This document shows, piece after piece, positions 1-64,000 of a stretch of 64,000 nt of DNA. Every line of letters starts with the position of its first letter. The stretch's first letter is position 1. The notes beneath the pieces were generated by a model. The model did no database searches, was not told the DNA's origin, and saw nothing but the letters and a program-made list of their open reading frames with translations. Source of the stretch: Nymphaea colorata. Its lineage: Eukaryota; Streptophyta; Magnoliopsida; Nymphaeales; Nymphaeaceae. The stretch covers positions 23,006,283-23,070,282 of the forward strand of contig NC_045148.1 in the NCBI RefSeq assembly GCF_008831285.2, in the 5' to 3' direction. The position numbers were made by a program, and so were the translations under genes.

Positions 1-235
1 CTGGTTTCTAAGAAGCCCAGGAAAGATCACTGACTCATGAAAAATCTTAATGATGTTACAGGTGGGGTATGATGGTTTCAGACTTATTTTGTTCTCAATT
101 ATAATCTTGGTTGACCTGCCAAATTATTTTAAAGATAATATCTAAATGGTAAGATTGTTCAAAGATATTGTTTTGAACAATGCATTTAGACAGCTAATTG
201 TTCCCTTCGGTTCAACCATAGTTGGCAAAGGATGG
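1..235. repeat. Dispersed repeat R1, copy a
   Basis: Collinear with 6,355-6,570 and more weakly with 19,415-19,560. The shared blocks include GGTGGGGTATGATGGTTTCA, a stretch ending ACCTACCAAATTATTTT, ATATCTAAATGGT and a final TTCAACCAT/GTTGGCC-like end. No coding frame and no clear terminal repeats are visible. Copies a and b lie on the two sides of copia element A, so a local duplication is also possible. The family is not recognised. Confidence 0.7.
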
Positions 236-528
236 GCCCCCATGAGCCAATTGTAATTGGCTGGATACTGAAGCTGGTATCTAATATCACTAGCCTTTGT
301 TACGATATCTTTTATCGATCAACATGTCTATTCCAATTTTGCTCTTTAATATGTCAAAGTTGTTATGCTCTGCTGAGTCGGAACTCGGACTGATTGTGCT
401 CACCTAGCCTAGTAGTCCCAACCTGTTATGGACTTGAGTCAAATAGCACTCTGCGAACAAATGGGCCTTGTAGACCTGGCTGGATCAAACTGAAGACCTC
501 CAAAATCGGGGCGGAGGCAGGTGTGGGT
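236..528. other. Non-coding stretch, nothing recognised
   Basis: Sits between repeat R1a and the LTR remnant of element A. If a full 3' LTR once lay here, only its first 30 bases remain recognisable; the rest does not match the 5' LTR at 5,302-5,776. No frame or repeat is supported. Confidence 0.5.
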
Positions 529-559
529 GAGATATGCCGGACCACCAAATGATCTTACA
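529..559 (-). repeat. 3' LTR remnant of element A
   Basis: About 30 bases starting (minus strand) TGTAAGATCATTTGGTGG match the start of the 5' LTR at 5,776 with few differences. The match ends after the ATATGCCGG-like block, so the 3' LTR is truncated or replaced. Confidence 0.65.
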
Positions 560-570
560 ATCTCCCACTT
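560..570 (-). other. Polypurine tract of element A
   Basis: On the minus strand AAGTGGGAGA lies immediately before the LTR start TGTAAGATC. This is the position and composition expected of the plus-strand primer of an LTR retrotransposon. Confidence 0.65.
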
Positions 571-970
571 GAGCCAAATATGTCTTTATACATTCAGACA
601 TTACATAAAACCTTAGGACCTCATAACTGCTATCTTATTAAACATCATTTTTACCAATCTCGTCCATGACCATATCAACACAGAACCAAAGCGGCTTTCG
701 CTATATTAAAATTAGCTAAACCTTCAATGATCACAAATGTTAACACAATCAATGACATAGATCTGATATGGATGTATAGCATGAGAATTACATGTAATGT
801 GATTACAACATGTCTATTCTCAACTGGTCCAACTTTAAAACCTTACGGAGATCAAAAACACAAACACACAAAACACAGAATGGAACCAAAGAACTTTAAA
901 CTTTATTCTGCAGAAAACTGAATATGTGTCCATACATAAGAGCAAACAAAATGCAAACTCCCACTAAACC
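571..970. other. 3' untranslated part of element A
   Basis: Lies between the end of RNase H and the polypurine tract. A 64-codon open frame at 727-921 on the plus strand has no recognisable similarity and is opposite to the element's sense, so it is not called. Confidence 0.45.
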
Positions 971-974
971 TGCA

Positions 975-1345
975 CATCATCCAAGGATAACACCCCCATA
1001 CGAACAACATGTTCATGGTTGACCTTATGTGTTAAACCCTTGGAAAGCGGATCCGCAATCATGGAGTTTGTCCCAATATGCTCTAGACACCTGACCATTC
1101 TGTATCCTCTCTTTAACAGCCCAAAAACTTAATGTCGATGTGCTTTGACTTTGACAAACAGTGGCTGTTATTAGAGTACATGACTGCTGAATTATTGTCA
1201 CACAATAACCTTAGTGGTCTTTCTACACTATACATAATGCGCAGCACCGTAACAAAATTCTGCAATCACAAAACTTGATTGGATGCTTCGTAACATACTA
1301 TGCTACTGTTTTGACACCCAATAAAGTCAGAATCTAAATACGCAA
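975..1345 (-). pseudogene. RNase H domain of element A (broken)
   Basis: Continues from the reverse transcriptase past stops and frameshifts. On the minus strand a DSDFIGCQ block resembles the first catalytic block of copia RNase H. LLCDNNSAVMYSNN corresponds to the conserved CDNxSA block, followed by SKSKHIDIKF and a C-terminal ADPLSKGL-like tail ending in VNHEHVVRMGV. In the element the enzyme would remove genomic RNA during reverse transcription. The E-containing middle block is not readable, and the tail lies in more than one frame, so it is not functional. Confidence 0.65.
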
Positions 1346-2600
1346 TGATCTCCCACTGGTCTGACTTCTTGTATGAGAGCATAAAACATTTTGTTCTTTG
1401 TAAGTACCTCAAAACTCTTTTTGGCTGCTTTCCAATGATTCATACCTGGATTACTTAAGTATCTGCCTAACATTCCCACGATAAATGCAATATCCGAACG
1501 AGTGCAAACCTGAGCATACATAAGGCTTCCCACAACAGATGAATAGGGAATCCTTTCCATTTCCTTAGATTCGATTTCACTTTCAGGGCACTGTTGGAGA
1601 CTAAACTTTTCTCCTTTAGCAACTGGAGTATCTCTTGGTTTACAATCCTTCATGTTATATCGCTGAAGCATAATATCAATGTAGGCCTTTTGTGATAATC
1701 CAAGAATACCCCGAGAACGATCTCGAAGTATTTGAATCTCTAATACAAAAGATGCAAAACCAAGATCCTTCATGTCAAACTTTGTTGACAAAAAATTCTT
1801 AGTTTCATGCAATATGCCCACATCATTACTTGCCAACAATATATCATCGACATATAAAACTAGAAAGATAAATTTACCCCCACTGAACTTTTGGTATACG
1901 CATTCATCAACCATATTAGTTTCAAAGCCAAATGAAACTATAACTTGATAAAATTTGTAATACCACTGACGGGAAGCTTGCTTTAGCCCATAGATGGATT
2001 TCTTGAGTTTGCAAACCATTTTCTTTGTATCTCCTGAAGCAAAGTTTTCTGGTTGCACCATATATATCGTTTCATCAATGTCTCCATTTAGAAACACTGT
2101 CTTAACATCCATCTGATGCAGCTCTAAGTCAAAATGAGCTACAAGTGCTATTATAGTCCTGAAAAAATCTTTCGACGAAACTGGAGAGAAAGTCTATGTA
2201 TAATCAATGCCTTCCTTTTGAGTAAAGCCCTTAGCGACAAGACGTGCTTATACCTTTCGATGTTACCTAATGAATCCCTCTTGGTTTTAAATATCCATTT
2301 ACAACCAATGGGCTTCACACCTTCAGGCAAGGGAAAAACTTCCCATACGTCATTATCCATCATGGACTTTATTTCCTTATTCATGGCATTCATCCACTCA
2401 AGAGATCTAGAACTCTTTATTGCTTGCTGAAGGTTGACAGGATCATCCTCCATTAAGCCCATATCAACAGCATGTTCTTGGAGATAGACAAAATCATTTG
2501 AAATTGTATTTCTCCTCTCTCTAGTGGATCTCCCTAGTGGCACCTCTACTTGATTTTCTTGAGGTTGTTGAGTTTGTTCTTCAGTAGGGAGATCGATATC
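1327..2600 (-). pseudogene. Reverse transcriptase of element A (broken)
   Basis: Two open pieces on the minus strand. The upstream one (2,543-2,151) holds the N-terminal RT block with EWMNAMNKEIKSM, WEVFPLPEG and GCKWIFKTKRD. The downstream one (2,112-1,327, 261 codons) begins MDVKTVFLNGDI and continues with VCKLKKSIYGLKQASRQWYY and the catalytic YVDDILLAS box. The SSVVGSLMYAQVCTRSDIAF block that precedes RNase H follows. The two pieces are out of frame, so at least one frameshift lies near 2,112-2,151. The YVDD box is intact. Upstream, 2,600-2,810 carries an acidic linker with GYKFYNPFSKSFF, normally found after the integrase core. Confidence 0.85.
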
Positions 2601-3080
2601 ATTGTCTTTTTCTGAATATGTTGATGGAACAATGACAGGAATGAATACCTGACTATTGCTTACAACATCCGTATGAGTGGACTCAGGTCCCTCTTCAAAG
2701 GCAATGTTTCTAACCTGATCACCTCCCCCAAACTCAATATCCTCAAAGAAATGGGCATTTCCCTTTCAAAGAAAGACTTACTGAATGGATTATAAAACTT
2801 ATAACCCCTTAATGTTTGTTCATTTTCTCTTTATACATTCAGTGCAAACATTAAAGTTTGCAAAATCAAGGGACTCAAGAATTCCTTTCAACATAAGCCT
2901 TTATATTCTCTTTTCAGAGATATGTCCTAAGCGCCAATGCCATAACATAGCAGAATTCTCTTTGGCTAATTTTCTTTTAGTACCACTAGACGTAACATGC
3001 AAGGTTTCATTATATGAAGCAACCATATCAAGCAAATAAAGGTTATCGCTACTAGACAAAGAACCAGTGGTAATCAAATT
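2601..3080 (-). pseudogene. Pre-integrase domain joined to post-integrase linker, core deleted
   Basis: On the minus strand 3,080-2,820 reads through NLYLLDMV and LWHWRLGHIS, then CTECIKRK. These are the H-x-H and C-x2-C ligands of the copia pre-integrase zinc domain. The next recognisable residues, GYKFYNPFSKSFF at about 2,810-2,770, belong after the integrase core in related elements. The D-D-E core, usually several hundred bases, is therefore absent. An in-frame stop also lies just after SEKRI. Confidence 0.7.
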
Positions 3081-3722
3081 TCAGTATAGAAACAACTTAA
3101 ATTTACTTCTTCCAAATGAACAATAATAACCAAACTTGTGCAATAAGGAAATAGGAACCAAATTCCGTTTAAAAGACGGTACCACATAAGTTTCTATCAA
3201 ATTCAAATAACAACCAGTCTTTAACAATAATCGAAAATCTGCTATGGCTTCAACCTTCGCCTTCTTGCCATCGCCCACATAGATGAATCTTTCAGCATCA
3301 ATTGGCGTTTGACAATTTAGGCAGCCTTGCATAGAGACACTTATGTGAGTAGTAGTACCTGAATCTACCCACCAAGTGTTTCTGGGTACTGAAGTTAAAT
3401 TAACCTCAAAACAAACCAAAGTGAGAAGTGTACCTTTCCCTTTCATGCTATGCGTGATACTCAGTACAATCCTCCTTCATATAACCTTCACCTTGCAAAA
3501 GAAGCAGCCTGATAGGCATTCCTTATGCTTCTTTTGTTTCTTAATGGATGACTGGTCAACTGCAACTTCCTTAATAGTCTTTCTTTTCTTACTTTCAAAA
3601 AACGAATCATTCATCTTAGTAATAGTACTCAAATTACAAATATCATGGAAGCAAAACTCACTATACAAAGAACAAACCAAAGCATGCTCACAATCAATAC
3701 ATGTACAAAGATGAAATAACAA
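3081..3722 (-). pseudogene. Gag zinc knuckle and aspartic protease of element A (frameshifted)
   Basis: The 3,722-3,477 frame ends in a CFFCKVK block, the start of a C-x2-C zinc knuckle; the remainder continues in another frame with Tyr where the ligand His is expected. The 3,446-3,081 frame then carries TWWVDSGTTTHIS. The D-S-G triad there is the catalytic signature of copia aspartic protease, and a GDGKKAKVEAIA block follows. A one-base frameshift near 3,455-3,475 separates knuckle and protease. Protease would process the Gag-Pol polyprotein. The capsid part of Gag is not recognised upstream. Confidence 0.75.
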
Positions 3723-3724
3723 AT

Positions 3725-4264
3725 ATAAATGAATTTAAATACAATGGCCCAAAACCCATCACAAGGTACCGGTGCAACGCTAATATCCAATCTTTGGATT
3801 GAAATACTAACTGCAAGTGGTATTCTTGGTCAACAATGAATATATATAATTAACCCTATCAAACAACGAGCCTATCTTTGGATTGACTCGCTATTCACAT
3901 AGAAACCTGAAAAATTATCACATATTCATTGCCCTGCATACTTAAACCTGACCAAGCAACAATCCTCCTTTGGGTTGATCATTACCTGCATGGTTAAAGT
4001 ATACTATCATCTAATGTTCAAAACAGGCAAATTCGTACATTAGAGGTCACTTTGGCGACAAAAAATACAAACTTACTCATTTCAAACAACAGACATGGTC
4101 AAAGATCAAATTCATAATCCAAATATTCATCTAAAGTAGACCCACAAATTTAAAACATGCAAAACATAATACATGAATTAAAATTTACATACAAAATTTG
4201 CCATTCATTGAATCTAAAACCAAAATGATTCAATGAAATAGGACCAAAAGAGTCCAAAATTTTA
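3725..4264. other. Leader/gag position of element A, nothing recognised
   Basis: Lies where gag would be expected in element A, but no capsid-like frame is readable on either strand. It is AT-rich with many stops. A TTTGGATTG-type word recurs at 3,794, 3,874 and 3,969, suggesting weak internal repetition. Confidence 0.4.
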
Positions 4265-4770
4265 TGAACCGGTACCATAATCGTGCTTAAGAGGGTCAAG
4301 AACCACTGAATCGGCCTTAAAATGGCCTGTATAGTTCTTAAACCGCAACTAGAACACCCACATAGCCCTAAACAGTGCTGAACCAGTCAAAAAATTGGAC
4401 GAACCGGTCAAAAATAGACTGTATCGGTTTCGAAACCCACTGAACCGGTTCAAAAATGGCTACATCGGTTCCAAAACTGAATGAACCGGTCTGAAGTGCC
4501 CTGAATCGGTCTGAAAATCAACTGAACCGATCTGGAAAAGGCCTGAATCGTTTCCAAAATTGAATGAATCGGTCCTAAATTGGTCCGAATCGGGTTTAAA
4601 AGGTCCGAACCAGATTTAAGCTTAATGAGTCGATCCCAAAATGATACGAATCGGCCCCCAAAAGGTCTGAACCGGTCTGAATCGGACCGATCGGTTCTGA
4701 ATCATATTGAACCGGTTCGAGTCTTTTCCAAAACCGGTTTAAAAAAAATGAACCAATTTACATAACTTAA
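4265..4770. repeat. Degenerate array of ACCGGT-core palindromes in the element A leader
   Basis: About twenty words of the type GAACCGGTC, AATCGGTC or AACCGGTT occur at roughly 15-30-base spacing, separated by short A-rich spacers such as CAAAAATGG and CCAAAATTG. Many cores are palindromic (ACCGGT). The array lies between protease and the primer-binding site, so it would be transcribed in the 5' part of the genomic RNA. It has no long open frame. Its function is unknown; an RNA structure or protein-binding array is possible but not shown. Confidence 0.75.
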
Positions 4771-4774
4771 ACCA

Positions 4775-5190
4775 CATGGATACGGGTCGCCTCCACCGCT
4801 CGCCTGCCGAATGGCAGGCGGGCGGTGAAGCTCCACCGGCAGGCCACCCAACACCGTGGGTGGCCGCCGGCGGGTGCCGCCAGCGTCGTCAGACGTCGGC
4901 CTCCACGATGGCAGGCCGACGCCCGTCGGAAACCGGCCGATTATGGCCGTTTTCCCCTTGATTTCAAATCTTCCCCTTTTCCCTTTTCTTCCTCTTGCGT
5001 GGCTGCAACAGACGCAGGGGAACCACCGACGGGCTGCCGGCGGGTCGCGCCAGGACGGCCGGCAGACGGCTGTTCGCATTTCGGCGACGTTTGCCTGCCA
5101 AAAACTGGCTGTCCCTTCGCCATACTTCCGTGTGCCTCAGGCGACTGCAGCGGAAGCCCGACGGCTTCCGTTGCTCGCCCATGAAATTTT
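4775..5190. other. GC-rich leader block of element A with long overlapping open frames
   Basis: This 0.4-kb island is strikingly GC-rich against an AT-rich background, with repeated GCCGGC/GGCAGGC words. Open frames exist in several registers on both strands (for example minus 5,339-4,941 and 5,079-4,702; plus 4,856-5,281). That is expected from GC-rich sequence lacking stop codons, so none is called as a gene. In element orientation it is the leader downstream of the primer-binding site. Confidence 0.5.
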
Positions 5191-5287
5191 TTTTTTTTTG
5201 AAACTCGCAGCCAAGAACAGGGAAGAACCGAACGAGAAGACGCACAAAAAATCATCCAAAAGATCAACGATTCAACAATGAGCATAG

Positions 5288-5299
5288 GCTCTGATTCCA
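5288..5299 (-). other. Primer-binding site of element A
   Basis: Minus strand reads TGGAATCAGAGC two bases inside the LTR end. It differs by one base from the initiator tRNA-Met complement TGGTATCAGAGC used by most plant copia elements. Confidence 0.8.
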
Positions 5300-5301
5300 A
5301 T

Positions 5302-5776
5302 TGTGGGGATTTCTCCCCTTCATGCATATACAAAACCAAACGTATATACCCTAAAACAGGATCATGCTCATGCTAAATCATTGAAATAAACAAAACCTTA
5401 AACTGAAGCGGAAGCGTACCTGAATCCATCTGAACTGGTGCACGGGAAGATCGCAGTAGAGTCTTCCATGGTACGTGCGGGGCACTTGAGGTCTCTCTCA
5501 GATGGGGAAGAGGAAAACCCTAGAAACCAACGTTTCAAGCAACCATTGCACGACCCCACGGACCACTACCATTTTATAATGAGGACAATTACGAATTCCA
5601 CCCATCAAAGAGTCCGTAATTGCATACTGATATCTATACATTTCGAAATTACCCAATACCATCTAAAATGACGTAATATCCCAAAATGCAATCACTTAAG
5701 CAGATATTTATTTTAAGACAGCCATAATGTCTGAAATTCCTCATAGACATATGCCGGCCCACCAAATGATCTTACA
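5302..5776 (-). repeat. 5' LTR of element A
   Basis: A 475-base LTR bounded by TG and CA on the minus strand (TGTAAGATC ... CCCCACA) and followed directly by the primer-binding site. Its first 30 bases match the 3' remnant at 559-529. No convincing TATA box was assigned. Confidence 0.75.
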
Positions 5777-5799
5777 AGAGACACACACAAACCTAACTC

Positions 5800-6135
5800 T
5801 ATGACAATCTTAACGTCATGTCCAAGGTTGGATCTGGTAAATCAATTCAAATGCGTACTCTTGCAACCTGAGTCCAAATTTAACTATGAAGTCCACCAAA
5901 TTGTTTGTAAATCGATACTGTTTTTTCATACCCAATACCAAAATAAATTTGGATTCAATATCGTATATGCAAATGGTTTTTACATAATGAAATCAGATAA
6001 ACAAAAGTTTACAAGAAATCTAATGAACCTGAAGAGGGGAACTATAAGAGCCGTAGGCATCTTGGGTTGGGGATCTTTCCACCAGATTTGCTTAGCAGGA
6101 CAAGCCGACACCCATTTTGAGAGTAAAATATTGCT
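5800..6135. repeat. Dispersed repeat R2, copy a
   Basis: Collinear with 9,545-9,795. Shared words include CAACCTGAGTCCAAATTT, GTATATGCAAAT, AATGAAATCAGATAAACAAAAG and GGGGATCTTTCCACCAGATTT. Both copies are on the same strand. A 129-codon open frame (5,801-6,190) crosses it but is not preserved in copy b, so it is not called. The family is not recognised. Confidence 0.7.
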
Positions 6136-6247
6136 AATTTCTTTTCCATCAAGAAAGATAATATTTTTGGTCAAATTAATAATTTATTAAATTGCATGGT
6201 TGACAATAAAAAATAACATTGTATGTTTTAAATTTCAACAACAATGA

Positions 6248-6310
6248 TCTTTCCTGGCCCTCTCTCTCTCTCACTCTCTCCCCCTGTATATATATATATA
6301 TATATATATT
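6248..6310. repeat. TC then TA microsatellite
   Basis: A CTCTCTCTCTC run is followed by an uninterrupted TA run. TC tracts adjoining TA tracts recur across this window. Confidence 0.85.
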
Positions 6311-6354
6311 AACACTCTATCAAGTTCGTACTCCTATCTCTTGTATTCTAACTC

Positions 6355-6570
6355 ACAAAAAATCTTAATGACATTAGCGGTGGGGTATGATGGTTTCAAA
6401 CTTATTTTAATCTCAATCATTAACTTGGCTCACCTACCAAATTATTTTTAAGATAGTATCTAAATGGTTAGATTGTTAAAACAAAACGTTTTCAATGTTC
6501 CAATTGGACACAATGTTCCAATTAGACACAAGTAATTGTTTGTTTGGACCATCATTGGCCAACTGTTCTT
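6355..6570. repeat. Dispersed repeat R1, copy b
   Basis: Matches 42-235 through AAATCTTAATGA, GGTGGGGTATGATGGTTTCA and ACCTACCAAATTATTTTTAAGATA. It carries a local duplication of an AATGTTCCAATT-GACACA word. It ends just before the 6,589 microsatellite. Confidence 0.7.
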
Positions 6571-6584
6571 GCTAATGTTATGCT

Positions 6585-6588
<4 letters not shown>

Positions 6589-6646
<58 letters not shown>
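6589..6646. repeat. TC then CA compound microsatellite
   Basis: About 23 uninterrupted TC dinucleotides followed by about six CA dinucleotides, ending four bases before the left terminus of the 6,651 TIR element. Open frames over it encode only Ser-Leu or Arg-Glu runs and are rejected as genes. Confidence 0.95.
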
Positions 6647-6647
<1 letters not shown>

Positions 6648-7574
6648 ATTTAGGGCTGCACACGAGCCGAGCCCGAGCTTGGCCAGCTCAAGCTCGACTC
6701 GGCTAAAATTACTCAGAGCTCGAACTTGACTCGAGCTCCAGACGAGCTTCTTAGAACAAGCTCGAGCTCGACTCGACTACACAAAGTCGAGCTCGACTCG
6801 ATTAACCCATTTAACTCGACTCGATTAACCCATTTAACTTGTTAACTTGTTTAGCGTTTACTCGTTTAACTTTAACTCGTTTAGCTCTTTTAGGCACTTA
6901 CTCGTCTAGCTCGTTTAGACGTTAAATAGTTTAGCTCATTTAGGCGCTAACTCGTTTAGACGTTAAATCGTTTAGCTGTTTAGGCATTTACTTGTTTAGC
7001 TCATTTAGGCATTTAAATCCTTTAACTCGTTTGGGCATCTAACTTGTATCAATTAATGGAAGTTAAATGAGAACCACATCTTCTTCATCATCATCTGCGA
7101 TATAACAATGCACATCTTCATCATCATCTGCAGATGTAAGAATGCTGTTAACATTTGAAAATCATGCAAAAACTCAGCTCAGCTCAAGCAAAAAGCACTC
7201 AAGGAGAACAAGGGGTAAAAGCAGAATAGAATGAAAACATAACAAGGTAGATAGAAGCAGAGAATAATATAAAATTAATTAACATTTGAAAATTAGAGAA
7301 AGATAAGCAGGCAAAAGTTAAAAAGATCAGGTGTACCACAGAATCTTAGAAAGAGAAGATAATGTGTGGCAAAATTAGGTGTATAAATGGAACGTAACTC
7401 AGACCATAAACAAAACTTATTTTACAGAGATATGCAGCAAAGAGTCCATCAGATGAATGCCAAATAATATTAAAAAGAGAGTCCCTCCAATTTTAGTTGG
7501 AGTAACTGTTGTAACCTTAGCTAATTGATGAAAAGAAGCAGCATAACACTTGAAACATGACTACAAAAATACCA

Positions 7575-8480
7575 CACACACCATGAGAAACGAGGTTCTG
7601 TTATAGCTGCAACAAGATTCTGATTCTCCATAACACTCAAAGGTACCCATGAAATATGTGATTCTTTAAATCCACAAGATCGGAGAAATCCACCCAGCTG
7701 CATATTGATGGAATCAAATCTTTCTTTAGAATATCCTACAAAATCCATCTTATTAACAGCAACAACCAGCTGTTCAACACCAAAACTTCGGATAAGTTGT
7801 GCATGCCCCTTTGTCTGTCCCCCAACTTCATTTAAACCCATACCTGCCTCAAAGAACCAATAGATGCATCGACAACAAGTATCACAGCATGATCAGCATC
7901 TGCTTGTGTAGCACCAGATATCATATTTGCGACAAAATCTTTATGCCCTGGTGAATCAAGCATAACAACATGAAATTTCCTTGATTCAAAACGAGCAACT
8001 GCAACAGCCATAGTTATTCCTCTTTCCCTTTCCTGAACGCTTTCATCTAATGCCCATGCGTAGGCAAACGAGCCTTTCCCCTGCACTCAATGTAAAAATT
8101 AAATATAAAAGTGATTAAGTTGAAGTGAAATAGCACTTATTAAGCAAATATAAACATATTAATAAATTATTACACCTGCTGTTTGGCTTCCTTCTCATAC
8201 TTGTGCATATCCTTCTGAGAGATCCACCCCAAAATGTGCAGAAGTCTCATCCTGTCAACGTTGATTTGCCAGAATCAACGTGGCCAACCTACACATGGTA
8301 ATGAAAGTAAATAAATACAAACTGATCAACCTTTCAATAGTTCGAGTAAAATTTGCAAGTATCTTTTTTGCACTCAACCAGAACTGGAGAAAACCTTACA
8401 ATAGCAAGATTTAGCTGAGACAAGCCCCCACATTTTTTATCAGGAAGCATCAAAGTCTCTGGTTTGTATGCATCTAATGG
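7575..8480 (-). pseudogene. HBS1: HBS1-like translational GTPase, G-domain exons (broken)
   Basis: HBS1 is an EF1A/eRF3-related GTPase that works with Pelota/Dom34 in rescuing stalled ribosomes. Minus-strand exons are readable with splice signals. About 8,480-8,397 gives YKPETLMLPD and LSQLNLAIV. 8,289-8,173, after a TGTAG acceptor, gives the P-loop GHVDSGKST. The next starts at about 8,090 after a TGCAG acceptor with [13 protein letters not shown] and carries DSPGHKDF (G3). It continues to NKMD (G4) and PLSVMENQNLVAA, ending near 7,575. One frameshift follows the P-loop (about 8,250) and one lies near 7,840. Zinc-finger and beta-barrel domains are absent. Introns are retained, so this was copied from DNA, not from mRNA. 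Confidence 0.85.
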
Positions 8481-8894
8481 AGCAAACAAATTTCTTGATT
8501 AAGAAGAAGAACACATATCGAAGCGAAACCAGATTGGTGACTAATTGACAACTACAACTTGTCGATAATCATGTAATATGTGAAATAATATCTAAATAAC
8601 TACTATACATGCAATAGGAAATCCAGAAATTAACGAACCCAACAGGCAAGAATGTGCAATGCACAGCAAGAAAGCTCAGCCAAAAAACAAAAAGGAAAAA
8701 CCAGAACCGGTGAGATGTTTACACATTTTCCTGCTGCTTGCCAAACAAACTCTCAGATAAAGAGAAAGAAACTCCGGGAAAGGGAGAGTATGCCTGGAAA
8801 ATACTATTGATTAGCAAAACCTGAACAGATTAACTTGGAGAAAGGGTAGGGGGAAAGGTTAGGAAGAAAAGAGAGGGTAAGCGGCAGAGGAGAG

Positions 8895-9235
8895 AACGTA
8901 CCTGGTTCACGAGAGGAATGGAGCTTGCTGGACTAGGAAGTTAGCCGGAGAGAAGCTGAAAGTTGAAGAGGATCAAACGATGTCGCCGAACACCTGGCTG
9001 AAGACCACGAACCGGTTTTGGCTTCCTGGTAAAGGCAGCTTGCGTTGCAGTCTTGTCGTCTGGTTGACAGAAGAGGGAAGACGGGAAGAGAGAGCGCAGT
9101 TCGAAAGATGGAATGGAAGGCCGAAGGTCGTGGTCGCCGGAAGAGGGAAGACAGCAAGAGAGAGAGAGCAGACGGGAAGAAAGAGAGGCTGTAGAAAACT
9201 AAGGAAAGACAGAAGAGTGAAAATGTGACGACGCC
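8895..9235 (-). other. Candidate 5' UTR exon of the captured HBS1-like gene
   Basis: On the minus strand this CT-rich stretch ends in a splice-donor-like CAG|GTACGT near 8,895, in the right position to be a 5' untranslated exon upstream of the GTPase exons. A 74-codon minus-strand frame (9,157-8,933) has no recognised similarity. The assignment is inference from position and splice signal. Confidence 0.35.
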
Positions 9236-9494
9236 GAAGAGGGAAAAGTTTTTACCCTAAACCGGTGAACCAGTTTCGCGAACCGGTTTATCCATAACGA
9301 GTCGAGTCGAGTTTAAACGAGTCGACTTCTTGCAACTCGAACTCGACTCGTTTATTGTTTCGAGTTTAACTTTCAGCTCAAACTCGACTCGTTTATAAAT
9401 GAGTCAAGCTCGAGCCGAGTTTTTTCGAGCGAGTTCGAGTCGAGCCCGAGTTGGCTCGACTCGTTGTGCAGCCCTACTCACATATATATATAAA

Positions 9495-9545
9495 GTTCAG
9501 TTTGGCATAAAGTCAGGTATATATATATATAATGCCAAACTGAAC
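9495..9545. other. Perfect 14-bp stem hairpin
   Basis: GTTCAGTTTGGCAT at 9,495-9,508 is the exact reverse complement of ATGCCAAACTGAAC at 9,532-9,545. The loop is 23 bases and TA-rich. It lies 18 bases beyond the right end of the TIR element and touches repeat R2b. Confidence 0.85.
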
Positions 9546-9795
9546 ATTATGGCAAAGGTTGGATTGGTTATTGGATTCAATATGTACTTTTGCAACCGAG
9601 TCCAAATTTGACTTTGAACTCCAGGAAATTATGTGAAGCTGCTGTTTGGTCATACGCAATATTGAAATAAAACTGGATTTAAGATTGTATATGCAAATTA
9701 TTTTGGCATAATGAAATCTGATAAACAAAAGATTGACAGGGAAACTGACGTAGAAGGCTTAGGTTGGTGATCTTTCCACCAGATTTATTTTGCAG
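9545..9795. repeat. Dispersed repeat R2, copy b
   Basis: Matches 5,800-6,135 (same orientation), ending in the shared GATCTTTCCACCAGATTT block. It is shorter than copy a by small deletions, for example in the AGGGGAACTATAAGAGCC part. Confidence 0.7.
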
Positions 9796-10160
9796 CAAGT
9801 AAATTAATTAATTTAATTTTTTCATTAGTACAACTTAATAAAAAAATGTATGATTGAGTGTTTTTCCCATGTGCTCCAGTATTATAAACATGTCACGTCA
9901 CAAATATTGATGAGAAAATTCAAGTCAATGACAGAAGCATGGAAAACAAAAAGAAAGCAGCAACTTGAATGTAGCTAGTCTATAAAACAGACAAAAGAGC
10001 GTGGAAGCCAGGGCTGGATGTCATTTTATATTAAAGCCACTTGCTGTCGTGCTGTCTAAAGTGAAGGGAGTGAGAGCGCCATTGCATCTACTCTACAACT
10101 GACAAGCCAACCATGTGGGGGTGGAGCTACTTGTCAACGGTAATCTAATTGTTGCAGCGT
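9796..10160. other. Upstream region of the CNL pseudogene
   Basis: Non-coding DNA between repeat R2b and the resistance-gene relic. It presumably contains promoter sequence, but only the TATA-like element just downstream can be pointed to. Confidence 0.4.
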
Positions 10161-10164
10161 GGTC

Positions 10165-10177
10165 TTTATATTTAAAT
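10165..10177 (+). promoter_or_regulatory. Possible TATA box of the CNL pseudogene
   Basis: TTTATATTTAAAT lies about 80 bases upstream of the preferred ATG at 10,254, a plausible distance for a TATA box plus a short leader. Assigned by position only. Confidence 0.35.
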
Positions 10178-10253
10178 GTTTGACTTTCTTCCCCACCACT
10201 TGAAAATTGCTTCTCTTCCTATTGCTCTTCCATCAACTGAGAAACCAGCGAAG

Positions 10254-13200
10254 ATGGCACTAGTAGTCGATGCAGTTGCAGAAACAGTTATTTCTAATCT
10301 CTTGGGGTCTGTAACCAGTTTATTGAAAGACAAGGTGGACCTCATCTTGAATGCCAAAGATGAACTCAAGAAGCTCCTGAGGAAGCTTGAAGGCTTACAG
10401 AAGACCCTTAAAGAAGTAGATCGCATGCCCTTTTTCAGCAACGAGCGCGACAAAGATCAGGAGGGAGAGCTGAAGGATGCTTTTTATGATGCCCAGGACA
10501 TCATCGAGCAATACCGAATCATAATTGAGCTCAGCAAAAGGGATAATGGTTCTATGTCTTCATGGAACAAGGTAAGAAAGCCCTGGATCACTCTGTGCTC
10601 CTGCTTTAAAGAACGTGTATCTGCTTCCTACCAACTTGGAAATGAAACTAGAAGCATCAACGAAAAGCTTGATGAAATAGAAGAAAATAGTAAAATGATG
10701 GATTTTCTCAACACAACTCCAAAAGAGAGTAGTGGTGAGGGTTCTATTGGTGGTGTACATGACAATCCTCGAGAGGTAACCCATCACATAGGTATTGTTC
10801 AACCACAGCTAGGCAGGGCAGACGATAAGGAGAAAGTAAAAGAACTCTTGTTTGATGGCTCTATAGAGAGTAGTGTCCTAGGAAAACATGGTGTTTCTAT
10901 TGTATCCATTGTAGGTCAAGGTGGGATTGGGAAAACCACCTTGCAAAAATGATCTTTAAGGAAGCCGAAGAAGAGTTTGGAAAACGTAGGTGGTGGGCTT
11001 GCGTTTCAAGAAAACCAAACCGCACAGATTTGCTGCAAAAGATACTAAAGGTCGTGTGCAAGGGATCGGAAAAAGAACTTGAGGGTGTCACTTCCTTAAG
11101 TGACTTATGCACACGACTACAGAGTGAGCTTTCAAAGAGCAGGTTTTTGTTGGTCTTACATGATATATGGGAATTAAGTTGGTGGGGTGGAGAGGTAGAG
11201 GACACTCTGAGAGGAGGTGCAAAGGAGAGCAAGAATTTGATCACCAGTAGATACATAGAAGTCTCTCAAGGGATTGGTGCTAAAATGCATAAACTACCAG
11301 AAATGACTTTCGAAGAAAGTTGGAGTTTGTTTCTGGATGTGGCATTGAAAGAAGAAAATGAATTGGTGAGCCACAATTTGAAAGATATTGGGAGAGGATA
11401 GTGGACAAGTGTGGTGGGTTGCCGCTTGTAGTCCAGACTATAGGGTCCTTAATGCGTACAAAAAGGATGATGGAAGATGCCTGGAATAGCATAGAAAAGA
11501 GTGGGATCTGGGAATGGAGTATGCCTGTGGTCTCATCGTCTTCCTCTCAATATGGTGACATTCTTCCTCTTAATGTTTTGTATATTGTTCCACTTATCCA
11601 AAGGATTATGAGATAGAAAGGGACTTATTGGCCATGCAATGGGTGGTGCTTGGATTGATTGAGGAAAAGAAGGGCATAGATGTGGAAGTGACAGCAAACC
11701 AATGTATTGATGATTTGATAAATAAGTGCATCATTGAAGAAACTGAAGAAGGGGATGTAAAACTGCATGACACTTTGCATGACCTTGCCTCATATATAGG
11801 TAGAAAAGAATAGTCATGCCTTTCCTACTGAGCACAACCACCATCTGTCATTACTTGATGTAGATGATGCAGAGATGCCCATGCATAATGCTTCATTGGC
11901 AGCAGATAAGTTGCGCACATTGTTCTGTGCATCCTTGCCTTCAGAACACTTCACCAACGTCAAGTGGTTGAGGGTGTTGTCTTTGGAGGAATGTGAAATG
12001 GATGAGCTGCCGAATTCCATTGAATGCCTTTCACTACTAAAGTATCTCAAACTAAGTTATTCTGATGTGAAATGGCTGCCCAGTTCAATCGAAAAACTTT
12101 GGAACTTGCAAACGTTGGATTTAAGTTATAGTAAAATTCAAGAGGTGCCCAAGGAAATAGGTAAACTGTGCAACTTGAGGTATCTTGGGCTGGAAGGTAC
12201 AGAGGAATTGAAATTTGTAGCCGAAGGCTTGGGAAAGCTTACCAATTTGTGGACCTTAAAAAGGCTTCTTTTATGCAATGACAAAGAGGATAGAAGAGGA
12301 TGCAATATTAAGGAACTAAAAGACTTGAACAACCTAACGGGAAAATTGTCCATAGAAGGTTTGGGGGGTGCTAGAAAGGAAATTAATTTAGGAGAAGCCC
12401 AATTGCTTAAGGAGAAGCATCTTCTAACTGGTTTGAAATTTGACTTTGAGAAACAACATGATGACAAAGTTGCTGATGCTTTGGAACAGAGTCATATGCT
12501 GGAGGCTTTGGAACCTCCACATTGCCTCAAGAGCTTGAAGATACGTCATTATAAAGGAGAGATGCCAACTTGGTATTTAAAGACCGACTACACCAAGCTG
12601 TGGACATTGAAGCTAGAAAATTGCCCTTTATCGGAAAAACTAATAAGCATTACTTCATTGGAAAAACTAGAGCTCACTAAATGCCCAGCAGCGTGTGAAA
12701 TAGCGAGCATGCCTTCTCCCAAATCCTTGAAGATTGGGAGCTGTGATGGACTCAACACAATTGGTCATGGCATGCCTGCCTTGGAGTCAGTGGAGGTGGA
12801 CGGATGTGGTAGACTAGAGCAAGTAGCTGATGATCACATGCCAGCTTTGAAGATGTTGAATTTGACTAATCTGAAGGCTGTGAAGCAGCTTCCTACTCAT
12901 CTTCCTTCACTTGAGGTACTGACAGTACAGTATTTGCCCAACTGGGAGGGGTGGCCAGCAATTGGATCGAGGGAAACAACAATTTCTATTGCATACTTAA
13001 GAGAGGCGGGTCTTGTAAATTGTCCAAAGATGCAAACACAAGGCTTGCTTTATGCTTTATCCGAGCAGGAGCATGAATATGAGCCTCAGCTCCAAGAATT
13101 GAGAGTGTGGGATTGCCCAAGTGCAAGATTGGGATGGAAATTGCTCAAGCAATTGCCTAACCTCACTGACTTGGGATTGGATAGGGAAGCTTTGGAATCA

Positions 13201-13644
13201 ACACTGCCATCGCCATTGCGATCAGATGTATCAACATTCCTACACAACCTTGAGAATCTAACTTTGACAGACGCAAATGTTGATGAGCTCAAATGGGGAA
13301 GGGTGCCTGAGTGGGTGTGGTGTCTCTCCCAACTAGATTCATTAGGCCTGCAAGGTTTCACTGAGGAGTTCAGCTTGGGAGGCCACTGGCAGTGTCTACA
13401 AGAACTGGTGCGTCTGGAGCTTTATGACTTTCCCAATCTCAAGTCCCTTGTGGACATCAATAATACTACTTCCCTACAAAATCATGCAGTAGCCACAACA
13501 AGTCCCACGGATGCAAAGGAACAGCTTGCTTGCCTCTTGAATCTTGAAGACCTAGTTGTTTCCTGCTGCCCCGCACTGGATCTGCCACAAGAATTAAGGG
13601 ACTCTCTTGAGGACAGGTTATGCATAGAAACAGAAAGGGCTTGA
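10254..13644 (+). pseudogene. CC-NB-ARC-LRR (CNL) disease-resistance gene, frameshifted
   Basis: CNL proteins are cytoplasmic immune receptors. The ATG at 10,254 (MALVVDAVAETVISNLLG) starts a typical coiled-coil domain; an in-frame ATG at 10,176 gives a 26-residue longer form without family character. In order: P-loop GQGGIGKTTL, kinase-2-like FLLVLHDIW (His replaces the first Asp), LITSR (RNBS-B-like), GGLPLVVQ, then an MHD-like LHDTLHDLA. An open LRR frame of 589 codons (11,875-13,644) follows, with LRVLSLEECEMDELPNSI-type repeats. One-base frameshifts lie near 10,942 (just after the P-loop) and near 11,395 (before GLPL). Stops at 11,614 and 11,811 break it further. Intronless. The long intact LRR frame suggests recent decay. 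Confidence 0.9.
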
Positions 13645-13684
13645 GGTGCTGTTATATCATGTTGAGGTGCTGTTATATCACGTT
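13642..13684 (+). repeat. Tandem duplication at the stop codon of the CNL relic
   Basis: TTGAGGTGCTGTTATATCA is present twice in direct tandem, overlapping and following the TGA stop. It is probably a small slippage duplication in the 3' UTR. Confidence 0.8.
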
Positions 13685-13689
13685 GCTGA

Positions 13690-14600
13690 AATTTTTGAGT
13701 TCATTTTTTGTCTGAAATGTCTGTGGTGTTTAAAATTGAAGACAGATTGTAACTAATTGTTTTGTTAAATATGAATTTTCGCATTTCATCGGCTCTTTTC
13801 TCTCTCTCCCTTATTTGATTTGGATCTTACAAATTTCTTATGTTATGTTTTCCATCTCCAAAAGTAGAGAGAATGTGTAAAAATCAATAGATTGCAACTG
13901 TTGTCAGCAAATGTGAACGAAGTTGGAGAGCATGTTGCCGTTTGACAGGATTTAGTCACCTTGGTGTGGTTTGTAACCATCTGGCTTAGCTTGGAAGTAG
14001 TGATTAATTTCTGATCAGATCATAATTTTCTTTTTTACTCACCCCCAAACTTGCTCTACTAATTCTTAACAGATCCAACCACCGTTTTAATTTCCATCCG
14101 CATAATTTTTTTTCTTTGTTTTTTTCTCAATAATCCATCATGATGGATTGGTTAGATGGCTGGATGAATCCGACAACCACGAATTACCCCTGTGTGTGTG
14201 TGTGTGTATCCAAGTGTGTTGGATCCATATTTAAACCTGGAAGGTAGCTAGCATAGGTGATCACCTCCTATTGTATTGCCATAAACATTGCTCTGTAAGA
14301 AGGCATGTATTCGATCATACATGATTCACCAGCCTCTGTTTGAATGAAAATTTTTAATTTATGTCACACCTTTTAATATTGTGATGAGTAAGGAGATCTC
14401 CAGCAAGTACCAGTACTTACTCTTCATTTGATTAAGCCATTATCCAGAAATATTTCAAATTTGAAAATAAATAAGACTGCTCCAAATCTGAGGATGTTAA
14501 TGAAGTGTTTGTCTCACAAAATCTAAAAAGGTTCAAGACATTGCTTTAATTTGGTTACTACATTTAGTTAGAGGTTCATCTCTTCTTAAACTTCTTTAGA
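13690..14600. other. Downstream non-coding region
   Basis: Contains the presumed 3' UTR of the CNL relic, a TC run near 13,800 and a (TG)n microsatellite at about 14,190-14,208. No coding frame or known element is supported. Confidence 0.5.
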
Positions 14601-14609
14601 GGAGTGTTC

Positions 14610-15060
14610 AATAGAAAAAAAGACAAGTATTTACTGACACATGAAAAAATATGCGTCTTAAAAATTCCTTTTTACTGATGTTTATGTCCAAGTGTCAGTA
14701 AAAGGGAAGCATTACTGATGGGTACTGTATCTTCGTTAGTAAAACTTCGTGCCTTTGGGAAGTTCCCAAAAAGAGAAGCCTATAGCGGTGACCATGGTCT
14801 GACAGAAGAAATAAGCCTATAGCAGTGTAATATCCACCGATATTGGTCCAAAGCATAGCATAGAACAACATTACTGGCGTTTCAAGGAAGAGTCAATAAA
14901 GATGTGTATCTATACGGACGGATTTGTACAAGTGAATGTTTGTTGGTTTTTTTTGGAAGAAACTACAGCGGGAAAAATGGTCACCCGTAGAGTTTAAAGT
15001 TTCATATAGGCCCATCATTACTGACGTGGCTCTTGAAGCACCTTCTGTGTGTGTGTGTAT
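14610..15060. repeat. Cluster of TTACTGA/TCAGTAA words (left, part 1)
   Basis: Words such as TTACTGACAC, TTTTTACTGATG, GTGTCAGTAAAAG, CATTACTGATGG and TTACTGACG occur in both orientations. The interspersed GAAGCCTATAGC-GTG phrase also repeats. Dense, degenerate, bidirectional short words are typical of subterminal regions of CACTA-type DNA transposons. No CACTACAAGAAA terminus was found, so the class is inferred. Confidence 0.5.
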
Positions 15061-15729
15061 CTGTATGTGTGTGTGTAGTGCACCTTATATGTCCACCACA
15101 CATGATCTGCCAAGTTGCATGCCCATAGGAGGCGAGGAGCTTTAATTACTTTCATTGCACCCAAATCTGCCTTGTCTGTGTGCGTGCACCTCTTTCATTG
15201 CAGTGTTCCTTTGTTTCTTAGTGTGTGTGTACACCTCTCCCATTGTGGTGGTCCTTTTTTATTTGGCTCAAGTTTTCCTTTTTCTTTTAACGGCTGTTTT
15301 TTCTCCTCAATAACAAGCTTTTTTCTGGTGGGAAAAAAGGAAAAGCTTGCTAGAGGAAAGCACAACCATGCATGTAACCTCTTTAATTTGAATATACGTT
15401 TAGGTTGATAATTTGTTTTACCCTTTTGATTGAGACAATGAATATTACAGCACCAACTTACCCTGTTAAACTGGACTGTTTTGTTAAACAACTCAAGCTT
15501 GGGCTTAAATTAATCTTTGATTTTGTAAATAAGTCGCATGTATTATGGGCAACAGCAAGGAGCACCAAGTTAATTACTTATGTTGCAGAAAATTTTAAGT
15601 GATCTTGAACTTGTTACTCCTAATGCATTAATGCAATAGTGGATTTATTTTTACCTTGTTATAATTCAAGAATATGCATGCTGAGTCCATGATTCTTAGT
15701 TGTTGCTCGATGTTTTAATTCATTATATA
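15061..15729. other. Intergenic, nothing supported
   Basis: Short TG-rich microsatellites (15,045-15,080) and T-rich sequence. Open frames of 65-98 codons on both strands (15,115-15,602) show no family features and no conserved composition. Confidence 0.45.
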
Positions 15730-15900
15730 AAACTGTAGTTTTACTGATGTGCAAAAATGTCAGCAAAAATACAGAAACCATCAGTAAACGTACTACTGAC
15801 AGCACAAGAAATCCGCCATTGTAGATGGTGTGCTTAAGCTTTCGTTGATAGTTTTGCAGTTCATCAGTATATGTCCACTTATACTGGCAGATATGGATGT
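15730..15900. repeat. Cluster of TTACTGA/TCAGTAA words (left, part 2)
   Basis: TTTTACTGATG, TGTCAGCAAAAA, CATCAGTAAACG and CTACTGACAG occur within 90 bases, directly before the truncated NB-ARC copy. Confidence 0.5.
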
Positions 15901-15964
15901 CAGTGGATTCCCATAGGACTTAGGAGGGGATGGGCTTAGACCGTATTTGTTTACTGCAAATGAT

Positions 15965-16800
15965 ACTGGAGGAAGTATGCAAGGGATGTGGGAGAACTTG
16001 ATGGTATCACTTTGTTGAGTGACTTGTGCACACGACTACAGAGTGAGCTCTCAAAAAGAGCAAGTCTTTATTTTTTTTTTGTCTTTAGATGATATATGGG
16101 AATTAGACTGGTGGTGGGGAGAGTACAGGACATCCTGACGGGAGGTGCAAAGGAGAGCAAGATTTTGATCAATATTAGAAAGGTATTGGGCGTCTGTGCT
16201 AAAATACATAAATTATCGGAAATGACTTTTGATGATTGTTCGAGATTGTTTATAGATGTGCCATTGAAAGAGGAAAATGAATTGGTGAGTCACAAATTGA
16301 AGGCGTTGGGAAGAGTATAGCAGACAAGTGTGGTGGGTTGCCGCTTGTAGTCCAGACCATAGTGTCCTCAATGCGTACAAAAAGGATAACGGAAGACAAC
16401 TGGAAAAGCGTTGAGAATAGGAATGAAAGATGCCTGCCCCATCGTCTTCCTCCCAATATGGAGGCATTGTTACTGGTCCCATGCTGAGCTATGATGACTT
16501 GCCAGCAACTTTGCATTTATCCAAAAGGATTATGAGATAGAAAGGGAGAGATTAGTCATGCAAGAGTGGCGCATAGATTGATTGACCAAAAGAAAGGCAC
16601 TGATGTGGAAGTGGCAGCAATCCAATGCATTGATGATCTAATAAATCAGTGTTTGATTGAAGAAACTGAATACAAAAAAATCAAATTGCATGACATTTTG
16701 CTTGACCTTGCCTCATATATAGGTGGAAAGGAATATAGACGATGCCTTTGTGTTAAAGAAAACAAATGCACAACGTTCAGGTCAATGGCCATATTGTAGC
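15965..16800 (+). pseudogene. Truncated NB-ARC fragment, relative of the 10.25-kb CNL relic
   Basis: Collinear with about 11,050-11,815 of the CNL pseudogene. It has LCTRLQSELSK-type residues, LTGGAKESKILI and ELVSHKLK, then a degenerate GGLPL region in another frame. QCIDDLINQCLIEETE and an MHD-like LHDILLDLASYIGGKE end it. There is no coiled coil, no P-loop, no LRR, and several frameshifts occur. It ends soon after SMAIL at 16,796. Either a partial tandem duplicate or a fragment carried by the CACTA-like repeats on both sides. Confidence 0.85.
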
Positions 16801-17289
16801 CGGCTGCCATCTTTTCATAAGACGTCCATTCATCTCAACTCTCTCAACTTCAACTTGCTTCAAATATCACTAAGAAAAGCTTGACATGTAGAGGAAAGGA
16901 GAGCTCGCTCTTTAATGTTGTAAATATTGCCGTTGTAATTAACTGTTGTAAAGTTGCTGTATATAAAAAAATACCTCTATGTAAAGGAGAGCGACCTGCC
17001 TTCAAACCTTCTATATCGAGCTAAAATAGACAACAATTGGCTGACGGCCACACCCATTTTTATCATGCACAACCAAAAGGAAACAAGGATAAAACCCTCT
17101 GCATTGTGGGGAAGTGTGGGTGTGCTGATGCAAACCCTCTGGACCAGGCAGAGGGTTTTCGTTTAAAACCCTCCATGGGAGGGAGAGAGATAGAGAGGGA
17201 GAAAGAGAGATTTCACTAAAAAAGAGGGTATTCATAACTGACTCGTGGAAAAGGTCGTAAAAGTCGTGACAGTAAACATTTATCTTTGT
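16801..17289. other. Intergenic with a short hairpin
   Basis: No coding frame supported. AAACCCTCTG (17,132-17,141) and CAGAGGGTTT (17,149-17,158) form a perfect 10-bp stem with a 7-base loop. Two further AAACCCTC words lie nearby (17,092 and 17,166). A GA-rich run follows at about 17,177-17,210. Confidence 0.55.
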
Positions 17290-18090
17290 TGATGCTTCCA
17301 TCTGAAAGTTAGTAAAAGGAAAGCATTACTAATCTCTAATGGATCAGTGAAGAGAAATCATTACTGACGTACAGTGAATCCCTATCACTTCTTTCCTTAT
17401 TTAGCGGTCATACGAAGAAACGTGTAGCAGTGAAATGGCTTACCCGTATAGACCTATTGCAGCGAAAACTTTAACAAACGCTTTAGTAACATCAGTGAAG
17501 ATAAATCATGACTGACGATACTTGTCAAACATCAGTAAAAGTTTGAATATATCGAGCATGGATCCACATAACTGAAAGTTCGTCGTCTTTTTTCCCTTCT
17601 GTGAAGAACCGTCTACCTGTGAGAGTAATTACGGGCATGGGTCTATGGAATAAGAACTATCATCATCCTAAGTATATGTCGGTAAAGGTCGATCATTACT
17701 GATGTCTCCATTGAAAGGTCGATCAAGATATATAGAAAATTAGCCGATTGTAGTTTTTCAGTAACGTTCTTACTTTCCATTTGTCTTCAGTAGCATTTTT
17801 CTGTAGACACTACTAAGATATTCAATCTTTAGTGACATTTTCCAAAAAAAAAAATCAGTAAAAATGTCATTTTCTTTGGTTTTCAATGCCGTTTTTTTAA
17901 AATGTCAATAAAGGTGATAACCTTTGGTGACATTGTTTGTAAACACCAGTAAAAATTTCAAATTTTTTATCTCCCACACTTGTTATTTTAATTTCAAAAA
18001 TCTAATCATTAGTGGTGTGATACTTCACATCAGTAAATGTTTTAAATTTCTTCCAATATCCTTCCTTGCCCATATTTTAAACTTTTAGTG
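17290..18090. repeat. Cluster of TCAGTAA/TTACTGA words (right)
   Basis: At least a dozen words, for example AGTAAAAGGAAAGCATTACT, CATTACTGACG, CATCAGTGAAG, CATCAGTAAAAG, TTAGTGACATT, ATCAGTAAAAATG and CATCAGTAAATG. The same vocabulary as 14,610-15,900, so the two clusters flank the NB-ARC fragment like subterminal regions of one element. Confidence 0.5.
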
Positions 18091-18225
18091 ACAGGAACAC
18101 ATTTGCGTACATACAATTCTGGCCGCCTTATTAAAATATATGTGCCTACCTCATTACCATATTTTCTCTCTCTTCCTCCTCTCTACCCGCTCAAAAGTTT
18201 GCCCCTCCCTCCCTCTCCCTTCCTT

Positions 18226-18230
18226 CTTTT

Positions 18231-18288
<58 letters not shown>
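18226..18288. repeat. TC then TA microsatellite
   Basis: An uninterrupted CT run followed by an uninterrupted TA run, with no base between. Frames across it encode Ser-Leu and Ile-Tyr runs only. Confidence 0.95.
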
Positions 18289-18292
<4 letters not shown>

Positions 18293-18299
18293 ATGCCTA

Positions 18300-19160
18300 G
18301 TTTTTCATGCTTATGTTCATTTTAAATTATTGCAAAAAATAGGATGCCAATTGCCACTTCAATTATGGATGCTAAAATTTGTCGTGATCAGTACCTTTTA
18401 TTTTCTTCTTTCTTATTTCTCATTTTCTTATTCTTATTAATTTTATAGAACATTAAGACATTAAAACAAATAATTTCCTTTTAAATAAAATGGATGACAG
18501 TCTCGAAAAAGGCCACTATCAATATGTTCTTGGTTAGTCCATTGGGATTTGCATGACTAAATGGTATTGGGCTATCCTGATCATAAAATCGAAATTCAAT
18601 GACGTATTTAAATTGTGTAGCAATACCCTGATCACGTCGATGAGTTGGATTTCAACTTCGTATTAGCTTTGGTCAAAATGAATTTGGATTAACAATTAGA
18701 AACAAAAAAAAAAGAGTACCAAATCTAGATCCGAATAGCTAGCTAATTAATCAGATGGATTCATATAGTCAATCTGAAAAAGGTGTGCTGAACCATGCAC
18801 AAGTGGACAAGTTAAGTGTTAGGTATGACAAAAATGAAAATTAAAAAAAAAGACTTTGTAAATATCAATATACAATTGACAAACAATGCGGCGCATTTTT
18901 TCGTTTCTTAATGGAAAAGTAATTCAAAACGAAAAAAAAACTTTAAATAGAATATTCAAAACGGTTAGAGAGATCATGTGCCACTAGTTTGTTCTTCACT
19001 TAGGAAATTGTTGGTCTTCATTCTAATAGCATTCACATTCTATTAGCTTACTTACCCCTGCCTGAGCTTACGCCGCCTCTATTTAGAACCCCAGATGACG
19101 TAGAGATTGGGGTTTGGGACTTTTCGGGATTTATTTAGCAGCAATCATGGGTCTTGCCAA
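18300..19160. other. AT-rich intergenic, nothing recognised
   Basis: No coding frame, RNA gene or repeat with a partner elsewhere in the window was found. Confidence 0.5.
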
Positions 19161-19164
19161 GCTG

Positions 19165-19322
19165 TAGAGAACGTGGGCTCACCACAATCCAAATTAAGTG
19201 GTAGGCAGGTTAAACTTCCAGTGTCCGCTCATGGGATGATTCTTTCGTATAAGATCAGCAACTAGGAATTAAACAAACGGAGAGACCTGCTGCAGTTGTG
19301 TATAGAGAGAGAGAGAAAGAAG
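19165..19322. repeat. Dispersed repeat R3, copy a
   Basis: Matches 20,800-20,935 through CAATCCAAATTAAG, GGCAGGTTAAACTTC, AACTAGGAATTAAA and GGAGACCTGCTG-AGTTGT, ending in a GA run. Same orientation. Family not recognised. Confidence 0.65.
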
Positions 19323-19414
19323 GCCAAGCAAGTTCAACGTTGTCTGCAATAAAAAATTCATATGCGTGTATAATATCTAAAAGGTTAGAATATCTCTCTC
19401 TCTCTCTTAAGTCC

Positions 19415-19560
19415 AACGTATTTGTTCTCAATTATTAACTTAGTTTACCTACCAATTTATTCTCAATATAATATCTAAAAGGTTAGAATATTGTTTAAAA
19501 AAAATGTTTTGAACGTTGTATTTTAATATAAGAAATTCTTCGGGTTCAACCATCGTTAGT
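19415..19560. repeat. Dispersed repeat R1, copy c
   Basis: Weaker third copy of R1 with GTTCTCAATTATTAACTTAG, ACCTACCAATTTATT, ATATCTAAAAGGTTAGA and a GGTTCAACCATCGTTAGTC end. Confidence 0.55.
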
Positions 19561-19794
19561 CACGTGTTTTTGGTCATATTATACTTTTTTCTCTCCTCTC
19601 TCTCTCTCATTGTCCCCCCTCTATATATAACCAGACCACTTGGATAAGAGACAAATATCAGACCTATTAAAATTACTTGTGAATTCCTTTTTTTTTCTTT
19701 TGTAAACCTTATAGATATGATCTTAAGAGTGATTTGATGAGAAACATATATTAGGTTCATCATTTTCTTACTTAAATAATGTTTTTTAATAGTA

Positions 19795-19995
19795 AAAAAG
19801 TGCACGGCTCTTAGAGAGAGAGGAAGGGAGGGAGAGAAATCAAAGAGATGGAGGAAGATTAACAAAGAGATAGAAAATGAGATGTTAAGAAAGAATCCAA
19901 GGGAGGGAGAGAGAAAAAGATACCTAAGAGAAAGGGAGAGTGATGAATAAAAGAGAGAGAACAAGAGAATTTGAGAGAAATCAAAAGAAGAGAAA
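19795..19995. repeat. Purine-rich tract
   Basis: About 200 bases of GA-rich sequence made of GAGAGAGAGGAAGGGAGGGAG-like runs. The 160-codon minus-strand frame over it (20,042-19,560) is Ser/Leu/Phe-rich low-complexity sequence and not a credible protein. Confidence 0.75.
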
Positions 19996-20221
19996 AAGGG
20001 ATATATATTACTCGTGCAGAAAATTGGAGACAGCCACTTCACCTGCGGTTAATTAATCTTAATTGCTTTATAAGGATTAATCGCTCTCTCAATAATTTGA
20101 TTAAAAAGCTGACACCTTTTCTTTGGAAATTGGTAATTGTAGAGTGATACATGCAAGTCTAATATATTCTTTATGGTAATATAATTTTATAATCTACACT
20201 CATTTTTCTGGTGTATTTATC

Positions 20222-20247
20222 ATATATATATATATATATATATATAA
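20222..20247. repeat. TA microsatellite
   Basis: Uninterrupted TA run followed by ATGTAGTGTTAGAGGG. Confidence 0.9.
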
Positions 20248-20616
20248 TGTAGTGTTAGAGGGTTAGCTCTAATCCTCATGGAAAACTACCCATCTAATGA
20301 AGAACAAGAACACAAAGTGAATGAAAAAGAAAGAAACATGTACAAAGGAAAGCAAAATAAATCGATTTTCAATTAATCATCTTCACCCTCTTGCAAATGA
20401 ACTAGCTACACGTTCCTTTAAATAGAGCTTCCTAATTAATTGGGTCTTGGACCGAAAACTAAAATAATAATGTCCAAGCTCAATTTAATAAATGAAAACT
20501 TATAAAAGATTCCGATAAAATCAAAATTGAATGGATCCATTCTAAGATCTGGGCTGGGTGAACTGCTCCAGCATCATTGTTCCATTCTTGGATCAGATCT
20601 GAGTGAACTGCTATCT

Positions 20617-20620
<4 letters not shown>
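20248..20620. other. Intergenic, nothing recognised
   Basis: GATCTGGGCTG/GTGAACTGCT and GATCAGATCTGAGTGAACTGCT words at 20,547 and 20,592 are a short direct repeat. No gene is supported. Confidence 0.45.

Positions 20621-20621
<1 letters not shown>

Positions 20622-20697
<76 letters not shown>
20622..20697. repeat. TC then TA microsatellite
   Basis: About 15 CT dinucleotides run straight into about 22 TA dinucleotides, then CACACACA. The longest perfect compound repeat of this kind in the window. Confidence 0.95.
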
Positions 20698-20703
<6 letters not shown>

Positions 20704-20799
20704 CACGTTGGAAACCTGCGCCAGGCTGGTTTTTGGATGTGATGTTAAAGATTAAAAGACTAGCTCTGTCCACAAATCCATCATGGATTAATTTGCCTG

Positions 20800-20938
20800 C
20801 CCTGAGCATGTGGTCTTGCCACAGTCCAAATTAAGCAGTGGGCTGGTCAAACTTCTTCTTTCTTATAAAATCATTAACTAGAAATTAAAGAAAGTTGGAG
20901 ACCTGCTGTAGTTATATTCAGATAGAGAGAGAGAGCCT
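20800..20938. repeat. Dispersed repeat R3, copy b
   Basis: Copy of 19,165-19,322, same orientation, also ending in a GATAGAGAGAGAG run. Confidence 0.65.
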
Positions 20939-21590
20939 ACAGTTGCACAACAATCTACAGTGCCATCCACACCTTTGGGGATGAAAAGATGTTCACAAAA
21001 TTGGTAAGAGTTTTTTAATAACAAATAGGTGTTTTAGACAACACGGTAGACAACCTAATTAGCTTGCGTCTATACTTATCCAATTCTTACAAGTCTTTTA
21101 AAGTTGGAAAACATGATTCCAACATGTAATGGATCAGCTAAGGTTAATATTAGAATAGAACGAGTGAGAATCATTCATGGTCCCACTACATCAAAAACTT
21201 CACCAAGATAGAAACCTTTTTTGCTAGGGAGAGATGGCTCAAAGGATAAGCAGGCAATCAATACTTTCTTTTGCAAGAGTTTGATATTGAAGGAAGTTTA
21301 ACTCTGAATACACCTGATAATTGACAAAAGAAGATGCACAAGAGGTATAAAAAAAATCCCATTAGGGCGTTTGTAGTAGACACCTTGGTTATTAAGCTCT
21401 AACCAAACATCTTATGCAAGCTAATTAAGCTGCTAGTGCACAACCATGGAAAAAAATGCTTACCAATTACTGAAGAAGTATCTCTTCTCAAATGGGCACC
21501 ACAAATCTCCATTCACTGGCAGCTTATCTACTCTTTTCCGTATACAAAAATAGGTGTTTCATGTTATTGGATCTATCAATCCATTTTGAA
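20939..21590. other. Intergenic, nothing supported
   Basis: AT-rich, with many stops in all frames. No features with partners elsewhere in the window. Confidence 0.45.
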
Positions 21591-21591
21591 C

Positions 21592-22046
21592 ATCGCAACG
21601 TGGGCAGACATTGATGTTACAAAATATGAAGGAAAAATTAAATGGTAAGTTCAGTTTAGACAAAAAAATGATATGTCGAGGTCTTTTTTTTTTTGAGAAA
21701 TACAACTAAGTGCATACGTGAAAGCAACAAAACATGAATTAACAATTCATTGCTAAGTTTAGTTGAAAAATTATAATTAACAATTTATTTACACCTTGTA
21801 CTTTCTCTGCATATGTTGGGGTCCACCCATTAAAGTATGCTTGTTATGTACATGGGTGGAGTAGAGACCTTGCTTTCCAATTCTATTTCTATGTTGAACA
21901 ATTCGACTCAAATAAGCTCCAATTGGCAGTCCGATACGTGACCCTTATATAGGATATAGGCAGGCACCAAGCTGCCAAATTGACTGCCCTCTTATTGGCC
22001 CGAAAAAGTTTTGAACCGAGTATCATCGCCCTAACTACCATGATAA

Positions 22047-22120
<74 letters not shown>

Positions 22121-22430
22121 CTTGTCTCCCATTTGCTTTCTTATTATTTTTTTTTCATTTAGTCAGCTCTCTATCTCTCTCATTTACTCCCTTCGCGTCT
22201 TCCACGTCTCTCACTTTTTCTCAACAAATTTGAATAGGTATATACATATATATATGGTTGGTTGCCAGTTGCAGGTTCGAGATATACATAAAGTTAGACT
22301 ATTTTGCCACCATCACTGTGGGTTTAGAAGCTACAACCGTGCTGCTGTTACAAAACTGGACTATTTTGGCAAAAGTTTTGACCAAAAGCACCGACCTAAA
22401 TTTTTGATATTAAATAAACATGAATTTTAT
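21592..22430. repeat. 0.85-kb duplicated block, copy 1
   Basis: Collinear and direct with 26,513-27,400. It starts at GCAACGTGGGCAGACATT, passes through AATTAACAATTTATTTACAC, TGACTGCCCTCTTATTGGCC and a TA tract, and continues to GGTTGCCAGTTGCAGGTTCG. The copies are highly similar outside the TA tract, whose length and interruptions differ. No coding potential is evident. A weaker third match to the GTTGC-GTTGC-GGTTC part lies near 23,000. Confidence 0.85.
22049..22120. repeat. TA microsatellite inside duplicated block copy 1
   Basis: About 70 bases of TA with one internal C interruption (TACATA). Confidence 0.95.
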
Positions 22431-23537
22431 GTGAACGTTGACATGATTTCACTGGAAGTTTAATGCTGCTAATAAAGAGTACTATTGTTTATGCAACCTT
22501 ACTTCAAATGACAAGGAAGTTGATGTAAATAGAAGGCTACTTTTTTTTAAAATAATATATATATATATATATATATATGACAATTCAATCCTATTGAATG
22601 TGGAATATTTTCTCAGATGACTAAAATTTTCAAAAGAATATCAGAAAAAAAGGTGTTATTATATTGATGCTGTAGATAGTCTATGATGCAATGACGGTCT
22701 GTATAGGGTGGCTGTAGCAGCAATGCTTGTTTTTATATGTCTTATTATATTTTCTTTTAGTCAGATAGCTCTCTGTTTCTCGCGCTAAAAAATTGAACAT
22801 GTCCTCTTTGTTGCTTCACGTACGCTATACGGCCTGGCTGTATGTGCCTTTTGTTTGCCGTCAAGGCAGGGGCAGTCTTAGAAGATTGGTGCATGCTTCC
22901 CTGCAACTTATGTGTCCACAAGATTTCTTTCCCATATATGCACGAATCGGCAATCTGAAACTCCTTCCCCTCCATTAATTTCACTCTAAATAACAAGAAG
23001 GTTGCCCGTTGCTGGTTCAAGATATACATAAAATTAAGTTGGCAACAAAATTGCTGAGTACACAGCTTGGAGGCAAAAGGGGGTGGCGGTCCGGTGCCAG
23101 CCGTGTACCCACCCACTCCGTTACCTTATTCCTTTACCAGCTCTTGCATCTTATGCTATACAAGCACTCAGTTGCTACTAGCTAGATCTCCTCCTTTGCC
23201 TCTTGAAATTTGGAAATAATTCCTTGTAGCCTGAAATTAGTCTACACCATAGAGGAAGAGAAATCACCACAGAAGGCCTTCCAATGGCAAACACCCCATG
23301 ATGGCCCTCAAAAAGGGAAAGGAAAAGACATAAAAGGTCGATCGACTTCCCGGTTCGTATATAAATGTTCATGTCCTGAGTTTCATTTTCGGTCGTTCCC
23401 TGTCATGCAGCTAGTGGAATCTTCTTTTCATGCCAATCCGGCTGCTGGCCACCAAGTGTTCATTCCCCAAAGGCATATATAGGGCTGAGATATCTGATCA
23501 TTTGACAGACATGTAGACAAAAGGAGATGACTAATCC
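22431..23537. other. Intergenic; TA tract, partial repeat copy and a candidate promoter region
   Basis: Holds a TA run at 22,556-22,579 and a partial relative of the duplicated block (about 22,745-23,050). From about 23,200 the sequence is alignable with 45,420-45,690 and 61,380-61,520 (CTCCTGAGTTTCATTT-like, GCTGGCCACCA-like words). A TATATAAATG word at about 23,358 could serve as a TATA box for the candidate exon at 23,538. Confidence 0.45.
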
Positions 23538-23589
23538 ATGGACAACGTTGCTGATCATCATCAAAATCAAAAGGAAAAGGAAGAGCCAG
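23538..23589 (+). CDS. Candidate short first exon (gene start only)
   Basis: ATG followed by 17 codons (MDNVADHHQNQKEKEEP) and a splice-donor-like G|GTAAAT. Two other places carry an ATG-to-GTAAA unit after related upstream sequence: 45,703-45,741 (MEKLSHHQRGPSK) and 61,529-61,567 (MEKLNHHKRGSRK). The shared HH core, the conserved donor and conserved upstream DNA suggest the 5' ends of related genes. No downstream exon could be found. The protein family is unknown and the call rests on position and resemblance only. Confidence 0.3.
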
Positions 23590-24119
23590 GTAAATTTCCA
23601 TTTAAATTAACTCTGTACAACATTGCTGATCAACCTTGCTCGAGCTCCACTCAAACTCTGAAGTTTAAATTTATGCTCTACTCTAGCTAGGTACCCCATA
23701 TAGTTTTTCATGTAATATTACCCCGTATAGCTTTCCATGTATTTGTTTCATCTAAATAGGCACCTCTTATCAGATTCAGCAGAATTGGTGAATTTGCCAA
23801 TTCACCAATCAAACGCCTCACTGATACCGCACCTCACTCAATTCTACAACACGAACGGCAACTTGAGTTGGCTAAATTTAAGATATTATTGACCATCGTT
23901 ATTTTAAGTTTGCCTCATGGATAAAGTCTATGCTCATTTATCTAAATGTGTGAAACTTAAACACCTCGGACTTAGCTTAAATCCCAATGAAACATTATTA
24001 GGACACCTCAAATTTGTGTTTTGGCACGAGAATAGATTTATCTCAAGACAACTGGATAAGTTTTACTATGGCACTTTAAATGTAAGGTAAGATGGATTTT
24101 CCGACATTGAGGTACTTGG
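23590..24119. other. Intergenic, nothing recognised
   Basis: Would be the first intron if the exon at 23,538 is real. No further exon is visible. ACCCCATATAGTTTTTCATGT and ACCCCGTATAGCTTTCCATGT-like phrases at 23,693 and 23,722 form a short direct repeat. Confidence 0.4.
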
Positions 24120-24127
24120 ATGGTGAT

Positions 24128-24313
24128 CAGGGGCAGAGCAAAGGAGGAGCCCTCATGGGCCCTGTCTCTACCTAAAAAAAAAAAATTACATGTAAATTTT
24201 ATAAAATTTCACTTGTCTTATATAAAAATTTTGCAAAATGATATTTCGGCGCCCATCAAAATTTAAAAACTTCAATTCCGCTCTCTTCATGAATATTTCT
24301 GGCTCCGCCCCTG
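24128..24313. mobile_element. 186-bp MITE with hAT-type ends
   Basis: Left end CAGGGGCAGAGCAAAG; right end reads CAGGGGCGGAGCCAGA on the other strand. Flanking 8-mers ATGGTGAT (24,120-24,127) and ATGGAGAT (24,314-24,321) match at 7 of 8 positions, as expected of an hAT 8-bp target duplication. No coding capacity. The CAGGGGCGGAGCCA end is common in small non-autonomous hAT elements of plants. Confidence 0.85.
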
Positions 24314-25110
24314 ATGGAGATCACCATGTACACTTTAACCTCACATTATCATGTGTCTTGGCTTGTAACTTACATCAAGTTATATAGAAACTTAAGTTGT
24401 AGGCAAAAAGTGGAGATTGACCATATCAAAAGGTGTCAATTTTATACTTGGTCATTATATATTGTATTAAAATTATTGCTAACATCACCACTATTCCTCA
24501 TCAAGAAGATTTTTAACTTAATCATGCTGAAAATTCTGATCCTCATTTTCCTGGTATGCTAATAAAATGGGGTTAGCTCAACAAGAATGAAGAGGGGCTA
24601 GATGGTGACTAGTTTCTATTTCAAATTCGTGGGGCACCAACTCTCTATGTTGTAAAAGGGACGGTACCGACATGCAAGTTGAAACGCGGCTGGAGCATTG
24701 GGATGAAGGCTTCAGCTTTTTACCTAGCTTTGGAAACACCGCTCACCTGAACAGAGTATGTGATACAAAATATGGTATATATATATCAATATCTATCCAT
24801 GTAAGAAATCAGAATTCATCATATTTAAATAAGAAACTCCATCTTATTGGTCTCAAATTCAGTTTTAAATAAAAATTATTATAGTCGGTCCACCAAAATT
24901 ATTAGAAGAATTTGTTCTCTTTCTCTCTTCTACCAAAAGTTATGTAGTATAGTCGGTCCACCAAAAGGTGCACGCAGTGCACACGAAGGAAACCAAGTTC
25001 TGTAGGCCACTCTATGTGTATCATGAGCATACACAAGATGTTGACCCTTCTATCAATATGCATATTTACTTTAATGTTCAAACATTATTGCATATGCACA
25101 ACTTTATATA
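24314..25110. other. Intergenic with a short direct repeat
   Basis: The 18-base word ATAGTCGGTCCACCAAAA occurs at about 24,883 and about 24,951. No gene is supported. Confidence 0.5.
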
Positions 25111-25114
25111 TTTT

Positions 25115-25625
25115 TAATCATGTCCTTATCTCACACCTCTATAATTGTCTTATACCTCTGTCATTAGTTCACACTTCTGTCATTATCTCATACATATTAT
25201 CTCATATCATTCATTATCATAGTCATGTCGTTATCTCATACTCATTATCTCATACCTTCTTCATTATTGTGAACCCATAACACCTCATACCTTTGTCATT
25301 GTTACACTCATGTTATTATCTCATACTTGTTACCTCATACTCTAATCATTATCTCATACCCATACCATCTAAGATAATGACAGGGAGTGGCAGGAGATAA
25401 TGGTTGGGATATGCGATAATGAAATAATGGTTGGGGTATGAGATAACGGCAAGAGTATGAGATAATGAGTACGAGATAATATAATAGAGGTATGAGATAA
25501 TGTGAATGAAATAAGATAAAAAGTATAAGCATATGTATGAGATAATGCTAAACAGAGGTATGAGATAATGTGTACAAAGAGCAAAAGATATATGAGATAG
25601 TGAAAGATGTACGAGATAACGCTAT
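25115..25625. repeat. Foldback array: TTATCTCATAC units inverted at about 25,372
   Basis: The left half carries TTATCTCATAC and variants (five perfect copies, near 25,182, 25,229, 25,242, 25,315 and 25,347) spaced by CC-TCTGTCA-like sequence. The right half carries the reverse complement GTATGAGATAA (five perfect copies, near 25,436, 25,455, 25,489, 25,535 and 25,558). The switch lies at CATACCATCT|AAGATAATG. Transcripts or single strands could fold into a roughly 250-bp imperfect stem with almost no loop. Short open frames over it reflect the repeat. Confidence 0.85.
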
Positions 25626-26512
25626 GAGCGGAATAAATAAAACGAAGATGCCTTTTTACATTTCAGGGACGTATATTAGTTATAGCGATACGCATATACT
25701 CACAAGCTTTACCTTTATCGAATCTCAAATTGTTTCTTTCGATTTTCTTTTTCTGTCATTAAAAAAAAAAATTCTTCTATTAATCATGAGCTTTTTTTTC
25801 ATTATTAAAATGATGCATGAAAAAATCATACATAAAATGGTGTATATAACCAACATCAGACATGAAGTACATCTATTGTTTGATTTCCATTGGTATTACT
25901 TTTCTAGAGGCATTGAGGGCTGGGTTAAAGAATAATATTATATATATATATATATATAAGCACTTCACAATGCAATATTACATGGGTTGGTAAGTTTAAT
26001 CACACATGTATTTGGAGGGAGAGAGAGAGAGAGTCTTTCTTACAAAAAAAAAAAAAGAAACTCTGTCAAACGTTTTGCTTAGCTGGTTTGAGCCATCCAT
26101 TCTGATGGCTCATGTTCTTTGTTTAAAAAAGTTAAAAGAAAAAGAAACATTAGGCAAAGATGCCTCTCTAGCATACTGTATCTCACCGGCAAAGCAGAGG
26201 AAAGAACGGGGCATCATGCCGGGTAATCATTTGATTGGGGAATCTGGAAAAGTCAAAATCAAACACGGCCAATTTTCCCCACTCAAGTATATTTTTCTTC
26301 TAGTGGTGAAATCTGAAGTGTCTGCGGTTCACCCCTTTTTAATATGATAATCAATGATGAGGTAGCAATACATGCTACTTTACGAGCTAGCTAGGCTTAG
26401 CAAAGCCCCAAACGGGCTAAACTGAAGAGATGAGTCTTACCTAGGTATTAAAGACCTGACCTTTAGAGGTTGCACGTCTAAGCCTCTCATATATATAGGT
26501 CAAATCAAACAT
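25626..26512. other. Intergenic, microsatellites only
   Basis: TA run at about 25,937-25,960 and a GA run at 26,017-26,034. Frames of 113-121 codons (25,570-25,935 and 26,006-26,347) lack family features and start in repeat sequence. Confidence 0.45.
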
Positions 26513-26991
26513 AGCAACGTGGGCAGACATTGGTGTTACAAAATATGAAGGAAAATTAAATGATAAGTTCAGTTTAGACAAAAAATGATATATCAAGGTT
26601 TTGTTTTTTGAGAAAGTCAACTAAGTGCATACGTGAAAGCAACAAAACATGAATTAACAACTTATTGCTAAGTTTAGTTGAGAAATTATAATTAACAATT
26701 TATTTACACATTGTACTTTCTTTATCACAGAGGTCAATACTGAAAGTTCATATATTGATAGTGGGGTCCACCTATTAATTTACGCTCGTTATGTACATAG
26801 GTTGGTGTAGAAACCTTGCTTTCCATTTCTATTTCTATGTTGAACAATTCTTCGACTCAAATAAGCTCCAATTGGTAGTCTGATACGTGACCCTTGTATA
26901 GGATATAGGCTGGCCCCAAGCTGCCAAATTGACTGCCCTCTTATTGGCCCGAAAAAGTTTTTTACCGAGTATCATCGCCCCAACTACCATG

Positions 26992-27087
<96 letters not shown>

Positions 27088-27400
27088 AAATAGTTGTCTC
27101 TGATTTCCTTTCTTATTATTTTTTCATTTAGTCCGCTCTCTGTCTCTCTCGTTTACTCTCTTCGCGTCTCTCACGTTTTCTCAACAAAATTGAACATGTA
27201 TATGTATAGTTGGTTGCCAGTTGCAGGTTCGAGATATACATAAAAATTGCATTATTTTGCCACCATCGTCGTGGGTTTTCAAGCTACAACCCATGACAAC
27301 GTTGGATTGTCATCACAAAGTTGGACTATTATTTTGGCAAATGCTTCAACCAAAAACACGGACGTAAATTTATGAAATTAAATGAACATGAATTAATGAG
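26513..27400. repeat. 0.85-kb duplicated block, copy 2
   Basis: Direct copy of 21,592-22,430. It has about 40 extra bases near 26,728-26,765 (ATCACAGAGGTCAATACTGA region) and a longer, differently interrupted TA tract (26,998-27,085), ending TATGTATGTATG. Confidence 0.85.
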
Positions 27401-27834
27401 GCCAAACCACAACCTGATCACGTCTATAATTTAATATAAATGTGGGTGATAACTGATAATGCAGTACTATTATTGTAAATGTCGATGTTGGAAAACTTAA
27501 AATTCACGTTTGTCATCCATTAAAGAATCAAAGGCCAACAAACAATGTCTCCGGTGTGGCAGTCTAATCATAGCCACAAATAATATCTCGGAGTTTTAAA
27601 TAGCAACGTTTTTCTTGGGTATAATACAACAGACTTGAAAAATACAGGAAAAATAGTATTTAAAACAAATAAAATAAATAAAAATGAGAAAAAATAAAAT
27701 AAATGAGAAATTAATAACACAAGCATCAAAAGATAGGTAGATCTGTACCAAATAAAAATAAAAAATGTTAAAAAGCTGGTTAACAATAAAAAAATGACAA
27801 AAATGAAAAAATGAAAAAACCGAAAATTACAAGC
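27401..27834. other. AT-rich intergenic
   Basis: Contains an A-rich stretch with AAATAAAATAAATAAAAATGAGAAA-type low complexity (27,655-27,820). No gene is supported. Confidence 0.5.
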
Positions 27835-28950
27835 CTATCTTGATCTATCATGCCACACAAAATTTGAAATTGTAGTATGATAAGAACTAGCAAATAAAGA
27901 TTCAAACTTATGGGATTGGTCCACTTTATTCCAGCCACTTGCCTGTTTATCCATTAGCTGGACATACATATTGTCTTTACCGCTTCCCCTCTCCAAACTG
28001 CATTTTCTTGTTCGTCTCATCCTTAACCTAAAAGAAGTAGATTTGTTAACTCAATATTGCACTTCTTACCTTTGCATATATTAGATATGGATTGAAGATT
28101 TTACTTTATTTCTAAAACATGGTCATGGGTTAATAGAAACGTCTTATTTTTGAATTGATTTGCCTTAATTTGCCATTGGGGCATGCACGTCATTGCCTAC
28201 CATGACACCAACTAAACGAAAACACTCCTATTTGGCATCAAACATATAGACCTAAAGTCGCAACACGATGCACAGTACTTGTATTTGGATGCCATTGATT
28301 GTCTTGCTTTGACTTCGTAGTCATTTCCATGAACGCCTCTAGTAAATTCTAACAATCTTGGCCATTTTATTCCTCCTAGCACATAATTCACCAATTACAT
28401 GACTTTTCGATCCATAATGAACTTGGATATATACCTTTTCCTACACTCTAGAATCATTTATCACCTCTACTACAACCTCTACCTTTGCCAAGGTCACACC
28501 TATTTTGAGAAAAGAAGGCAACTATTGATGACCCACTTGCTGATTGCGAAGAGTTCCAATCACTTCTCTTGATTTATGAGAATATCATGTATTTCCCAGA
28601 ATGAGGGAAGAGATTTTGAAGTTCTCATCGTTATGACAAAACCTTTATATTCGTTGCATATTTAAGTCATCCTCATTTATAATTTCAACAACTAAACTAA
28701 GTGAACCAGTTAGAAACATGAAATGGTTGAGAAAGCCAACCACAGATTCTTCACACTTAGACACATTTTGGCAATCGTGGTTGAGCTGAAGAATTTGTAA
28801 TTTGGATTCTGAGACAAATGCTTTCTCAAGGAATATAAGGCTTGTGATGGATAATTTGGCTGAGCACCAATTCTTTTCCGTTACATTTTCTTTTTCGACT
28901 TGTTTGCGGATTGCATTTGACATTTTTGAATGATGTGCTTTGATCATTTT
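27835..28950 (-). pseudogene. Degenerate copia gag to pre-integrase relic
   Basis: On the minus strand 28,947-28,645 encodes a Gag capsid-like block: FLEKAFVSESKLQILQLNHD, then NVSKCEESVVGFLNHF and EIINEDDLNMQRI. This matches the usual copia pattern of a long helix, a loop and a conserved Asp pair. 28,020-27,835 encodes SGKDNMYVQL and NFVWHDRSR, resembling the pre-integrase region. Between them the zinc knuckle and protease are barely traceable (WHPNT-like in a shifted frame). No LTRs, RT or integrase core were found. Much older than elements A-D. Confidence 0.6.
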
Positions 28951-30250
28951 GCACTTTATATTTAATCAACTAACCCTTAACATCATGATCAACCCCATTA
29001 TATGCTTGTTAAACACTACTGACTTCAGCATGATCATCAGTCCTTTTACAGAATTTGATGCATTATCTTGAGAACGATGTCATCTTATCATAGTATATCT
29101 TCATATACACTTATATCTGCATTGTCATTGAATTATAACATGAATAAAATACTGAAGTGTTTTTCTAAGTCGCTCTTTCCAAGTACACCTTCCCTTGGGG
29201 GCACTACGTACACAAGTTATACTAAGCATATTACTGCATATTTGAGCAGTTTGGCCAATATATCAACCAAAATAAGAGTCATCTTCAATATATCTGCCGT
29301 TGCAATTAATCTTTCCCACTTTCACTTCCTACTTTAGGTTTAGATTCCAAGACACTCCCCCTTGTCGGCCTTTCTCTCATGTGGCCTCTCCCTCCGCTCC
29401 TTTTCTGTGCATTCCCTTCAGCATCACCAAGTCAGGTAGGTCTCTAAATCATATTGATAATTTTGAAACGCGTGAACGGATTAGGATCACAGAAATGAAT
29501 GCTATATATGCCATTTTTCAGTGTCTTTTTACTGAACCCACGTATACTAACTTCCCACATACCATTATCTTCCCTTTTCATACCCATCCATGAAATAACA
29601 GCTTCAGTTTTTAGGAAAAGCTCAACAATTCGCTGACATCCCAGTTTCCTGAATGAACCACATTTCCGTAAGCTAATTGACCTGCGGCAGCATGTGAGGA
29701 GGCACTCCTATACTAGTTAACCTCTGCAAATCGTCATATTCCAATTTCTCCCCCAAGCATGAAATAATGATTACAGTTTTCCGGAAAGGGTTGGAATATT
29801 TTCCCAACCATCATTAATTTCCAATATTGATAGGATGCTAACTTTTCATATCTTATAAGACACTGGGGACTCATTTCTTACCTTCAGACGTACCCAGTTT
29901 CAATATCCACCTACAGGATGCCTTTGTTGGTGTTTGGCATTCAGAAAATAGTTAGCCTTTAGAAAGAGCTCTTGCATTTTCTAATGGAGAAAAATGCATT
30001 CAGATTCATGCTCTACTTTTCAAACGGGATTCCATCAATATATATCTAATCTGGTTGATCGAATGTTTGTCGTGAAGCTTTGGCTTTGGTTTAAAACGTA
30101 TGAGGGACAGAAGGAGGGCCTTATTACATGACCAGAACAGGGAAAATAAAGGCCCCAATTGGTAACTAATATGCCCCACATTGGTCTGCTTCGTTTAAAA
30201 CGTCAAATTGTACTGTAAAATTGAACTGACCAAGTATGTACTGAAGCCCC
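28951..30250. other. Intergenic, nothing recognised
   Basis: Frames of 89 and 97 codons (29,068-29,337 and 29,300-29,593) carry no motif. No repeat partner seen in the window. Confidence 0.45.
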
Positions 30251-30355
30251 AACAGTCAGCATTGAAAGATCTCCAAAAAGGGCCATGGTGGTGACCAGTA
30301 GAATGGGCTGCTGGAACTTTGTCGGCACACACTCACCTGCAACATCTTACTCTCG

Positions 30356-30598
30356 TTATTGTTTCCCGGGTTGTACATTGGAGAAGTAAAGTACTGAATA
30401 GTTGATATTAACATAACCATGAACGAGGTCCACAGACAAGAAAGTGAAAGCACTGCCACCTACGTAGTAAAGGAAGAGGTAGATGACAATTCCCACTGCA
30501 GTTAAGGTCATGTAGAAGACGTGGGAACGGGAGTGGGCTGGGAAAACTGACGTGTTGAGAAGAGCAAGCCCAATCGCCACATTCAGCTTAGCCATGCA
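30356..30598 (-). CDS. Unidentified 80-residue membrane-like reading frame (possible exon)
   Basis: From the ATG at 30,598 (an in-frame ATG at 30,616 adds six residues) the frame encodes MAKLNVAIGLALLNTSVF, then a strongly hydrophobic FYMTLTAVGIVIYLFLYYVGG and a further hydrophobic FTFLSVDLV. It looks like one or two membrane helices. It ends at a stop after VQPGKQ. A second minus-strand frame (30,459-30,256) overlaps its end, so a frameshift or splice is possible. I do not recognise the family. It could be a fragment of a host membrane-protein gene. Confidence 0.35.
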   Translation of the reverse strand, partial: CMAKLNVAIGLALLNTSVFPAHSRSHVFYMTLTAVGIVIYLFLYYVGGSAFTFLSVDLVHGYVNINYSVLYFSNVQPGKQ

Positions 30599-30806
30599 GC
30601 TTTGTGAAGGTGTCACACTCCCGTTGACAAATTAAATGAGAAGCTTTCAGAAAGAAGTAATTCACAATGAGAGAGAAAACTTTGGGAGGAAGCATTCGAC
30701 AAGCAGGAGCGATGCATGGAGTGGCTGTGGCTGGTGAGTCTCACCATCCGATTGGGGGGCCGATGTCGGTGCAGGCAGCCAGCTCCTAATTCGGCCTTCT
30801 CCCAAC

Positions 30807-31124
30807 TCAACGTTCATCTCCGTCGTCGGCCGATGTTCCGGCGACTTCGTCTTGCCCGTCCACCTCTAAGGCCTCCTCTGGGCGGATCTCAATGGACAGG
30901 TCCTCGAACGCACCTGATGGGGATACCAGAGGATTAGGAATTGGAGGGTTCTCCCTGTTCTCTTCTGGATTACCAGAACTCGGTTCAAAGAGGCATTCCA
31001 AGCCCAGGACGAACATAATGGGATGACGTCCATATCTTCCCTCTGCGTTCTTCTTCTCAATGGCAAGGAAGTGAGCAAAGAACTGCCGATTTAACAAAAG
31101 CCGGCAATTTTGGGGAAATTTCAC
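30807..31124 (-). CDS. Unidentified reading frame, acidic C-terminus
   Basis: A 105-codon minus-strand frame that contains NRQFFAHFLAIEKKNAEG and a FVLGLECLFEP block. It ends in an acidic, low-complexity tail (IRPEEALEVDGQDE and AGTSADDGDER). The region is more GC-rich than its surroundings, which lends some support to coding origin. It starts at GTG with no upstream ATG in frame, so it may be an exon or a fragment. Family not recognised. The plus-strand frame at 30,716-30,937 overlaps and has no better claim. Confidence 0.3.
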   Translation of the reverse strand: MKFPQNCRLLLNRQFFAHFLAIEKKNAEGRYGRHPIMFVLGLECLFEPSSGNPEENRENPPIPNPLVSPSGAFEDLSIEIRPEEALEVDGQDEVAGTSADDGDER

Positions 31125-31470
31125 GAAGGGTCGATCATCATCGGGTATATGGGGTCAAAAGTCACACGACTCACGTACGCAGTGTGAAGGTCGACATAAA
31201 TGTGTAATTTTTTTTTTTACTTATCTATATACACGGATAGGTGTCGTCGCGTATATTTTTCAAGTCAACTTTTCAACTCCAGACGTGAATCTTATGGGGA
31301 TAAAAAATTTCGTGTGTTTTAAAGGACGTCGGTCTGGTGGTAATTATTATTTACAATTTGGGGCCTATATATTCTGATATGCATCAAAAATCACGCCTAC
31401 ACTTGACATTAAAGCCACAGCGAACAGCAAAGGCTTAGCTTCAGGAGTTCAGGAAAGTCACTTCTAAACA
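31125..31470. other. Intergenic, nothing recognised
   Basis: No frame, repeat partner or element end supported. Confidence 0.45.
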
Positions 31471-31472
31471 TA

Positions 31473-31611
31473 ACTGGGATGTCAATGCCAAGCCATTGGA
31501 TTTGAATCAGATATTACCATATCTGTTTTTTTAGATATTCATAGATTCAGATATGAACTCAGATTCGGATGTGAATGAAAGAACTTATATATCATATGCA
31601 AATCTAACTTT

Positions 31612-31643
<32 letters not shown>

Positions 31644-31645
31644 CG

Positions 31646-31676
<31 letters not shown>

Positions 31677-31800
31677 CCCACATCCAAATCCAGCATTTGG
31701 ATTTTGAATATCCAACTTAAGATCTAAATCACCGGACTCTTTTATTTTACTACCGCACCCGAGTTGGGTGTGGCTCCGACTCACACCCGAGCCCAGTTAG
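31473..31800. repeat. MITE-like sequence with GGGATGTCAATGCC end and embedded microsatellites
   Basis: The left end CTGGGATGTCAATGCC resembles the TAGGGATGTC ends of the small TIR elements at 44,639-44,648 and 54,209. The body repeats GATTCAGATAT/GGATTTGAAT words as those do. It contains a TA run and a GC/CA run (31,617-31,676). The right end is unclear; CCCGAGCCCAGTTAG near 31,797 may be it. No target duplication seen. Confidence 0.4.
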
Positions 31801-32065
31801 AATGTCATATTACTAAATTACTATAATGCAATTATTGTTGTTTTGATATTTTCCTACGCAATACAATTAGTCAAATATGTTATATGCATTCATAACTAAA
31901 TTATAATAAAAATATATACTTGCATATTCTGTTATATATATAATAAATTAATAATAATAATAATAATAATAAAATATCCTCACCGCACCGCCATACCTAA
32001 ATTTGTTGGAATGTGCCGCTCCAGCATCCGCACCGGCACCCGCACCCCAAACTCTGGTGACATAG
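31801..32065. repeat. TAA microsatellite and GC-rich MITE-like fragment
   Basis: (TAA)n at about 31,947-31,972, then CACCGCACCGCC and GCACCGGCACCCGCACCCC (31,980-32,045). The latter is phrase-rich sequence of the sort found near ends of small TIR elements. No clear boundaries. Confidence 0.4.
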
Positions 32066-33591
32066 CTTAAAATTAATGGTCCAGGTTTAATCCAAGTCTA
32101 GATCTTGTCCAACCAGTTAACTGTACCATAAGTTCGCAACTCTTGCTGTTTTCTAAAAAGATTCTCTCACCATCTCCCACCTGTTGCTTTGATACAGGAC
32201 TAAATCAGTATCTCTCTCTCTCTCTCATTAAGGCCCTGGTAGTTTAATTAATTTCCTTTTCATAACACACACACTTTCTCTCTCTCACCCCAAATGTTCA
32301 ACTCTATCTCTCTCCTCCCTGATCCCCAAACCTTAATGTCTCTCGGTCTTCCCCCATTTCCCAAATCTTCATAAAAATGTTTTGTCTAATGGTTTTTCCT
32401 TCTCATAGTGCCACCATTTTCTTTTATAATTGTTGCAAAGTAGTCAACGCAGTGTTGTACAGTTTTTGTTAATGGTTTCATATAATCATTATCTGCACCT
32501 CATGTGGTTTATTAAATGCCCCAGATAAAAATCCATCTCATACATCCAGCAAGCACACCAAAGGGACTAGAACAACATCAACTTTTTGCTCTAAAGCATA
32601 GCAAATTTATAAGCATCAAGTAGCATATGAAGTCTTGATTTTACGAGACAAAGGCATTCAACGTCTTGATTTGGCCCCACGCTGCCAGCCTAGAAAATGA
32701 AAAGCCATAAGGGCTACATAGTTGGCCACCTTCGCTGGATTAGAATTTGCCAATGGAAGTCGTTGTTCATGATTTTTAAAACCTTATGCTGAACAAATAT
32801 GGTAGAAAGGTTTAATTCTCGACCTTGACTGTGTTCTTTGAGGATATCCCAACAAACCAGACTATATGAGAACACCTGATAACATATAATTCATTTTAAA
32901 ATCACTGCATTAAACAGTACTGCTCTCAATTTTGCTATACATATTTCTATGTGTCTACGTTTGGAAATAATTGTATGTATGTGCATCAACATCATCATTG
33001 TATTTCTTAGCTTGCGTGCTATTACCTGTTCATTTCAAATAAGTGTCTTTCTCTAAATTATCTCCAAGAACCTCAAGCCCATTCATTAATCTTCCCTTCC
33101 CCACAACTACGGAGATCATCTTTCTATTCAATCAAACTGAAGTCCTACAAATTAAAAGTGAACATAAATGTTGCTCCATATGAGCTAACACTATATCATC
33201 AATATGTCATTTAATTAGTCTACCATGTTGATTGCTCCATGTCTCTCAGAGATGCATCTATATCCTAGAGCTCTACAACCACATCACCTGACGTCCAAGA
33301 ATTAGTACGTCGTCTATAGAATGGAATCACCTTATGTGCAACATTACTTTTATCACAATAAATTCAAACTCAAACTAAGATGCAGGTAGAAAATTTGTCT
33401 GAAAAATGACGAATCACTTCTACAATGTAAAAGTTGTTGCTAGCATACTAAGATCACCTAACTAATTAGGAAAACACATTTAAATGGTTGCTTCTGAGCA
33501 CCTCCAGATAATGCATCAACCTGTTGCGCATCATCACAAGCCCAACTCACCTCGTCCACCACTCCACTCCTTTCCTCCCCTTGCAAGATCT
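32066..33591. other. Intergenic, nothing recognised
   Basis: Contains a short TC run (32,212-32,226) and TC-rich sequence to 32,330. No gene or element supported over 1.5 kb. Confidence 0.45.
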
Positions 33592-33907
33592 TCCGAGCTT
33601 CAGATGACGCACAAGAGAAAATAAGGGATGCGATGGAATCAACTGGACACAACAGAGAAGGCTGTAAATGGATGGAACAGAGCATCGTGCTCTTCTTCAT
33701 TTCACATATTTGAATCCTTTTTGTACATAATGAATTACAAAAATGAAAGAATATATTTTTTTTATGTAGCAAAAACATGCCATCAACCTTATAGAGAATT
33801 GCATGTGTGACAAGGAACACCACAATTCAATTTTACAGCTTTGCAATGGGCGTAAAGAAAACAGAGTTAATAACACAACTTTAAGAATTTGTTTTCCTTT
33901 TTCATCC
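33592..33907 (-). repeat. 3' LTR of B1
   Basis: Aligns along its length with 43,464-43,778. Shared phrases include ACGCACAAGAGAAA, GAGCATCGTGCTCTTCTTC, TTTCACATATTT, AATTTTACAGCTTT and GTAAAGAAAACA. The last bases (TTCATCC instead of TTCATAACA) are decayed. Confidence 0.85.
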
Positions 33908-33949
33908 TTTAAACTGGTGTGTGTGGGTCTCCAAAACCCAGTTTAAACT

Positions 33950-34273
33950 TTAAAATATTGAATTAACCTTTGACAAGAGACTTGGTAAATAGATCAGCCA
34001 TAGACTGTGACAATTGTTCCACTTTTGACTTGATCACACACTAGATGGCAGTCAATCTCCACATGCTTGGTGCATTCATGTAAAATGGGGCTCACTGCTA
34101 TTTGCAATGTTGTTTTGTTGTCACAAAGAAGCTACGCTGGTGAAGGAGGCACTTGGAGATCTTTCAGAAGATATCTTAGCCAGATAAGTTCATAGCAGGA
34201 GTTCGCAATAGCGTGATATTCTACTTCGGCTGAGATACGAGATATTGTGCTCAGTTTTTTTGTTTTCAGAAGA
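33950..34273 (-). pseudogene. RNase H region of B1 (broken)
   Basis: Minus-strand sequence downstream of RT. The counterpart at 51,939-51,748 in the second copy still shows ECTKHGEIDCHLVREQVKNG and LADLFTKSLVK, the C-terminal RNase H signature. Here the same region is scattered over frames. Confidence 0.65.
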
Positions 34274-35314
34274 TTAGATGTTCTCCCAAGTAAACACAGT
34301 CACCAGAGATTGATCTTCTGGTTTCTTTTCAAGCTCCCTAGTCGGCATAAAATTGAATTTGTCATCTACTAGAAGAAAAACTCCTTGACCTGGTGAAGTT
34401 TGAGATAGCGTAATACTTTTATAGCAGCATTGTAGTGAGTAGTTGTCAGTTTCTGCAAATGGTGGCTCAGAGAGTGAACAGAAAAAACTATTTCTGACCT
34501 GGTTATAGTCATATATATAAGATGCCCCCAAGTTTTTGGAACAATGAAGGTTTTTTGAAATTTTCAACATCATTGACTGCAAGGGTTTCACTAGGTTCCA
34601 TGGGATCCTCAGATGGCTTGGCATTGAGAAGGCGAAATTCATCAAGAATGCCACAAGCATACTTGCGCTGTGATGAAAATATTCCTTTCTTCCCTTTGGT
34701 AAGCTCTAGGCCAAGGAAATATTTTAAGTTGCCCATGCCTTTCATGCAAAATCTTTTGCCAAGATACAGTTTGAAGTTTTCTATGTATTTCATATCATTT
34801 CCTGCAATAATGACATCGTCGACGTACACCAAAATTGCCAAGCACACACTTTCTCTTTGATATGCACACAGTGTGTAATCACACTTGGATTGCATAAAAC
34901 CATAATTTACTACTTTTGACAAGAACTTCAAGAACCAGTTTGGGGAGTATGTTTCAGCCCATAGATAAACGTGTTTAGCTTGCACAATTTTGTTTCTCCT
35001 TTTTCGCAATGACTAGGAGGCAATGTATTGTAGACTTATTCATCCAATTTCTCGTTTAGAAAGGCATTATATACATACATTTGTTGCAGCATCCAATTTC
35101 GATTTGCAGTTGCTGCTATCAAACAACAAATAGTAACAAGTTTGGCGACAGGCGCATAGGCCTCATGATAATCCAAGCCTTCCACTTGTGCGTACCCTTT
35201 GGCCACTAATCTGGCTTTGAACCTTTCTATTTCACTATTTGCCTTATACTTGATCCTATAAAAGCATTTGCTGCTGATGGGTTTGACATTGGTTGAAGGA
35301 GAGATTAGCATCAA
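34274..35314 (-). pseudogene. Reverse transcriptase of B1 (broken)
   Basis: The N-terminal block at 35,314-35,036 contains CFYRIKYKANSEIERFKARL, VAKGYAQVEGLDYHEAYAPV and the start of the palm (LQQMYVYNAFLNEKLDE). The next piece (35,009-34,509) carries LVYVDDVIIAGND with an intact YVDD catalytic box, then LGKRFCMKGMGNLKYFLG. A further piece (34,660-34,274) is frameshifted. One stop (near 35,033) and frameshifts near 34,520-34,660 break it. It would be the polymerase of family B. Confidence 0.85.
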
Positions 35315-36480
35315 AGGTTCGGATTGAAGAGAGATTCAACTGAAAGTTTTTAAGAGCACCTGAAAAATACGAAAAAGACAGAAGTCACAAAGCTTATAAC
35401 AAACAATACCTTGTAGAAGCCCTTTTGCATGATGGTGATGGACTTCGTGAATCAGGATGGACCATACCACAGTAAAAATCCTTCAATAAAATGGATGGCT
35501 TTGACATTCTGGATTATTTGCAGTGGTTGTTGGGGGCTTGGTAAAGTTTCTTGTGAAGTATTTGTTTCAGCCTCACCACATGATTCTGAAACAATTTCAG
35601 GTGGTTATTCAATGTTTGTGCAATCAGTAGTCATGTCCTCATCTTGGCTTTCAGTCAGTTGACAAGAACAGGGGCCTTGCTCACTTGAATTTCTGTTCTC
35701 AAGTATATGATTGTCATCAAATACGAAATGAATAACTGGAAAAGACAAGACTTTGCTTTGATCCTTTGAGAGTTTGATGGGAAATTCTCTTTCATTGAAG
35801 ATAGCAATCCCTACTAACGATTTTTTTTGTTTCCAAATCAAGTAGTTTGTAGCCTTTTTGTTCAGCAGGATACCCAATGAACACACCTCGTTGAGCCCTG
35901 CAATCAAATTTTCCATGTAGTTTGAGGTAGGAAACAAAACACAACACACATTGATGCTTGTAAGTTGGTTTACTTTTAAATAATTTTTCAAAGGGAATTT
36001 GATTGTCCATTTTTTTTTTTTTGACAGGGTCCTATTTATTAAATATGTGGCTGTTAATACATGTAGGTCCCAACATTTTAAGGGTAGGCCTAAGTAAAAC
36101 TTGAGACCACGCGCCACATTCAAGATGTACCGATGCTTTCTCTAAGCCACGCCATTTTGTTGAGGCATGTAGGGGCATGAATGTTGATGTAGGATGTCTC
36201 TATTACAGAAAAAAAAATTATGTCATTTGAGAAGAACTTGGTTCCACTATCTATCATGATTCTAACACATCTATTTTGAATTGTTGCTCACTCATGTTAA
36301 TGGAATGTTTACGTAAATCACCTATTTCACTTTTATATTTCATTAGGTAAAACCACATGGCTCTCAAAAAATCATCCATAATAGACAAAAAGTAATGTGT
36401 TCGAGTATGTGATGCTTGGGGGTATGGTCCCCAAAGATCACAATGTAGCAAATCAAAAGGTTTAGAAAAACAATATTCAC
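35315..36480 (-). pseudogene. Integrase and linker of B1 (broken)
   Basis: 36,451-36,254 holds LHCDLWGPYP, the first Asp of the copia D-D-E core, followed by SIMDDFLRAMWFYLMKYKSE. The second Asp and the QQNG-E block are recognisable only across shifted frames near 36,250-36,130. 36,123-35,605 holds the C-terminal part with [15 protein letters not shown] and [15 protein letters not shown], with a frameshift near 36,015 at a long A-tract. The linker then carries [19 protein letters not shown]. It would insert the cDNA into chromosomes. Confidence 0.75.
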
Positions 36481-37035
36481 TTAATTTGAATCACTTTAGA
36501 TTGTTTAGCAACACGACAGACTTTAGAGAAATTATTTGACAACTTAATGATAGTCATGCTTTCAGAGCATTTGTGATTCTTTGAGTGAGATGGGTGCCCA
36601 AGTCTCGGATGCCAAACATCAAAATCTAATTGAGTGGGTTTCGTAAACAAGCTGTCTACAGTGGAAATTGAAGAGTCTGCCTGATGAATTGCCCAACTCA
36701 GTCCTCATCATGGAGATCGGGTCCTGCGCAAAGCACCTAGCAGTCGGGAAAATCAAACGACATTTGGTTTGCTGAATAAATATGCTCACAGATAGCATGG
36801 TGTAAGCAAAATTGGAAGATAATACACGTTTTCAAGAAAAATGGAAGCTGACAAAACAACTTTATGGACATGTGTAGCACAAACCGTTCTGTTGTTAGAA
36901 ACTCTAATAGAAAATGAAACAACTAATTTTGTATCATCTAGCAGTGATTGAAGGCATCATGATGTGTGGTGACTAGCACCAATATCTATTACCCAGGTGT
37001 CAAGTTTGAAGGATGACATACCTGCAAAGTTTAAT
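36481..37035 (-). pseudogene. Protease and pre-integrase region of B1 (broken)
   Basis: Near 37,000-36,960 the minus strand reads WVIDIGASHH, where the catalytic D-S/T-G triad has become D-I-G. The same D-I-G is seen in copy 2 (55,361-55,038), so it predates the duplication or is a family trait. A stop interrupts the frame after HH. A GHPSH-like pre-integrase block follows near 36,600. Confidence 0.65.
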
Positions 37036-37461
37036 TGGGTTACTGATCGATTTTTGAGGAGCTGTTTTAACTGAATATATTCATGTTGAGTTAGTGTTGG
37101 AGCAATGTCCTTGTTGGACTATTTTCCATGCATGGTGGAGATTAAGGTAGTGGAATCAGTTTTCTCTCCAACAGAGGCGTTGATAATAGCCCCCCTGCCA
37201 CTATTTTCCACCTTTAAAGTTTGGAGGGTAACCATTTAATTTGAAGTATCCTTCCTTTGAGGTCCAGCAATCTTGCCATAATTGCAGAAGTATTGTGGGT
37301 GCTTGTTTTGCTGCTCTTTGAAGGCCTTCAAGTCTGCACTTGCTGAGATACCAACATGCTCGACAGCACTACTTTGAAGACAAACTTCTCTCTGCTTCTC
37401 CTTTTGAAGGACCGGTGCATAAGTCTTTTGTAGAGAGGGCACGAAATCCATAAGATGAATA
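37036..37461 (-). pseudogene. 3' part of gag of B1, interrupted by element C
   Basis: 37,451-37,236 encodes MDFVPSLQKTYAPVLQKEKQ and a later NKHPQYFCNYGKIAGPQRK, a zinc-knuckle-like end. It continues the gag broken at 42,870 on the other side of element C. The same join is uninterrupted at 55,860-55,657 in copy 2. Confidence 0.75.
37457..37461. repeat. Target-site duplication of element C, left
   Basis: GAATA directly before the LTR start TGTTAAAATATAAAT, identical to GAATA at 42,870-42,874 after the 3' LTR. Five bases is the copia-type duplication length. Confidence 0.95.
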
Positions 37462-37824
37462 TGTTAAAATATAAATCCTTCACCAGCACATTGAAGAGGA
37501 GTCTCTTAGGATTCCACCTCCATGTAGAATGTGTTAAGATATTTAATGTCCTTGTAAAATGTGAAGAGTCTCCTAGGATTCTATGTTGTAGTTAATATCC
37601 TTGTTATATGGGAAGTCTCCTAAGATTCTATGTTGTAGTTAATATCCTTGTAATATGTGAAGTCTCTTAGGTTTCTATGATGTAATTAATGTCCTTGGAG
37701 CTTGTGAAATCTCCTAGGATTCTACGATTGGAGACTCTTAGAATTCTGGAAATGGGATTATAAATAGAGGCCGTGCAAACCATTTTGGCTACGGCTTCTT
37801 CTCCTCAGTTTCTTCTTGTTTTCA

Positions 37825-37883
<59 letters not shown>

Positions 37884-37935
37884 CCTGTGTGAGTGCTGTT
37901 TTCTGGTTACAGATATTGGTGCTAGATTTCTATCA
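37462..37935 (+). repeat. 5' LTR of element C
   Basis: 474 bases from TGTTAAAATAT to TTTCTATCA, followed directly by the primer-binding site. U3 is built from degenerate 47-bp tandem units beginning AGTCTCCTAGGATTCTATG (about 37,560-37,740). One more unit than in the 3' LTR, and a longer CT run (about 37,828-37,879), explain the 72-base length difference. Confidence 0.95.
37759..37767 (+). promoter_or_regulatory. TATA box in the 5' LTR of element C
   Basis: TATAAATAG, a textbook plant TATA box, lies in the middle of the LTR where U3 meets R; the same word is present in the 3' LTR near 42,717. Transcription would start some 30 bases downstream, near the ACGGCTTCTTCTCC stretch. Confidence 0.75.
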
Positions 37936-37947
37936 TGGTATCAGAGC
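37936..37947 (+). other. Primer-binding site of element C
   Basis: TGGTATCAGAGC, an exact match to the usual initiator tRNA-Met complementary site, abutting the LTR end CTATCA. Confidence 0.95.
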
Positions 37948-38156
37948 GCCAGGTTACATTATCTCTACCAAACGAAATGCCCAAACAGGTCTGATCTAGT
38001 TAGAACTCTTTTCTCATCTTGTCTCTATCCTGAATTTACTTTTCTCTTGCGCAATTCTTGTTCCTTTTTCTTCTTGCTTACCCAAGGACACATCTTGTTA
38101 TATCGTGTCTTCTATCCCTCTCATCTTCTACCTATATACCATTCCTTTCTGCTGTC

Positions 38157-39335
38157 ATGGAAAACCTTTCGCATTTTGGCATGTCCTCAAGTTTTCTTCC
38201 TCACCTTATTACTGAAAAACTCAACCATGAGAATTATTTGATCTGGAAAAGGCAAATCATGCCTTTCATAAGAAGTCAAGGCCTCTTTGGACATCTCGAT
38301 GGTTCAACAAAGGCACCACCAATATTCGTCTTACAGGAAATAAAAAATGAGGTAGGAGAAGTTATTGCTGTTCATGAAGACAACAATACTGAACATGCTA
38401 TGTGGATGAGACGTGATCAAAGTCTGGTTGCGTATATTTTGTCCACTTTATCTCAACAAGTGTTACTTTCAGTTTCTGATGATTGTACTGCAGAAGAATT
38501 ATGAGAAACCCTTGCTGATACCTTTTCCCAAATATCAGAAGCTCGAATTATGTACTTAAGGAAAGAATTTCAGAATTTGAGCAAAGGTTCAACGTCTATC
38601 ATGGATTATTTGGGGCGTATTAAGGCCGTCGCAGACCAACTTGCTACCTCAGGGAATAACATTTTTGATAAGGAAAAGGTGCAGCAAACCTTGAATGGAC
38701 TTGAGCATGATTATCATGCTTTTATTACAGCTCTTGAGGTCATTCCTGTTCTGCCTTCCTTCAACGAACTACAAGGTAAACTTCTCCAACATGAAATGAA
38801 TATGAAAAGAGTCATCGAAAGGACTGATCAAGGGAACTCCCAAAATGTGTTGGCTATGAATGTAAAGTTTGGTAAGAGCCATGGGAGCTCCAACCATGGT
38901 GGTCGTGGCATTCTACCAACACCACATAACCAAGGTATGTCTCCTTTGGATACTTCAAGAAAAATACCAATTTATTTTCAGTGCAACAAGAAAGGACACA
39001 TGAAGGCACAATGTTGGTTTAATCCTCAAAATAAAAACAAAGGGGTAAGACATGATTATAAACAAGGAGGACAAAGTTCTAAATCCACCGCTGAAGATAT
39101 GCAACAGCTATTGATGACCGCATTCTCAAAGATGACTATAAAGCAAAATGAGCAGGGAGAATGGTTCTTGGATTCAGGTGCAGCTACCCATGTGACAAGA
39201 AATGCAGGTAAATTGACTAACTTATCCCCTCATTACTATAGAAGTTGCATTATAACAGGTGATGGAAAATCTCATCCTATTACACATTGGAAATGCACAT
39301 ATTCCATTGTCATCCTCGTCTCTATCACTGTCTAA
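38157..39335 (+). pseudogene. Gag and protease of element C (one in-frame stop, one frameshift)
   Basis: ATG at 38,157 (MENLSHFGMSSSFLPHLI) is chosen because the copia Gag block LNHENYLIWKRQIMPFIRSQ follows at the usual distance; ATGs at 38,058 and 37,816 lie in the leader. A TGA at 38,502-38,504 interrupts it; the same frame then continues through DYLGRIKAVADQLATSG and EHDYHAFITALEVIP. The zinc knuckle QCNKKGHMKAQC lacks its first cysteine (Tyr instead). Protease WFLDSGAATHVT follows, with its catalytic DSG at 39,171-39,179. A small indel near 39,285 moves the rest into the next frame. Confidence 0.9.
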
Positions 39336-42300
39336 TGTTGTTCTTGCTCCCAATATCAAAAAGAACATCATATCCATTTCTAAACTCACTGATGATACAA
39401 GCTCTTCTGTTGAATTCACACGTTCTTCTGTCTATGTCAAGGACCTCCAAACGAAGAAAATGTTCGTCAGAGGGGAGCGTCAAGGGAATATGTACGTCCT
39501 CAAGGAATGTCTACCCAAGGATTCATCCACTTTTGATATAGGATTGAAGACATTTTCTCTTTCTCATAATGCGTCATCAGTGCCAAGTTCTTGCCATTTT
39601 CAATCAAAAGTAAGGGGCCCTAACCAATTTTTGGAGTCTGATTTGTGGCATAGTGGGCTAGGACACTGTGGTCGACATTTCATTGAAAAACTTGTCACAG
39701 ATAGTCTCATTCCAATATCAAGTTTACCTCTTACTTCAAGTGTCAAAAAATGTTGAAGTTGTGGACTTTGTAAGAGTCATGTTTTACCTTTCCATAATAT
39801 AAATCAAAGGGCTTCCAAACCTTTTGAAACTATTTTTTCTGATGTATGGGGGCCAGCCCCTATTGATTCCATGTCTGGGTCAAGATATTATGTCTTATTC
39901 ATTGACTCTTACTCACGTTTCACCTGGATTTACTTCATGAAACACAAATCAGAAGTACCTCACATATTTCGAAACTTCTATGCCATGATTCAAACTAAAT
40001 TTTCATCCAATGTGGTGCATTTTCAATGTGATGGAGGGGGAGAATATTCCTCGCTTGATTTTATTGAATTTCTACGTGAAAAAGGGATAACTAGACAAAT
40101 TTCCTGCCCTTACACACCACAACAAAATGGTGTAGTTGAGCGGAAACATCGACATATAGTTGAAAGCGCCATGAGCATGATGCATGATACTAATGTGCCC
40201 ATTTCCTTGCGGACTGAAGCCTTTCATACTGCTGTATACATAATAAATTGTTTGCCTATGACACTCTTGATGTCTAAATCGCCATATTTTACACTCTTAG
40301 GCAAACAACCTGATTACAAGAACTTGAAGGTTTTTGGTTGTGTATGCTATGTTCACGTTGATGCTGCCTTGAGGAACAAGTTTCAAGACAAAGCTATTCA
40401 ATGTAGATTCGATGGATATACTGATGAATATAAAGGTTTTCGATGCTATGATCCAACAACTAAACGTATCAAAACTTCAAGAAATGTCATTTTTGATGAA
40501 CATAGTTTTGATAATACAAATGAAATGCCTATGACCATTGAATCTTATGATCCCTAGACCAGTACACAGTTATTCAATGCAGATACTGTTATAGAAAATG
40601 ATGTGCCTCAAAGTGAAGATTCAAAGAGAGCAATACAACTGTCGGATATGGCTCAAAGTGAAAATCAAGAAGATCCAACACAGTCATCAAGTCATCACGA
40701 AAACAATAATGAAGAACAAAGCAACGATGCACATCGGTATTCGGGTCTTATCTACAGTCGACGACTAAGGGACAGAGATGCTCACAGTGAAGAAGACAAC
40801 ATGCCCCACCTTAGAAGATCCCAACGCATTCGTCATCCCATTCACAGGTGGGTTAGCTATGATTCTTTATCACTTGATTTTCAGTTATTCATGGCAAAAC
40901 TTGGCAAGGAGGAAGAACCTACTTCATTTGATCAAACATCAAAATCACATCATTGGAGAAAGGCTATGAAAGAAGAAATGGATGCCTTGCATGAATGTGG
41001 AACATGGGAGATCGTTCCGAGGCCACATGAAAAGAACGTAGTGGGCTCCAAATGGGTATACAAAATTAAATACAAACCTGACGGTAGCATACAATGACAC
41101 AAAACAAGGTTAGTAGCAAAAGGGTTTACACAACAATATGGAGAAGATTATGATGAGACATTCAGCCCTGTGATCAAAATGAGAACAATTCGTGTGATTA
41201 TATCATTGGCAGTTGAATATGGATGGAGACTACATCAAATGGACGTGAAGAATGTTTTTCTTCATGGTGATTTAAGGGAGGAAGTATATATGGAACAACC
41301 TCCAGGATACACGAAAGGTGACTCTCATGCATGGGTTTGCAAACTAAGAAAATCTATTTATGGACTTAAACAGGCCTCACGTTCGTGGTTTGACAGTTTC
41401 TCTTGCAAGATTCAAGAATGTGGTTTTCGAAGATGTCCTCTAGATCACTCTCTTTTCATTTATTGAAAGGAAAACATATTTACTTTACTTCTTATATATG
41501 TTGATGATATTGTTATCACAGGAAATTCAGAAAAACACATAGAAGAAGCTAAAGTTTTGATGATGCAAAACTTCAAAATGAAAGAGCTTGGTGATTTACG
41601 ATTCTTTCTTGGAGTGGAGATTGATAGGCACAATAATCGCCTCACACTGACACAACAGAAATACACGTTGGATCTGCTAAAAAAGTCAGGTATGTCTGAT
41701 TGTAAGCCTGTTGGAACTCCTAGTGTTCTAAATCAAAGACTAAGTGCTCAAGATGGGGAGTTATATGAAGATCCTACGCAATATCGAAGTATTGTTGGGG
41801 CACTTCAATATCTTACATTTACTAGACCAGATATTATATATGCTGTGAATCAAGTATCTCAATTTATGCATGCACCTAAAGATACTCACATGGATGCTGT
41901 CAAAAAAATATTAAGATATCTTAAAGGGACAGCAGGAGATGGCTTAGTTTATGGTAAGAGTGAAAATATAACTACTGGACATCAACTTATGACATTCACA
42001 GATGCAGATTGGGCTGGAGATCCCGATCAAAGAAAGTCCATTTCTGGTTTTTGTATTTTCATTGGACGTAATCTTGTGTCTTGGAGTTGTCGAAAGCAAA
42101 AGGCAGTAGCAAGATCCAACACTGAAGCTGAATACAGATGCATGGCTTCAGGTACTGCTGAAGTCACATGGGTTAGACATTTCCTAGAAGACATTGGAGA
42201 AAAGATTAAAACATCAATGTTAATGTGCGATAATCAAAGCGCTATTAACATTGCCTTTAATCCCGTACAACATGGTCGAACAAAGCACATTGAGATTGAT

Positions 42301-42396
42301 CAACACTTTGTTAGACAAAAGGTGGAAGACAAGGAGATTCAGCCTATTTATGTTCGTACAGATGAACAAGTTGCAGACTTTTTACAAAAGGATTAA
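39259..42396 (+). pseudogene. Integrase, RT and RNase H of element C (four in-frame stops)
   Basis: One frame runs through with stops at 39,754, 40,555, 41,095 and 41,464. Pre-integrase: LWHSGLGHCGRHF and SCGLCK. Integrase D-D-E: FSDVWGP, CDGGGEY, QQNGVVERKHR. RT: HWRKAMKEEMDAL, WVYKIKYKPDGS, LHQMDVKNVFLHGDL, SIYGLKQASRSWF and an intact YVDDIVITG box (about 41,497). RNase H: TFTDADWAGD, NTEAEYRCMASG, CDNQSAINIAFNP and KHIEIDQHFV. A one-base indel near 42,385 shifts the last 30 or so codons before the polypurine tract. All catalytic motifs remain readable. Confidence 0.92.
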
Positions 42397-42458
42397 CAAA
42401 GGAACAATTCTGGTTTCTAAAAGGCAAGTTGTACATGGTGCAAAACCATGCACAACTT

Positions 42459-42467
42459 GAGGGAGGG
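42459..42467 (+). other. Polypurine tract of element C
   Basis: GAGGGAGGG immediately precedes the 3' LTR start TGTTAAAATAT. Confidence 0.85.
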
Positions 42468-42869
42468 TGTTAAAATATAAATCCTTCACCAGCACGTTGA
42501 AGAAGAGTCTCTTAGGATTCCACCTCCTTGTAGAATGTGTTAAGATATTTAATGTCCTTGTAACATGTGAAGAGTCACCTAGGATTCTATGTTGTAGTTA
42601 ATATCCTTGTAATATGTGAAGTCTCTTAGTTTCTATGATGTAATTAATGTCCTTGGAGCTTGTGAAATCTCCTAGGTTTCTACGATTGGAGACTCTTAGA
42701 ATTCTGGAAATGGGATTATAAATAGAGGCCGTGCAAACCATTTTGGCTACGGCTTCTTCTCCTCAGTTTCTTCTTGTTTTCATTCTCTCTCTCTCTCCCT
42801 CTCTCTATCTCTATCTTCCTGCGTGGGTGCTGTTTTCTGGTTACAGATATTGGTGCTAGATTTCTATCA
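42468..42869 (+). repeat. 3' LTR of element C
   Basis: 402 bases, same ends as the 5' LTR and few substitutions. It lacks one 47-bp U3 unit and has a shorter, differently interrupted CT run. It retains the TATAAATAG box. Confidence 0.95.
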
Positions 42870-43450
42870 GAATATGCCTTCCTATAGCATTGGATGAATC
42901 ATTCAATCCCATAAGAAATTCAATGACTCTCTCTTCTTGTTGCTTTTCAGCAACCACTTTCATGGCACCGCAAGAGCATTCCGAAAGAACATCATAGGAT
43001 GAAAGCTTATCCCAGTAGGACTTCAGTTTTGTAAAATAAAGAGCAACAAATATATTTTCTTGATTCAAAAGACTGATGGAGGATTTGAGCTGGTACTTAT
43101 GAGGGGTTGTGCTTTCAGTGAATCGGTTCTTTACGTCTGCCCACACTTCAATAGCAGGGTGGTGTAGATGACATTGCTTGATAATTCTTCCGAGATGGAG
43201 TTAAGAATCCATGAAGGTCCAAGTGAAAGCAACGTCTCCACATCTTGATCTCATGAGCTGCAACGCTGGGTTTGGGAAGACTGCCATCAACAAAGGTCAA
43301 CTTGTTTTTGGCATACAGTGCCATTATCATAGCACGACTCCAGGTTGAGTAGCTTTCACTAGTCACTAATTGTGAAACCAATACAATACCATAAGAGGAC
43401 TCTGCTCCTCCAGCTGAAGAAGAGTTGGAAGCATTGCCTGTTGATGCCAT
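42870..43450 (-). pseudogene. 5' part of gag of B1
   Basis: ATG at 43,450 (MASTGNASNSSSAGGAESSYG) lies one base after the primer-binding site. The frame encodes VLVSQLVTSESYSTWSRAMI and FVDGSLPKPS to 43,148. After a frameshift the 43,146-42,870 frame continues with KYQLKSSISLLNQENIFVAL and KLKSYWDKLSSYDVLSECSC, ending in the FLMGLNDSSNAI region. There element C interrupts it. This is a normal copia capsid region. Relative to 60,363-60,749 about 20 residues after SSYG are missing. Confidence 0.85.
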
Positions 43451-43451
43451 G

Positions 43452-43463
43452 GCTCTGAGACCA
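43452..43463 (-). other. Primer-binding site of B1
   Basis: Minus strand TGGTCTCAGAGC, one base different from the canonical site, directly next to the LTR end and one base before the gag ATG. Confidence 0.85.
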
Positions 43464-43778
43464 TGCGAGTATCAATGTACGCACAAGAGAAATTCAAGGC
43501 TGTGATAGAATCAACAGGAACAACAGAGAAGGCTGAGCATGATGGAACAAAGCATCGTGCTCTTCTTCCTTTCACATATTTAAACTCTTTCTTTACATAA
43601 TCAATTACAGGCATAAAAGAATATTTCCTATTATAACAGAATTATGCCTTCAAACTTCTAGAGAATTCCACATGCGTGACAAGGAAGACCACTATTCAAT
43701 TTTACAGCTTTACAATATGTGTAAAGAAAACAAAGTTAACAACAAAGTTTTAATAATTGGTTTTCATTTTTCATAACA
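43464..43778 (-). repeat. 5' LTR of B1
   Basis: 315 bases bounded by TG/CA (minus: TGTTATGAAAAATG ... GATACTCGCA). Matches 33,592-33,907, the truncated copy at 51,549-51,698 and (opposite strand) 56,312-56,540. Confidence 0.88.
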
Positions 43779-44235
43779 AATGCCAAGAGGCAGAATGCCC
43801 AAACGTTCTTCCGTTTGAGCTTCATAGCCTCGTGATGGTTCGAAATTGCGAAATCATACTTTCTCCCGTAAATCTCTTTAGAAGACGATGATGGTGGAGT
43901 TGCCAACAACAAGCTCATGAGGAGACCTGCTACACACTTTACACCTAAGAGAGGAAATAAACTCTCTACCCCTTCTTCATATGCTCCCAATCCCTGTTTC
44001 CATCTCAGAAACTCTCTTTCTCTCCGTCTCATGTGTTTAGTCTAGTATCGATGACATGGGTGGATGTTCAAAACTGGTTATATGCCTACGCTGGTGCGCA
44101 GGCTTTTGTGGATGCCAAGTACCCGAAAAGTGGGCAACAGAGCCAGTGGACCCCGAGGGGCACTTATCCTTTTCCTAAAGGCTATCGACTATGTAACGTT
44201 ATCTCGTGGGTAGTTGTTAAAAAATGCAGCTATAA
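43779..44235 (-). other. Fragment S, copy 1: TATA region and unidentified gene start next to the LTR
   Basis: Matches the reverse complement of 55,861-56,311. On the minus strand a CATATAACC TATA-like word at 44,084-44,078 is followed by a GA-rich leader and open frames. The 44,032 frame (MRRREREFLRWKQGLGAYEE) runs about 85 codons straight into the family B LTR. In copy 2 another frame starts at MEIGMGSTRRRGREF. The two copies favour different frames, so the true one is uncertain. It looks like the 5' end of a host gene interrupted by the element; the product is unknown. Confidence 0.5.
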
Positions 44236-44319
44236 AAGCAAGAAGGCTTATGAACAAAATATCACTTGGAGTAGATCAGGAGGTGGCCTAAACCTCGTCA
44301 TGTGCTCGACCAAGTTTGA

Positions 44320-44648
44320 ATTGGTTTCAGAATTGGTCGATATTAATTTAAAATTGGGGATTCAAATTTGGATTGAGATTTATAAATTTACAATAATGTA
44401 GAATAAAATACTTTATTTAGACTCAAATCTGTAAATTTGGGTTTTTGTATCCATTATCTTTTTTTGTTTCCCATTGGGTATCTATTTGATACTGAGTCTG
44501 AATCCAAATTTAATCGGATGCCAATTTTTAATATCGAATTTTATCTGATTTTTTGTTTGGATATCAAACTTCTCTTCTTTTCATATCTGATTTATTTAAA
44601 GAAACTTGATCAGATATTTGATCTGAATCAGATTCACTGACATCCCTA
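44320..44648. mobile_element. MITE-like sequence with TAGGGATGTC end
   Basis: The right terminus (reverse complement TAGGGATGTCAGTGAATCTG) matches the terminus of the MITE at 53,778-54,209. The body has the same vocabulary of GATTTGAAT/ATCTGAATC words. The left end is not identifiable, so it may be truncated. It is absent from the copy 2 segment. Confidence 0.5.
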
Positions 44649-45018
44649 ATAACCAGCCTCCCCACGAAAGGCTAATAGGATGATGAACCCCAACGGTATC
44701 CGGAAGCTTGAGGAATTAAATGCCGACAAAGAAATAGAAAATGGCAACAAGAAATATGGGAGATGAAGATCTCAGATGATGTTACAGAGCCATTTGTGAT
44801 GTGTTATTTCCACCGTCAATTGGCAGCATACATCATCACATCAGATTCTATATCTATATCATCTTCACACAAACATGTGAAATCCTTCTTCGTTCTTATT
44901 GCTCGGTCACTCTTGGCATTCATTCTTCTCCTACTTTGTCAGCTTTAGTTGTTTCTCTTTTTCGGTTCTCATTTTCCATTAGATCTTGTTATCCTTGTTA
45001 TTGTTATTACATCACTAG
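44649..45018. other. Intergenic between fragments S and T in copy 1
   Basis: No frame with recognisable features. Not represented in copy 2. Confidence 0.45.
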
Positions 45019-45835
45019 AAGGAAAGAAACAAGGGCAGCAAGTGTGATATAGCGCACATCTTTGAAGGTATGCTTCATGCAAATTACCTCATATGTCCGC
45101 AATGCTGTTTCTCATACCTATATATATATTATGGCCCATGTGAAAGGTAGGCGGTCATGAGTATGTGTCAATCCCTTCGTCCTGAACCTTGGAGGCAAAG
45201 GAAGGAAGAAGCCATGGCTGCCTGCACTTTTAAGGCCTCGTTACTGAGGCAGCCAGCTTCTTTTAGTTATTTCTCCATCTTATGGTCTGAAGGCAGGGGC
45301 AGAGGCAGGTGTAGGACTGCTTCGTGCATATTTATATTTATGGAATAATTACATAGTGTTTTGTTTGGTTCAAAATTTAAAGTATTACTGCCCTTCAGCG
45401 AAGGAACTTTTGGAAATTAAAGAAAAAAGTTCTTACAACCCAACAGTTTTGCAAATCCTAACAAAAGGCTTTCACAATGGTAGACGCAGCGATGGCTTTG
45501 CTAAACAGTGATAAGGAAAAGAGGAAACATCTTCTCAGTTCATATGTATGTGTACATCTCCTGAGTTTCATTTGCGTTGTTTCCTGGCAGAAGAATTCTT
45601 TGGGTGCACCAATTCGACTGCTCACCAGCAATTAGCGGCTTTTCATAAAAGATAATAAGACTGCATCTTCTTGGACGTATCCATGGAGGTGGAGGTAAAT
45701 CTATGGAGAAGCTTAGTCATCATCAAAGAGGGCCCAGCAAGGTAAAATTTTCATCATTTAACTTCTCACACAAGCTTTCCTTCTTCTTTTCTTCTCTTTT
45801 GGTAATTCGATAAGAGGTTGAAACCTCACACCCTT
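45019..45835. repeat. Fragment T, copy 1 of paralogous segment
   Basis: Direct match to 61,049-61,669. Long near-identical stretches occur, such as ACATCTTTGAAGGTATGC and AATTACCTCATATGTCCGCA, and the CTTCAGCGAAGGAA stretch. Copy 1 has extra bases near 45,115-45,160 and 45,425-45,530. It ends in TTGAAACCTCACACCCTT, after which the copies diverge. The last 350 bases are more distantly related to 23,200-23,620. Confidence 0.9.
45703..45741 (+). CDS. Candidate short first exon in fragment T, copy 1
   Basis: ATG, 13 codons (MEKLSHHQRGPSK) and a donor-like AAG|GTAAAA. The same unit is at 61,529-61,567 and a relative at 23,538-23,589. An upstream ATG at 45,683 also precedes a GTAAAT word. No downstream exons identified; gene unknown. 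Confidence 0.3.
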
Positions 45836-48800
45836 GCCCCCCATCCCTGTGCTCATGGCTGTCGAACGGTTCTTTTCTTCCCTTTAAAATGAGTAGTTTT
45901 TCACTGATTCTTCACCACAAAATGATGTCATTCATCGTTAGGGTAGCCATTCCTTTTCTTTCAATTAATTAAATATCAAAGAAGGGCAAGAATGGAGCAC
46001 AAAACGCTAAGGTTATTGAATCAAATTACTCAAAATGTCGACCAATAATTGTATTGGGAATGGTTATGTCATTCATGAAAGAAAAATAATTCAGCGCAGT
46101 CACAGTCTTCCAAATGAAATAGAAATGTGTACTGCTTCCTTCTAATTAATGCTTTATTTTTTTTAGTATCATTGTTGTCATTCTTTTTAGCTAATTCTCT
46201 CCTTTCTTTCAGTCCAGTTGTACAAACAACCACAGAATCACGGTCTTTCAATTGTTAAAGGTTGTTAATGTCATGTTGTATTTTGGTTATAAAATGTTTG
46301 TTCTTGCTTGTTTGGTAATTACTTTGTTTAGAAGAGTACTCTAATCTATTAGAGAAAACAACTGATAAGAAAATTATCTTAGCCTAATTCATTGTAATTG
46401 AAAATATATGAATCCATACTCCCTATATGTGAGTAGAGAGAGAAATAAGGTTTGATGATGTATATATTGAATTAAGTCAGGCCATAATACCCAGCCTGGG
46501 CCTGCCCGACCTGCCCGTTTTTTTCTTTTTTTACACGGCCGGCCCTTAGGTTTGATAGCGGAATAAACTCTACAATATACATTGATTTTCTTTTGGCATA
46601 TGCAAACCATTCACATCGAAGCCACCTACACATTTTTAAATTGCAACGATCTCAGGGAGAGAGGGAGAGTGTGTGTGAGAGAGAGAGAGTGAAATAAAAA
46701 TTAACGTAACATTAACATAAGTCCAACAAAAAGTTGAATCTGAAAAAGTCATTACATCTAAAGATTAGCTCTTAATTCCTGTAAGAAGTTCGAGGTACCA
46801 CCATTTCCCCATAGGTTACTGGAAATTAACCAGACATCATACAAAATAGAGGATGTCATGCGCTGAACTAAGACAGTCTCATTCCTATAAATAATATCGT
46901 TTCTGGAGTTCCAAATGCCCCATATGTAAACAGTCATTCTCAAAATGGTACGCCATTCTTTTTGTTTCTCACTCTAACTGGTCCATGGATCAAGGTTCTG
47001 AATTGTAGAGATGTTTGTGACTTCAATATGAGGCATAGACCAGGTAAGCACATAAAGATCTTGAGACACTCGACAAAACCACATCAGGTGAGTGGTAGAC
47101 CTCAGCACAATAACATGAAGGACACTTGCTCCCATGGTGAAAACCAGATCTTGTGAGGTGATTTTGAGTCTGAATGTGGTCCAATAGAATAAACCATGCA
47201 AGAATTTTGGATCATCGAGTAGGACCCCCAGTCCAAAGGAGGTTATGGGGAAACCAGTTGACACCAGTTGGTTGAAGCAAGCTATATGCACGATGTATAC
47301 AGAAACACCCTTCGCCATCTCATTCCCATGAAAAAAAAATGCTCTATGAAATAAATCCATCTTGGAAGGGTGAGAGGGGGAGAGAGTCAAGTCTTTCGAA
47401 AAATAAACCTATATCTAAAAGTATGACTATAATTATACCAGCATTCACATCGAAGCCACCCTGAATTTTGTAGTGGTTTTTCATGCATTTTTTATTGGTT
47501 GTTCACTGAACACATCTGCCTACCATTTTATATATTTTTTTTTGACATCTGTCAACCATTCAATAGTATGACTATAAACTATCTCTGATTATTTCAATAA
47601 AAGAGTATTTTGATTATTTCCAACCCTTGGCATGGTATCTAGTGTTAGGACTTAAGATATGACGCGTTCTGAAAGTGATCAAACGTTTGTAATTTAATTT
47701 TGACTGTTTAGTTGTCTCGGCAACCCACATGCATTTAATTAGTAAGGTTTTAGAAATAATTGCTCAAAACACTGGTTTTGGTGAGATGGTTTTGTATATC
47801 TATGGGTTAAACTTTTTTTTTGTCCCATGGCATATTCCATCCGTTGACTTTTCTGCCGCGTACCAAGTCAAAAAAACTTTAACATATAATTTTTTTGTGT
47901 TTGGATCGTTTTCCAAGAGTGTCCTGTTAATTTCCTCCCTCAGAGGATTAATATTTCATATTCACAAGAACGCATTCTTAGGTTGTTTGGGTGGCAAAAC
48001 TCATTTTTTGAGGTAAAAACCGATTCTTACTTCTAAGACACTATTTCGTAAGAGTTTGGATGATAAGAAGTGCAAGTTTTATAAAAAAATAATTTTTGGA
48101 AGAAAATATTTTCCCAAAATTAATTAAAAACAAAAAACTGTTTTGATTCTATATCCAAACATAAAAATCTGTTTTGCAAGACTAATTAAAAAATAATTTT
48201 GAAAAAACTATTTTTCGTCAAATGTTTTTTTGTAATGTGCCATTAAAATGCTAGCACATCTTAGATTGAACGTACTGAAATATTTCCACAATCTTTCACA
48301 AAATTATACAAAGTGGCTCGATTCTTGCAAAAATAGGAAATCACCAGTCAACTCTTAAAGATCAAAAAACGTGCACTCAACTTTTGGGATAAATCTCAAT
48401 GAGTTGCTTCAGGCATGGAAGTCACTAAACTTATAAGGAATAATTTACACAGTTGCCCTTTTATTGAAAATTATCCATTTTATTGTTCTCTTCCTTTGTA
48501 GATAATTTAGATTGAGATGAGTAATTTTGTAAATTATCCCTTTATTTTAATGGCTGCTGCTGCTGCAGCTTCTTAAACCACTAACACATAAGTCCCTGAT
48601 TTTCCATTGGCCTGTTCAGTGCCACGACAAATTCAATACTTGGGAGACAATACCCTTGGAGTCCAGGCTTTACCTTTTCCTCTTTAGGAATTAGGACTTT
48701 CTCCAACACTTGAGCGCTCTACCTTGTCAATTAGAGTGTAATCCTTTGCAGCTTTAGTAGTTTTCATGGAAATCAGATTGAAGAACACTTTCGAGGACTC

Positions 48801-49200
48801 GCCAGCCCGATCAGTGAGACTTGAAGGGTCAGCGCAGCTGCACAGCCGCACTTTGGTGAGCGGGGAGCTTAGTGTAACAGAGAACCTAACATCTGATGCA
48901 AACAATCAGTCAAACGAGCAGAGCTTAGACCCGGCGGGGCACACTCACTCTAACAGCAACCTTTCGGGAACAGCTGCTTAAGTCGTTAAGTGTAGGTGCT
49001 TTCTAGAGGTTGCAGATGATAGTTGTTCCTATTTGACCCTAAACTGATCGAACTTTCCAGGTTCAAACAAGCTCTACCAGGCCTTCAAGGACTGAGCCCA
49101 TGTATGTGGCAAAAATGTGGGAACGACTTGTGGCTAGGGTTGAAAGGCCAACCAAGAAAGGATATAGCTTGTTTTCCTTGAAATCTATTCCAAAAGGAAT
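45836..49200. other. 3.4-kb block present in copy 1 but absent from copy 2
   Basis: In copy 2 the sequence passes from ACCTCACACCCTT (61,667) to CTCGGTGCATCACAAAAGAC (61,671). In copy 1 the same two sides are separated by 3,365 bases. The block holds a LINE relic (46,758-47,390) and otherwise AT-rich DNA. It also has a short GC-richer stretch (48,690-48,980) with open frames of about 70 codons on both strands and no known family. No terminal repeats were recognised at its ends. Confidence 0.7.
46758..47390 (-). pseudogene. LINE C-terminal fragment (zinc-binding RT-associated domain)
   Basis: Minus-strand 47,390-46,974 encodes a run ending STTHLMWFCRVSQDLYVLTW and PHIEVTNISTIQNLDPW. The H...C pattern and following residues resemble the zinc-binding domain downstream of RT in plant L1-type elements. 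46,943-46,758 encodes MRMTVYIWGIWNSRNDIIYR, the W-x-IW-x-RN-x2-Y/F block that normally closes that domain, in the next frame. No RT or endonuclease lies nearby. A 5'-truncated or eroded LINE copy. Confidence 0.6.
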
Positions 49201-49266
49201 CTCGGTGCATCACAAAAGACCCGATCAACAAGTAGATTAATATTATGTCTGAAAGAGAAGTCCAAT

Positions 49267-49695
49267 TAGGGATGTGCAACAAGCTGAGCCAGCTCGAGCT
49301 CGACTCGATCGAACTCACTCGTTGAAGCTCAACTTGAACCCGACTTATTTATTAACGAGTTGAGCTCAAGTTCAAATGTATGCTCGAAATGTTAAACGAG
49401 TTGAGTTCAAGTTGTAAGAACTCGACTCGACTATACAATAAATATTGAATTATAACAACAAAAAATCTGAACGAGTAGAAACTAAACGAGTTAATAGAGT
49501 TAGACAAGTTAAATGAAACAAGACATGTTTAACATAAATGAGTTCAGTGAGTCGAGTTTGAGCCCAATGTTGTATCATCGAGTCGAGCTTGAGCCTGTTC
49601 AGGAACTTGAGTCGAGTTTGACCTCGAGTTTTCTGAGTGAAGTCGACTCCAGCTGACCCAACTAGAGCTCAACTTGACTCGTGCATGCAGCCCTG
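49267..49695. mobile_element. Compact TIR element with the same ends as the 6,651-9,476 element
   Basis: Left TAGGGATGTGCAACAAGCTG and right (reverse complement) AGGGCTGCATGCACGAGTC, both followed inward by GAGCTCGACTCG-like sequence in opposite orientation. 429 bases, non-coding. No clear target duplication. A truncated copy of its left part is at 61,738-61,885. Confidence 0.65.
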
Positions 49696-51548
49696 GTTCC
49701 ACCACATATTACAATGAATGAAACCCTATTTTTATGTTTTGGTATGAAACCAAGCCCTGGTCTGCCGAAGCCAAATTAAATCAAGCTATAAACGAACAAA
49801 AAGGAGAAAACTGGAAAATCATTGGAATTTGGAAAATAGTTGGCTAATACAGGGTGTCTAACTCGTTAATTATATGTCAGTTGATATCAACTAATTTAAA
49901 AGTGATTTTTTGTTGTTTTTTTTTTCTATTTGTAGATAAAAGTTAGATAGAAAATATAAATTAATCAAGATCAGAATATGCCTAACGACTGGTTGTAAGC
50001 CAAACAGAAAAATATATACCATGTTTGAAAAATATATACCAATTTTGGAAACCCAGAAAACCAGCTATGCTTCATGTCTATATTTGTTTCAACATGTGTG
50101 ATGATCGATCGTGCAGAAAATTTCAACAGGATGGTATGATCCTCTCCATTTTTTTGAAAAAATATGATAACAGATATTAAGAAAAATAACTTAGCAAATA
50201 GTATAACTAAAATGTTTTTGCTGTTTTTCGTAATTAAAAGAGAAAGCAATTTTCTAAGCCTTTAACTCACTAATATTTCATTTGTGTTTTTTTAAACAAA
50301 ATCAACTATATCTCTCCCCCACCCCTCTCTCTCGCTCCCCCCCCCACAAAATAAATAAATAAATAAATAAAATTCAATTATTGGCTGTTCGTTCATTGGT
50401 GCACTGTTTGGGATGTCCATTGTACATGAGGATTCACAATCCCTGCAAATGTTGTTGTTGTCTCAAAGATATGCACAATGAGCTAGAATCAACAGATTAA
50501 CTGGCACCATTTTGGGGATTTTGTTCAGTCTTGTTAGCAACCGACACACACCACTTTTATTAATGACTTTTCAGAATATTTTCGTAAAAAACTTAATAGC
50601 CTCAATAATAATTCATTTTGAATAATTTACTGTGGAAATTTAATATCCTCCTACGTGTTAATTTTCAACTCTGCTACCAATTAACTAAGCTAAACATGCC
50701 AAATTGTTTCGTTCAGACAACAAGGAAGAGATGCCTCTATATTTATTCAGAAATTAGTATATAGCTTTTATTGTTCCTTTAAGCACCAAATTAATTATAT
50801 ATCTTCAGGGAGTTCTAGACTTAAATATTGCTCTTTTAATATTATGGCAACATATTAGGGTAAAACTAGCTAAGTGATTTACAGGTTCTTACGTAACAGA
50901 TTATGTGCTTTTCACAAGGATAAACAATAGGAATATTTTCAATTATTTGCTGCGTTAAGAATAAAATTCGCATGAAATGGAGGCACTTTGGGCGTTACTC
51001 TCTTCCACTGTAAAACATGAGGAAACAAATGGAGGCTCCTGAAATGATAAAGGCAGGGGCGTACCCCAGCAAGCTGTTACCGCAATCCACGAGCAAAAAG
51101 GGAGGCACTAATTGGAACTTGTTATATATGCACTGTTTTAATATATTTTAATATAACGTCTAGGAAGAAGAACTTAAATTAATTCATGCATTGTTGCCCC
51201 GCAAACTACTCGACACATTAGAAGGTCCGAGTAAATGACATGTCTATGATAAACCACAAAATAAGTAACCAACACATAGAGAGTTCAAAATTTTGAGACC
51301 CACTTTGTAAACTTAATTGATTTCCTCCATCCCTACCCACGTAGTATTACCTTTTAGTACTGCTTCATCATGTGAACCACTCAGATCCACATTTTACAGG
51401 TAACTCAATCGTTTTCTAATGCACTATTGACATTTAAAACATCTCATATTTCATCCTTTAATTTTGTTGATTTTTTCGAAGTCATTTAATTGCAAAACGT
51501 TGCATTCCTGGATACATGTTCTATATGAACACCACATTCTTGGATACA
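49696..51548. other. Intergenic between the two paralogous segments
   Basis: AT-rich. Only an (AAAT)n run at 50,350-50,372 next to a C-run is notable. No frame of interest; the 92-codon minus-strand frame at 50,249-49,971 is low in complexity. Confidence 0.5.
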
Positions 51549-51698
51549 TGTTACAACACAATCACACCTTCAACCTTATAGAGACTTCCATATGTGTGAC
51601 AATGAACACCATGATTCAATTTTACGGTTTTACAATGGGCGTAAAGAAGACAGAGTTAATAACACGGCTTTAAGAATTAGTTTTTATTTTTCATAACA
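51549..51698 (-). repeat. Truncated 3' LTR of B2
   Basis: Starts (minus) TGTTATGAAAAATAAAAAC directly after a GAAGGAGGGG polypurine tract (51,699-51,708). It matches about the first 150 bases of the B1 LTR, then stops. A TTCTTGGATACATGTT word duplicated at 51,504 and 51,536 lies at the break. Confidence 0.8.
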
Positions 51699-51719
51699 CC
51701 CCTCCTTCAAATTGGTGAA

Positions 51720-52300
51720 TGAGGTCTCCAAAAACCAGTTTGAGCTTTTAAAATTTGACTTGATATTTGACAAGGGACTTGGTGAATAGATCAGCCAGAT
51801 GTAAGTACGATGGAACATAGCTTGTGACAATTGTTCCATTTTTTACTTGCTCACGCACTAGATGACAGTCGATCTCCCCATGCTTGGTGCATTCATGTAA
51901 AATTGAGCTGACTGCCATTTGTAATGCTGATCTCATCACAAAGAAGCTGCGCTGGTGACGGACGAGGCACTTGGAGATCTTTTAGAAGACATCTTATCCA
52001 TATATGTTCTCAGCAGTAGTTGCGCGATATTTTTATTTCGGCAGAGAAGCGAGATACTATGCTCAGTTTTTATGTTTTTCTAAAGATTAGACATTCTCCT
52101 AATTAAACATAGTAACCAGAGATTGATTTTTTGGTGTCTTTGCAAGCTCTGTAGTTGGCATCAAAATATGCGGTAAGCTTAAAATTGTCATCTACTGGAA
52201 GAAAAATTCCATGACCGGGTGAAGTTTGATATAGCGTAATACTTTTATAGCAGAATTGAAGTGAGTAGTCGGTTTCTGCATATGGTGGCTAGGAAAGTAA
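51720..52300 (-). pseudogene. RNase H of B2 (broken)
   Basis: 51,939-51,748 retains SSILHECTKHGEIDCHLVRE and HLADLFTKSLVK, the C-terminal RNase H block of copia elements. The upstream acidic blocks are scattered across frames between 52,300 and 51,950. Confidence 0.7.
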
Positions 52301-53150
52301 ATAGCAAAAACTATTTCTGGCCTGGTTATAGTCAGATATATAAGATGCCCCACAAGTCTTCGAAACAGTGAAGGACTTTTTAAATCTTATCCATCATTGG
52401 CAGCAAGGGTTTGACAAGGTTCCGTGGGATCCTCAGATGGCTTGGCATTGAGAAGGCTTAATTCATCAATAATGCCACAAGGATACTTGCGCTGTGACAA
52501 AAATATTCATGTCTTCCCTTTGCTAGGCTCTAGGCGAAGGAAATATTTTAAGTTGACCATGTCTTTCATGCAAAATCTTTTGCCAAGATACATTTGAAGT
52601 TTTCTAGGTATTCCGTATCATTTCCTATAACAACGAGAGCGTTGATGTACACCAAAACTACCATGAACACCCTTTCTTTTTGATATGCACACAGTGTATA
52701 ATCACACTTGGATTGCATAAAACCATAGCTCACCACTTCTGACGAGAACTTCAAGAACCTGTTTTGAGGAGCATGTTTCCGCCCATAGATATACTGGTTT
52801 CGCTTGCACAATTTTGTTTCTCTTTTTTCGCAATAACTTGGAGGCAATGTCATGTAGATTTCTTCATTCAATTTCCCGTTTAGAAAGAAGTTATACACAT
52901 CCATTTGTTGCGGCACCCAATTTCGTTTTGCAGCTATTGCAATCAAACAACAATAATAACAAGTTTGGCGGCAGCAGCATAGGTCTCATGGAAATCCAAA
53001 CCTTTTGCATACCCTTTGGCCACTAATATGGCATTCAACCTTTCTATTTCACCATTCGCCTTATACTTGATCCGATAAACTCACTTGCAGCTGATGGGTT
53101 TGACATTATTTGAAGGGGAGACTAGGGTCCAAGTATTGTTTGATTCCACC
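52301..53150 (-). pseudogene. Reverse transcriptase of B2 (broken, catalytic box lost)
   Basis: 52,946-52,566 encodes WVPQQMDVYNFFLNGKLNEE, NQYIYGRKHAPQNRFLKF and a LVYINALVVIGND box where YVDD has become YINA. Both catalytic aspartates are gone. Flanking RT blocks are frameshifted. Colinear with 34,509-35,314. Confidence 0.8.
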
Positions 53151-54760
53151 GCCATCATTTCTACATGCATGGCTCTGCCTGACTAAAGGATGAAGGTTTT
53201 GTTTGAAGAAAGATATTCAACAGGAAGCTTTTAAGAGCAGCTGAAAAATGGGAAAAATACAACTTATGACAAATGATACCATGTGGAAGCCCTTTTCCGT
53301 GATGGTGATGGACTATGTGAATCAGGATGGACCATACCACACTAAAAATCCTTCCATAAAATGGATGGCTTTGATATTCTTGATGATTTACAGACTCACT
53401 GTTGAGGACTTGGTAAAGTTTCTAGCGAAGTATTTGTTTCAACCTCATCACTTGATTCTAAAACAATTTCAGGTGGTTGTTCAATGTTTGTACAATCAGT
53501 AGTCATGACATCATCTTGGTTTTCAGTCAGTTGACAAGAACAAGGGCCTTGCTCACTTGAATTTCTGCTCTCAAGTGTATGATTGTCATCAAATGTGAGA
53601 GGAATAACTAGAAAATGTGAGACTTTGCTCCGATCCTTTGAGAATTTGAAGGGAAATTCAGTTTCATTGAAGACCATATCCCTACAAATGACTTTTTTTT
53701 TGTTTCTAAATCAAGTAGATTGTATCCTTTTTGTTCAATAGGATACCCAATGAACACACCTCGCTGGACCTTGTGACTAGTGATAACGGATCGGATTCGG
53801 ATCCAATATATCCTTAATCATATCAGCTTTTTCGGATATTCAAATATTCAGATCCGAATTCGAATAAAGAAGTCATACCCAAACCCGAAATCCAATTTTA
53901 CGATCCGAATCTGTTTTCTATATTTTTATTTTAATCCAAATTTTGAACCAGATTTTGCTAATTTTCAAAATTTAATAGCAGTAGATATAGGATATTTATC
54001 TAAAAATGAATCTGATCTGAATTTGCATTTGAATTTGTTCGAATATTTATGTATATCTGAATCTGAATTTGTATATGATTTGATGCCATTTATTAAATCT
54101 GAATCCAATCTGATTTCCTAATTGGATATTACTTTTTTTTTCCACATCCGATTTTTTTTGTTCGGATTGGTCAGATATCCAACTCAAATCGAATATATTT
54201 ACATCCCTACATGTGACCGAATTTCCATGTGCTTTGAGGTTGGTAGAAAAATACAAACAACCAAACACGCATATACGATCATAACATGGTTTTCTTTTAA
54301 ATAATTTTTCAAAGGTCATTCATTGTCAAGTTCCTTTTTTTTTTGATGGGGTCCTATTTATTAAATATGTGGCTGTTAATGCACGTAAGTCCCAACATTT
54401 TAAGGGTAGACCTGACTGAAACTTGAGAGCATACACCAAGATGTGCTGACGCTTTCTCCCAACTATGCAATTTTGTTGAGGCATGTAGGGGCATGAATGT
54501 TGATGTAGGATCTCTCTATCACGGAAAAAAAAATTGTCATTTGAGAAGAACTCGGTTCCACTATCTATCCTATTTTCAACACATCTATTTTGAACTGTTT
54601 CCTAGTCATGTTATTGAAATGTTTAAGCAAATCACCTACTTCACGTTTATACTTCAATAGGTAAACCCACATGGCTCTTGAAAGATCATCCATAATAGAC
54701 AAAAGGTAATGTGCTTGAGTTTGGGATGCTTGGAAAGCATTATTCCCAAGAGCTTTAGTA
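53151..54760 (-). pseudogene. Integrase and linker of B2, interrupted by a MITE
   Basis: 53,677-53,396 holds FNETEFPFKFSKDRSK and [19 protein letters not shown], matching the linker of copy 1. 54,319-54,220 holds MTFEKLFKRKP and CVFGCLYFSTNLKAHGNS, the integrase C-terminal region. It is then cut by the 432-bp element at 53,778-54,209. The core region (54,760-54,450) is in scattered frames. Confidence 0.75.
53778..54209. mobile_element. 432-bp MITE inside B2
   Basis: Right end (reverse complement) TAGGGATGTAAATATATTC; left end TAGTGATAACGGATCGG. Flanking 8-mers CTTGTGAC (53,770-53,777) and CATGTGAC (54,210-54,217) agree at 7 of 8 bases. Copy 1 has an uninterrupted sequence here (about 35,897), so this is an empty-site comparison inside the window. 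The body is full of GGATCCGAAT/GGATATTCAAAT words. Non-coding. Confidence 0.85.
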
Positions 54761-55447
54761 AACAGAAACTAGCAAATCAAAAGGTTTAGCAAAACATGAT
54801 TCACTTAATTTGAACATCAATCAATATTGTTTAGCAACACTACATACTTCACAGAAATGATTTGACAACTTAATGATAGAGTCATGTTTTCATTGCATTT
54901 GATTCTTCGAGCAGGATGGGTGCCCAAGTCTCATATGCCAAACATCAAAATCTGATTGAGTGGGTTTCGTGAACAAGCAATCTACAGTTGAAAGAGGTGA
55001 CTTGAAAATGAAAAATACCCCTGATGAATCTCCCAGCTCAGTCCTCGTCATGGAGATCGGGTCCTGCACAAAGCACCCAGTAGTGGGGAAAATCAAATGA
55101 CGCTTGGTTTTCTGTTATAAATCTGCTCACTGACAATATGTTGTAAGCAAACTTTGGAAGATAATACACTTTTTGAAGAAAAATGGAAGATGATAGAACG
55201 GCTTTACCGACACGTGTAGCATATACCGTCCTGTTGTCCTGAAATCTAATTGAAAATGGAACAACTAATTTTGTGTCATCTGGCATTGATTTATGACAGC
55301 ATGACATGTGGTGACTGGCACCAATATCTATGACCCAGGTGTCTAGTTTGAAGAATGACATAGCTAGAAAGTTTATTTAGGTTACTGATCGATTTTTGAG
55401 GAGTTGATTGAATTGAATAAATTCATCTTCAGTTAGAATTGGAGCAA
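54761..55447 (-). pseudogene. Protease and pre-integrase region of B2 (broken)
   Basis: 55,361-55,038 encodes DTWVIDIGASHHMSCCHKSM and then FQDNRTVYATRVGKAVL. The protease triad is D-I-G. 55,096-54,890 continues with FDVWHMRLGHPSCSKNQ, the pre-integrase H-x3-H block. A frameshift between 55,038 and 55,096 separates them. Confidence 0.8.
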
Positions 55448-55848
55448 TGTCCTTGCTGAACTATTTTCCATGCATGGTGGAGATTAAGGCATTGGAATCA
55501 GTTTTCCCTCCAATAGAGGCCTTGATAATATCCCCTTTGTCTTGCTCTATTTTCCACCTATAAAGTTTGGACGGTAACCATTTAAATTGAAGCATCGTTC
55601 CTTTCATGTCCTGCAATCTTGCAGTAATTGCAGAAGTATTGTGGGTGCCTGTTTTGTTAGATTTCGAATGCATTCAAATTTCCACTTGCTGAGAGACCAA
55701 CATACTCGACAGCACTAGTTTGAAGACGAGCTTCTCCGCTTGAGGGACCAGTGCATGTCTTTTGTAGAGAAGGCAAGGGTTTCATATGTTGAATTTGCCT
55801 TCTTATAGCATTGAATGAATCATTCAATCTCATAGGAAATTTTTTTTC
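55448..55848 (-). pseudogene. 3' part of gag of B2
   Basis: 55,848-55,657 encodes FPMRLNDSFNAIRRQIQHMK and a later LQTSAVEYVGLSASGNLNAF. The next piece (55,673-55,461) is frameshifted. The first 36 bases of the alignable gag (55,842-55,807) occur again, inverted, at 60,949-60,984. Confidence 0.8.
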
Positions 55849-55860
55849 ATCAAGACCCAC

Positions 55861-56311
55861 GACATCTGGTTACATGTATGGTGCATAGCCTTTACAAAAA
55901 TGACAAGTGCCCCCTGCCCACTTGTACTAGCTCCTTAGCCCACTTTTTGGGTACTTGGCATCCATGGGAGCCTATGCACAAGCCTGGGTATATAACCAGC
56001 TTTGAACATCCACCATGTCATCGACACTAGACTAAACACTTGAGAGAGAGAGAGAGATAGAGAGCTTCTCAGTGATGGAAATAGGGATGGGGAGCACAAG
56101 AAGAAGGGGTAGAGAGTTTATTTCCTCACTTAAGTGTAAAGTGTGTTGCAGAACGCCTCATGAGCTTGTTGTTGCCAACTCTACCATCATCAACATTGTC
56201 GTCCTCTTCTAAAGAGATTTACTAGAGAAAGTATGATTTAGCAATTTCCAACTTTCAAGAGGCTATGAAGCTCAAACGAAAGAATGTTAGGGTCTTCTAC
56301 CTCTTGGGATC
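55861..56311 (+). other. Fragment S, copy 2: TATA region and unidentified gene start
   Basis: Inverted copy of 43,779-44,235. TATATAA at 55,989-55,995 and an ATG at 56,075 open a 45-codon frame (MEIGMGSTRRRGREFISSLK and then CKVCCRTPHELVVANS), with a stop at about 56,210. The other frame, open in copy 1, is broken here. The family B LTR starts at 56,312. It looks like a promoter plus first coding part of an unknown host gene. Confidence 0.45.
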
Positions 56312-56540
56312 TGTTACAAAAATGAAAACTAATTCTTAAAGTTGTGTTATTAACTTTGTTTTCTTTACACCCATTGTAAAGGTGTAAAATTGCATCGTGG
56401 TGTTTTTTTGTCACGCATGTGGAATTCTCTAGAAGGTTGAAGGCATGATTCTGTTGTAATAGAAAATATTCTTTCATCCCTGTATTTGATTTTGTACAAA
56501 AAAGAGTATAAATATGTGAAACAAAGAAGAGCACGATGCC
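56312..56540 (+). repeat. 5' LTR of B2, truncated by element D
   Basis: TGTTACAAAAATGAAAAC onward is the reverse complement of 43,778-43,550 or so. It stops at AGAGCACGATGC, where element D begins. About 75 bases of the LTR end are missing; gag resumes at 60,363. Confidence 0.85.
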
Positions 56541-56640
56541 GAATATCGTGGGTGAAGATGAGCCAGCCGAATCTCATGGGTGAAGATGAGCCAGCCGAAT
56601 GTAGTGGGATAAGATGAGCCAGCCAAATGTCGTTGAAACC
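56541..56640 (+). repeat. 5' LTR remnant of element D (28-bp tandem units)
   Basis: Three and a half 28-bp units beginning AAGATGAGCCAGCC, matching the array at 60,112-60,225 in the 3' LTR. The TGTTAAAATT start of the LTR and its last 100 bases are missing. Confidence 0.75.
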
Positions 56641-56656
56641 AAAAACCATGGTGACT

Positions 56657-57090
56657 TAAACTAGTGACTTTCTTAATCGCGTGCACTGTTTCTGGCATCC
56701 AGCGGTTCAGGTAGCATTGCCAGCCTTCCACGATCCTCTAGAAGTCATCCCAAAACAGTTTGAGCAAGCATCGATCCAATCCCTACGATTGGTGGATTCC
56801 CTGCATTCTGTAGAGTGGTTCTTCGGTGAACTGGCCCCTTTCACTACTGTTTGCGATGCCAACCACCTTTTCCTATCAGACTTCATGGACAGCATCCCAA
56901 ATGAAGGCGAACCTAACAAGCCAAGCTCGATCACTGAGGTAGCCTCTCAGAGCTGGAATCCTCGAATTTGTGGCCGCCCCTCTCTTTCTTTCAAGTTTCT
57001 TCCTGCCCTCTATTTCTTCACTCACGCCACTGTTGTCGACCCCCATTGGGCCCCAAAAGGGTCAAACAGCATCGTCAAGCCATGGTGACT
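56657..57090 (+). other. 434-bp insert with a 135-codon open frame, flanked by 11-bp direct repeats
   Basis: CCATGGTGACT occurs at 56,646-56,656 and again at 57,080-57,090. Between them is non-LTR sequence with a single long open frame, 56,681-57,088 (MHCFWHPAVQVALPAFHD ... WAPKGSNSIVKPW). It includes HSVEWFFGELAPF and SSITEVASQSWNP. Family not recognised. GC content is higher than that of the neighbours. It may be captured host DNA; a divergent retroelement leader is the alternative. Confidence 0.45.
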
Positions 57091-57100
57091 CGTACTCGAC

Positions 57101-57120
57101 TGGTGACGTGATCAGAGCCA
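57101..57120 (+). other. Disrupted primer-binding site of element D
   Basis: TGGT, six extra bases (GACGTG), then ATCAGAGCCA. Without the extra bases this is the canonical plant copia primer-binding site. Position upstream of gag fits. Confidence 0.55.
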
Positions 57121-57218
57121 GCCAGAATGTCTAGATTTCTGTAGTCTTCCCTGTGGCATTTTTTCTTCTCCTATGCATGGGAAGTCGGGTATTGAGTCCT
57201 CAGCATTAAGGAGCAGTC

Positions 57219-58140
57219 ATGGCCGACAGAGGAAAGAACAATGAGTCGGGAAGTATCAATGGCCATGAAAATGCCCAGGTGATATTTGATCTCTTCTATT
57301 TGCATCATTCAGATAATTTTGGAAGTGGGTTAGTATCTCAACAACTTATCAGTGATAACTATGCAATCTGGAGCAGAGTCATGATCGTGGCTCTATCAGC
57401 CAAAAACAAGCTAGGATTCGTTGATGGGACTATCAAAGAGCCTAAAGAGGATGAACATAATCGTATGTTGTGGGTACGATGTAACAATTTGGCTCTAGCA
57501 TGGATTCTTTATTCAATTAATAAGGAGATTCATGCTAGCATTGCTTATGCTGCCTCAGATCAAGTAATATGGGAGGAGTTAAAAGAAAGATATACTCAGA
57601 GTTTTGCACCAAGAGTCTTTCAGCTACACAGTTCAATACATCGATTACAACAAGAGTCCATGTCTGTTACTACATATTACACAAAACATGTTATGTAAAA
57701 ATCAAAGTGCTTTGGGAAGAATTAGATTACTACATTCCTGTGTCTGTGTTCATGTGGTGGCATAAAAAATTATTCAGATGAAATCCAAAGAGAACGTGTA
57801 ATTTAGTTCTGGAAGGGACTGAACGACTCATATGATGCTATTAGAGGACAGATTTTATTCCTTGTCCCTTATCCACAGTAAACAAATTATGCTCTAGTCT
57901 TGCAGGAGGAACAGCAGCGTGAAGCAAGATTCACGCCACGCCATCAGCCTCTCACACCATCTTGGCAATATCACACAATCATATTCCCAAAGCAGCATCA
58001 CTTTAACAAAGTTTCAAGTTTCAATGCAATAAAGAAAGACGTCAAAGACGACCATTCTGTAGCTATTGTCATAACACAGGTCATGTGAAAGATAAATGTT
58101 TCAAGTTGAATGGCCATCCTCGAGGACATCGATTCCATGA
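57219..58140 (+). pseudogene. Gag of element D (frameshifted)
   Basis: ATG at 57,219 (MADRGKNNESGSINGHENAQ) is followed by VSQQLISDNYAIWSRVMIVA, FVDGTIKEPKEDEHNRMLWV and SIHRLQQESMSVTTYYTK, a typical copia capsid. The frame breaks near 57,698. A zinc knuckle with C-x2-C...GHVKDKCFKLNGHPRG is readable across frames near 58,055-58,130. Capsid packages the element RNA. Confidence 0.85.
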
Positions 58141-58720
58141 TCCAAACTTTCGGCCACCACCAGCTGCAGCTACCATTCATAATCAAAGGCGGGTGGACCT
58201 CCATGCAAGCGATGGTACTAGTTTCTCTAGCAGCAACAGTCAAACTTCCAAGGAAGTTGTGCCTTCATTCACTATGGTGAGTATCATAAACTCTTATCAC
58301 TTGTTAGAACTTCGTCTGCCTCTATCAATTAGTGTCTCCCATATATATCTTCATATAGTGTCTCCCATCTTCCTTGGATTGTCGATTCTGGAGCAAGTCG
58401 GTGCATTTGTGCCGATAGCTCTCTACTTCAAAAACCAACCAATTGCCGAGTACCTATAAACTTACCTAATCGACATACAATAACTGTCCATCAAACTAGT
58501 GATGTTAAACTTCCACCATTCACCCTCAAAAATTCCTTGTATATTTTCTCTTTCAAAGTGAACCTACTCTCTGTGAGTCAATTGAGCAAGGCACTAAACG
58601 TTTCTGTAACTTTCTTCCCTACTCATTATTTTGGCTCCGTTGACCAATGGTAACTTGACATTTAATGCAATGAAAGGCACAAGGTACCCTCTTTGTTGAC
58701 TTCACTTTCTCGTTTCTCTC
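58141..58720 (+). pseudogene. Protease region of element D (broken)
   Basis: Near 58,375-58,460 a shifted frame reads PWIVDSGASRCI, the copia protease signature with D-S-G intact. It is followed by LPPFTLKNSLYIFSFKVNLLSVSQLSK. The sequence then goes without a pre-integrase or integrase core to RT at 58,735. About 1-1.5 kb expected in a complete element is missing. Confidence 0.7.
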
Positions 58721-58729
58721 CTAAAAACC

Positions 58730-59370
58730 CTTGAAGTGGCAGTTCGACATAGGGAGTGGCGAGACACAATGAACTCAGAAATTAGTAGACTAGAGGAAAA
58801 CAACACTTGGACAATGAGCACTTCACCACAAGGAGTTAAGCCCATCAGTTGCAAGTGAGTTTACAAAATTGAGTTCTGATCAGACGGTACTACTGAGCCA
58901 TACAGGCCAAAAGGTTATTCCCAATAGGAGGGACTAGACTACAATGAGACATTTGTACCAGCTGCAAAAATGGTAACTGTCTGAACTTTACATTCAGTTG
59001 CTGTGGAAAATGATTGGTTATTATAATAAATGGATGTGAACAATGTCTTTCTTCATGGTGATTTGCTTGAAGAAGTACATATGCAAGTTCCACCAAGATA
59101 TGACTGAAAGGGGGAGAATCTGGTATGTAAATTACATAAATCTGTCTATGGTCTCAAACAGTCTCCTCGAAATTGGTTTCACAAATTGTCGTTGGCACTA
59201 GTGGAGTTTGGATTCAGTCAATCAAATGCCGAACACACATTATTCACTTACAAACAAGACCAATTTTGTGTTGTTTTTCTCGTTTATGTGGACGGCCTTA
59301 TTATTACGGGCAACAACAAGGAGCTGATTGACAAATTTAAGCAATTTTTATGTTAGAAATTTCTTGTGAA
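58730..59370 (+). pseudogene. Reverse transcriptase of element D (broken, YVDG)
   Basis: Residues REWRDTMNSEISRLEENNTW, CKWVYKIEF, MDVNNVFLHGDLLEEVHMQV, KSVYGLKQSPRNWFHK and FLVYVDGLIITGNNKE are readable in one frame interrupted by several stops. The second catalytic Asp of YVDD is Gly. Confidence 0.85.
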
Positions 59371-60039
59371 AGACTTGTACTCTTAAATATTTTTTGATTG
59401 CTTGTTCAAGTGCAGTAATTTATGTTTCACAGCAAATGTATGCTCTCAACATTATAAGCAAAACAAGTATAATGGGTGCCAAGCCAATGGAATTTCTAGC
59501 GGAATAAAAGCGCGGTCTCGAAGAAGGTACTCTCCTAAGCACACAAACCAATCTTCAAATGAGTGTGTTTTGTGATTATGATTGGGTGGCGTGTCAAGAA
59601 ATGAGAAGGTCCATAACTAGTTATTGTGTTCTTCTTGGTGATTCTCCAATTTCATGAAAGACAGAAAAACAGCCCATAGTATCTCACTCCATTGCAGAAG
59701 CAGAATACAAGGTGTTGGCAAATGCGGTATTTGAAGTGACATGCTTGAAATTCTTATTGTCGGATCTAGGCATGAGACATCTACAACCGACAAATCTATA
59801 CTGTGACAATCAGGCTGCCATGCATATTGCTGTCAATGCTGTTTTTAATAGCGTACCAAACATATAGATTTAGACTGTCATGTGGTATGAGAAAAAATAA
59901 ATCAAGGTGTAGTGAGAACCAGTTACATTAACAAAGATAAGCTGGCAGACTTATTCACTAAGGCCTTAGGCAAGGAAGCATTTAATCATCTTCTATTCAA
60001 ACTGAACATAAGAAACTCTAAACTTAGTTTGAGGGGGAG
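59371..60039 (+). pseudogene. RNase H of element D (broken) and polypurine tract
   Basis: Across two frames: DYDWVACQEMRRS, SIAEAEYKVLANAVFEVTCL, LYCDNQAAMHIAVNA and DKLADLFTKALGKEAFNHLL. All blocks of copia RNase H are traceable. GAGGGGGAG at 60,031-60,039 is the polypurine tract directly before the 3' LTR. Confidence 0.8.
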
Positions 60040-60345
60040 TGTTAAAATTAAGATTCGCTTCTTATCTTGACATCTTAACGATAAGATTTTCAGTTGGTTA
60101 GTGAAGCTGTTAAGATGAGCCAGCCAAATATCGTGGGAGAAGATGAGCCAACCAAATGTCATGGGATAAGATGAGCCAGGCAAATATCATGGGATAAGAT
60201 GAGCCAGGAAAATGTCGTTGAAACTAAAAACTGTGTACTACTTTTTCTTCTGTATATAGGTGTGTAAGATCAATAGTAAAATATGAAGCAATTCTCTGTT
60301 CTCTTCCTTGTGTTACATTCTTCCTTAACTCAAATAATTTCTACA
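60040..60345 (+). repeat. 3' LTR of element D
   Basis: 306 bases, TGTTAAAATTAAGATTCGC ... AATTTCTACA. Contains four tandem 28-bp units (60,112-60,225) and a possible TATA word (CTGTATATAGG, about 60,251). Confidence 0.8.
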
Positions 60346-60362
60346 TACTATAATACAGAGCC

Positions 60363-60984
60363 ATGGCGTCAACAGGCAAGGCTCCCAATTCTTCCAACTC
60401 TTTTTCAGCTAGTGGAGCAGACTCCTCTTATGGTAACAACATCATCACTATTGAAAACCTCTTTTTCTTTAATCATTCAGACAACCCTGGTACTATATCG
60501 GTTTCACAATTAGTAACCAGTGAAAACTACAAAACCTGGAGTCATGCTATGAGAATCGCATTGTCTACCAAAAACAACTTGACCTTTGTTGATGGTAGTC
60601 TTCCCAAACCCAGCGTTGCAGCTCCTGAGGTCATGAAGTGGAGGCCTTGCAATCACATGGTCTTTCATGGATTCTTAACTCCATCCCAAAATAATTATCA
60701 AGCAATATCATCTATGCCACCACAACTATTGAAGTGTGGGCAGACTTAAAGGACCGATTCACTGAAAGCACAAACCCCTCATAAGTACGAACTCAAGTCC
60801 TCCATTAGTCGTTTGAATCAAGAAAATATATTTGTTGCTCTTTATTTTACAATATTGGGATAAGCTTTCGTCCTATGATGTTATTTCGGAATGCTCTTGC
60901 ATTGCCTTGAAAGTGGTTGCTGAAAAGCAACAAGAAGAGAGAGTGATTAAATTTCCTATGAGATTGAATGATTCATTCAATGCT
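60363..60984 (+). pseudogene. 5' part of gag of B2 (inverted segment)
   Basis: ATG at 60,363 (MASTGKAPNSSNSFSASGAD), preceded by CAGAGCC, a leftover of the primer-binding site. It encodes NLFFFNHSDNPGTISVSQLV and FVDGSLPKPSVAAPE. After a frameshift (about 60,740-60,850) it continues YWDKLSSYDVISECSC and FPMRLNDSFNALR. It ends exactly where the gag at 55,842 takes over on the other strand. Confidence 0.85.
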
Positions 60985-61048
60985 CTACGAGTCTGCAGCA
61001 TTTTCTTAGAGTATAGCTCAGGCGTGTTAGCAGATGACATATATGCCG

Positions 61049-61669
61049 AAGGAAAGAAACGGGCGGCAAGTGTGATATAGCTCACATCTTTGAAGGTATG
61101 CTTCATGCAAATTACCTCATATGTCCGCAACACTGTTTCTCAATCCCTTCATCCTGAGGCAAAGGAAGGAAGAAAGTCGTGGCTGCCTGCACCTCTAAGG
61201 CCTTGTCCCTAAGGCGGCTAGCTTCTTTTGGCTGTTTCTCCACGTTATGGTCTGAAGGCAGGGGCAGAAGAAGATGTAGGACTGTTTCATGCATATTTAT
61301 ATTTATGAAATAATTACATAGTGTTTTGTTTGCCTAACAAGTCCTCGACGTTCAAAATTTAAAGTATTACTGCACTTCAGCGAAGGAATTTTTGGAATTT
61401 AAAGAGGAAACATCTTCTCAGTTCATTTGTAGTGTACATCTCCTGAGTTTCATTTTCTGTTGTTCCCTAGCAGAAGAAATTCGACTGCTCGCCACCAGTT
61501 AGAGGCTTTCCATAAAAGAGGTAAATCTATGGAGAAGCTTAATCATCATAAAAGAGGGTCCCGCAAGGTAAATTCTCATCATTTAACTTCTAGTTCTCAC
61601 ACAGGCTCTCCTTTTTCTTTTCTTCCGTTTTTGGTAATTTAATAAGAGGTTGAAACCTCACACCCTTTC
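61049..61669. repeat. Fragment T, copy 2 of paralogous segment
   Basis: Direct match to 45,019-45,835, with two gaps. It is joined at 61,671 directly to the sequence found at 49,201 in copy 1. Confidence 0.9.
61529..61567 (+). CDS. Candidate short first exon in fragment T, copy 2
   Basis: ATG, 13 codons (MEKLNHHKRGSRK) and AAG|GTAAAT. Ten of the 13 residues equal those of the copy at 45,703, and the reading frame is kept. No downstream exon is visible. Confidence 0.3.
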
Positions 61670-61670
61670 C

Positions 61671-61885
61671 CTCGGTGCATCACAAAAGACTGGATCAATA
61701 AGTAGATTAATATTATATGTCTAAAAGAGAGGTAGACTTGCGGCTGCACAACAAGTTGAGCCAGCTCAAACTCGATTTGATCGAACTCACTCGTTGAAGC
61801 TCAACTCGAAGTTGACTTGTTTATAAATGAGTTGAGCTCGAGTTCAAATGTATACTCAAAATGTTAAACGAGTCGAGATTGATTT
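61671..61885. repeat. Truncated copy of the 49,201-49,410 region including a TIR-element end
   Basis: CTCGGTGCATCACAAAAGAC and TAAGTAGATTAATATTAT match 49,201 onward. From 61,738 the CGGCTGCACAACAAGTTGAG end of the small TIR element follows. The match stops after TGTTAAACGAGTCGAG, so the element lacks its right half here. Confidence 0.8.
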
Positions 61886-62454
61886 GTAAATGAAAGAAAA
61901 GAGAAACAAGAGAGGGAGAAAGTGACGACTCAAGAGGCTTATAAAATTCCATACACAGTAACCAGTTTCACATGAGTGTTAGTATGCATGCATGCAATAG
62001 TTTCACTTATTAATTAATTGTGGGCATTATGTATGCTGTTATTATGTTTGTCTAAATTTAGTTGATTCTTTAGAAAATCTAGTAGGGACTTAGGAGGGAG
62101 AAGCTCTCCCAGGGTTTTTTTAGGGCTGCTTTCATAGGGTCATTCATTTCTCTCTTTCCCCTGGCTATGCTTCTAGGAGACGATGCAACAACTGTGAGGA
62201 AGCAAGGCCCCCACCCCGGATGATGATCCCATAGATGCCGGTGGAGACCATGAGGTGGTCCTCGATCCAGGGAACCGACAAGGAGGATATGCTTGAATTT
62301 GTGTGGAGTGAACGGAAGTCGATCCCTTCACAAAGGTTCAACTGCAGATGGGATATGCTCGAATTTGTGTGGAGATACTACATTCCTTCACGTTCTGTCC
62401 AATGGTGGAGTCGGAGTGTGGCAATTATGATGATGTCCAATCACAAAGAGTTGA
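61886..62454. other. Intergenic; short duplicated phrase
   Basis: GATATGCTTGAATTTGTGTGGAG at about 62,286 recurs as GATATGCTCGAATTTGTGTGGAG at about 62,352 within a 78-codon open frame (62,235-62,471). No family recognised; probably part of a retroelement relic together with the LINE fragment downstream. Confidence 0.4.
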
Positions 62455-63115
62455 ATGAAAAGCACAAATAAATTCTGCTCAAGATGCAAGACAACATCTC
62501 ATTTAATGCAGGACTATAATGTAGTAGGAACTCTCCAACCACATCAAGATCCCCAATGGTTCAAGGATGAAAGTATCTCACCATCTCCAAAAGAGGTTAC
62601 CATAGTAGACAAACTCCTAATGCTTCCAACATCACGACATCACGGAGTTTCAGCTCAATGCATTGTGCAATAGTATTTACAAGATCATTTCAAAAGTCAT
62701 GGCAGCTAGAATGGAAAAGATCCTGATTAGAACTGTTAATCTAGATCAAGGAGCATTTCTGCCTAATAAACATATTCATGAATAGGTTTGGATGCTACTA
62801 GATGGTTAATAGCTTAGCTAATCATAACTGCCAATCAATGCTTCTGAACCTTGATATGTCAAAGGTGTAGGACAAAGTTAAATGAAACTTCATTAGGAAA
62901 TCCCTACAGCACCTTGGTTTTTGTGATAATTGGGTTTCTATGGTAATGATTTTGAAGAAACAAACACATATGCTCTCATTATTAAAGGAATAAATGAGGT
63001 TTTTTTTTATAGTCAGGGGGGCTTCATCAGGGAGATCCCCTCTCCTTCCATCATTTCTCCCTACAAAAATACTAGAAGAGGATCATATGAGGCAACTCAT
63101 CCCGGTTGGCCTTGA
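62455..63115 (+). pseudogene. LINE (L1-type) relic: zinc-knuckle-like stretch and reverse transcriptase fragment
   Basis: 62,455-62,673 encodes KFCSRCKTTSHLMQDY, a zinc-knuckle-like C-x2-C-H pattern with the last Cys replaced. From about 62,665 several frames give YKIISKVMAARMEKILIRTV, LDQGAFLPNKHIHE, LLNLDMSKV-like and LQHLGFCDNWVSM, ending SGRSPLLPS. These correspond in order to non-LTR RT blocks (the KIISK..A.R, QGAF, LD.SKA.D and GDPLSP regions). Stops are frequent. A different LINE fragment is at 46,758. Confidence 0.65.
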
Positions 63116-63500
63116 ATTTCATATAGTATGCTGATATAGAAAATGCATCTTCATTAATCTTACTAATCACAATCTTAATTTGAAATTTGTGTGGTACTTT
63201 GGTAAAAGCGTTCTTGTAAATCTAATTGTACTTTTCTCTCTATATATATAACACTATCTTCTATTTTATGAGACAATCAGTTGATGATCTAGAACAAGAC
63301 CATACAATTGTAATAAGATCTCAACAGAAAATTTAGAGAAAAAACTTCAAGCATAGGCAATGAACTATTAATGAATGATATTTTGTTCTTAGTGGCAACT
63401 GTCATTATCATTGGCCTTGTCCAAGTGCCATAGCTGTTACCTCTGAGATGCTAATTCACCAACAAATCTCATGGGTTATCCAAATGTTACATCAAATAAG
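63116..63500. other. AT-rich stretch, nothing recognised
   Basis: Possibly internal sequence of the LTR element starting at the right edge, but no domain is readable. Confidence 0.4.
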
Positions 63501-64000
63501 GGATGTCAAATTCTATGTTGATGTCAGACAAAGTATTTGAACTGGAGGTGATTGAGTTTTCTCTAGTAAGTGAATCCATATTTGCATTTGTTTTTGCCAT
63601 ATGTTGACCAAGATGAAAGTGCAAGCAAGGATGACCAGATGATGATCAGTAAATAACCACATAGCGGTCAATAAGAGACCAAGATCATGCACAAAGAAAA
63701 AGTTCTTAGAGGTCTGATACCATAATAAAATCAAAACTTCATATGGTGGAAAACAAAGCACAAGTAAAACAGACTGAAATAGGTATTAGAGCAAAACAGA
63801 AAGCACAAACACATGCGATGGAGAGGCTAAAATAGCACTTCCTTGGTTACTAAACTCTTATAGTGTGCAAGAAGTTTGTTGAGAAGAATCAAATGATATC
63901 TGTCCTAATTACAGAAAGTGCCTTTATAAACAATTAATAAAACTATTATTTGCTTTTTACAATTAAATTTATCTGCTAGTAATGATCCTTATCTTAATAG
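63500..64000 (-). mobile_element. 5' end of another minus-strand LTR element, cut by the window edge
   Basis: Minus strand TGGTATCAGACC at 63,722-63,711 is a primer-binding-site-like sequence. Downstream (minus) about 110 bases later an ATG opens MAKTNANMDSLTRENSITSS, then NTLSDIN, the kind of polar start seen in copia Gag, and stops at about 63,490. Upstream of the site (63,723 to the window end) is a candidate LTR with a TTTATAAAGG TATA-like word (minus, near 63,930). The LTR end is not a clean CA, so the call is tentative. Confidence 0.45.

What the first reader, a model, noticed from the sequence alone, without database searches (positions are those of the whole stretch)
33592..61885. Two direct paralogous segments that share a copia element and its flanks, each with private later insertions
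33.6-49.4 kb and 51.5-61.9 kb carry the same family B element, the same S fragment beside its 5' LTR, the same T fragment and the same TIR-element end. Copy 1 alone has element C, a MITE-like insert and a 3.4-kb block. Copy 2 alone has element D, a MITE and an inversion. The element was therefore in place before the duplication, and both copies then evolved separately. This allows events to be ordered without an outgroup.
Basis: seen in the sequence. Interest (0 to 1): 0.75.

Follow-up and report, generated by a model that had tools for sequence, protein, structure and literature searches.

The report
Copia insertion copied by segmental duplication
One old jumping-gene insertion in a plant genome was copied many times together with its neighbouring DNA, first into side-by-side copies and later to other chromosomes, so the pair seen here is a small part of a larger, fairly ordinary repeated block.

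Summary
The two segments are real. LTRs group by side of the element, not by copy: 11 of 11 3' LTRs form one clade, support 98/95; grouping by copy is rejected, AU p 0.008.

The two-copy picture is too small. The pair lies in a 36.5-kb unit (27825-64278) followed head to tail by a second unit and the start of a third on C11. Related copies lie on C4, C11, C13, C15 and small contigs. Unit 2 shows three sub-copies: full B; B with element D; and a solo LTR at the same site.

Of the features called private, only element C and the inversion were found in the window alone. Element D, the copy-2 MITE, the MITE-like insert and the 3.4-kb block occur in other copies.

Copy 2 is a mosaic: its inversion removed about 5 kb, so its S and T come from different sub-copies.

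A new member of a known kind: LTR retrotransposons carried by plant segmental duplications.

The parts
27825..64000 (+). Tandem unit 1; it runs 278 bases beyond the window, where unit 2 starts with the sequence of 27825
33467..33591 (+). Left flank L of the B insertion, ending in 5 bases GATCT (probable target-site copy)
33592..33904 (-). 3' LTR of B, copy 1 (alignable end; the LTR may reach 33909)
33910..37461 (-). B internal part, copy 1, 3' portion (RVT_2 at 34509-35009)
37462..42869 (+). Element C, copia type, 5-base target-site copies GAATA at 37457-37461 and 42870-42874, LTRs 3.3% apart; found in the window only
42870..43463 (-). B internal part, copy 1, 5' portion (gag side and primer-binding site)
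43464..43778 (-). 5' LTR of B, copy 1
43779..44224 (+). S, right flank of the B insertion, copy 1
44225..45017 (+). MITE-like insert region of copy 1; whole in some other genomic copies (e.g. L006, L007), to about 44840-44856 in others
45018..45839 (+). T, copy 1
45840..49200 (-). 3.4-kb block with a reverse-transcriptase zinc-binding (zf-RVT) remnant, below Pfam's cut-off; the block is also in the C15 copy
49201..49429 (+). TIR-like end, copy 1
49430..51550 (+). Spacer between copies 1 and 2; also in the C15 copy
51551..51692 (-). Truncated 3' LTR of B, copy 2; the junction is found at 20 other places
51693..55841 (-). B internal part, copy 2, with the MITE at 53767-54221 (MITE also in the C15, Eloc and C13 copies)
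55842..60990 (.). Inverted block, found in the window only: S 55843-56311, part of the B 5' LTR 56312-56538, D 56539-60346, B gag side 60347-60990; about 42 bases (55801-55842 and 60949-60990) repeated in inverted orientation at the ends
56539..60346 (+). Element D, copia type, inside the B 5' LTR; shared with other genomic copies
61014..61671 (+). T of copy 2 (61048-61671) with its left neighbour; by adjacency it belongs to the solo-LTR sub-copy (delta)
61671..61889 (+). TIR-like end, copy 2 side
61890..64000 (+). End part of unit 1, 95% identical to unit 2 without gaps

Best explanation
Together with spacer DNA these form a unit of about 36-41 kb that was repeated head to tail and also copied to other chromosomes. 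Most likely this happened by unequal homologous recombination within arrays and by ectopic repair of double-strand breaks. In the window's unit C then inserted, and a break repaired with inversion left a 42-base inverted duplication and removed about 5 kb, including the delta LTR and S. Shown from sequence: one insertion, three sub-copies, tandem units on C11, and C and the inversion in the window alone among the places scored. Inferred: the recombination and repair pathways, and absolute times.
For: LTRs sort by side, not copy (AU p 0.008). L + LTR + S without internal sequence in the delta sub-copy. Six copy-2-type B copies with the same left flank L, of seven places fetched. Unit 2 on C11 is collinear with the window's unit apart from its own indels, lacks C and the inversion, and holds epsilon and delta in order; unit 3 starts at C11:23111744. 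The C15 copy is collinear with 27825-55841, lacking C and two short stretches. C and inversion junctions are whole in the window only: 0 of 15 other copy-1-type places and 0 of 39 other scored places. Distances rank in order (K2P): LTR pair 0.214; copy 1-copy 2 B internal parts 0.13-0.18; unit-unit 0.04-0.06 in most pieces, 0.08 in the TIR end and 0.09 in S of one pair; C LTRs 0.033.
Against: T is less diverged than S and the TIR end even when alpha is compared with delta alone (W1-Ddelta: T 0.076, S 0.141, TIR end 0.179), which mosaicism does not explain. The lead of the LTR-pair distance (0.185, SE 0.022) over the copy distance (about 0.145) is weak alone, and in copy 2 the LTR pair (0.148 over 142 bases) shows no lead; the tree carries the order. 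The target-site copy of B matches in 4 of 5 bases at best (GATCT / GATCC). Support for 5' LTRs plus solo LTRs as one side is moderate (82/80). The C11 array shows tandem order, but many other places show single or inverted sub-copies.
Confidence: 0.88

Rival explanations
1. One reading: one local duplication gave two segments that then gained private insertions.
For: The window alone looks like this; B does precede the duplication.
Against: 16 copy-1-type places and at least 21 places with the copy-2 left junction, window included in both; a third sub-copy (delta); and D, both MITE-type inserts and the 3.4-kb block shared with other copies.
Confidence: 0.05
2. B inserted independently into each copy, or S is part of a longer element B, so the shared flank says nothing about duplication.
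For: S is joined to a B LTR at 24 of 29 fetched places outside the window.
Against: LTRs group by side; the delta sub-copy has L-LTR-S; the C5 element of the family has another left flank.
Confidence: 0.02
3. The unit is itself a very large mobile element (TIR or rolling-circle type) that carries B as cargo.
For: Places on four large contigs; the TIR-like end lies near a common edge of copies 1 and 2.
Against: Units sit head to tail on C11; similarity to the window breaks off at many different points in other copies (43842, 44305, 44840, 45009, 45079); no transposase or helicase domain in the three stretches of the unit scanned in six frames (other parts such as 49430-51550 were not scanned so).
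Confidence: 0.05
4. The array and dispersed copies are assembly artefacts (haplotype copies kept apart or misjoins).
For: Some copies are on small contigs (C40, C186, C230, C238, C256, C374, C409, C465, C755) and may be haplotype duplicates.
Against: Units differ by 4-9% in substitutions and by large private indels, and the same junction recurs at many places.
Confidence: 0.03

Closest known systems
Segmental duplications and solo LTRs at the common bean Co-2 resistance cluster (PMC6102362; abstract and Results sections 16 and 17 read)
   Same: Local and ectopic segmental duplications of 10-23 kb, about 80% identity for the old ones, high share of solo LTRs, junctions by end joining and by homologous recombination, exchange between chromosomes.
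   Different: There the copies carry NLR genes and lie with satellite DNA near chromosome ends. Here 0 of 40 scored matches to the window's NLR lie on C15, the contig with most listed places of the unit, and no telomere array was seen in the five 3-kb contig ends read (two copies of TTTAGGG in one, none in four).
Ty1/copia LTR retrotransposons (recalled family definition)
   Same: LTRs with TG/CA ends, tRNA-like primer-binding site (read by eye), RVT_2 domain in B, gag domains in C and D.
   Different: B is decayed, and in the places examined it multiplied mainly by DNA duplication; one independent insertion (C5) was found among seven fetched 3' LTR places. Flanks of the other rows were not all checked.
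Maize chromosome 1 379-kb region ordered by breakage, transposition, end joining and homologous recombination (PMC2686159; listing and start of abstract only)
   Same: Events reconstructed from breakpoints and elements.
   Different: Details not read; no comparison of sequence made.

Membership tests
Ty1/copia LTR retrotransposon (element B) | Paired LTRs with TG...CA ends | tested here: met
   LTR pair 33592-33904 and 43464-43778, 81% with gaps; ends read; the window's 3' LTR begins TC where six of seven relatives begin TGCG or TGCA and one TGTG
Ty1/copia LTR retrotransposon (element B) | Copia-type reverse transcriptase domain | tested here: met
   RVT_2, E 1.5e-18
Ty1/copia LTR retrotransposon (element B) | Integrase encoded before reverse transcriptase | not tested
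   No integrase domain search was made on B; frames are broken
Ty1/copia LTR retrotransposon (element B) | Short target-site duplication | tested here: inconclusive
   GATCT, TATCT or (once) GATCA on the left; GATCC, GATTC or AATCC-like on the right
Solo LTR (delta sub-copy) | Single LTR between the two flanks of a full element, no internal part | tested here: met
   From C11:23106442: L, LTR, S contiguous; left flank checked in this place and, with a truncated LTR, in Eloc, not in the other delta loci
Segmental duplication (at least 1 kb, at least 90% identity; recalled definition) | Length and identity, unit against unit | tested here: met
   C15 copy against window 92% with gaps over several kb; by substitutions 94-96% in five of seven pieces compared, 93% in the TIR end, 91% in S
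Segmental duplication (at least 1 kb, at least 90% identity; recalled definition) | Length and identity, copy 1 against copy 2 | tested here: not met
   84-88% by substitutions in B internal parts: same process, too old for the usual cut-off

The most novel reading that the evidence does not exclude
A 36-41-kb unit in which, in the parts scanned, no gene domain other than retroelement remnants was found, founded on one copia insertion, has spread by repeated DNA duplication over four chromosomes and above all over one 7.3-Mb contig (C15: 70 of 157 listed places), without the NLR family next to it. C15 would then be a fast-evolving, duplication-prone chromosome region in which a dead retroelement outnumbers its own transposed relatives.
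Probability: 0.2. Interest if true: 0.5.

Novelty: new member of a known kind. Interest (0 to 1): 0.3.

Why it matters
It is a clean natural record in which insertion, duplication, LTR-LTR recombination, array growth, interchromosomal copying and inversion can be ordered from one genome, because LTR side, flanks and empty sites give independent checks. It also shows that insertions called private from a pair in one window can be shared widely once the whole genome is searched, and that an inversion with loss can join flanks of different paralogues.

Tried and rejected
Simple two-copy duplication: rejected after the S search and the fetched copies. Independent B insertions: rejected by LTR trees. 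NLR-driven amplification: tested with the window's NLR stretch 11029-11823; 0 of 40 scored matches (273 candidates) lie on C15, and the best match outside the window is on C1 (91%), so not supported. A gene in S or in the unit: no Pfam family for the S frame or in six frames of 28201-33002; one zf-RVT and one gag_3 trace, both below Pfam's cut-off, in 45001-49202 and 61501-64000. RNA families: 0 at gathering score. Subtelomeric location: none of the five contig ends read has a telomere array, which does not settle it. Left unanswered: the genome-wide spread of the left edge of the unit (window 27600-28400; some searches did not complete); right edges (61650-62150; 49201-49650) did not complete and not pursued. 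Literature searches answered: (one search was rejected for a sign in a term).

Counts to read with care: the genome search scores only about the best 40 candidates of each query (116, 167, 152, 138, 541 and 273 candidates). In one search I used 157 places, window included and several per locus: 16 of 41 rows (dropping 25 that match the C LTR part), 40 of 40, 21 of 40 (dropping 14 that match only about 1-190 and 5 that match only 199-400), 40 of 40 and 40 of 41 (dropping one partial row). Trees: one search used 31 of 33 LTRs found (two were the same places as others); one search left out L001, L002 and L006 for the same reason; one search used 33 rows, leaving out five rows of the group with a 43-base inner inversion and one truncated solo LTR; one search used 16 rows, and its groups were named after the first tree had been seen.
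Full report
Setting. The window is G000:C11:23006283-23070282 of a 407.8-Mb assembly with 783 contigs.

Observation. Self-BLAST recovers both segments: copy 1 33592-49429 and copy 2 51551-61889. B runs on the minus strand; its LTRs are 33592-33904 and 43464-43778, and its primer-binding site lies next to the right-hand LTR (read by eye; tRNA-iMet type by recall). S follows the 5' LTR, then T, then a TIR-like end. In copy 2 the stretch 55842-60990 is inverted. Element C (37462-42869) has 5-base target-site copies GAATA and LTRs 3.3% apart without gaps.

One insertion, then duplication. If B had inserted separately into each copy, the two LTRs of a copy should be closest to each other. They are not. 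In a tree of 31 LTRs the five 3' LTRs form one side of a branch, 93/90. Rooted with the B relative on C5, which has a different left flank, 11 of 11 3' LTRs form a clade (98/95), inside which copy-1-type and copy-2-type LTRs are separate; the 17 5' LTRs and 4 solo LTRs lie on the other side (82/80). Holding copy-1 LTRs together costs 18 log-likelihood units, AU p 0.008 (groups named after the first tree).

Not two copies but a family. S has 40 scored matches of 116 candidates. Of the 29 fetched places outside the window, 24 have S joined to a B LTR and 5 are cut at 43842 inside S. An S tree of 31 rows gives three groups: 21 rows with copy 1 (100/99), 6 rows with copy 2 (100/100) and 4 rows of a third type (100/98). 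The copy-2 left junction (51351-51750) is present in full, or all but 1-2 end bases, at 21 of 40 scored places, window included, at 92-95% for the other 20; 14 rows match only the spacer side and 5 only the LTR side. The five LTR-side places, with C15:4913493, proved to be copy-2-type B with a whole 3' LTR and the same left flank L (6 of 7 places fetched; the seventh is C5). So the copy-2 lineage had L too, and its truncation came later.

Unit and array. A stretch of C15 is collinear with window 27825-55841 at 92-93% and holds copy 1 and copy 2 up to part of D, without C and without 36484-36696 and 53298-53418. To the right of the window on C11, 64279-105461 (window scale) repeats 27825-64278 in order, with its own insertions of about 4 and 7.6 kb, a deletion of 50856-52375 (with the copy-2 left junction), and smaller gaps; a third unit starts at 105462. 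In unit 2 the order after copy-2 B is D, B 5' LTR part, S (epsilon), about 2.5 kb, then L, an LTR and S again (delta), about 1 kb, T, and the unit end. Delta is a solo LTR at the same insertion site.

What is private. C: the junction 37300-37560 is whole in the window only; 15 of 15 other copy-1-type places stop at the empty site, and the C LTR part alone fills the other 25 rows, on ten contigs. Inversion: the junction 55700-55960 is whole in the window only; 39 of 39 other scored places stop at 55841 or 55842. Shared, hence older than at least some of the copying: D (L022, L023, L026, L029, L030, C15, C13, unit 2), the copy-2 MITE (C15, Eloc, C13), the MITE-like insert (copy-1 and epsilon types), the 3.4-kb block (C15).

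The inversion made a mosaic. Both ends of the inverted block carry the same 42 bases in opposite orientation, and compared with unit 2 about 5 kb is lost, from the epsilon S to the start of T, including the delta LTR and S. This fits repair of staggered breaks with filling in and end joining (inference). So S and B of copy 2 are epsilon and T is delta; S-T comparisons in the window mix two paralogues.

Divergence and order. W1-W2: B internal 0.12-0.16, S 0.167, TIR end 0.183, T 0.087. T is also low between alpha and delta alone (0.076 against S 0.141 and TIR end 0.179), which remains unexplained; conversion or constraint are possible. In a 1.4-kb piece of B, copies 1 and 2 differ by 0.136 in C15 and 0.143 in the window, while units differ by 0.038-0.058, so copies have not been homogenised within units. 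K2P order: B insertion 0.214 from the copy-1 LTR pair (0.167 from 142 bases of the copy-2 pair); copy duplication 0.13-0.18 (B internal); unit spread 0.04-0.09; C 0.033. The LTR-pair distances alone do not separate insertion from duplication; the tree does. With recalled rates of 6.5e-9 to 1.3e-8 per site and year the four values give roughly 8-16, 5-14, 1.5-7 and 1.3-2.6 million years; only the order is firm.

Where. Of 157 listed places from five queries, 70 lie on C15, 33 on C11, 18 on C4, 5 on C13, 1 on C5 (the independent insertion) and 30 on nine small contigs. Lists are capped and one locus can give several places, so these are a biased sample. The NLR beside the unit has its best match outside the window on C1 and none of 40 on C15: the 27825 border seems to join regions of different history.

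Comparison. Common bean Co-2 shows the same set of processes: local and ectopic segmental duplications, solo LTRs, end joining and homologous recombination (PMC6102362; abstract and Results sections 16 and 17 read). I found no new kind of element. Verdict: new member of a known kind, with a well-resolved order of events.

Noticed in passing
10176-13644 and 15950-16749: NLR-like sequence in broken frames and a partial second copy (76% identity); nearest relative outside the window on C1 at 91%.
   Followed up: partly
L003, L008-L012, L014, L025 (window 43520-43562 and 44840/48926): Eight copy-1-type places share a 43-base inner inversion in the B 5' LTR; six of them (not L003, L025) also join 44840 to 48926 in inverted orientation.
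   Followed up: partly
60346-60347: The 3' end of D's LTR abuts the primer-binding site of B, and 88 bases of B's 5' LTR on that side are missing, as if D and B had recombined rather than D simply inserting (read by eye).
   Followed up: no
51509-51552: A 12-base direct repeat with 20 bases between its copies lies at the copy-2 truncation point, a possible trace of end joining with copied filler (read by eye).
   Followed up: no
21589-22426 and 26508-27394: Direct repeat, 81%, just left of the unit border.
   Followed up: no
1327-2112: Long open copia reverse-transcriptase fragment on the minus strand (RVT_2, E 7e-42).
   Followed up: no
45018-45839 and 61048-61671: T is about half as diverged as its neighbours between sub-copies; reason unknown.
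   Followed up: partly
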